DNA of 34,100 nucleotides, taken from contig JANQGT010000004.1 in NCBI GenBank assembly GCA_028277205.1, positions 104,348 through 138,447 of the forward strand, written 5' to 3'. Within the stretch, counting starts at the first letter, position 1; every line of letters starts with the position of its first letter. Positions 1-34,100 of the stretch are shown here, in pieces. The notes under the pieces were generated by a model. The model was not told where the DNA came from. It was given only the letters and a program-made list of their open reading frames with translations, and searched no databases. Made by a program: the position numbers and the translations under genes. This DNA is from Candidatus Altimarinota bacterium (GTDB taxonomy: Bacteria; Patescibacteriota; Gracilibacteria; BD1-5; UBA2023).

Positions 1-3000
1 AACGGAAGCAGCATCAGCATCCGGATCGTCGTACTCAAACGGTGCTCGACTGTCACCTGCGGTTGCGTCGTTACCGTCATCCGTCGCATCGACGATGTCG
101 ACAGGATTATCCGTAATGAGCGTTGTTCCAGCAAGCTTCGGGAGCGAGACCTGGATAAAGTCGTCATCATCTGCCTGCGACGCATTTCCACGGAGGATAA
201 ACAGCGTTGCGGACGTGAGTGTCAGACGGCTTCCAAAGTCGACGATGAGGTAGTTGACGTTGGACACACGTACTGCATAGTACGAAAGCGAGTTCGTCGT
301 GGTCGCATCGGATCCATTGACGAAGAGCGTGAGGTTTGACAGTCGGTAGTCATCCTCATTGTCGACGGAGTCGGCGTCAGCACCATCGGTATCCGCACAG
401 GATCCCGAAGTTCCTCCGCTTTCGATAGCACAGAAGATGGCGTTTGCCTGAGCTCCTCCCGAGCTAAAGTTTACCTCGTCAAGGTCGTCTCCACCAATTT
501 GTCCGGTAATCTTGAACACCAAGCGAGTGAGCGAGATCGGTCCTGCCGAGTCGGGTGTGACGGTGAATCGGAAGAGATCCTGATCCCCGACTGCGAGCGT
601 CGCGCTGACGCGGCTCGGATCCGTGAATGTCGGCTGGGACTTACGCAGGACGAAGATCTTACCGATCGTGTCGTCGAGCGCGATTTCGTTATCAGCGTTC
701 GCTGTGTCCTTTGAGTAGAGAACCGTGACAGCATCACCGGTCGACTCGGATTCGAGATCGATACGGTTCAGCATGAGGTTGATATGTCGTCCCGAAAGAT
801 TGTTGTCTATCGTCGGCTCGTTGAGCGTTGCGCGGACGCGGAGATAGACATTGTTGTTCTTCGCGGGGATGATCGCATTTTGATCGGAGATGTCGGAGTT
901 GTCGTAGACGGATCCGTTGACTTCTCCCTGCCCATCCTCGTCGATTCGGTAGATCATACCGTTGTTGTAGTCGAGGTTTGCGATCTTCGTGTACGATCCA
1001 TTTGCTCCGTTTGTCGAGATTTCGAGCTCGAGCGAGCTAAAGAACGTATCACGAGAGTCGACCTGGTATCCCTCGTCGTTTGTCGCGTTGACATCGGCGA
1101 CATTGTCGACGATTCCTCCGATACCGGCTACTGCCGTATCCTCATCTCCATTTTCAGTGTGCTGGATAAAGATGGGATCTGCCGCGATGTAGCTGACCTG
1201 GCTATTGAGTGCCGTGTCGAGATCGGTATCCTCCACTGTCGCAAGCGAAGAATCGAGTGCGAGGTTTGCGAAAGAAATTCCGGCGAGATCGAGATCATCG
1301 ACGTCCGCACGGACATTCCAGATACCGAGCGTCTGCGGCGTGTTGCTTCCGATGAGGATGTCATCGGCGACATTATGCTGCTCGTCGAATCCGGTGAGCG
1401 TACCGGTATCCGCGTAGGTAAAGGTCGCGGATGCGATACTGAGGCTGTCCGGAGCGGGATCACCAGAGTTGTTTGCAAACTGTGCGGTGACATCGTCTAC
1501 CGTGAGGGATATCGTATCGTCCCCTCCGGTGAAGTCCGTGGACTCAACCGTACCGACGATGGAAAGCTCGCGCGATCCGTTTTTCGGAATGCGGAAGTTT
1601 GTCAGTGACATGGTTCGGTCTGTGTCGTCAATCGTGACGCTCGTGAGCGGCGAGGACGAAACTACCTGTCCGTCAATGTCTCCATCGCGGGCAACGACCT
1701 GATTGAAGAAGATTTCATCCGTCTCTCCTCCGGCTCCGGCAAAGTCCATCGAGATATTCGAGATGATGACTTCGTCGATATCCGTGTTTGAGAATCGGAT
1801 GCGCAAAAGCTCAAGTGTCGTATTTCGCACGACGGTGCGGCTTCCGATGGAGTCCGCTTTCGTGATGGAAATGTCGGAGTCTCCGATGGAGATCGTAGAG
1901 CTGCGAGCCGTACCGACGATGTCGGTCGTGGATGCGCTGTTGTCTCCGACGCTCGTGCTGGTCGTATCGACCTTGCGTCCGTTTCCGATGTATTCGAGTC
2001 CATTCTTAAAGGAGTCCTCGTTTATGATAAACTGATATCCGGTGTAGAAATCGGTATCGGTTTGATTTGTAAAGTCGACGCTGACTCTGAGCTCTCCCGT
2101 ACCGGCAGGCAGATCGAATGCGGTGGTCGTCTCGTATCCGGTATCACTGGTGGTACCGTCGAGATCCGTAGCATCCGTGACGGCAGTACCGACACGCGTA
2201 GAGCTGCTGGGTGTGATGTCGTCGATCAGACGATCGTTGTAGTAGATCTTGATGCGGTCGACATTTGCCTCGAATCCTGCAAAGTCATCTCCATCACCAC
2301 CATCCGAGGGCGACTCGACAAAGATGCTAATACCATCCTCGGAGCGAACTGCCTCGGAGATCACCATCTGTGCGACGAGCGCAACATTATCGTTGGTGTT
2401 CGGGACTTTCGTCGTGGAGCTCGGGCTCGAAGAATCGCGAGAAATAGTTACTCTCCCGAGATTGAGCGTTCGAGTTCCAAATGCTTCGCTGTTTCCATCT
2501 TCGAATGTAACAGCGGCTCCAAACTCTGTCGTCTCTTCGATGACGTCGACATCTTCAGAGCGGCGAACCTCAAAGGAGAAGCTATCGCGTCCCTGCTCAC
2601 CGGTGATGATGTCTCCGCGCAGAACGACATTTTCGATGTCTCCCTGCTCGATTTCAAACCCTTCATCTGCAAAGTAGATGATGAGGTCGTTTCCATCGTA
2701 CTCTACGCTATCAGAAATCTTTTGATTGCTTGCGTCGAAGAGTCCGACATTTTCGAGCTGGTCGAGATCCGCCGATCCGTTATTGCGGAAAATGATCGAT
2801 TTCAGGATGAGATCGACATTGGAGTTGGTGCTCGATCCCTGGTTTTCGAGCTGGATATTGCTCGTCAGATCGATGTTTTCCGATCCGACATCGACAGTCG
2901 TATTCGTCACTGTACCGCTGATATTGAGCGGAGTGAGCGAGTAGTTTGACGTCGTGAAAGTGTTTGACGTGACAGGCAGTCCGAGAACGTCTCCACCGGC

Positions 3001-4200
3001 CGTCTCGACATCCGAAAGCTCGAATGCGATCTGGTCTCCGGTATCCTCGTTATCGCTGTCCATCGACATAAACACGCGTGCCGTTATCGTCGAGCTCGCA
3101 CGAATGACAAGCGGATTCGAGAGCGGCATGTTGACGATGCTGTCGGAGTTGATCGAGCGGGGCGATGTCAGACGGATTCCGTCGACCTCCACCCAGAGGC
3201 GATCAATGTTGTTTCGCGAGGAGAGACCGACATGCTTGAATGTCAGACCATCGATGCGAACATCCTCATCCCCGGCAGTAAAGTCGAGAGCCATGATGTA
3301 GACCTTCGATCCGTTTGACGGGATATTTTGCGAAGGCGGAGAGAGAGGCGACAGATCAACCTCGAGATCTCCAGCACCGACGACAGTCGTATCGGTGTCA
3401 TCATCAGTGTCATCACTGGTATCATCCATGTCGTCAGTCGTGTCATCATCGGTATCATCCATATCCTCGCTGTCAGTGTCATCATCGGTGAGATCGTCAT
3501 CTCCGAAGAGATCGGAGAGATCGAAGTCATCGAATTCATCATCTTCGTCGTCCATATCGTCGGTATCCATATCGTCGGTGTCATCGACATCTACGATAGA
3601 AAGTCCGGCGCTATTTGCCGCGACCTTGAATGCTTCACCGCGAGTTGCCGTATCATTCGGGCGAAACATGGACGCCTGCGAAACGATACCGGCTGCAGCT
3701 GCAGCATTGATGTATCCGGCGAGATCTCCCGTTCCGGATATATCCTGAAATCCGGCATCAACGCTCGTCGGAGCGATATTCTGGGATTCCAAGAGGATCT
3801 TGACCATCTCGGCTCTCGTGACGAGATCGAGGGGTCGGTAGTTGGCGTTAGCCGTAGAAACCATACCGAGATCAGCGGCGGTTTCGATGTGCATACAGAG
3901 ATCTCCGAGCGATGCATCGACATCACCGAAGACAGTCCCCGTACAGCTCATCAGTTCGACGCTAGAGTCGTCGAGCATCTTGAGATTGACTCCGATCTTT
4001 GCCATTTCGGCACGTGTCAGAGCATCCCCAAGACGGTATCCCTCGACAGTCGCGACGCTATTGACAACGCCAGCGTTTGCGAGAGCGTCAGCGTAGGGCA
4101 CAAATTCGCTTTGCGCATTGACGGAAATGGCGGGAGCCATCGTCGTAGCAGCAATCGCGAGTGCACTCACCGCAGACAGGGTCTTGCGAAGTGTACTCAT
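1..4200 (-). CDS. SLH-domain S-layer/surface protein with signal peptide, Asp-rich linker and long beta-rich region; 3' end beyond the window
   Basis: Minus frame from ATG at 4200 is open to position 1, so it has no stop and is missing from the ORF track. Reads MSTLRKTLSAVSALAIAATTMAPAISVNAQSEFVPYADALANAGVV..., then SLH-like segments (RAEMAKIGVNL, TRAEMVKILLES, TRGEAFKVAAN), then DDTDDMDTDDMDDEDD..., then beta-rich sequence. Confidence 0.88.
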   Translation of the reverse strand, partial: MSTLRKTLSAVSALAIAATTMAPAISVNAQSEFVPYADALANAGVVNSVATVEGYRLGDALTRAEMAKIGVNLKMLDDSSVELMSCTGTVFGDVDASLGDLCMHIETAADLGMVSTANANYRPLDLVTRAEMVKILLESQNIAPTSVDAGFQDISGTGDLAGYINAAAAAGIVSQASMFRPNDTATRGEAFKVAANSAGLSIVDVDDTDDMDTDDMDDEDDEFDDFDLSDLFGDDDLTDDDTDSEDMDDTDDDTTDDMDDTSDDTDDDTDTTVVGAGDLEVDLSPLSPPSQNIPSNGSKVYIMALDFTAGDEDVRIDGLTFKHVGLSSRNNIDRLWVEVDGIRLTSPRSINSDSIVNMPLSNPLVIRASSTITARVFMSMDSDNEDTGDQIAFELSDVETAGGDVLGLPVTSNTFTTSNYSLTPLNISGTVTNTTVDVGSENIDLTSNIQLENQGSSTNSNVDLILKSIIFRNNGSADLDQLENVGLFDASNQKISDSVEYDGNDLIIYFADEGFEIEQGDIENVVLRGDIITGEQGRDSFSFEVRRSEDVDVIEETTEFGAAVTFEDGNSEAFGTRTLNLGRVTISRDSSSPSSTTKVPNTNDNVALVAQMVISEAVRSEDGISIFVESPSDGGDGDDFAGFEANVDRIKIYYNDRLIDDITPSSSTRVGTAVTDATDLDGTTSDTGYETTTAFDLPAGTGELRVSVDFTNQTDTDFYTGYQFIINEDSFKNGLEYIGNGRKVDTTSTSVGDNSASTTDIVGTARSSTISIGDSDISITKADSIGSRTVVRNTTLELLRIRFSNTDIDEVIISNISMDFAGAGGETDEIFFNQVVARDGDIDGQVVSSSPLTSVTIDDTDRTMSLTNFRIPKNGSRELSIVGTVESTDFTGGDDTISLTVDDVTAQFANNSGDPAPDSLSIASATFTYADTGTLTGFDEQHNVADDILIGSNTPQTLGIWNVRADVDDLDLAGISFANLALDSSLATVEDTDLDTALNSQVSYIAADPIFIQHTENGDEDTAVAGIGGIVDNVADVNATNDEGYQVDSRDTFFSSLELEISTNGANGSYTKIANLDYNNGMIYRIDEDGQGEVNGSVYDNSDISDQNAIIPAKNNNVYLRVRATLNEPTIDNNLSGRHINLMLNRIDLESESTGDAVTVLYSKDTANADNEIALDDTIGKIFVLRKSQPTFTDPSRVSATLAVGDQDLFRFTVTPDSAGPISLTRLVFKITGQIGGDDLDEVNFSSGGAQANAIFCAIESGGTSGSCADTDGADADSVDNEDDYRLSNLTLFVNGSDATTTNSLSYYAVRVSNVNYLIVDFGSRLTLTSATLFILRGNASQADDDDFIQVSLPKLAGTTLITDNPVDIVDATDDGNDATAGDSRAPFEYDDPDADAASV
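3370..3600 (-). repeat. Low-complexity Asp/Thr/Met-rich (DDTDDM-type) coding repeat inside the SLH protein
   Basis: Plus strand shows repeated tcatcggtgtcatcat-type units; minus translation is VDVDDTDDMDTDDMDDEDDEFDDFDLSDLFGDDDLTDDDTDSEDMDDTDDDTTDDMDDTSDDTDDDTD. Confidence 0.85.
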
Positions 4201-4361
4201 AGAGAGTGTATTCGTAAGAAAATAAAATGGAGCGTGAAAGCCGATCACAGGCATTGCCACGCCGTTTTGGGAAAGTCGAGCCTCGCATTTCGCACCAAAT
4301 CAAGTACGAGTACGAAAAAGCTCGCAGGGTTCATCACGAAAGCTTGCGCCTTCGGACGAAC

Positions 4362-4379
4362 AGGTTAAAGCTTTAACCT
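4362..4379. promoter_or_regulatory. Perfect 18-bp palindrome AGGTTAAAGCTTTAACCT upstream of the SLH gene (possible operator or hairpin)
   Basis: Sequence equals its own reverse complement; located about 160 bp upstream of the SLH start. Confidence 0.45.
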
Positions 4380-4561
4380 CCGGTCATCGCCCGTAAATCG
4401 GGGACGACGAGAGGACGAAGAGGAGTATAAATATGATACGGCAAACCCACCGCAAAGAGGCAATGAGCGCCCTACTCTCGCTTCGTTCTCCCGTCGTTTC
4501 ATACATGATACCCCGAAAAACAGTCGAGACCGACGGCAGTATGATATGGATATGAGTATGT

Positions 4562-4645
4562 TAATGATCGCACGAACTCAGGGGGCTTTCCCCGGATCGT
4601 TCGTGCCCATTATCGGAAGCGACTCTGAAAAGTCAATTTCCGAAG
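4562..4645. other. Two adjacent inverted-repeat hairpins in the leader region upstream of the SLH gene
   Basis: Hairpin 1: TAATG..GCACGAAC..GGGG-cttt-CCCC..GTTCGTGC..CATTA. Hairpin 2: TCGGAA-gc-GACT-ctgaaa-AGTC-aat-TTCCGA. Confidence 0.5.
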
Positions 4646-4718
4646 CGCATTATTCACACTCTCTTCACAATTGACCCCTACTTGTTTGCACATTCGCTGA
4701 AGATATTTGGTAAGGTCT

Positions 4719-5471
4719 TTACGTGTTTTTTCTTATTTCATACGTCTCATCATTACGAGCACTATTTCAAAAAATCCGCGCAAAGAGCGCTTCCTGCTCT
4801 CATTTCGAGAGTGTTCGATACGCGCCTTCAGGCAGATTTCAGAGGACGAGATTTTCGATGCGGATACGTTTCAGGCGTTTCACCGTATGCCCCACCGCCT
4901 CCACCATGCGGCGGATCTGTCGATTTTTCCCCTCTCGGAGCGTGATGAAAAAGCTTCACGAGTTGTGTCGACGAATGTCCGCGGGGAGCGTCCGAACACC
5001 ATCGAGGATATTCACCCCTCTGGAGAGTCGTGCGAGCTCAGAGTCTTCGATGCGTCCGTACACCGTCACGAGGTATTCTTTTTCGTGCTCGTATCGCGGA
5101 TGCATGAGAAAATTCGAAAGGCGTCCGTCATTCGTCAGCAGGATGAGTCCCGTCGTATCCTTGTCGAGACGCCCTACGGGAAAAATGCGCTCCGGAATGT
5201 CGACAATGTCGAGTATCGTTTTTTCTCATTTTTGTGCGCATGTCGTCACGATACCGCGCGGTTTATGCAGCATATAGTAGACAAGATCTTTTTGTTTCTC
5301 GACGATCATGTCGTCCATCTCCACCGTGTCGATCTCAGGATCTATCACCTGTCCGATATGGGCGATTTCACTATTGACGCGTACGAGCCCGGCGGCGATA
5401 TACTCCTCCGCTTTTCGGCGGGAGGCGATACCCGAGTCGGCGAGGTATTTATGCAGACGGAGTTTTGGCAT
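4719..5471 (-). CDS. RsuA/RluB-family pseudouridine synthase
   Basis: MPKLRLHKYLADSGIASRRKAEEYI...GRLDKDTTGLILLTNDGRL...[45 protein letters not shown]...; five TGA codons read as Gly; TAA stop. Confidence 0.92.
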
Positions 5472-5545
5472 GCTTATTTGCGCATTATCAGATAGTGGTG
5501 AGGCAATAGCGACAGAAGAGAGAAATCGTATAATGGTTAGCTCGA

Positions 5546-6427
5546 CTACGAATCGACGGGATTCGTAATGATACGCACTTCTTCTTCGAGGTCGATACCG
5601 TATTTCTCGCGGACGGTCGTTTTCGCGAGATCGCGCAGCGCGATGATGTCGCGCCAGTTTGCATTGTCGACATTCAGAAAAAAATTGCCGTGTCGCTCGC
5701 TGATCTCGGCACCGCCGATACGCGTTCATTTCAGTCCGGCATCGTCAATGAGTTTTCCGGCATAGTATGGATACGGATTTTTGAAAAATGATCCGCACGT
5801 AAATCCCTTCGGTTGTTTCAGCTGACGAAACTCGACACCGTCACGATACCGATCGGGGTCGAGATCGCGCGAGAGATCGAATGTCGCCGATACCACCAGT
5901 TTCGAGCGATCGGATTTGAGAATACTCGTACGATAGTCAAATTTCATATCCGCTTTCGAGAGTGTTTCAAACTCACCATTATCGACATTGTAGACACGCG
6001 CCGAGTGAAAATATTTTGCAGTATCCAGCCCGAAACATCAGGCATTTCCCACGACGGCGCCGCCGATAGTACCGGGCAGCCCCATCCATCGATCCATGAT
6101 GGGGAGATGGTGCTTTCGATCGAGAGCGACCACGAGCGGCGTGACGACCTCGCCCGCCATGGCAGTGAGCTGCAGACTTTCATCCAGCTCCCAGCCCTTC
6201 GGTGCCATACGGATGACGATCCCATCGTAGACATCGCACGCAAAGACGACATTTGATCCGCCGCCGATGATGACGTACGGGAGTGAATTTTCCCGTATGA
6301 ATGCGAAAATCTCCGGCAGATCATCGACTGTCTGGCTGTCTACTATGTCTACAAAGTAGCGCGCCGTCGCATCGAGACGGAGGGTCGTGTATTTTTTGAG
6401 GGGAATGTTTTGCTGAACGATTTGCAT
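5546..6427 (-). CDS. murB: UDP-N-acetylenolpyruvoylglucosamine reductase MurB
   Basis: YVIIGGGSNVVF, GLPGTIGGAVVGNAG (TGA at 6038), GFTCGSFFKNP, LIDDAGLKG (TGA at 5726), SERHGNFFLN; TAG stop. Confidence 0.93.
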
Positions 6428-6484
6428 GGACAATACGGCAATCTTATTGCAAAAAATTTTCGTAAATTCTATTTCACAGGTGAA

Positions 6485-9358
6485 TTATACCGATGCTTTT
6501 TTATTTTCAATGCAGCCATTTTCAAACCGCTGCATATGTCCCCACAGTGCCTCCCCCGTCGCAGATGTTTTGCATTTCATGCATCCGGCGACATTTCCGG
6601 TATACACGATTTTTCCTCCCTCGTCACCCCCGCGCGGACCAATGTCGATGATATGATCGGCGGCGGCGATGATATCCAGATGATGTTCGATGACGACGAC
6701 ACTATTGCCACGCGTGACCAGCTCGTGGAGGATATCGAGGAGTTTTTGCACATCGGAAAAATGCAGTCCGGTCGTCGGCTCGTCGAGGATGTAGAGCGTC
6801 TTTGACGTAGACACTTTCGCGAGATCAAAGGCAAGCTTTACGCGCTGCGCCTCTCCACCGGAAAATGTCGGAGCGGACTGCCCGAGCGTGATATAGCCGA
6901 GACCCACCTGCACGAGCGTGTCCAAAATGCGCCGGATCCGCGGAAATACCGAGAAAAATTCCGCCGCCTCTTCGACAGTCATGGCGAGCACCTCGGCGAT
7001 ATTTTTTCCCTTGTAGCGCACCTCCAGAGTCTCGCGATTATACCGTGAGCCGTCACAGGCTTCACAGGTGACGTAGACATCCGGCAAAAAGTGCATCTCG
7101 ATTTTTTTGACACCCGAGCCCTCGCACACCTCGCAGCGTCCGCCTTTCGTATTGAAACTAAAACGTCCAACTTTATAGCCGCGTTTTTGCGCTTCGACTG
7201 TGGCTGCAAACACCTCGCGGATCGCCGTAAATACGCCCGTATACGTCGCGACATTCGAGTGCGGCGTCTTGCCGATGGGAGACTGGTCGATGATGATCGC
7301 TTTGTCTACATTGTCCAGTCATTGCACCGAGTCGACAGCACCGATCATGGCTCCACTGCGGTGAAAATGCTGCATCGCGGCATTGGCGAGCGTGTCGAGT
7401 ATGAGTGTCGACTTTCCTGATCCCGACACGCCCGTGACCACCGTCATCACACCGAGCGGGATGTCTACTGTGACATGCTTCAGATTGTTTTCCCGAGCAT
7501 TTTTGAGAGTGATCTTTCCCGATGATTTGAGCTTTCGCTTTGGTCGTTCGATGCGCTTTACTCCGGACAGATAGCGACCCGTTTCAGTCTTAGAAATCTC
7601 TATCAGTTTTCGAGGCGTCCCGGAAAAAACGAGATCGCCGCCATGCACGCCGGCACCCGGACCGATGTCAATGACGTAGTCGGCAGCTCGCATGATGTCT
7701 TCGTCATGCTCGACGACGAGGAGCGTATTACCGATTTTGGAGAGTTTTTTTATATTGTCAATGAGTCGATGATTGTCCAGAGGATGCAGCCCGATGGACG
7801 GCTCATCGAGGATATAGATGATTCCTTCGAGCTTTGTGCCGATCTGCGTCGCGAGGCGGATGCGCTGACTCTCGCCACCCGAGAGCGTAGACGCCCGGCG
7901 CGCAAGTGTGACGTAGTCAAGCCCTACGCCATCGAGAAATTCTAGGCGCTCCACGATATTTTTGAGGATGTTTTTGGCGATCTTTGCCTCGTTTTCAGAC
8001 AGTGTCAATCATCGAAAAAACGCAAGCGCATCACGAACCGAGAGTGCCGTCACCTCGCCGATATTTTTTCCGCCCACGAGGATGAAGAGCATCTCCGGCT
8101 TCAGGCGCGAGCCTCCGCACGTCTCGCACGTCGCCTCCGTCATATAGTGAGAGAGACGTTTATTAAAGGAATTGTCCGCGGCGTCACTCTCCCGATAGCG
8201 GCGCATGAGATTATTGATGATGCCCTCATAGCGTGACTGAAACGTGCGATTTTTGAGTCGCATTTCCTCGGTCGCACGCACCGTCACCGGCTCGTCGTCA
8301 CCATACAAAATGACTCGGCGCGCCTGTTTCGAGAGCTCTGCGTAGGGAATATTTTTGGGAATGCCGTGCCGCTCGCAGACAGCGTCGAGAATGGCGAGAT
8401 AGTAAATATGATTGCTCCAGGGGAGGATCGCCCCCTCGGCGAGGGTCAGTGCAGGATTTACCACATCCTGCTCGCGAAATGTCACGCGCGTGCCGAGTCC
8501 ATGGCAGTCCGGACAGGCTCCATGATGCGAATTGAAAGAAAAGTGCGAAATGGAAAGCTCGCGAAGCGTATATCCGCACTCGGGACACGAGGCTTTTCGG
8601 GAAAAGGTCTCCGAATGCCGAGAATCAGACAAGAAAACAATGAGTCGATCGTCACCGAGAGTGTACGCGAGAGAAAGCGATTCTTTGAGTCTGGAAGTAA
8701 ATTCGTGGACATCTTTGTCGACATTGTAGACAAGTCTGTCTACAACGATGGCAAATGTGTCCGGATTCGCAAGCGGACCGAGGCGCTCATCCCCGACGCT
8801 TGAGACCTCGCCATCATCGAAATAGCGGACATACCCTCTTTCCAGTACGAGTTTTCGCGCATCCTCATGGGTCTCTATCGACTCCGAAATCGGCGCCAGA
8901 ATCAGAAATTTTGTCCCGTTTTCGAGTCCGAAAACATACCGAACCGTCTCTTCGAGCGTGTGTTTTTTGAGCTCTATATTCGGATGATCCGGACAGTACT
9001 GTCGCCCGATGGTCGTATACAGCAGGCGCAGATAGTCATAAATTTCCGTGATCGTCCCGACGGTCGAGCGCGGATTTGACGAGACGGTTTTTTGGCTGAT
9101 ACTGATAGTAGGCGAGAGTCCGCGAATCTCTTCCACATGCGTATCTTCGCTCATATTCGCGACGATCATACGCGCGTAGGTCGAGAGGCTCTCCAGATAT
9201 TTTCGCTGTCCCTCGGCATAGATCGTATCAAACGCGAGACTCGACTTTCCCGAGCCGGAGACGCCCGTGATGACCGTCAGCGCGTTTTTCGGGATCTTGA
9301 CGCTTATGTTTTTCAGATTGTGCGTGCTCGCATTGACGACTTCTAGAAAATCGGACAT
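6485..9358 (-). CDS. uvrA: Excinuclease ABC subunit A
   Basis: Starts [59 protein letters not shown]; three track ORFs join in one frame through TGA at 8009 (FFRG) and 7319 ([22 protein letters not shown]). Confidence 0.97.
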
Positions 9359-9517
9359 GGCAAGGCAAGAAGAAAGCAAAGAATCATGGTAGCCATTTTT
9401 TCATAATACTCAATACGAGGCGAGCCAAACACCCCTTTCGAGCACTTGCACAATGCAAAAAGAATTTTGAAACAGCAAGTATTTTCATAGGATGGGAAGG
9501 TTCCTTTCTCCAGATCC

Positions 9518-11302
9518 ATGTCAGATACTCCCCTCACACCGGGCGCGTCATCGCGCGCGCTCATCCTCCGTCTCGTGTCGAGACGAAAATGGCTCTGCGC
9601 GCTGCTCATTATCATCGTACTCATCACCTCCGTCGCGCCCATCGTCGATGCCATCATCATGCGCGAAATCATCGATCTCTTCAGTGATGCCGAGATCGCT
9701 GCCACCGACAAGTACGAACAGGGGCTCCGGCTGATCGCGATCATGACTGCGACTACCATCGTCGGGATTGCGCTCTGGCGTGTGAGCGGACTGCTTGGGA
9801 TGCGACTCTTTCCGCGCATGGGAAAGGATATTCGCCTCGAGCTTTTCGCGTACCTCGAACACCACACCCATCGCTATTTTTCCGATCATTTTGCCGGATC
9901 GCTCGCGACAAAGGTCTCGACCGTCGGGCGCGCAGTCCAGGAAATCATGGAAATGATCACCTGGGATTTCACACCGCAGATCGCCATGTTTCTCTACGCG
10001 TTTATCTTTTTTGCGTCTATCAATCTCGGCATTGCCCTGACGACTCTCGTGGTCGCAGCCGTGTTCTTTGCCATATTTTTTCTTTTTGGTGAAAAAACGC
10101 GTCAGCTCTCCCGCGCCCATGCAGAATCTCGCGCGACTGCACACGGGAAGCTCGTGGATTCGATCACAAATATGTGGAATGTTGCTTCGTTTGCACAGAC
10201 CGGGTATGAGCGCGATTATCTGGAGCGCTATGTCGAACAGGAGCGCAGTAATAATGTCGCCTCGTGGCGATTTCGTGAGATGCTGCGAATGATCCAGGCG
10301 TCTATCATGTACCTCGTCTCACTCGCGATGATGGCATACGCCATGTGGCTCTGGAGTCGAGGAAGTGTCTCGGTGGGAGAAATCGCGGTGATTTTTACCC
10401 TGATGACCACGATCCTCCGGGGCGTTCGCGAGCTCTCGTTTCGACTCATTGGATTTTTCGAACGCATCGGCGACATTCAGGAAGCACTGGAGGTCATCCT
10501 CGTCCCCCACGACATCGTAAACCGGGATAGCGCCACGCCGCTTTCGGCGCATACCGGGGAAATCCGGTTTGAGGATGTGTCATTCCGGTATCGGGACGGA
10601 CTGCCGAATATTTTTGAATGAATGAACCTAGCAATACAACCGGGTGAAAAGCTGGGACTCGTAGGAAAATCCGGTGCGGGAAAGTCGACGCTCGTCGCGC
10701 TCGTCCAGCGGATGTACGATGTCTCGGAGGGGCAGATCCTCATAGACGGACAGGATATCGCGGGTGTGACCCTCGAGAGTCTGCGCAGCGCCATCGCCGT
10801 CGTGCCGCAGGATCCCGTACTGTTTCATCGTACACTCGCCGAAAATATCGCCTACGCAAAACCGGGTGCGACGATGGATGAAATCGTGCGCGCGGCGGAG
10901 GAGGCAAATGCTCGGGAATTTATCGAGAGCATACCGGAGTGATACGACGCAAAAGTCGGGGAGCGCGGAGTGAAACTCTCTGGCGGACAGCGCCAGCGCA
11001 TCGCCATCGCCCGCGCAATCCTCAAGGATGCACCGATCCTCATCCTCGACGAGGCGACGAGCGCCCTCGACTCCGAGAGCGAGCACCTGATCCAGAAGGC
11101 GCTCTGGCGGCTCATGGAGGGACGAACGACCCTCGTCATCGCCCATCGACTCTCGACACTGCGACACCTTGATCGTCTGCTCGTCTTTGAAAAAGGCAAA
11201 ATCGTCGAGCAGGGGAGACACGACGAGCTCATCGAAAAACCGGTTTCAGTGTACCGAGCGCTCTGGGAACGACAGGCGGGAGGATTCGTACAGGATCAGT
11301 AG
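9518..11302 (+). CDS. ABC exporter (fused transmembrane and ATPase domains, MsbA-like)
   Basis: Multi-TM N-terminus then [29 protein letters not shown] (TGA 10619-10621) and [48 protein letters not shown] (TGA 10940-10942); TAG stop. Confidence 0.95.
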
Positions 11303-11408
11303 ACCGGTTTTAGACTGTCTTTTATGATTTCGACAAGCGCATTATGGTTGACTTTTTTAGGATATTTTGATAGGCTTTCGAGCGCATGTATTTTTTAAAA
11401 TACTCATT

Positions 11409-12887
11409 ATGAAGTATTTGCTCTGATGCATTCTGGGGTGTGCGTTCTTTGCGTTTGCTCCTCTTTCTATCTCGGCGGAAAGTGCGAGTCACAGTTTCGA
11501 TCTCGCTCAGTTTGATATGGATTTCGATTTCGAAAGCGAAGCGGGAACCGGAGACTATACGATGGATGGCGATGATGTGATCGTGGACGCAGACGGTGAA
11601 TTCACGCTCGGAGTCAATGCGGAGGCTGATACGATCACCGTCTCGGAGGGTGCGAGTCTGACACTCGGGGTCAATTCCATCGTCCAGGAGATCATCCTCG
11701 AAAATGCGGCGTCGGTTTCCTTTGCGACAAATGCCGATGTCGGGATGATCACCGGAGACGCGGAGTCATTGACCGTCTCTACAAACTCCATAGTGGGTAC
11801 CGTCGAGGGAAATTTTCAGACTCTGACACTGCAGACAAACTCTACGATCGATACGCTCATCACCTCGGTTTCGGGGACGACCGATATCGGCGTCAATGCG
11901 AGCGTAGATTTCATTCATCTAAAGACAAATACGCTCATCGCCTCGACAAATGCCGATATCACGGAGGGTATCATATACGTCTATGAGGATTTTGACGGAG
12001 GAGTCAATACGATGTTTTCGGGAAAACTGACCATCTACGGCAATACCGCGCTATCCGTCAATAGCGATGTAGACGGTCGCTACTGCGCACTCGGAAAGGT
12101 CGGTCTGGGAGTCAACGCAATGGTGCAAACCTACGGCTGGGACGGGCTGCTGTGAAATGTCGATCCGATTCTGGATTTTATGACGACGGACGACATGACC
12201 GAGTTTTCCGAGGTCCGCGATATTACCGAGGACTTCGATGTTCGCATAGGCGACGCTTTCGAGACGATTCGCACAAAAAATAGTCGCATCGCGTCAGTTC
12301 AGTCTCAGATCGCTGCCGAGCAGCGCAGAGAGGCGCAGGCAGCGAGTGAAAATCCCGACGCATCGGTCGACACCTCGGCGCGTCTCGCACTCGAGGGTGA
12401 GCTCTCGACACTGCGAAGTGAAAAAGAAGCAGCTAAAAATGAGGCTCTTGCAGATATCGAGGCGACATTTTCCGAGCTCGAGCCGTATATCGATGAGGAC
12501 GAGCGCAATAGAAATCTCTTTTCAAAAATCGAAAATATCTACCGCTACGCCGTCGAATATGAAAACGAAGGGCAGATCTACAATATCTGCAACAACACGG
12601 AGATAACGGGCAGTGTCAACTCTGCCTACTATGTCAACGGTAATGAGTTTGTACTCGGATGAATGACGATCGTACGCCGTCAGATCATCTCCGACGCAGA
12701 AGCCGCATCGGTCGATCGACTCATGGATCGCATGTCGGACGACAAGCTCGCAAATGTAAACGCAAAAGTGGACACGATCATGGGAAAACTCGCGGAAAAA
12801 GACGAGCTGAGCGACTCAAATGAAGAGCTTGCGAATCTGCTCGCAGACGTGCAGGAGATGATCCGGACAGAGATGCTCTACGACTAA
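11409..12887 (+). CDS. Secreted repeat protein: signal peptide, about 10-rung Asn-containing beta-solenoid, C-terminal coiled coil
   Basis: MKYLLGCILGCAFFAFAPLSISAESA...; three in-frame TGA (11424, 12153, 12660) join three track ORFs; 18-19 aa repeats such as SLTLGVNSIVQ/SVSFATNADVG/SLTVSTNSIVG/TLTLQTNSTID. Confidence 0.85.
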
Positions 12888-12902
12888 TAGCGACAGTGTA
12901 TG

Positions 12903-12930
12903 CAAAAAGCCTCCTCTCGGGGGCTTTTTA
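12903..12930 (+). terminator. Rho-independent terminator after the solenoid gene
   Basis: AAAAAGCCTCC-tctc-GGGGGCTTTTTA, directly after the TAA/TAG stops at 12885-12890. Confidence 0.85.
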
Positions 12931-13118
12931 CTATCGAGCAATAGTGAGACAGGATTGAGATAATCTCAGCTAAAAACCAAAGTCGAAAGTAACTATAATT
13001 GAAGAATCGCATCTCTGATAGAGCCCGGTTTTGGATTGCAGTCTGTAGATCTCTCGAATAATTCGGTCATTCGCGCTTTTACGCAAAACGAATATACTAT
13101 GCTCATAACAATTTCGCT

Positions 13119-13595
13119 ATGGGCTGGTTTTGAGAAAAGGATACCCTCCGCTACGATCCGGATTCGGCTTTTCGGTCGGGACGATCGTCGTCCGATACGC
13201 TGCGTGCTCCGGAGATTTTTGTCGATGATACTGCGCACGCGCGGCAGCGAACGCACCGACGCGCACATGAGACGGAGCACCAAACCACGCAAACACTGTC
13301 TCGCAGCGATAGCGAGCACACCCCGGAAACACTCGACTCCTGGATCCGTCGTCGCATACGAGAGGCGGATATGTCCGACCACGAAAAAGACAAGGCAATC
13401 GCCGCCCTCACGCGCATCCACGACGAACATGCGTGGCTCGCTCACTGGCTCGATATGCCCCTCCAGCGAGTCATCCGCCGAGCGATCATCCCGCTCGTAC
13501 TGCTCCTGATATTCGTACCGCCGGCGGGGATCGCCCTCGGGATTTGACTGCTGGTACTGTACATCTCGACACTGCATTCGAGCGCTCGTCCGTAG
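13119..13595 (+). CDS. Hypothetical membrane-anchored protein with hydrophilic His/Thr/Glu-rich N-terminus (absent from ORF track)
   Basis: MGWFGEKDTLRYDPDSAFRSGRSSSDTLRAPEIFVDDTAHARQRTHRRAHETEHQTTQTLSRSDSEHTPETLDSWIRRRIREADMSDHEKDKAIAALTRIHDEHAWLAHWLDMPLQRVIRRAIIPLVLLLIFVPPAGIALGIGLLVLYISTLHSSARP*; TGA at 13131 and 13545; TAG stop. Confidence 0.75.
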
Positions 13596-13598
13596 CTT

Positions 13599-14459
13599 TT
13601 ACAGTCGCGCATGCAAGCGCTCCCGACAGGCGTCGCCATACTCGGGATCGGCGAGCGCGTAATCCAGACACGCCTCGAAATAGCCGAGTATATTGCCGGT
13701 GTCATAATCTCTTCCTGAAAGCGTACAGGCGGTAAAGCGTCCGGCATTCGCGAGCTCGGTCCAGACAATCGGAAACGTTTCGTTTTCGGTCGTCTCTGCG
13801 AGCTCGGCAAGGCGGTCGAGGACATCCGGCGTCAGGACGAAACGTCCTACGTTCGCGAGTCGGGATGGCGTTTCATGAGGCTTTGGCTTTTCCAGAAAGC
13901 GTGCGACAGGGGCGATTTTCTCATCTATATCCAGAGTTTCGACGATACCGTATCGGGACACCTGTTCGTCTGCTACGGAAATAACGCCGACCACGGACAT
14001 CTGACACTGTGCGTACGCGGAGACGACTTCGATGGATGCCGTAGTACTCTCATGAAAAATGAGCTGATCCCCGTATATGACGAGCACCGGCTCCCCGGCA
14101 GCAAATCCCCGTCCGTGCAGGAGTGCATCACCCGTTCATCGCATCTCGGTCTGACGGATGACAGTGATATTCGCGAGTGAGGATAGGCTGCGTATCTGCT
14201 CCAGATATGTCATTTTTCCGTCGCGTTCGAGCGCTGACTCGAGCTCGGGATTGCGATCGAAGTGATCCTCGATCGCTCGTTTTTGCCGGGAGGTAATGAG
14301 ACAAATATCCGTGATGCCGGCGCCGACCGCCTCCTCGACGAGGTGCTGGATGATCGGCTTTCCTGCGATGGGAAACAGTTCTTTGGGGACAGCCTTGCTC
14401 GCGGGCAGCATGCGCGTCCCGTATCCCGCGACCGGGATGATGCATTTCGTGATGGGCAT
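13599..14459 (-). CDS. galU: UTP--glucose-1-phosphate uridylyltransferase
   Basis: MPITKCIIPVAGYGTRMLPASKAVPKELFPIAGKPIIQHLVEEAVGAGITDICLITSRQKRAIEDHFD...TEMRG(TGA 14136)DALLHGRGFAAGEPVLVIYGDQL...; TAA stop. Confidence 0.94.
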
Positions 14460-14595
14460 GATAGTACAGTCCAAGCGCTAAAAAGCACCATCTTATAAAT
14501 TTTTCATCTGAAAACAACGTATTTTATCGTCACGGGTAGTCGACAGATCGGGCATCGCGAAGCTTTCAAAAACCGGTTTTCAAAAAATCTCCGAA

Positions 14596-14622
14596 ATAAA
14601 AATGCCCCCGGAGAGGCATGCT
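14596..14622 (-). terminator. Rho-independent terminator of the rpsP-KH domain gene pair
   Basis: Minus strand: CATGCCTC-tccg-GGGGCATTTTTATTT, just past the KH-protein stop at 14634. Confidence 0.7.
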
Positions 14623-14633
14623 CGAGTCGGGAT

Positions 14634-14882
14634 TTATTCGACGATCTTTAAATTTACCCGTCGATCCGACTGCGAACCATAGACACGCACGAGCGTGCGA
14701 AGCGCCTGGATCGTACGACCGTCGCGACCGATGATCGTGCGCATATCCTCTTTATTCACGCGGAGTGTGACGAGTGTGCCGAGTTCATCGACAGTTTCCT
14801 CGACGACGACATCGTCGGGATGCGCGACCATGGAGGCGACGACGAATCGGACAAACTCTGATGCCGACAAAGACGGGAGCAT
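14634..14882 (-). CDS. KH-domain RNA-binding protein (KhpA/YlqC-like)
   Basis: MLPSLSASEFVRFVVASMVAHPDDVVVEETVDELGTLVTLRVNKEDMRTIIGRDGRTIQALRTLVRVYGSQSDRRVNLKIVE; IIGRDGRTI KH loop; next to rpsP. Confidence 0.85.
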   Translation of the reverse strand: MLPSLSASEFVRFVVASMVAHPDDVVVEETVDELGTLVTLRVNKEDMRTIIGRDGRTIQALRTLVRVYGSQSDRRVNLKIVE

Positions 14883-14892
14883 GGATCGGAGA

Positions 14893-15132
14893 CTATGAAG
14901 CGAGGTGTCCGGATTTTTGCAGGATTTTTTTGAGGCTGTCGGAATACTGGGCGCCGTTTGCGACATAGTTATTCGCCGCATCCATATCGATATCGAGCTC
15001 TTTTGTGATGGGATTGTAGTGCCCGAGCACTTCTTGGTAGCCGTGTTTTGCCGACTGACGATGCTCCGTGAGCACGATACGGAAAAATGGAACGTGTTTG
15101 CGACCGGCGCGGGAAAGGCGGATTTTGAGCAT
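14893..15132 (-). CDS. rpsP: 30S ribosomal protein S16
   Basis: MLKIRLSRAGRKHVPFFRIVLTEHRQSAKHGYQEVLGHYNPITKELDIDMD... Confidence 0.95.
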   Translation of the reverse strand: MLKIRLSRAGRKHVPFFRIVLTEHRQSAKHGYQEVLGHYNPITKELDIDMDAANNYVANGAQYSDSLKKILQKSGHLAS

Positions 15133-15142
15133 AAATAGTAAA

Positions 15143-15367
15143 TTATAGAATTTTGAGTCTGATAAGACCTTTACGAGTTCGCTCTACAGGAATGTCTACT
15201 CATCCTATATCCAATTCACCCTCTGCACCACGCCACGCTCGCGGAATTCCAGATCTATAAACTCGCTCAAGCCATGCATGCGGAAATCCGATGCCCGGCG
15301 CTTGTCCGAGGGCGGTATTGCCGTTCGTATAGTGAGGCTCGTTGAATACGTTGAGAGAAGATGTCAT
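15143..15367 (-). CDS. Small hypothetical protein (74 aa, absent from ORF track)
   Basis: MTSSLNVFNEPHYTNGNTALGQAPGIGFPHAWLERVYRSGIPRAWRGAEGELDIGGVDIPVERTRKGLIRLKIL*; one TGA at 15200; codon choice resembles neighbouring genes; TAA stop. Confidence 0.5.
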
Positions 15368-15378
15368 AAGCTCTGAAT

Positions 15379-15463
15379 TGGTGCCCGAGGCGGGACTCGA
15401 ACCCGCACTTTCGAGGAAAACGGGATTTTAAGTCCCGCGTGTCTACCATTCCACCACTCGGGC
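15379..15463 (-). tRNA. tRNA-Leu(UAA) with encoded CCA
   Basis: GCCCGAGTGGTGGAATGGTAGACACGCGGGACTTAAAATCCCGTTTTCCTCGAAAGTGCGGGTTCGAGTCCCGCCTCGGGCACCA; anticodon loop CTTAAAA; type II variable arm. Confidence 0.96.
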
Positions 15464-15492
15464 AGACCGGACCCCGAAAGCAAGAAGCAGGA

Positions 15493-15690
15493 TTAGAGAA
15501 TTCCCTTGCGTTTGAGGGTTTTGATGGCGTTTGCGGAGAGGCGCACGCGAAAAGCGACACCGGTCTCGGGATCGCGGATCGTGCGCATGAAGAGATTGGG
15601 TCGAAAGGTGCGGCACGTCTGACGCATCGAGTGGGAGCGATTTCGTCCCGCTCTCGTGTGTTTTCCGGTAAGCTGACAAACTCGAGCCAT
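15493..15690 (-). CDS. rpmB: 50S ribosomal protein L28
   Basis: MARVCQLTGKHTRAGRNRSHSMRQTCRTFRPNLFMRTIRDPETGVAFRVRLSANAIKTLKRKGIL. Confidence 0.92.
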   Translation of the reverse strand: MARVCQLTGKHTRAGRNRSHSMRQTCRTFRPNLFMRTIRDPETGVAFRVRLSANAIKTLKRKGIL

Positions 15691-15701
15691 ATCATGATAA
15701 T

Positions 15702-16052
15702 TTATGAAACTTTGATATCGATGCCGACGCCCGCGGGAATATTGATACTCTGCAGGAGCTCCATCGTTTTCGATGTCGGCTCGGCAATGTCGACGATGCG
15801 TTTGTGGCGGCGGATCTCGTACTGCTCGCGCGCATTTTTATTGACGAATGTCGATCGATTGACCGTGATGCGTTCGATCTTGGTCGGCAGGGGAATCGGT
15901 CCGACCACGAGCGCACCGGAATCCTTTGCCGTCATGACGATTTTTTTCACCGCTTCATCGAGGATTTTATGCTCGAATGCTTTGACGATGATGCGAATTC
16001 CTGGTTTTTTGGCTTCGTCTCGAGGGGGTTTTTGCTCCTTTTGTGCGGGCAT
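15702..16052 (-). CDS. rpsJ: 30S ribosomal protein S10
   Basis: IRIIVKAFEHKILDEAVKKIVMTAKDSGALVVGPIPLPTKIERITVNRSTFVNKNAREQYEIRRHKRIVDI... Confidence 0.96.
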   Translation of the reverse strand: MPAQKEQKPPRDEAKKPGIRIIVKAFEHKILDEAVKKIVMTAKDSGALVVGPIPLPTKIERITVNRSTFVNKNAREQYEIRRHKRIVDIAEPTSKTMELLQSINIPAGVGIDIKVS

Positions 16053-16122
16053 GTTTATGAAAAAGAGAATCGAAGTATGTCTCCAGAAAGTGTCCGAAAG
16101 AGTATTCGGACACTCAAGGAAT

Positions 16123-17319
16123 TTACTTGATGATTTTCGAGACGACTCCCGATCCGACCGTGTGCCCTCCCTCGCGGATCGCGAAGCGAAGCCCCTGATC
16201 CATGGCGATGGGACACCCGAGCGTGATATTCATAGAGATATTGTCGCCGGGCATGACCATCTCGACACCGTCCGGCAGCGTGATCTCTCCGGTGACGTCC
16301 GTCGTACGGAAATAAAACTGCGGCTTGTACCCCTTGAAAAACGGCGTGTGACGTCCTCCCTCTTCCTTTGTGAGGATATAGATCTCCGCCTCAAACTGTG
16401 TGTGCGGCGTGATCGACCCGGGCTTTGCGAGGACCTGTCCGCGCTCGACCTGTTCGCGCTCGATACCTCGCAGCAGCAGTCCGGCATTGTCTCCCGCCTG
16501 CCCTTGATCGAGCTGCTTGTGAAACATTTCGACTCCGGTGATCGTCGTCTTTTGCGTATCGCGAATTCCGACGATTTCCACCTCTTCTCCGACCTTGATG
16601 ATTCCCTGCTCGATCTTTCCCGTGACGACGGTACCGCGACCTTTGATAGAGAAAATATCCTCGATAGGCATGATAAACGGCTTGTCGAGCGGACGATCCG
16701 GGACGGGGACATACGCTTCGAGTTTTTCAAAAAGCTCGAGGATGCACTTTGCTCCGTACGGCTTGTCGTAGTCGGTAGGATTTTCTAGAGCGACGAGACC
16801 GGAACCGCGAACGAGCGGCGTGTCGTCTCCGGGAAATTCATACTTTGACAAAAGATCGCGGATCTCCATTTCGACGAGCTCGAGCATTTCTTCATCGTCG
16901 ACCATGTCGCATTTATTCAGAAATACGACGATGTAGGGAACACCGACCTGACGAGCGAGAAGGATGTGCTCGCGAGTCTGCGCCATCGGTCCGTCCGTCG
17001 CGGCGACGACGAGGATGGATGCGTCCATCTGCGCCGCACCCGTGATCATGTTTTTGACGTAGTCGGCGTGTCCGGGACAGTCGACGTGCGCGTAGTGACG
17101 ATTGTCTGTCTCGTACTCGACGTGCGATGTATTGATCGTGATACCGCGCGCCTTTTCCTCGGGCGCTTTGTCGATAGCATCAAATGCCATTGCTTCACCG
17201 GTTCCGTACTTCGCATGCAGCACGTAGGTGATAGCAGCGGTCGTCGTCGTCTTTCCGTGGTCGACGTGACCGATGGTTCCGATATTGATATGCGGCTTGG
17301 AGCGATCGAAAGTAGCCAT
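16123..17319 (-). CDS. tuf: Elongation factor Tu
   Basis: [34 protein letters not shown]...[20 protein letters not shown]...; uninterrupted, no in-frame TGA. Confidence 0.98.
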
Positions 17320-17351
17320 AGTACAGAAAAATGAGAAAAAGGTAAAAAGGA

Positions 17352-17447
17352 TTACTTGTTTTTTGCGGCGAGATTTCGCATCTTTTTTATGATGCGAATC
17401 GCGGCTCGTTTGAGCTTTCTGTGGGCGCGTCCCGTGAGTTTTGGCAT
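17352..17447 (-). CDS. Very small basic peptide (31 aa), tentative
   Basis: [31 protein letters not shown] between tuf and the next minus-strand gene; TAA stop. Confidence 0.4.
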
Positions 17448-17451
17448 GGTG

Positions 17452-17739
17452 CTAGGCGATATTTTCAGGATGGATCGAGTATTTTTTGAGCCTCGCGCGA
17501 GCGAACTCCAGAGCATTTCGGATCCATTTCGTCTCGCCCTCCGACTCCTTTCTTTTCAGTAGCCACTCGTAGTGGCGGACTGCTTTTTGGATCTTGTTCC
17601 CCGACTTCGGTCCCTTTTTATTGACCGAGTAGTTGAGATAGCGGGGGCGCTTGTTATTCAGTCCCATACAGGCGAAAAAATCGATAAGCGGTACGTATAG
17701 TATGCGGATTTTTTGTTTTTTCAAATTTTTTTGCCTCAT
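17452..17739 (-). CDS. Small basic hypothetical protein
   Basis: MRQKNLKKQKIRILYVPLIDFFACMGLNNKRPRYLNYSVNKKGPKSGNKIQKAVRHYEWLLKRKESEGETKWIRNALEFARARLKKYSIHPENIA; start trimmed to clear the upstream tRNA. Confidence 0.6.
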   Translation of the reverse strand: MRQKNLKKQKIRILYVPLIDFFACMGLNNKRPRYLNYSVNKKGPKSGNKIQKAVRHYEWLLKRKESEGETKWIRNALEFARARLKKYSIHPENIA

Positions 17740-17770
17740 CAGAGGGAAACGGCTCGTATAAAACGAACCA

Positions 17771-17846
17771 TGGTGGAGACTAGGAGAGTCGAACTCCTGA
17801 CCTCCTCGGTGCAAACGAGGCGCTCTACCAACTGAGCTAAGTCCCC
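17771..17846 (-). tRNA. tRNA-Ala(UGC)
   Basis: GGGGACTTAGCTCAGTTGGTAGAGCGCCTCGTTTGCACCGAGGAGGTCAGGAGTTCGACTCTCCTAGTCTCCACCA; anticodon loop TTTGCAC. Confidence 0.96.
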
Positions 17847-17858
17847 ATCACAAAGCAA

Positions 17859-17935
17859 TGGCGGAGCTAACGAGACTCGAACTCGCGACCTCTGCCGTGA
17901 CAGGGCAGCGCTCTAACCAACTGAGCTATAGCTCC
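17859..17935 (-). tRNA. tRNA-Asp(GUC)
   Basis: GGAGCTATAGCTCAGTTGGTTAGAGCGCTGCCCTGTCACGGCAGAGGTCGCGAGTTCGAGTCTCGTTAGCTCCGCCA; anticodon loop CTGTCAC. Confidence 0.96.
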
Positions 17936-18029
17936 ACATTTTTCCCCTCTTCGGGCGAAAGTGCGAGAAGTATATGGGTTTCGTATCGGTTTGCAAATTT
18001 TTTTTCAGGAGGCTTTGTGAGGGGGGTAT

Positions 18030-18809
18030 TTATTCCTCCTCTCATCGGGCAATAGCCTCAATTTCTTCAAGTGAGTATCCTTGTCCTTTTAGCGCTGCTC
18101 GCAAGAGTCGATTATTTTGCTCTACCATCGGATTGCGACGTATGGCGCCCATGTCCTCGAGACTTCTTGCTTCTCTGATCTGCACACCCGTAGTATTGGT
18201 TGCCCAGACATTCGCATTCCTCAAATCCGCATCCCTCAAATCTGCATTCCTCAAATCTGCACCAGCCAAGTCTGCATTAATCAAAGCCGCATTCCTCAAC
18301 TTCGCACCATACAACTTCGCACCAATCAAAGCCGCATTCTTCAAATCCGCATTCCTCAACTTCGCACCAGTCAAATCCGCATCCCTCAAATCCGTATCCT
18401 TCAAATCTGCACCAACTAAATCCACACCCTCCGGAAAGCAAACCCTTCGTAAGCTTTTTCCTGCTAATCATTTTCTATCCTCATCCGTCAGTGGTGCTGT
18501 AAAAGTCGTGAATGGTACTAATGGCACTCTTTCTCCTGCTACTATACTTCCTGCTATAGCGGCATCAATATGCCTTCGTGCCTCGGCGATCGTCTCGCAG
18601 ACGATAGGATTTTCGACTGAGCTGCCGGGAGCATCTCGTACTTCATCAGGTTTAGCTGCAGCAACTTCCTCCGATCATGCATCTCAGAGTGCAGCACCCA
18701 CAGCTCACGAGACTCCTGCTGAAACGCCAGAACCACCCCGCGGATCTCAGGGAACAACGTGAGTGACAGGAGTCTGGAGACCAGCATTTGAAATTCCTGT
18801 AAGTGTCAT
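18030..18809 (-). CDS. Pentapeptide-repeat protein with Gly/Ala-rich N-terminal region
   Basis: Read through several TGA: MTLTGISNAGLQTPVTHVVPGDPRGGSGVSAGVSGAVGAALGDAGSEEVAAAKPDEVRDAPGSS...DRKGLAGKSLRRVCFPEGVDLVGADLKDTDLRDADLTGAKLRNADLKNAALIGAKLYGAKLRNAALINADLAGADLRNADLRDADLRNANV...AIARGEEE*; TAA stop. Confidence 0.9.
18220..18420 (-). repeat. 15-bp-period direct repeats encoding pentapeptides (A[DN/A]L[RK]N-type)
   Basis: Tandem tcaaatccgcattcc-like units on the plus strand, matching the pentapeptide block. Confidence 0.85.
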
Positions 18810-18894
18810 AGTATGGAAAATATAGTAATAAGCGCAAATTACGCTCGTAATGATAGACACAAAATTTATCGTGTCAAATATTTTCTATACTGCA

Positions 18895-20433
18895 TTACTC
18901 TTCAAATTTTTCTTGAAATGCTATTTCAAACGAATCCGGTTTTCACCTCTCTCCCCCCTCCATCCGCACAAACATGGCAAGATACCGAAACGCGTCCGCC
19001 GCATGCGAGTGCCGGTCGTGCCGGGGTCGATCGAGCGGCGTACCGGTTTTTCCGTCTGTGTCGCGGCGATACCCGGCGAGATGAGCGATGCCGTCGCGGC
19101 ATTTTTTCGCATCAAACCAGGTATTGGCAAATAGCTCCCGCACCGCCTCGATACCGTCGGCGATGCCGGATCGCGGGAGCATCCTGACGCTTGAGCCCAA
19201 AAGATTTCGAGCGGTGGCGAGACGCGTCGTACCGGTAGAGTACTCGCGCACAGCAGCATCATGCGGAAAGACGTGCCAGCCGTAGCGATACGGCTTGCTT
19301 CGGATGACATTTTCGATGATCTCCGGCAGTGCATAGCCCGATCCCTCCCAGGAGTCGATGATGCGAATTTCTCCGGAGTACCGCTGAAAAAACCAAACGA
19401 CCGTGTCATCCCCGCCGCCAGCGCCGCCGATATCCCAGGCGGTATGGACATCGAGCGCGGACTCATAGGGAATGTCCGTGATCCGTCACTCTGCATGCGC
19501 GACGGCGAGCTCTCGCGTATAGTACGCGCCCTCTACCGATACCTCGAATGCCTCGTCCGGAGTCGAAGGAAATTCACGGCGGATATCATCGCCCTGCTCC
19601 GATTTTTTTCGCTCGTACCAGCGCATCTGCGCATCGGTGAAAACCGGTATGTCCCGACCGCTCTCGAGAAAAAACCGGTCCGCCCGGAGTGTCGCAAAGT
19701 ATTCGCGCGTCTCGGGCAAGATCGTACCACCGTCGTCAATGGCGTACTCCGGCTCGTCGTACCATGGAAAAAAGAACAGCCGATAATCAAGCGGCGAGAG
19801 GCGCGCATGATCATATTTTCAGGCGCGCTCTACCATATCGGCGAAATCTCCCGAGCGCCCCTCCGCCGTACTCTCTATGAAAATGCGCCCGGTTTTCGGT
19901 ACGGCATTGAGTGCGCCGGTACGGATCTCCCGGGCTCGATCGGGCGCATGCGCCGAGATGCCGGCGTATTCGGATATGTGCAGGTGGTGGATCGTGCGTC
20001 CACGAAACGACGTATCGACCTCGATACGCGAATCATTGACCGCGAGTGCCAGCTCTGAACGGGTGAGATTTTTCGGGCGGACATGGGGCACCAGCCAGCT
20101 CGGCAGCCGCTCAAAGGCATGCAAAATGATAGTTTCAAATACCGCCTGCGCACTCGGCAGATCACGGGCGATGATGCCGTTTGTATGGTGTCGGGAAAAT
20201 ACCGCATCATCCAAAAGTAACAGCGCGATCAGCGTCGTCATGCCGAGCTGTCGGGATTTCAGGATGATGTTTCGGGTGTGCATAGTGCGCAATAATTGCC
20301 GCTGCACTCCATTTGGCACGAAAGGGATATCCTCCCCCCGAGCGTTTTTTATCCGATAGAGCAGTCCGCTTGCGAGTCGTTTTGCCGGGGTGTTCAGTCG
20401 GTCGACGAGCTCCCGGAGCGATCACGAAGACAT
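18895..20433 (-). CDS. Phage terminase large subunit-like protein (ATPase plus nuclease)
   Basis: Track ORFs 18943, 19486 and 19819 share one frame through TGA: MSSGSLRELVDRLNTPAKRLASGLLYRIKNARGEDIPFVPNGVQRQLLRTMHTRNIILKSRQLGMTTLIALLLL...GRIFIESTAEGRSGDF...AWDIGGAGGDDTVVWFF...HSHAADAFRYLAMF...; TAA stop. Confidence 0.82.
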
Positions 20434-20711
20434 GACAACAACAGCTCGATCGGATCGGACTCTCGACGATCCGGATCTCGCAGCGTTTCATTTTGCCGCA
20501 GGCACGTCTCCACCACGTCAGAGAGGATTTTGAGATCCTGCGGCTTTTCGATCGAGAGTGTCTCCACCGCCTCGGCGAGCCGTCGCTTGCCGCTTGCGAT
20601 GATGCGCTCATTTGCTTCGTAGAGCTCGTCCCGCACTTCATCCGGTGTCGGATTTTTTCGGGGAGTTTTTTTGAGTTTTTTTTCGAGGGCGGGAGACTTT
20701 TGTGCGGACAT
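20349..20711 (-). CDS. Small protein upstream of and overlapping TerL; possible terminase small-subunit analogue
   Basis: MSAQKSPALEKKLKKTPRKNPTPDEVRDELYEANERIIASGKRRLAEAVETLSIEKPQDLKILSDVVETCLRQNETLRDPDRRESDPIELLLSCLRDRSGSSSTDGTPRQNDSQADCSIG*; TGA at 20394; overlaps the TerL start by about 85 nt in another frame. Confidence 0.5.
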
Positions 20712-20761
20712 TTCGCGATGATGAAAAGATATGCGAGAAGAGATGAAACAACATGCGAGAA

Positions 20762-20793
20762 AAAATAAATCCCCTGATGGGGGAAATCAGGGG
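20762..20793 (-). terminator. Terminator-like hairpin, minus orientation
   Basis: CCCCTGAT-gggggaa-ATCAGGGG perfect 8-bp stem; followed on the minus strand by ATTTATTTTTT. Confidence 0.55.
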
Positions 20794-20999
20794 ATGGTAG
20801 GTATTATATCGAAATCTCTACCCAGGAAGCTCACTATCTATCCAGCAAGAATACTTAATTCAAATTCTTTGCAGAAATATTCTAAAGCTCACACTCATCC
20901 CATTTGTGAAATTTATTGCATATTGCGCTATACAAGAGTATTTCAAGCATGGTTGGCGAGGTCTTGAAAATATGCAAACCCCTGTTCTTTCGACAGTCC

Positions 21000-21416
21000 T
21001 TATCTCCAAATCGGTAATCAATCATTTCATTCGTTGTACGTGTAAGTAATCATGTGAGTCAAAGAATTTCTATCTCCAGGAACAAAAATCTCCCAAAAGA
21101 CCATCCGCAAATTGACACGAAAATTATATGGATATAATCAGCCAAAGATTTTGTACTGTATCGGCACGTATAGTTTGTCATGAAAAATACATGAGTCTTC
21201 AATGCTTCGAAAGGAAGCGCTCATTTGCAAAAATTGAAATCGTATACGATTCGGATGTTTCGGACGCATCTGGGAGAGCGTTTTTAGCGAATTTTTCATT
21301 TGTTTGAGATCATGACAGCCTTTAGCTCACGAATATTCACTCCTGAAGAAAGGTTTGTTCTTTTCGAGTGACAAAGCAGCAAATTCGCCATCTTCTCTCC
21401 CACTTTCCTCCACCAT
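21000..21416 (-). CDS. Hypothetical AT-rich ORF (up to 138 aa, absent from ORF track); C-terminus vaguely RelE/ParE-like
   Basis: MVEESGREDGEFAALSLEKNKPFFRSEYSGAKGCHDLKQMKNSLKTLSQMRPKHPNRIRFQFLQMSASFRSIEDSCIFHDKLYVPIQYKIFGGLYPYNFRVNLRMVFWEIFVPGDRNSLTHMITYTYNEGNDGLPIWR*; four TGA codons; start uncertain. Confidence 0.4.
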
Positions 21417-21831
21417 GAAAAAGCCCTCCGTCTATTTTTGACACTCGCTCACATTCGCGCCCGATGACTACGTCGAGCGCATGCAGCATATCCGCGATTC
21501 GCTTCGGGAGCATTTCGAGATTCTCGAATTTCAGGGACTATATAGGGGTACCGCCGAGGATGTCTATCATCGGGATATCTCGCACGTGATCGCATGCGAG
21601 ATATTCATCGCGGACTGTACCTATCCGGCACTCGGTCTCGGGATGGAGATCCAGCAGGCAAATCTCGTCAATAAACCCATGCTCATCCTGCGCGAAAAGG
21701 GTGCGCAAGTCTCCAGGATGGTACTCGGCATACCAAATCCGCACGCTCGCTTCGCAGAGTACGAGTCTCCGGAAGAAGCCCTGAAATGCATCATGAATTT
21801 TTACGATATACTCCCAAAAAATGGCAAATAA
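21415..21831 (+). CDS. Nucleoside 2-deoxyribosyltransferase-like protein
   Basis: MKKPSVYFG(TGA)HSLTFAPDDYVERMQHIRDSLREHFEILEFQGLYRGTAEDVYHRDISHVIACEIFIADCTYPALGLGMEIQQANLVNKPMLILREKG... Confidence 0.6.
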
Positions 21832-22162
21832 ACACGGACTGAAAGGCAGCATCGTCAAAAAACAAGCGGCGGCGAGAAAACTCGCCAAGCACAAAAAGCG
21901 CGCCGCACAGACCTACATCGGAAACGAAAATCCGCAAACACGAGCGAATACGAGCTATAAACAACGGATTCGCTACCTCGAAAACAAGCAAAATTTTCCA
22001 AAGCGGCGACTACCCACGAAAAAAGTGGAGTCCCTCGTAGAGCTCGGGATCATTGACGAGCGCGGATTTTTTCGTCGGGGAAAAAAGCGAAACTACCTGA
22101 CAGGCAGCATGGTGGACGAGCGCGGACTCGACTACTACGGCATGCCGAGAGCGAGAGAGTAG
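21821..22162 (+). CDS. Small basic hypothetical protein
   Basis: MANKHGLKGSIVKKQAAARKLAKHKKRAAQTYIGNENPQTRANTSYKQRIRYLENKQNFPKRRLPTKKVESLVELGIIDERGFFRRGKKRNYLTGSMVDERGLDYYGMPRARE; start overlaps the previous gene by 11 nt; TAG stop. Confidence 0.7.
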   Translation: MANKHGLKGSIVKKQAAARKLAKHKKRAAQTYIGNENPQTRANTSYKQRIRYLENKQNFPKRRLPTKKVESLVELGIIDERGFFRRGKKRNYLTGSMVDERGLDYYGMPRARE

Positions 22163-22342
22163 TGTTTTTTGCCATATCTCAATCAGTGGTAAAATTACGA
22201 TTTTGCGACGAATATCGGCGCAGCGCATAGAGGAAAATCACACCTCACGATGAGACTATGCGACTTGCTTGCGTTTTATCGCGAAAACGGTACACTGATC
22301 ACCTCGATAAAGTCGCATTATTATATTTTCAGCATTTTAGCT

Positions 22343-22837
22343 ATGAATCGACACACGCTCATCCTCGTCGGACTCGCCTACGTCGCCGGAGTATACATCG
22401 CGACACGCTACCGATCCGAGCATGGAAATTCCGAGCTAAAGCCGCTTTGAGCGCGCGAATTTTCAGACGAGTTTTTGCGCATCCATCGGGATGCATGTGC
22501 CGAGCTCGAAGAGCAAGAGTTTTCCAAAGACGTCCGAAAAAAGCTGCGAGACTATATGGATGAGCTCTCAAAAGAAGTCGCAAATTTTCAAGATGAAGCA
22601 AAGACGAAAATGGAAGCCTATCGCGGAAAAGGCATGGAAAAACTCGAAGAAGCGGAAGCGGAGCTGCGCGCACTGTACGAGCGCCGGCGAGAGCTCCTAG
22701 AGGATGCGCGACACACGGCGGGAGAGTATCTCGCCGAGGCGAAACATCGCGGTCAGCGCGCGTGGGACGACGCCCTGCGTTCGCTCGATCGTCAGTACGA
22801 TCACCTCAGAAATGAGCTGTCCCGCCTCATGCGATAG
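22343..22837 (+). CDS. Membrane-anchored coiled-coil protein
   Basis: MNRHTLILVGLAYVAGVYIATRYRSEHGNSELKPLG(TGA 22448)AREFSDEFLRIHRDACAELEEQEFSKDVRKKLRDYMDELSKEVANFQDEAKTKMEAYRGKGMEKLEEAEAELRALYERRRELLEDARHTAGEYLAEAKHRGQRAWDDALRSLDRQYDHLRNELSRLMR*. Confidence 0.8.
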
Positions 22838-22865
22838 CCACTCATGAAATCCTAAATCACACTCT

Positions 22866-23462
22866 ATGCCGCACGAACCACGCGACACCGATACGGCTGT
22901 GTCAGCCGATATCGGGCTCGAGGATATCGAAACACTCACCGAGTCGCTCTCGGAAAGCGAATCACCCGAAAACGCCATCCAAATCCGCGAACTGCAGGAG
23001 CAGCTTGCGCGTGCGCAGGCGGACTATCGAAATCTCGTCAAGCGTACCGAACAGGAACGTGCCGACATGGGACGATACGCAGTCGCGAGCGTCGCAAAAA
23101 AATTTTTGTCTATGGTCGATGATCTGGAGCGCGCGCTCGCCACAGTGCCCGAGGCGATAGCAGGCGGGGAGTGGATACGCGGGATCGAGGCGATGCACGC
23201 AAAGCTCGTACGCGAGCTGGGATCGCTTGAGATCATGGCATTCGACTCCGTGGGATCCATCGTGGACGAGCGCTACCACGAGGCTCTGTCGCGCGGTCCC
23301 GGTCCCGCCGGGACGGTCGTCTCGGAGTTTGAGCGATGATATATGCTCGGCGACAGTGTCCTGCGTCATGCGAAAGTCGTCGTCGGATCTGACGAAATAT
23401 CGACAAGTCCGGAGACAACGAGCACTCCAACAGCGGATGAATCCGACAGTACGGGAAAATAG
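22866..23462 (+). CDS. grpE: Nucleotide exchange factor GrpE
   Basis: LQEQLARAQADYRNLVKRTEQERADMGRYAVASVAKKFLSMVDDLERAL...GIEAMHAKLVRELGSLEIMAFDSVGSIVDERYHEALSRGPGPAGTVVSEFERGYMLGDSVLRHAKVVVG... (TGA 23337 = Gly); TAG stop. Confidence 0.92.
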
Positions 23463-23719
23463 TGACTGCTCGAATTGCATTCAGTGAGCGGTGAAGATCT
23501 CCGACTTTATGATTTGACTCAAAGATATCGAATTTTCCAAAAGAGCACGAACCACAAACAAAGCGTATTTTAGAAAGTACGAAAAGGGCTTTGAGCGTCG
23601 TTGATGATTTTCAGAAAGCGTGAAATACGATCGCTGATCATGAGGCTGTATCCACGCCGAAATCATGAAGCTTTCAACTCGCAGCATGATACCCCCAGCC
23701 GGCAGGCAGGGAGTATCGT

Positions 23720-23751
23720 AAACATCCAAAGCTGAAACGCTTTGGATGTTT
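23720..23751. terminator. Perfect 13-bp inverted repeat, terminator-like
   Basis: AAACATCCAAAGC-tgaaac-GCTTTGGATGTTT; about 260 bp past the grpE stop. Confidence 0.6.
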
Positions 23752-24087
23752 CTATCTCAGGCTTTGTTTGTCCGGAATCTTCTTTTGTTTGGTGTTTTGC
23801 ATATGCATATATTCGGATAGTGTTTTCATGTACGTTGTTTATGAAAATATTTTCGGGGATGATAGCTTGATAATAAGAATACTGTGATGACTGCAGCATA
23901 TATAGATGCAATTGCTTTGTCGGTGTGATTTCATATGCTTCCTGCTGTTATCTCATCTAAGCCCCAGCCGGGAGGGAGGGTTTTTTTGGGGGGGGGATAA
24001 AAAATAAACTTGCATATTTGTATTTTCGAGTACTATTTCCTGCGCTTTCGTATTCAAGCGAGGCGATATTTTTTCCCTACCGTTTCC

Positions 24088-24315
24088 ATGAAAAAGGACA
24101 TTCATCCGAAATTTTTCAAACAGACGACGGTCATTTGTTCCTGCGGACACACGTTTGTGACCGGGAGTACCATCGACGGCGAGATCCGCGTGGAGACCTG
24201 CCGAAACTGTCATCCGTTTTATACCGGTGAGAGTCGTATCCTGAAAACAAGCTCCGTCGACAAATTTTACGCGCGGCAAAAAAAGACCGAGCAGATACAG
24301 CAAGAAGCCGTATAG
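24088..24315 (+). CDS. rpmE: 50S ribosomal protein L31
   Basis: MKKDIHPKFFKQTTVICSCGHTFVTGSTIDGEIRVETCRNCHPFYTGESRILKTSSVDKFYARQKK. Confidence 0.95.
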   Translation: MKKDIHPKFFKQTTVICSCGHTFVTGSTIDGEIRVETCRNCHPFYTGESRILKTSSVDKFYARQKKTEQIQQEAV

Positions 24316-24324
24316 CCGACAGCC

Positions 24325-24828
24325 ATGAACGAACACGAGCTTTTGGCGCTCCTGAAATCGCTCGACGTCGAGTACGAGTACCATGCGCATCCGGCGGTAT
24401 TCACCTGCGAAGAAGCCCGGGATCACGCGCGAAATATTCCGGGTTTGCATTCGAAAAACCTGTTTTTACGAAACAAGAAAAAGGACTGCTACTATCTCAT
24501 GAGCGTCCAGGCGGACAAGCGCGTGGACATCATGCGCCTCGCGAAAATGATAGGGGAGACGAAACTGTCGTTTGCCTCAAGTGAAGATTTGCTTGAGATT
24601 TTGCAGCTGACTCCCGGATCCGTCACGCCGTTCGGTCTCGTCAATGATCGTGAAAACCGGGTTCGATTTTACCTGGACCGGGATCTGACAGTGGATCGCG
24701 TCGGATTTCATCCGAATGCAAACACTGCGACGCTCGTCATTGACATGCAAAATTTTTCAAAATTTCTCGTGCATACGGGACATACGCGCATCGAGATCGA
24801 CGTACCGGTGCGAGAAATGTCGTCATAG
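24325..24828 (+). CDS. YbaK/ProX-family aminoacyl-tRNA editing protein (prolyl-tRNA editing-like)
   Basis: MNEHELLALLKSLDVEYEYHAHPAVFTCEEARDHARNIPGLHSKNLFLRNKKKDCYYLMSVQADKRVDI...LTPGSVTPFGLVNDRENRVRFYLDRDL...VGFHPNANTATLVI. Confidence 0.85.
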   Translation: MNEHELLALLKSLDVEYEYHAHPAVFTCEEARDHARNIPGLHSKNLFLRNKKKDCYYLMSVQADKRVDIMRLAKMIGETKLSFASSEDLLEILQLTPGSVTPFGLVNDRENRVRFYLDRDLTVDRVGFHPNANTATLVIDMQNFSKFLVHTGHTRIEIDVPVREMSS

Positions 24829-24909
24829 TATCGACGAGCGCGACCGGTTTTCTGGAGTGCGGTACCGGTATTCGTGAAAATGCGGGACATCCAATAACGG
24901 CAGCACGCT

Positions 24910-25938
24910 CTATCCCGTATCCCGCAGCAAAAAGAAATTGAACACCGCGTAGCTCGCCACGAGCAAGAGTACACCGATCGCGATGTAGAGGAGGATATTT
25001 TTCGCTTTTTGCAGGCGATCCTCATTTCCGGCGCTCGTGAGCACGAGAAATCCGGCATAGACGATCAGCAGGACGATGGCGATACTGATAAAGCTATTGA
25101 AAAAATTTATGATCGTGACGGCGATGCGGATCGTGCCAGAGAGATCCGGATCCTCCAGCATACATCGGGACGTACGAAAAAACGTATTGTCCGAGCAGTC
25201 TTCGTCCGGACGTCCGTAGATAGAGACCACGAGCACCTCGGATACTTTGACGATGATGAATCCGAGGATAGCATAGAAAATCTCCACGCGCCCCTTTTTC
25301 GCCTCCTCATTGTCCTGACTCGTAAAGGTGATGCGAAAAAACGAATAAAACGCAAACCCGAGAAAGAGAAACGACGCAAGCGTCTGCAGCAGCGACGTAA
25401 ACGGATTGACGATTTCCACGAGGATCTGGTATGCCGAGTAGCCCCCGGCGCGACCGATATCACGACCATACAGAGAAAAAGCAATCGAGTACGCGCTCTG
25501 CATGATGACGATGGCGACGGTCGTCCAGATGATATTGGCACGCCATTTTTTCAGATCATCCTCGGTCCCATTGCTAAAGAGGATCATGAACACCCCGACA
25601 AAGAGGTAAATGACCGCGATGAGCACTGCGAGATTTTTCATATCGCGCGCGAGCTGTAGCAAAAAGTCTCGCGATCCGTACGCGCCGGAGCGACGAATGT
25701 CAAAAAAATAGTGATTGAATCGACTCTCGAATTCGTCGATATAGCTGTCTTTCGCAGAGCTTCGGGGTGGAGCATCCTCCAGATCGAGATCGCGGGTGGT
25801 CGGCGGCGTCCTAGCACCAAACTCGAAATCTATCTGCGCAAAGGCGTCCGAGACCGGTATCCAGAGTCCGGCGAGAGCGCACAATCCGAGAACAGTGAGA
25901 CGAGAAAGAGAGGCGATCATGGAAAGAGAAGTAGTCAC
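24910..25938 (-). CDS. Multi-spanning membrane protein with signal peptide, type IV secretion-like inner-membrane component
   Basis: SP then KNLAVLIAVIYLFVGVFMILFSNGTEDDLKKWRANIIWTTVAIVIMQSAYSIAF...IAVTIINFFNSFISIAIVLLIVYAGFLVLTSAGNEDRLQKAKNILLYIAIGVLLLVASYAVFNFFLL; VirB2/TrbC-like helix-loop-helix spacing; TAG stop. Confidence 0.65.
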   Translation of the reverse strand: MTTSLSMIASLSRLTVLGLCALAGLWIPVSDAFAQIDFEFGARTPPTTRDLDLEDAPPRSSAKDSYIDEFESRFNHYFFDIRRSGAYGSRDFLLQLARDMKNLAVLIAVIYLFVGVFMILFSNGTEDDLKKWRANIIWTTVAIVIMQSAYSIAFSLYGRDIGRAGGYSAYQILVEIVNPFTSLLQTLASFLFLGFAFYSFFRITFTSQDNEEAKKGRVEIFYAILGFIIVKVSEVLVVSIYGRPDEDCSDNTFFRTSRCMLEDPDLSGTIRIAVTIINFFNSFISIAIVLLIVYAGFLVLTSAGNEDRLQKAKNILLYIAIGVLLLVASYAVFNFFLLRDTG

Positions 25939-25945
25939 AAAATGG

Positions 25946-28900
25946 CTATGCGGACGGAGTCAGACCGATGCGCGCCTCGATTTCCATATCGACGTACTCC
26001 TTTTTTCGACCGTGGGCGACGCGGGAGTATTCCTTTATGATGCGGGCGACATCGGTATTTTTATAGGTATTGTCCCAGATGGTTTTCATGTCAAACGGGC
26101 GCGAGGAGGCATTGTCGATATTGAGCTTGACGTATGTCGTAAAGTTTGCGATGCTGATAATATCCTGCTGCGAGAGGACGGGCGCGTATTCTTTTTCGAG
26201 GTATTCGGCATCCTCCGCACCGACCTTGAAGCTCATGATCGTCCCCGCGTTTCCGAATACGGCATCCTTTATGGACGGCTTTCCGCCGCTGTGGGGATCC
26301 TGTCCGCCGATCTGCGCGATAAACTGGTGCGCCATGATGAGTGCGAGACGGTATTTTCGTGCCTCGGAGAGGATCTCGCCAAATGTGTCCGTGGCAAAAT
26401 TTTGAAACTCGTCGACGTAGAGATAGAAATCCTTTCGGTCTTTCTCGGGCATATCGGCGCGACTCATCGCCGCCATGTTGATTTTGGAGACAAAGATAAG
26501 CCCCAGAAGTTGCGCATTGAGATCTCCGATGAGTCCCTTCGAGAGATTGACCATGAGGACTTTTTGATTGTCCATGATCTCTCGAAAATTGAACGCGCTC
26601 TTTGGCTGACCGATGATATTTCGGACAGTGGTATTGGTGATAAATGGTCCGAACTTCGCCGAAAAATACGGAATGATTTCCTGTTTTTCCCGATCTCCGG
26701 TGCTCGCGTATTCATGCTCCCAAAATGACTTGACGACCGGATTTGTGACCTTTGCGACCTTTCGTCGCATAAACGCCTCATCCGCGAAAATGCGCGGAAC
26801 GTCGATGATGGTCGCCCCCTCTTCTTCGTCTTCCATGAGGGTCAGCGCCCCATTTCGAAAATAGTGCTGCAGTCGCGGACCAAATATTTCTTCGTCGAAA
26901 ATCTTTATAAAAATGCTCGTGGCATCGAGCGCCGCACGGTCTCGCTCGATCGCTTTTTGCACGGGATCGTCGGAGATGACCTCCAGGATATTCATCCCCA
27001 TGGGACGCTCGTAGTCTCCGGGGTTGAAGACGATGACGTCTTTCGCCCGCTCCTTTGGTGTGAAAGCGAGGATATCCTCCACGAGATCGCCGTGCGGATC
27101 GACGACGCCGAGTCCCTCGCCATTCCAGAGATCCTGACGCGCCAGATACCCGACGAAGACCGACTTTCCTCATCCGGATTTTCCGATGATATAGTGGTGT
27201 CGTCCGCGATCTTTTTTGGAAAAGTATATGGGTGTTTTGGTGCTCCGATACTCATTCCACCCCATCAGTACGCCATCGCGATACAGCGGAAATCCGCCGA
27301 AGTGCCGGTGATGCTCTTTTTTCACGGGCATTTTTCCGGGGTCTTTCGGCTTACCTTTCATAGCTCAGTCGGTGTGGATCTCCACCGCCTCGTCAGTGGT
27401 CGTGATAAAACTGCGATGTTCATCCCGGACGAGATTGCTGTTTTCATCGACTCGCAGATACGATCCGTCCTCGGTGCGCACGTTTCCGGTGCTATCGCGC
27501 TCGTAGTCCTCCATGATGAGCGGATCGTTCATCTTCTTCAGATTTGGAGGGATCGGGAGCATTTTGTACTCGAGCCAGCGGATGAGCGGCGAGCGATTGT
27601 ACGTGATGTCGGGAAAGTGATAGATGGTCGACAGCTCGTCGGATGAATAGTTGCTCTCGTACTGAAAAAATCCCATGAGCCGGTATTTGTACGCGAAATA
27701 CCGAAGCGGCGCGATGATCGGCGCGAAGAGGTCTTCTATCTGGGGGTTGTCGAGTTTGTTGTTGTATTCGTCGGTAAAAATGCTCGTGGCAAGTACGAGA
27801 TTATTGAGCGCAGAATCAACCTTTTCCGGATCCTCACTCGCGACCAGGATCCGAAATGCGCCACAGTACGACGGCTGTCCCGCTGCCTCTCCGACGGCTT
27901 TATGAGACTCTTGTTCCGCTTGGTTGAATATTTTATACGCATCACCGTCGCTCGCACCGGGATGATTGTTTCATGAGCTCATGCTCTGCATCGCCCCCTC
28001 ACTGTCGACGAAAAACTGCATGATCCAGTATACAGGCGCAAATATTGTTCCGATGACATTCCAGATATTTCCGTATCCCTTTTTATAGTTTCCTTTTGCG
28101 ACCAGTCCCGCCGCCGCTTTGGCATGCCGGTTCCAGCTTGCACCGACCGGTTTCAGGACGATCTGCACCACCGCTTTGTCTCCCGGATTGAGTCCACCGA
28201 AAGCGTTTGTAAAGCTCGAGAGCGGATCATCTTCGAAGTATTTGAATGTCTTTATGGGATAGATATCGTCGTATTCTTTTGCGACGCTCGCCGCCCGCAG
28301 CGTATATCCGCGCGGCTTGAGGTGAAAATATTTTTCCTTTGGGATCTCACGCACCTCGGCATCGGGGTAGTTTGCCGTCACCTGCTGGACGATGATGGAC
28401 CGGTACGACCGGTACGACACGACGAAAAAATGCACCTGCCCCTCGTCGTACACGAGCTCCAGACTCATCTTTGAGTGCTGGAAAATAAAATCCATGATCG
28501 TCTCGAAAAAGGTGATGGCACTGATTTTGTGCAGCCCTTTGTAGACGATGGACATGATCCCCACTTTTTCCTTGAAGTCTTTTTTCGTCTCGCGCTCTTT
28601 GTCGAGCTTCGAGTCGGCACGGGGGAGTGTGACTTTCAGGTAGACGAGATCCTTTGCGGCATACAGCTCAAATGCGAAACGCACAAGTTTGAGAAATACG
28701 TACGTGGCGATGACGACGACGATGAGCGTCCCCAGAAATCCGAGAAACTCCAGAAACATGCCGCCGATATCCCACGACCCCTCGTCGCCGGAGTCGGGCT
28801 GGCGCTGCTCGGTGGTAGTACCGGTTTGATTTTCCGCGGAGCGCGTCCGGACGATCTGCGCGGATGCGTCGGGAATGAATTCGAACATAGAAATATCCAT
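25946..28900 (-). CDS. About 984-aa membrane-tethered VirD4/TraC-like type IV secretion ATPase
   Basis: Four track ORFs share one frame joined by TGA at 27971, 27365 and 27170; HYIIGKSG-G(TGA)-GKSVFVGYLARQDLWNGEGLGVVDPHGDLVEDILAF...DFYLYVDEFQNFATDTFGEILSEARKYRLALIMAHQFIAQ...; N-terminal TM helix FLGTLIVVVIATYVFLKLV. Confidence 0.88.
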
Positions 28901-29000
28901 ACGAAAATTTTGTCTCTCGCCACAAGCGTAGCATATTTTTCGGATGCGCGCAAAAGTCGGCTTGTCATTCTCAATGACAATCGAATTATAAATTCCACCG

Positions 29001-29027
29001 AAAAACCACCGGTTTACTAACCGGTGG
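29001..29027 (-). terminator. Perfect 9-bp stem hairpin with A/T tract
   Basis: Plus AAAAA-CCACCGGTT-tact-AACCGGTGG; on the minus strand the stem is followed by TTTTT. Confidence 0.5.
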
Positions 29028-29365
29028 ATGGAGAGTATCCGAATGATAGTGAGGACGAATGTAATTCAAGAGCGCATGCAATCATGAAAAAAGGCATGTA
29101 CAGAAAATACGTACACGCAATTTTCTCGCACGAAAAAAGTATTTTTGTAGAGTACGACTGCCTGCGATAAAGGTCCCATCATCACAAAGCAGTCAATGAA
29201 ATGAAAGGAATACGACACTCTTTTCACGAGTCGTTTCGCAATTATGTATCGAGAAAATCGTAAAACCTCCTCTTTTCAGAGCAATTCACTATGAGGAGCT
29301 TTTTCCGATTGTATTCTCGTAAATCACGCTATAATCATTTTTCTCAACTTCGTAAGTATCTCGCA

Positions 29366-30919
29366 ATGTTTTCGCGCATCTACTCCGTCGCCATGCGCGG
29401 ACTGTCGGGAGTACAGCTCGATATCGAGGCGGATATCGCACGGGGACTGCCGGCATTTTCCATCGTGGGACTGCCGGATCTGGCGACGCAGGAGAGCCGG
29501 GAGCGGGTGCGCTCTGCTATCAAAAACAGCGGCTATGAATTTCCCATCGCGCGCATCACGGTCAATCTGGCACCCGCCGACGTACGCAAAAAAGGGGCAT
29601 TTGATCTGCCGATAGCCCTCGCACTGCTCGCGCGGCAGCGAGACTTTTCACAAAAACTCCTGGATACGAGCCTCTTTCTGGGAGAGCTCGCACTCGACGG
29701 CACGCTTCGATCGGTCGCGAGCGTATTGCCGTCTGCCATTTTTGCGCGGGAGCAGGGATTTGCTCGCATATTCGTCCCGGCGGGAAATGCGCGCGAGGCG
29801 GCGATGATCCCCGATATCGACGTCGTCTGAGTCGAGACGCTCTCGCAGGCGGTGGGCATGCTGTCGGAGGATATACCCCTCCGCATCGTAGAAAAAGACA
29901 CGGATATCATCACCTCACTCGCATCACGCACACAGGAGCGTACAGTGGATTTTTCGAGTGTCATCGGACACGAAAGCGCAAAACGCGCCCTCCTGATCGC
30001 GGCAGCATGAGGACACAATATCCTCATGTCCGGACCTCCCGGCAGCGGAAAGACGATGCTCGCCTCCGCATTTGCCGGGATACAGCCTCCCATGCGATTC
30101 GAGGAGATGCTGGATGTCTCGCGTATCTACTCTGTCGCGGGGCTGCTCTGCGATACCAGTCCGCTTATCGCGAGTCGCCCGTTTCGCCGGGTACATCATA
30201 CCGCGAGCGCCGTCAGTATCGTCGGCGGCGGACGCGAGTCGGGACCCGGAGAGATCTCGCTCGCGCATCGGGGCGTACTTTTTTTGGACGAGCTTTTGGA
30301 GTTTGACACCCGCCTGCTGGAGACGCTGCGGCAGCCACTGGAGGACAGCGAGATCACCATCACCCGAGCAAATGCGAGCTGTACCTATCCCGCCAGATTT
30401 CAGCTCGTCGCCGCTATGAATCCGTGTCCGTGCGGCTATCTGGGCGATCCGGAGATCCCCTGTCGCGACTCGCCCCGCGAGGTCGAGCGCTATCGTCGCC
30501 GACTGTCCGGACCTCTCCTCGATCGGATGGACATCGTGCTGCATCTGCCGCGAGTCAAGACCGACGAGATCCGCGATGCACGCGAGGGGGCGAAATCCAG
30601 CTCCTCCGAAGAACTGCGAAACCGTGTCGAGCAAGCCCGTGAAATCCAAGCAAAGCGATTTGAAAATGCATGAATTTTTACCAATAGCGAGATGAAAAAT
30701 ACGCATATCGAAATACACTGCCAGCTCCAGTCGGACAGCGCGGATTTTTTGGATCGGGCGATGCGTCGATTTTCCCTGTCGACGCGCGCGTATTTTCGGC
30801 TCCTGCGTGTGGCGCGTACCATCGCCGACATCGAGGCATGTGAAACCATCACACTCGCACATATCTCCGAAGCACTCTCCTATCGACAATCGTCGGATAT
30901 GGAGCATGAGAGCGGGTAG
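29366..30919 (+). CDS. comM: YifB/ComM-family Mg chelatase-like AAA ATPase
   Basis: MFSRIYSVAMRGLSGVQLDIEADIARGLPAFSIVGLPDLATQESRERVRSAIKNSGYEFP...IAAAGGHNILMSGPPGSGKTMLASAFAG (TGA 30008)...GVLFLDELLEF...AAMNPCPCGYLGD...NAGIFTNSEM (TGA 30671); also TGA 29828; TAG stop. Confidence 0.95.
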
Positions 30920-30970
30920 AGATTTATTGATAATGAGGAGGTTGCTTTCACAACAATTTTATGAGAAAAT

Positions 30971-30988
30971 GGAGTGGTTATTCACTCC
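30971..30988 (+). terminator. Hairpin downstream of comM
   Basis: GGAGTG-gttatt-CACTCC about 50 bp after the comM stop; no strong U-tract. Confidence 0.35.
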
Positions 30989-31014
30989 TCTAAATCCACC
31001 AATGAGAAGATCAG

Positions 31015-31121
31015 AAAGCGAGGATATGAGTTTTCGGGCTCAGAGATTGCAGAGGATTCGGCGACTCCCGCATTGCGCGTAAAGCGAGGATATGACTTTT
31101 CGGGCTCAGAGATTGCAAAGG
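31015..31121. repeat. Two 41-bp direct repeats (39/41 identical) separated by 25 bp
   Basis: aaagcgaggatatgagttttcgggctcagagattgcagagg (31015-31055) and aaagcgaggatatgacttttcgggctcagagattgcaaagg (31081-31121). Confidence 0.9.
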
Positions 31122-31262
31122 CACATGCAGACCAGTAGATGAAATAATCACAATAATCCGATGCATATCACGATTTTGCATATCGACAAAAAAGCAAAAA
31201 TTGCCACTATAAAAAATCTCTGATAAAATACTCATGACCCCTCCAGTATCCTCATATCGATC

Positions 31263-31571
31263 ATGCGAAGGACCGTATCGGTGTTACTCATGCTCATCTC
31301 GCTCATTTCACTGTCCTCGTGCGCATTCGTCGGGGACGATCCCATCAGCCCCCGAGAAGAAGACGCAGTCTACGGATTCGTCTCGGGATTCGGACATGGA
31401 CTGCTCGCTCCGTACTCGCTGCTCGCCCGGCAGGTCGCGGATGTGGGGATGTACGCCACACCAAACAACGGCTTTATGTACGACGCCGGATTTTTGATCG
31501 GGGTATTTTTCGCGATCTCGCCCGTCGGATTTTTCGCACTCGTCGGCGCCGTAGTGCTATTGTTGCTTTAG
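31263..31571 (+). CDS. Small membrane protein with lipoprotein-like signal
   Basis: MRRTVSVLLMLISLISLSSCAFVGDDPISPREEDAVYGFVSGFGHGLLAPYSLLARQVADVGMYATPNNGFMYDAGFLIGVFFAISPVGFFALVGAVVLLLL; LSSC lipobox; TAG stop. Confidence 0.75.
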   Translation: MRRTVSVLLMLISLISLSSCAFVGDDPISPREEDAVYGFVSGFGHGLLAPYSLLARQVADVGMYATPNNGFMYDAGFLIGVFFAISPVGFFALVGAVVLLLL

Positions 31572-32524
31572 GCTTTCGCGGGCATGGCAGTCCCGATGAA
31601 AAAAGGATGTGCCTGCAGCTCGCGATAAACGCTAAAGAGAATCGTGGACACGAGACCGTCTATGAGAAAAAACCGGGCAAGGTGGACGACATATCCGTCC
31701 CCGAGCATCTCAAACAGAGTATGCGCCATGCCAAACACGAGGAAAAACGGCAGTGAGACGAGGATGATTTTTATGACTTTGAGGCGGGAAAGATCCCAGC
31801 TCCCGCTCTGAAGCGCGCGCGCCGACAGACGCTCATCCGAGATCGAGAGCGGGATATACGCCCAGACAAACCGGAAAACTATCCAGACGAGGATGATGAT
31901 CGCGAGCAGTGTCAATAGATTGACGATCCACGGGGCGAGAGCAGACAGCGGCAGAGAGATCCCGACGAGAAATACCCCCAGCACCCACACGACGAGCACT
32001 GCGAGTACCGGCACCGCCTGGATAGCGCCGAGCGCGACAAATGTCCCGAGACGACGAAGCGATCGATACGGATAGTCGGCGAGAGTGAGGGGCGCTCCGC
32101 GATGATACGAGTCCAGCAGCCGAAACAAGAGCGTATACGCATACGCGATAAAAAGCGCCATGATGGAAAACGCGATGAGTCCGCAGAGGACCGCCACGGC
32201 GAGCTCTCGCCAGTTTTCCACCAGAAATTCGTATCCGGCGAGCCCCAGCGACTCTCACGCGCCGGCGGCAAACAGCGTGATATCCCGGATAACCTCGGCA
32301 GTCAAGCGATCCTGCAGACGATAGTAGACTGCGACCACACCGATGAGAAATGGGATCGACAGCACGATACCCCCGATCGTCGCGTAGATAAAGAGCGCCA
32401 TTTTATGCAGACTCCAGTGCAGAAAGTACCGGTACGGAAGTATCGTCGAATACGCAACGCGAGAAAAACAATCAAGATATCGAGAGAGCATGACAGCCGA
32501 GAAAATAAAGACAATGCAAATCAT
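31568..32524 (-). CDS. Multi-pass membrane protein of unknown function
   Basis: Track ORFs 32255..32524 and 31568..32221 are one frame joined by TGA at 32255 (FAAGAG-ESLGLAGYEFLVENWRELAVAVLCGLIAFSIMALF...); TAA stop. Confidence 0.8.
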
Positions 32525-32787
32525 GGTATGAAACGAGTGCGTGAAATCAAGTGGCAGATTGCGAGAGATGATATTACCGGTATGATGATTGCGTCTTTGT
32601 GATGGGATCAGACGCCATCAAACACGAAACCTCCGATCAAAATGGGACTTTTGAAAAACGCACGGCATCCAAGACAGATGCCATCCTGTATTTTTTCGTG
32701 ACGATTTTTTCAAAAGCAAACAAGGGATTTTTTTGCCAATCTGGGACTTTTTCGTAGACTTCTAAATTGTTCTTTTTGCTTTGGCAT

Positions 32788-34100
32788 ATGCTTCGGACTC
32801 ATACCTGCGGCGAGCTGTCCGCATCACACATCGGCGAGACTATCACTCTCTGCGGCTGGGTCGCAAATCGACGCGATCACGGCGGCATTATTTTCATCGA
32901 TCTGCGGGATCGGTATGGCATCACACAAACCGTTTTCGATCCGGAGGAGTCCGAGCATGCGTGGAAAATCGCGGATACGTTTCGATCGGAGTACGTCGTA
33001 CGACTCGTCGGAAATGTCCGGAGACGTCCGCAATGACAGCAAAACAGCGACCTCAAAACCGGGGAAATCGAGATCATCATCGACACCGCAGAGATCCTCA
33101 CGCGTTCGCAGACGCCTCCGTTTGAGATCTCGGAGCATGCAAACGCAAGCGAGGATATCCGCATGCGCTACCGCTATCTGGATCTGCGCCGCGGTCGGAC
33201 AGTGCGAAATATCGAGTTTCGAGCACGTATGAATCACTTTACCCGAAACTGGTTTTTCGAGGCGGGATTTCTGGAGGTGCAGACCCCGCTTTTCACCGTG
33301 TCGAGTCCGGAGGGCGCGCGCGACTACTTGATCCCGTCGCGCATCCACCAGGGAAAATTTTACGCGCTGCCGCAGGCGCCTCAGCAGTACAAACAACTCC
33401 TGATGGTCGGCGGCGTCGATCGCTATTTTCAGCTTGCACCCTGCTTTCGGGATGAGGATCCGCGCGCCGATCGCCATAGCTGCGAATTTTATCAGATCGA
33501 CTGCGAGATGAGTTTCGTAGAGCAGGATGATGTCTTTGCCATCGTAGAGGGCTACATCCGTGATCTGGTGCGCGAGGTCGTACCGGATAAGCATATCACC
33601 GACAATTCGTTTACGCGCATACCCTATCGCGAGGCGATGGATCGCTACGGCACGGACAAGCCGGATATCCGATTCGGCATGATGTTTGAGGATATGACGC
33701 AGGATTTTCGACAGAGCGGTTTTTCCGTATTTGCCAGTGCTGTCGCGAGCGGAGGCGTCGTGAAAGCCATGAAACTGGAAGCAAAAACAATGACTCGGTC
33801 GGAGATCGACAGTCTGACCGAGATAGCAAAAAGTGCCGGTGCCAAGGGGCTCGCGTATATCGTGTACGAGGCGGAGGAAGCCAGAAGTCCCATCCTGAAA
33901 TTTCTCGCGGATACGGAGCTGCGGGCGATACAGGAAAAGTTGTCGCCGAAGCCAGGCGACATGATTTTTTTCGCGGCGGACGAGTACGACACTGCCGTGA
34001 AAGTGCTCGGCACCGTACGAAACACGCTCCGAGACTGGTACGATCTCGCCGATGCGCGAGCGCTCGCATTCGCGTGGATCCCGGATTTTCCCATGTACGA
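32788..34100 (+). CDS. aspS: Aspartyl-tRNA synthetase (3' truncated by window edge)
   Basis: [52 protein letters not shown]...[22 protein letters not shown] (TGA 33034)...[104 protein letters not shown]... Confidence 0.96.

Follow-up and report, generated by a model that had tools for sequence, protein, structure and literature searches.

Genes and In-Frame TGA Codons of the Window

The window, that is, the whole stretch of 34,100 nucleotides analysed here, carries genes for UvrA, MurB, EF-Tu, GrpE and AspRS, along with an ABC exporter, a VirD4/TraG-like coupling protein and several other proteins (Table 1). An earlier first-pass annotation had started at position 4719, a start that is arbitrary; the whole window and its contig belong to one genome. 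Two of the open reading frames are longer than the genes in them: the N-terminal extension of a longer UvrA frame (6485-10552) is spurious, and so, probably, is the N-terminal third of the frame that holds the coupling protein. With a gene for a T4SS pilin domain protein beside it, the coupling-protein gene may be part of a locus for type IV secretion or conjugation.

Table 1. Features of the window, numbered from its first nucleotide; the window itself and tRNA(UCA) are given in coordinates of contig C2 of the genome (G000)
Feature	Position	Strand	TGA codons and remarks
Window	G000:C2:104348-138447		Contig also carries tRNA(UCA)
tRNA(UCA)	G000:C2:94985-95063		~9.3 kb upstream of the window, same contig; found with ARAGORN
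Very long secreted-looking protein	1-4200	-	S-layer homology domain; 0 TGA in 1400 codons
RsuA-type pseudouridine synthase	4719..5471	-	Pfam S4 + PseudoU_synth_2; TGA 4839-4841 (LVL-TGA-NLP), Gly column
MurB	5546..6427	-	TGA 6038-6040 (GNA-TGA-C) and 5726-5728 (GLK-TGA), both Gly columns
UvrA	6485..9361	-	TGA 7319-7321 (VQ-TGA-LDNVDK), Gly in solved UvrA
MsbA-like ABC exporter	9518..11302	+	TGA 10940-10942 (IPE-TGA-YDA), Gly in relatives
GalU-like UTP-glucose-1-phosphate uridylyltransferase	13599..14459	-	TGA 14136-14138, Gly column
EF-Tu	16123..17319	-	Without TGA
GrpE	22866..23462	+	TGA 23337-23339 (ER-TGA-Y), Gly column
T4SS pilin domain protein	24910-25920	-	Adjoins the VirD4-like coupling-protein gene
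ORF with VirD4/TraG-like coupling protein	25946..30862	-	Walker A TGA 27170-27172 (GKSG-TGA-GKS)
YifB/ComM Mg-chelatase-like ATPase	29291..30919	+	TGA 30008-30010 (AAA-TGA-GHN), Gly column
AspRS	32788..34098	+	TGA 33034-33036 (PQ-TGA-QQN), Gly in best solved AspRS; runs past window end

The first-pass annotation had proposed that TGA falls exactly where glycine is conserved, and had named ten motifs. Nine of these are present in the expected frame with the TGA as described, and the tenth, in GalU, was confirmed against solved structures, in which EPLG is aligned with its EMRX (AspRS, the ABC exporter and UvrA were compared with solved structures as well). The motifs are mostly correct, but they are a selected list, and "exactly" goes too far. 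The second TGA of UvrA (FFR-TGA-LTL) corresponds to Gly or Asn in the compared sequences, that of the exporter (IFE-TGA-MNL) to Asn in relatives, and the Walker A site of the coupling protein to Ser in a relative (GKSGSGKS); two of the three TGA codons of YifB/ComM align to Ala and Pro in a relative. Such occurrences at Ala, Pro, Asn, Ser and also Lys columns are expected for a sense codon.

Meaning of UGA from Alignments

The meaning of the codon was determined by translating TGA as X and aligning the ORFs of the genome to those of two standard-code genomes of the same class that possess RF2 (G103 and G046); UvrA and RF2 loci from other bacteria completed the comparison set. Codons were tabulated over about 417 kb on seven contigs, in 108 homology-supported stretches and using only the best match per genomic place. 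This set supersedes an unfiltered tabulation (39/94 Gly) that was blurred by antisense shadow ORFs. The 42 well-aligned TGA sites face glycine in 26 cases, serine and alanine in four each, proline and lysine in two each, and single residues in the remainder. Under the substitution pattern of the genome itself, glycine is favoured over the next-best meaning, alanine, by a log10 likelihood ratio of 21. The proportion of Gly at TGA sites (62%) is lower than that found for GGN codons in the same test (76-85%).

UGA is also the codon that mycoplasmas read as tryptophan (code 4), which is the commonest reassignment of UGA in bacteria. Nevertheless, tryptophan faces none of the 42 well-aligned TGA sites and does not rank among the top four meanings of TGA, whereas it is found at 54 of the 83 TGG sites, so that UGG is still a tryptophan codon. 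Furthermore, the tRNA with the anticodon UCA, discussed below, combines glycine-type acceptor bases with U73 and not G73. The alignments by themselves already refute a tryptophan meaning, which is very improbable.

With regard to termination, it had been claimed that all complete genes read end in TAA or TAG. In the present analysis, 38 of 51 C-terminal alignments stop at one of these codons within 30 codons and with no intervening TGA, and among the 51 no gene ending in TGA could be shown. Long open stretches reach a coverage of 2.39 when TGA is opened, up from 0.77, in comparison to about 1 when TAG or TAA is opened; this is weaker evidence than the alignments, since shadow frames inflate coverage at about 50% GC.

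The Decoding Machinery: tRNA(UCA) and Release Factors

The tRNA(UCA) has a cloverleaf structure with a 6-bp anticodon stem, and its stems show compensatory changes across 14 relatives. Its acceptor bases (G1:C72, C2:G71, G3:C70 and U73) are those of bacterial tRNA-Gly identity, the criterion being taken from PMC8629427. Of the 20 genomes sampled from the order, 19 have a homolog that matches over its full length of 79 nt with 82-90% identity. ARAGORN labels this tRNA "SeC", and in-frame TGA codons could in principle reflect selenocysteine, scattered readthrough or pseudogenes. However, with its 79 nt, short variable region and 7-bp acceptor stem the molecule does not resemble tRNA-Sec. TGA is, in addition, found in core genes of every sampled contig, where it makes up about 6% of the glycine codons, which is too many for selenocysteine, and its alignment to Gly and not to Cys already refutes an explanation of this kind, to which very little weight can be given.

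The Pfam RF-1 domain has one match in the whole genome. This sole class-I release factor is identified by NCBIfam as prfA/RF1 (485 bits versus a cut-off of 400), and its own gene holds two in-frame TGA codons; solved RF1 has Gly at the position of one of them and Thr at that of the other. Across the class, 93 of 145 genomes reach the cut-off of the prfB model for RF2, whereas all 20 genomes sampled from the order stay below it. The absence of RF2 rests on this order-wide pattern rather than on the assembly of the genome itself, which is 93.4% complete.

A tRNA-Gly(GCC) was not found in this genome, where GGC accounts for about 25% of the glycine codons, while the other four-codon boxes do have GNN tRNAs. 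In two relatives (G079 and G135) the tRNA-Gly(GCC) gene adjoins that of tRNA(UCA). Its lack here is possibly an assembly gap.

The Genome and Its Base Composition

The genome comprises 1.06 Mb in 52 contigs. GC amounts to 52.4% in the window, and the values for 417-693 kb of the genome lie at 51.9-52.5%. The first-pass annotation had estimated the window by eye at about half GC, which holds, and considered this high for the lineage. The latter needs to be tempered: a range of 0.21-0.53 has already been published for Absconditabacteria plus Gracilibacteria (PMC8629427), so that 52% is near the top of the range but within it, and the genome of another member of the family (G079) likewise has a GC of 0.52.

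Contamination of genome bins by recoded contigs does occur (PMC8629427), and the window might be such a contig inside a bin that uses the standard code. However, TGA is a glycine codon throughout the seven tabulated contigs, the genes for RF1 and RpoB on contig C14 also hold TGA, and contamination of the bin is only 0.28%. A contig of the bin with RF2 or with TGA-terminated genes was not found. The chance that the window is foreign to its bin is negligible.

Lineage and Relation to Known Codes

In trees, UvrA from the window clusters with five records of Candidatus Gracilibacteria (support 97/99, 54-61% identity), and in RpoB the order to which the genome belongs forms a clade (support 100/100). 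The DNA stems from a member of the Gracilibacteria (BD1-5) group, an uncultured bacterium of very small size that reads UGA as glycine. This code is already known for the group; PMC8629427 cites Rinke 2013 for it. The present genome shares with the known representatives the meaning of UGA, tRNA-Gly(UCA), RF1 as the only class-I release factor, the small size and the UvrA and RpoB clade. It differs in GC, which is 33% in the BD1-5 genome studied by proteomics (PMC4032931) and 29% in a complete BD1-5 genome (PMC6851277), and in that UGA is only a minor glycine codon.

Absconditabacteria (SR1) resemble this genome in reading UGA as glycine and in lacking RF2, but there CGA and CGG have become tryptophan codons (PMC8629427). 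Here both are arginine codons, CGA being aligned to Arg at 111 of 202 sites and CGG at 71 of 127. The arginine tRNAs for these codons, tRNA(UCG) and tRNA(CCG), retain A20 and A73, which indicates that this second change is not present.

A second family of the class that lacks RF2 (f13) may be the Absconditabacteria group. Its tRNA(UCA), detected with a tRNA model, has an anticodon loop unlike that of the order and was hence missed by an exact pattern. Both tRNAs are well conserved within their groups and have a 6-bp anticodon stem, while a BLAST search with the order's tRNA(UCA) does not find that of f13, nor does the reverse. This could reflect a common origin and rapid divergence, or separate origins.

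A Probable History: Early Reassignment, Later Drift in GC

The first-pass annotation had proposed a reassignment of UGA to glycine (table 25). The checks outlined there, namely tabulation of the TGA columns, searches for tRNA-Gly(UCA) and for RF2, and phylogenetic placement, all agree with it. We consider it highly probable (about 0.97) that the DNA of the window is chromosomal and comes from a cell of the Gracilibacteria (BD1-5) in which NCBI genetic code 25 applies; its GC of 52% is best accounted for by later drift. The simplest reading puts the reassignment early and the change in composition after it, since tRNA(UCA) and the loss of RF2 are order-wide.

With RF2 lost, nothing would terminate at UGA, and RF1 would handle the protein ends at UAA and UAG. 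The tRNA(UCA) would presumably receive its glycine from the usual glycyl-tRNA synthetase and insert it at UGA. This charging and decoding are suggested by the identity elements and by proteomics of a BD1-5 relative, which provided peptide evidence for glycine at UGA (PMC4032931). The code would be older than the divergence of the order, and the GC of 52% would not mark the setting in which it arose, but a later compositional drift in one genus, by which UGA may have become a minor glycine codon. It is the comparison of genomes that points to such a drift.

UGA Usage across the Order

Across 17 genomes of the order, the share of TGA among glycine codons declines as GC rises (Spearman -0.93). 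At 26% GC or less, TGA constitutes 46-81% of the glycine codons; at 52% GC, its share is 4% in G079 and 6% in the present genome. The latter is a clean case of a genome with balanced base composition that has retained the reassignment, so the code can be kept without low GC. The order as a whole (22-52% GC, UGA from 81% to 4%) offers a graded series for the uptake and retirement of a reassigned codon. There is also a practical side: errors of gene calling under the standard code are harder to notice at 50% GC than in the AT-rich relatives. One genome (G091) is off the trend: at 33% GC, UGA represents 79% of its glycine codons, against 17-42% in members of the order with similar GC.

A Possible Separate Reassignment

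A genome of about 0.7 Mb from another family of the class (G012, family f15) uses TGA at 77 of the 79 glycine codons of RpoB and at 430 of 501 over 26 homologous stretches, a range of 86-97%. Its RpoB is placed among families that have RF2 and the standard code, and the branch that separates the order and f13 from the rest, G012 included, has a support of 98/96. This placement stems from one protein of about 775 residues, for which a single recoded clade gives a borderline p of 0.037 in the AU test. A match to RF1 or RF2 was not found in G012, nor a UCA tRNA among its 26 tRNAs. It can tentatively be imagined, although we consider it unlikely, that UGA became a glycine codon more than once in the class, with G012 as a separate case in which it has nearly replaced GGN. 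G012 is a lead and may belong to a group that is already known to others. The main code is known; the graded usage of UGA and this lead are the parts worth keeping.

Stop Codons and Their Context

It was also considered whether UGA codons that directly precede a stop are relics of its former function. UGA is the last sense codon five times in a first set of 95 genes (0.42 expected) and seven times in 380 genes (2.1 expected). In the latter set, however, other codons ending in A are equally enriched, such as CGA (26 versus 5.6), TCA and AAA, and the idea was rejected in favour of a context preference before the stop. As for the stops themselves, TAG (238) is more frequent than TAA (142) in this genome, a codon that its relatives do not favour.
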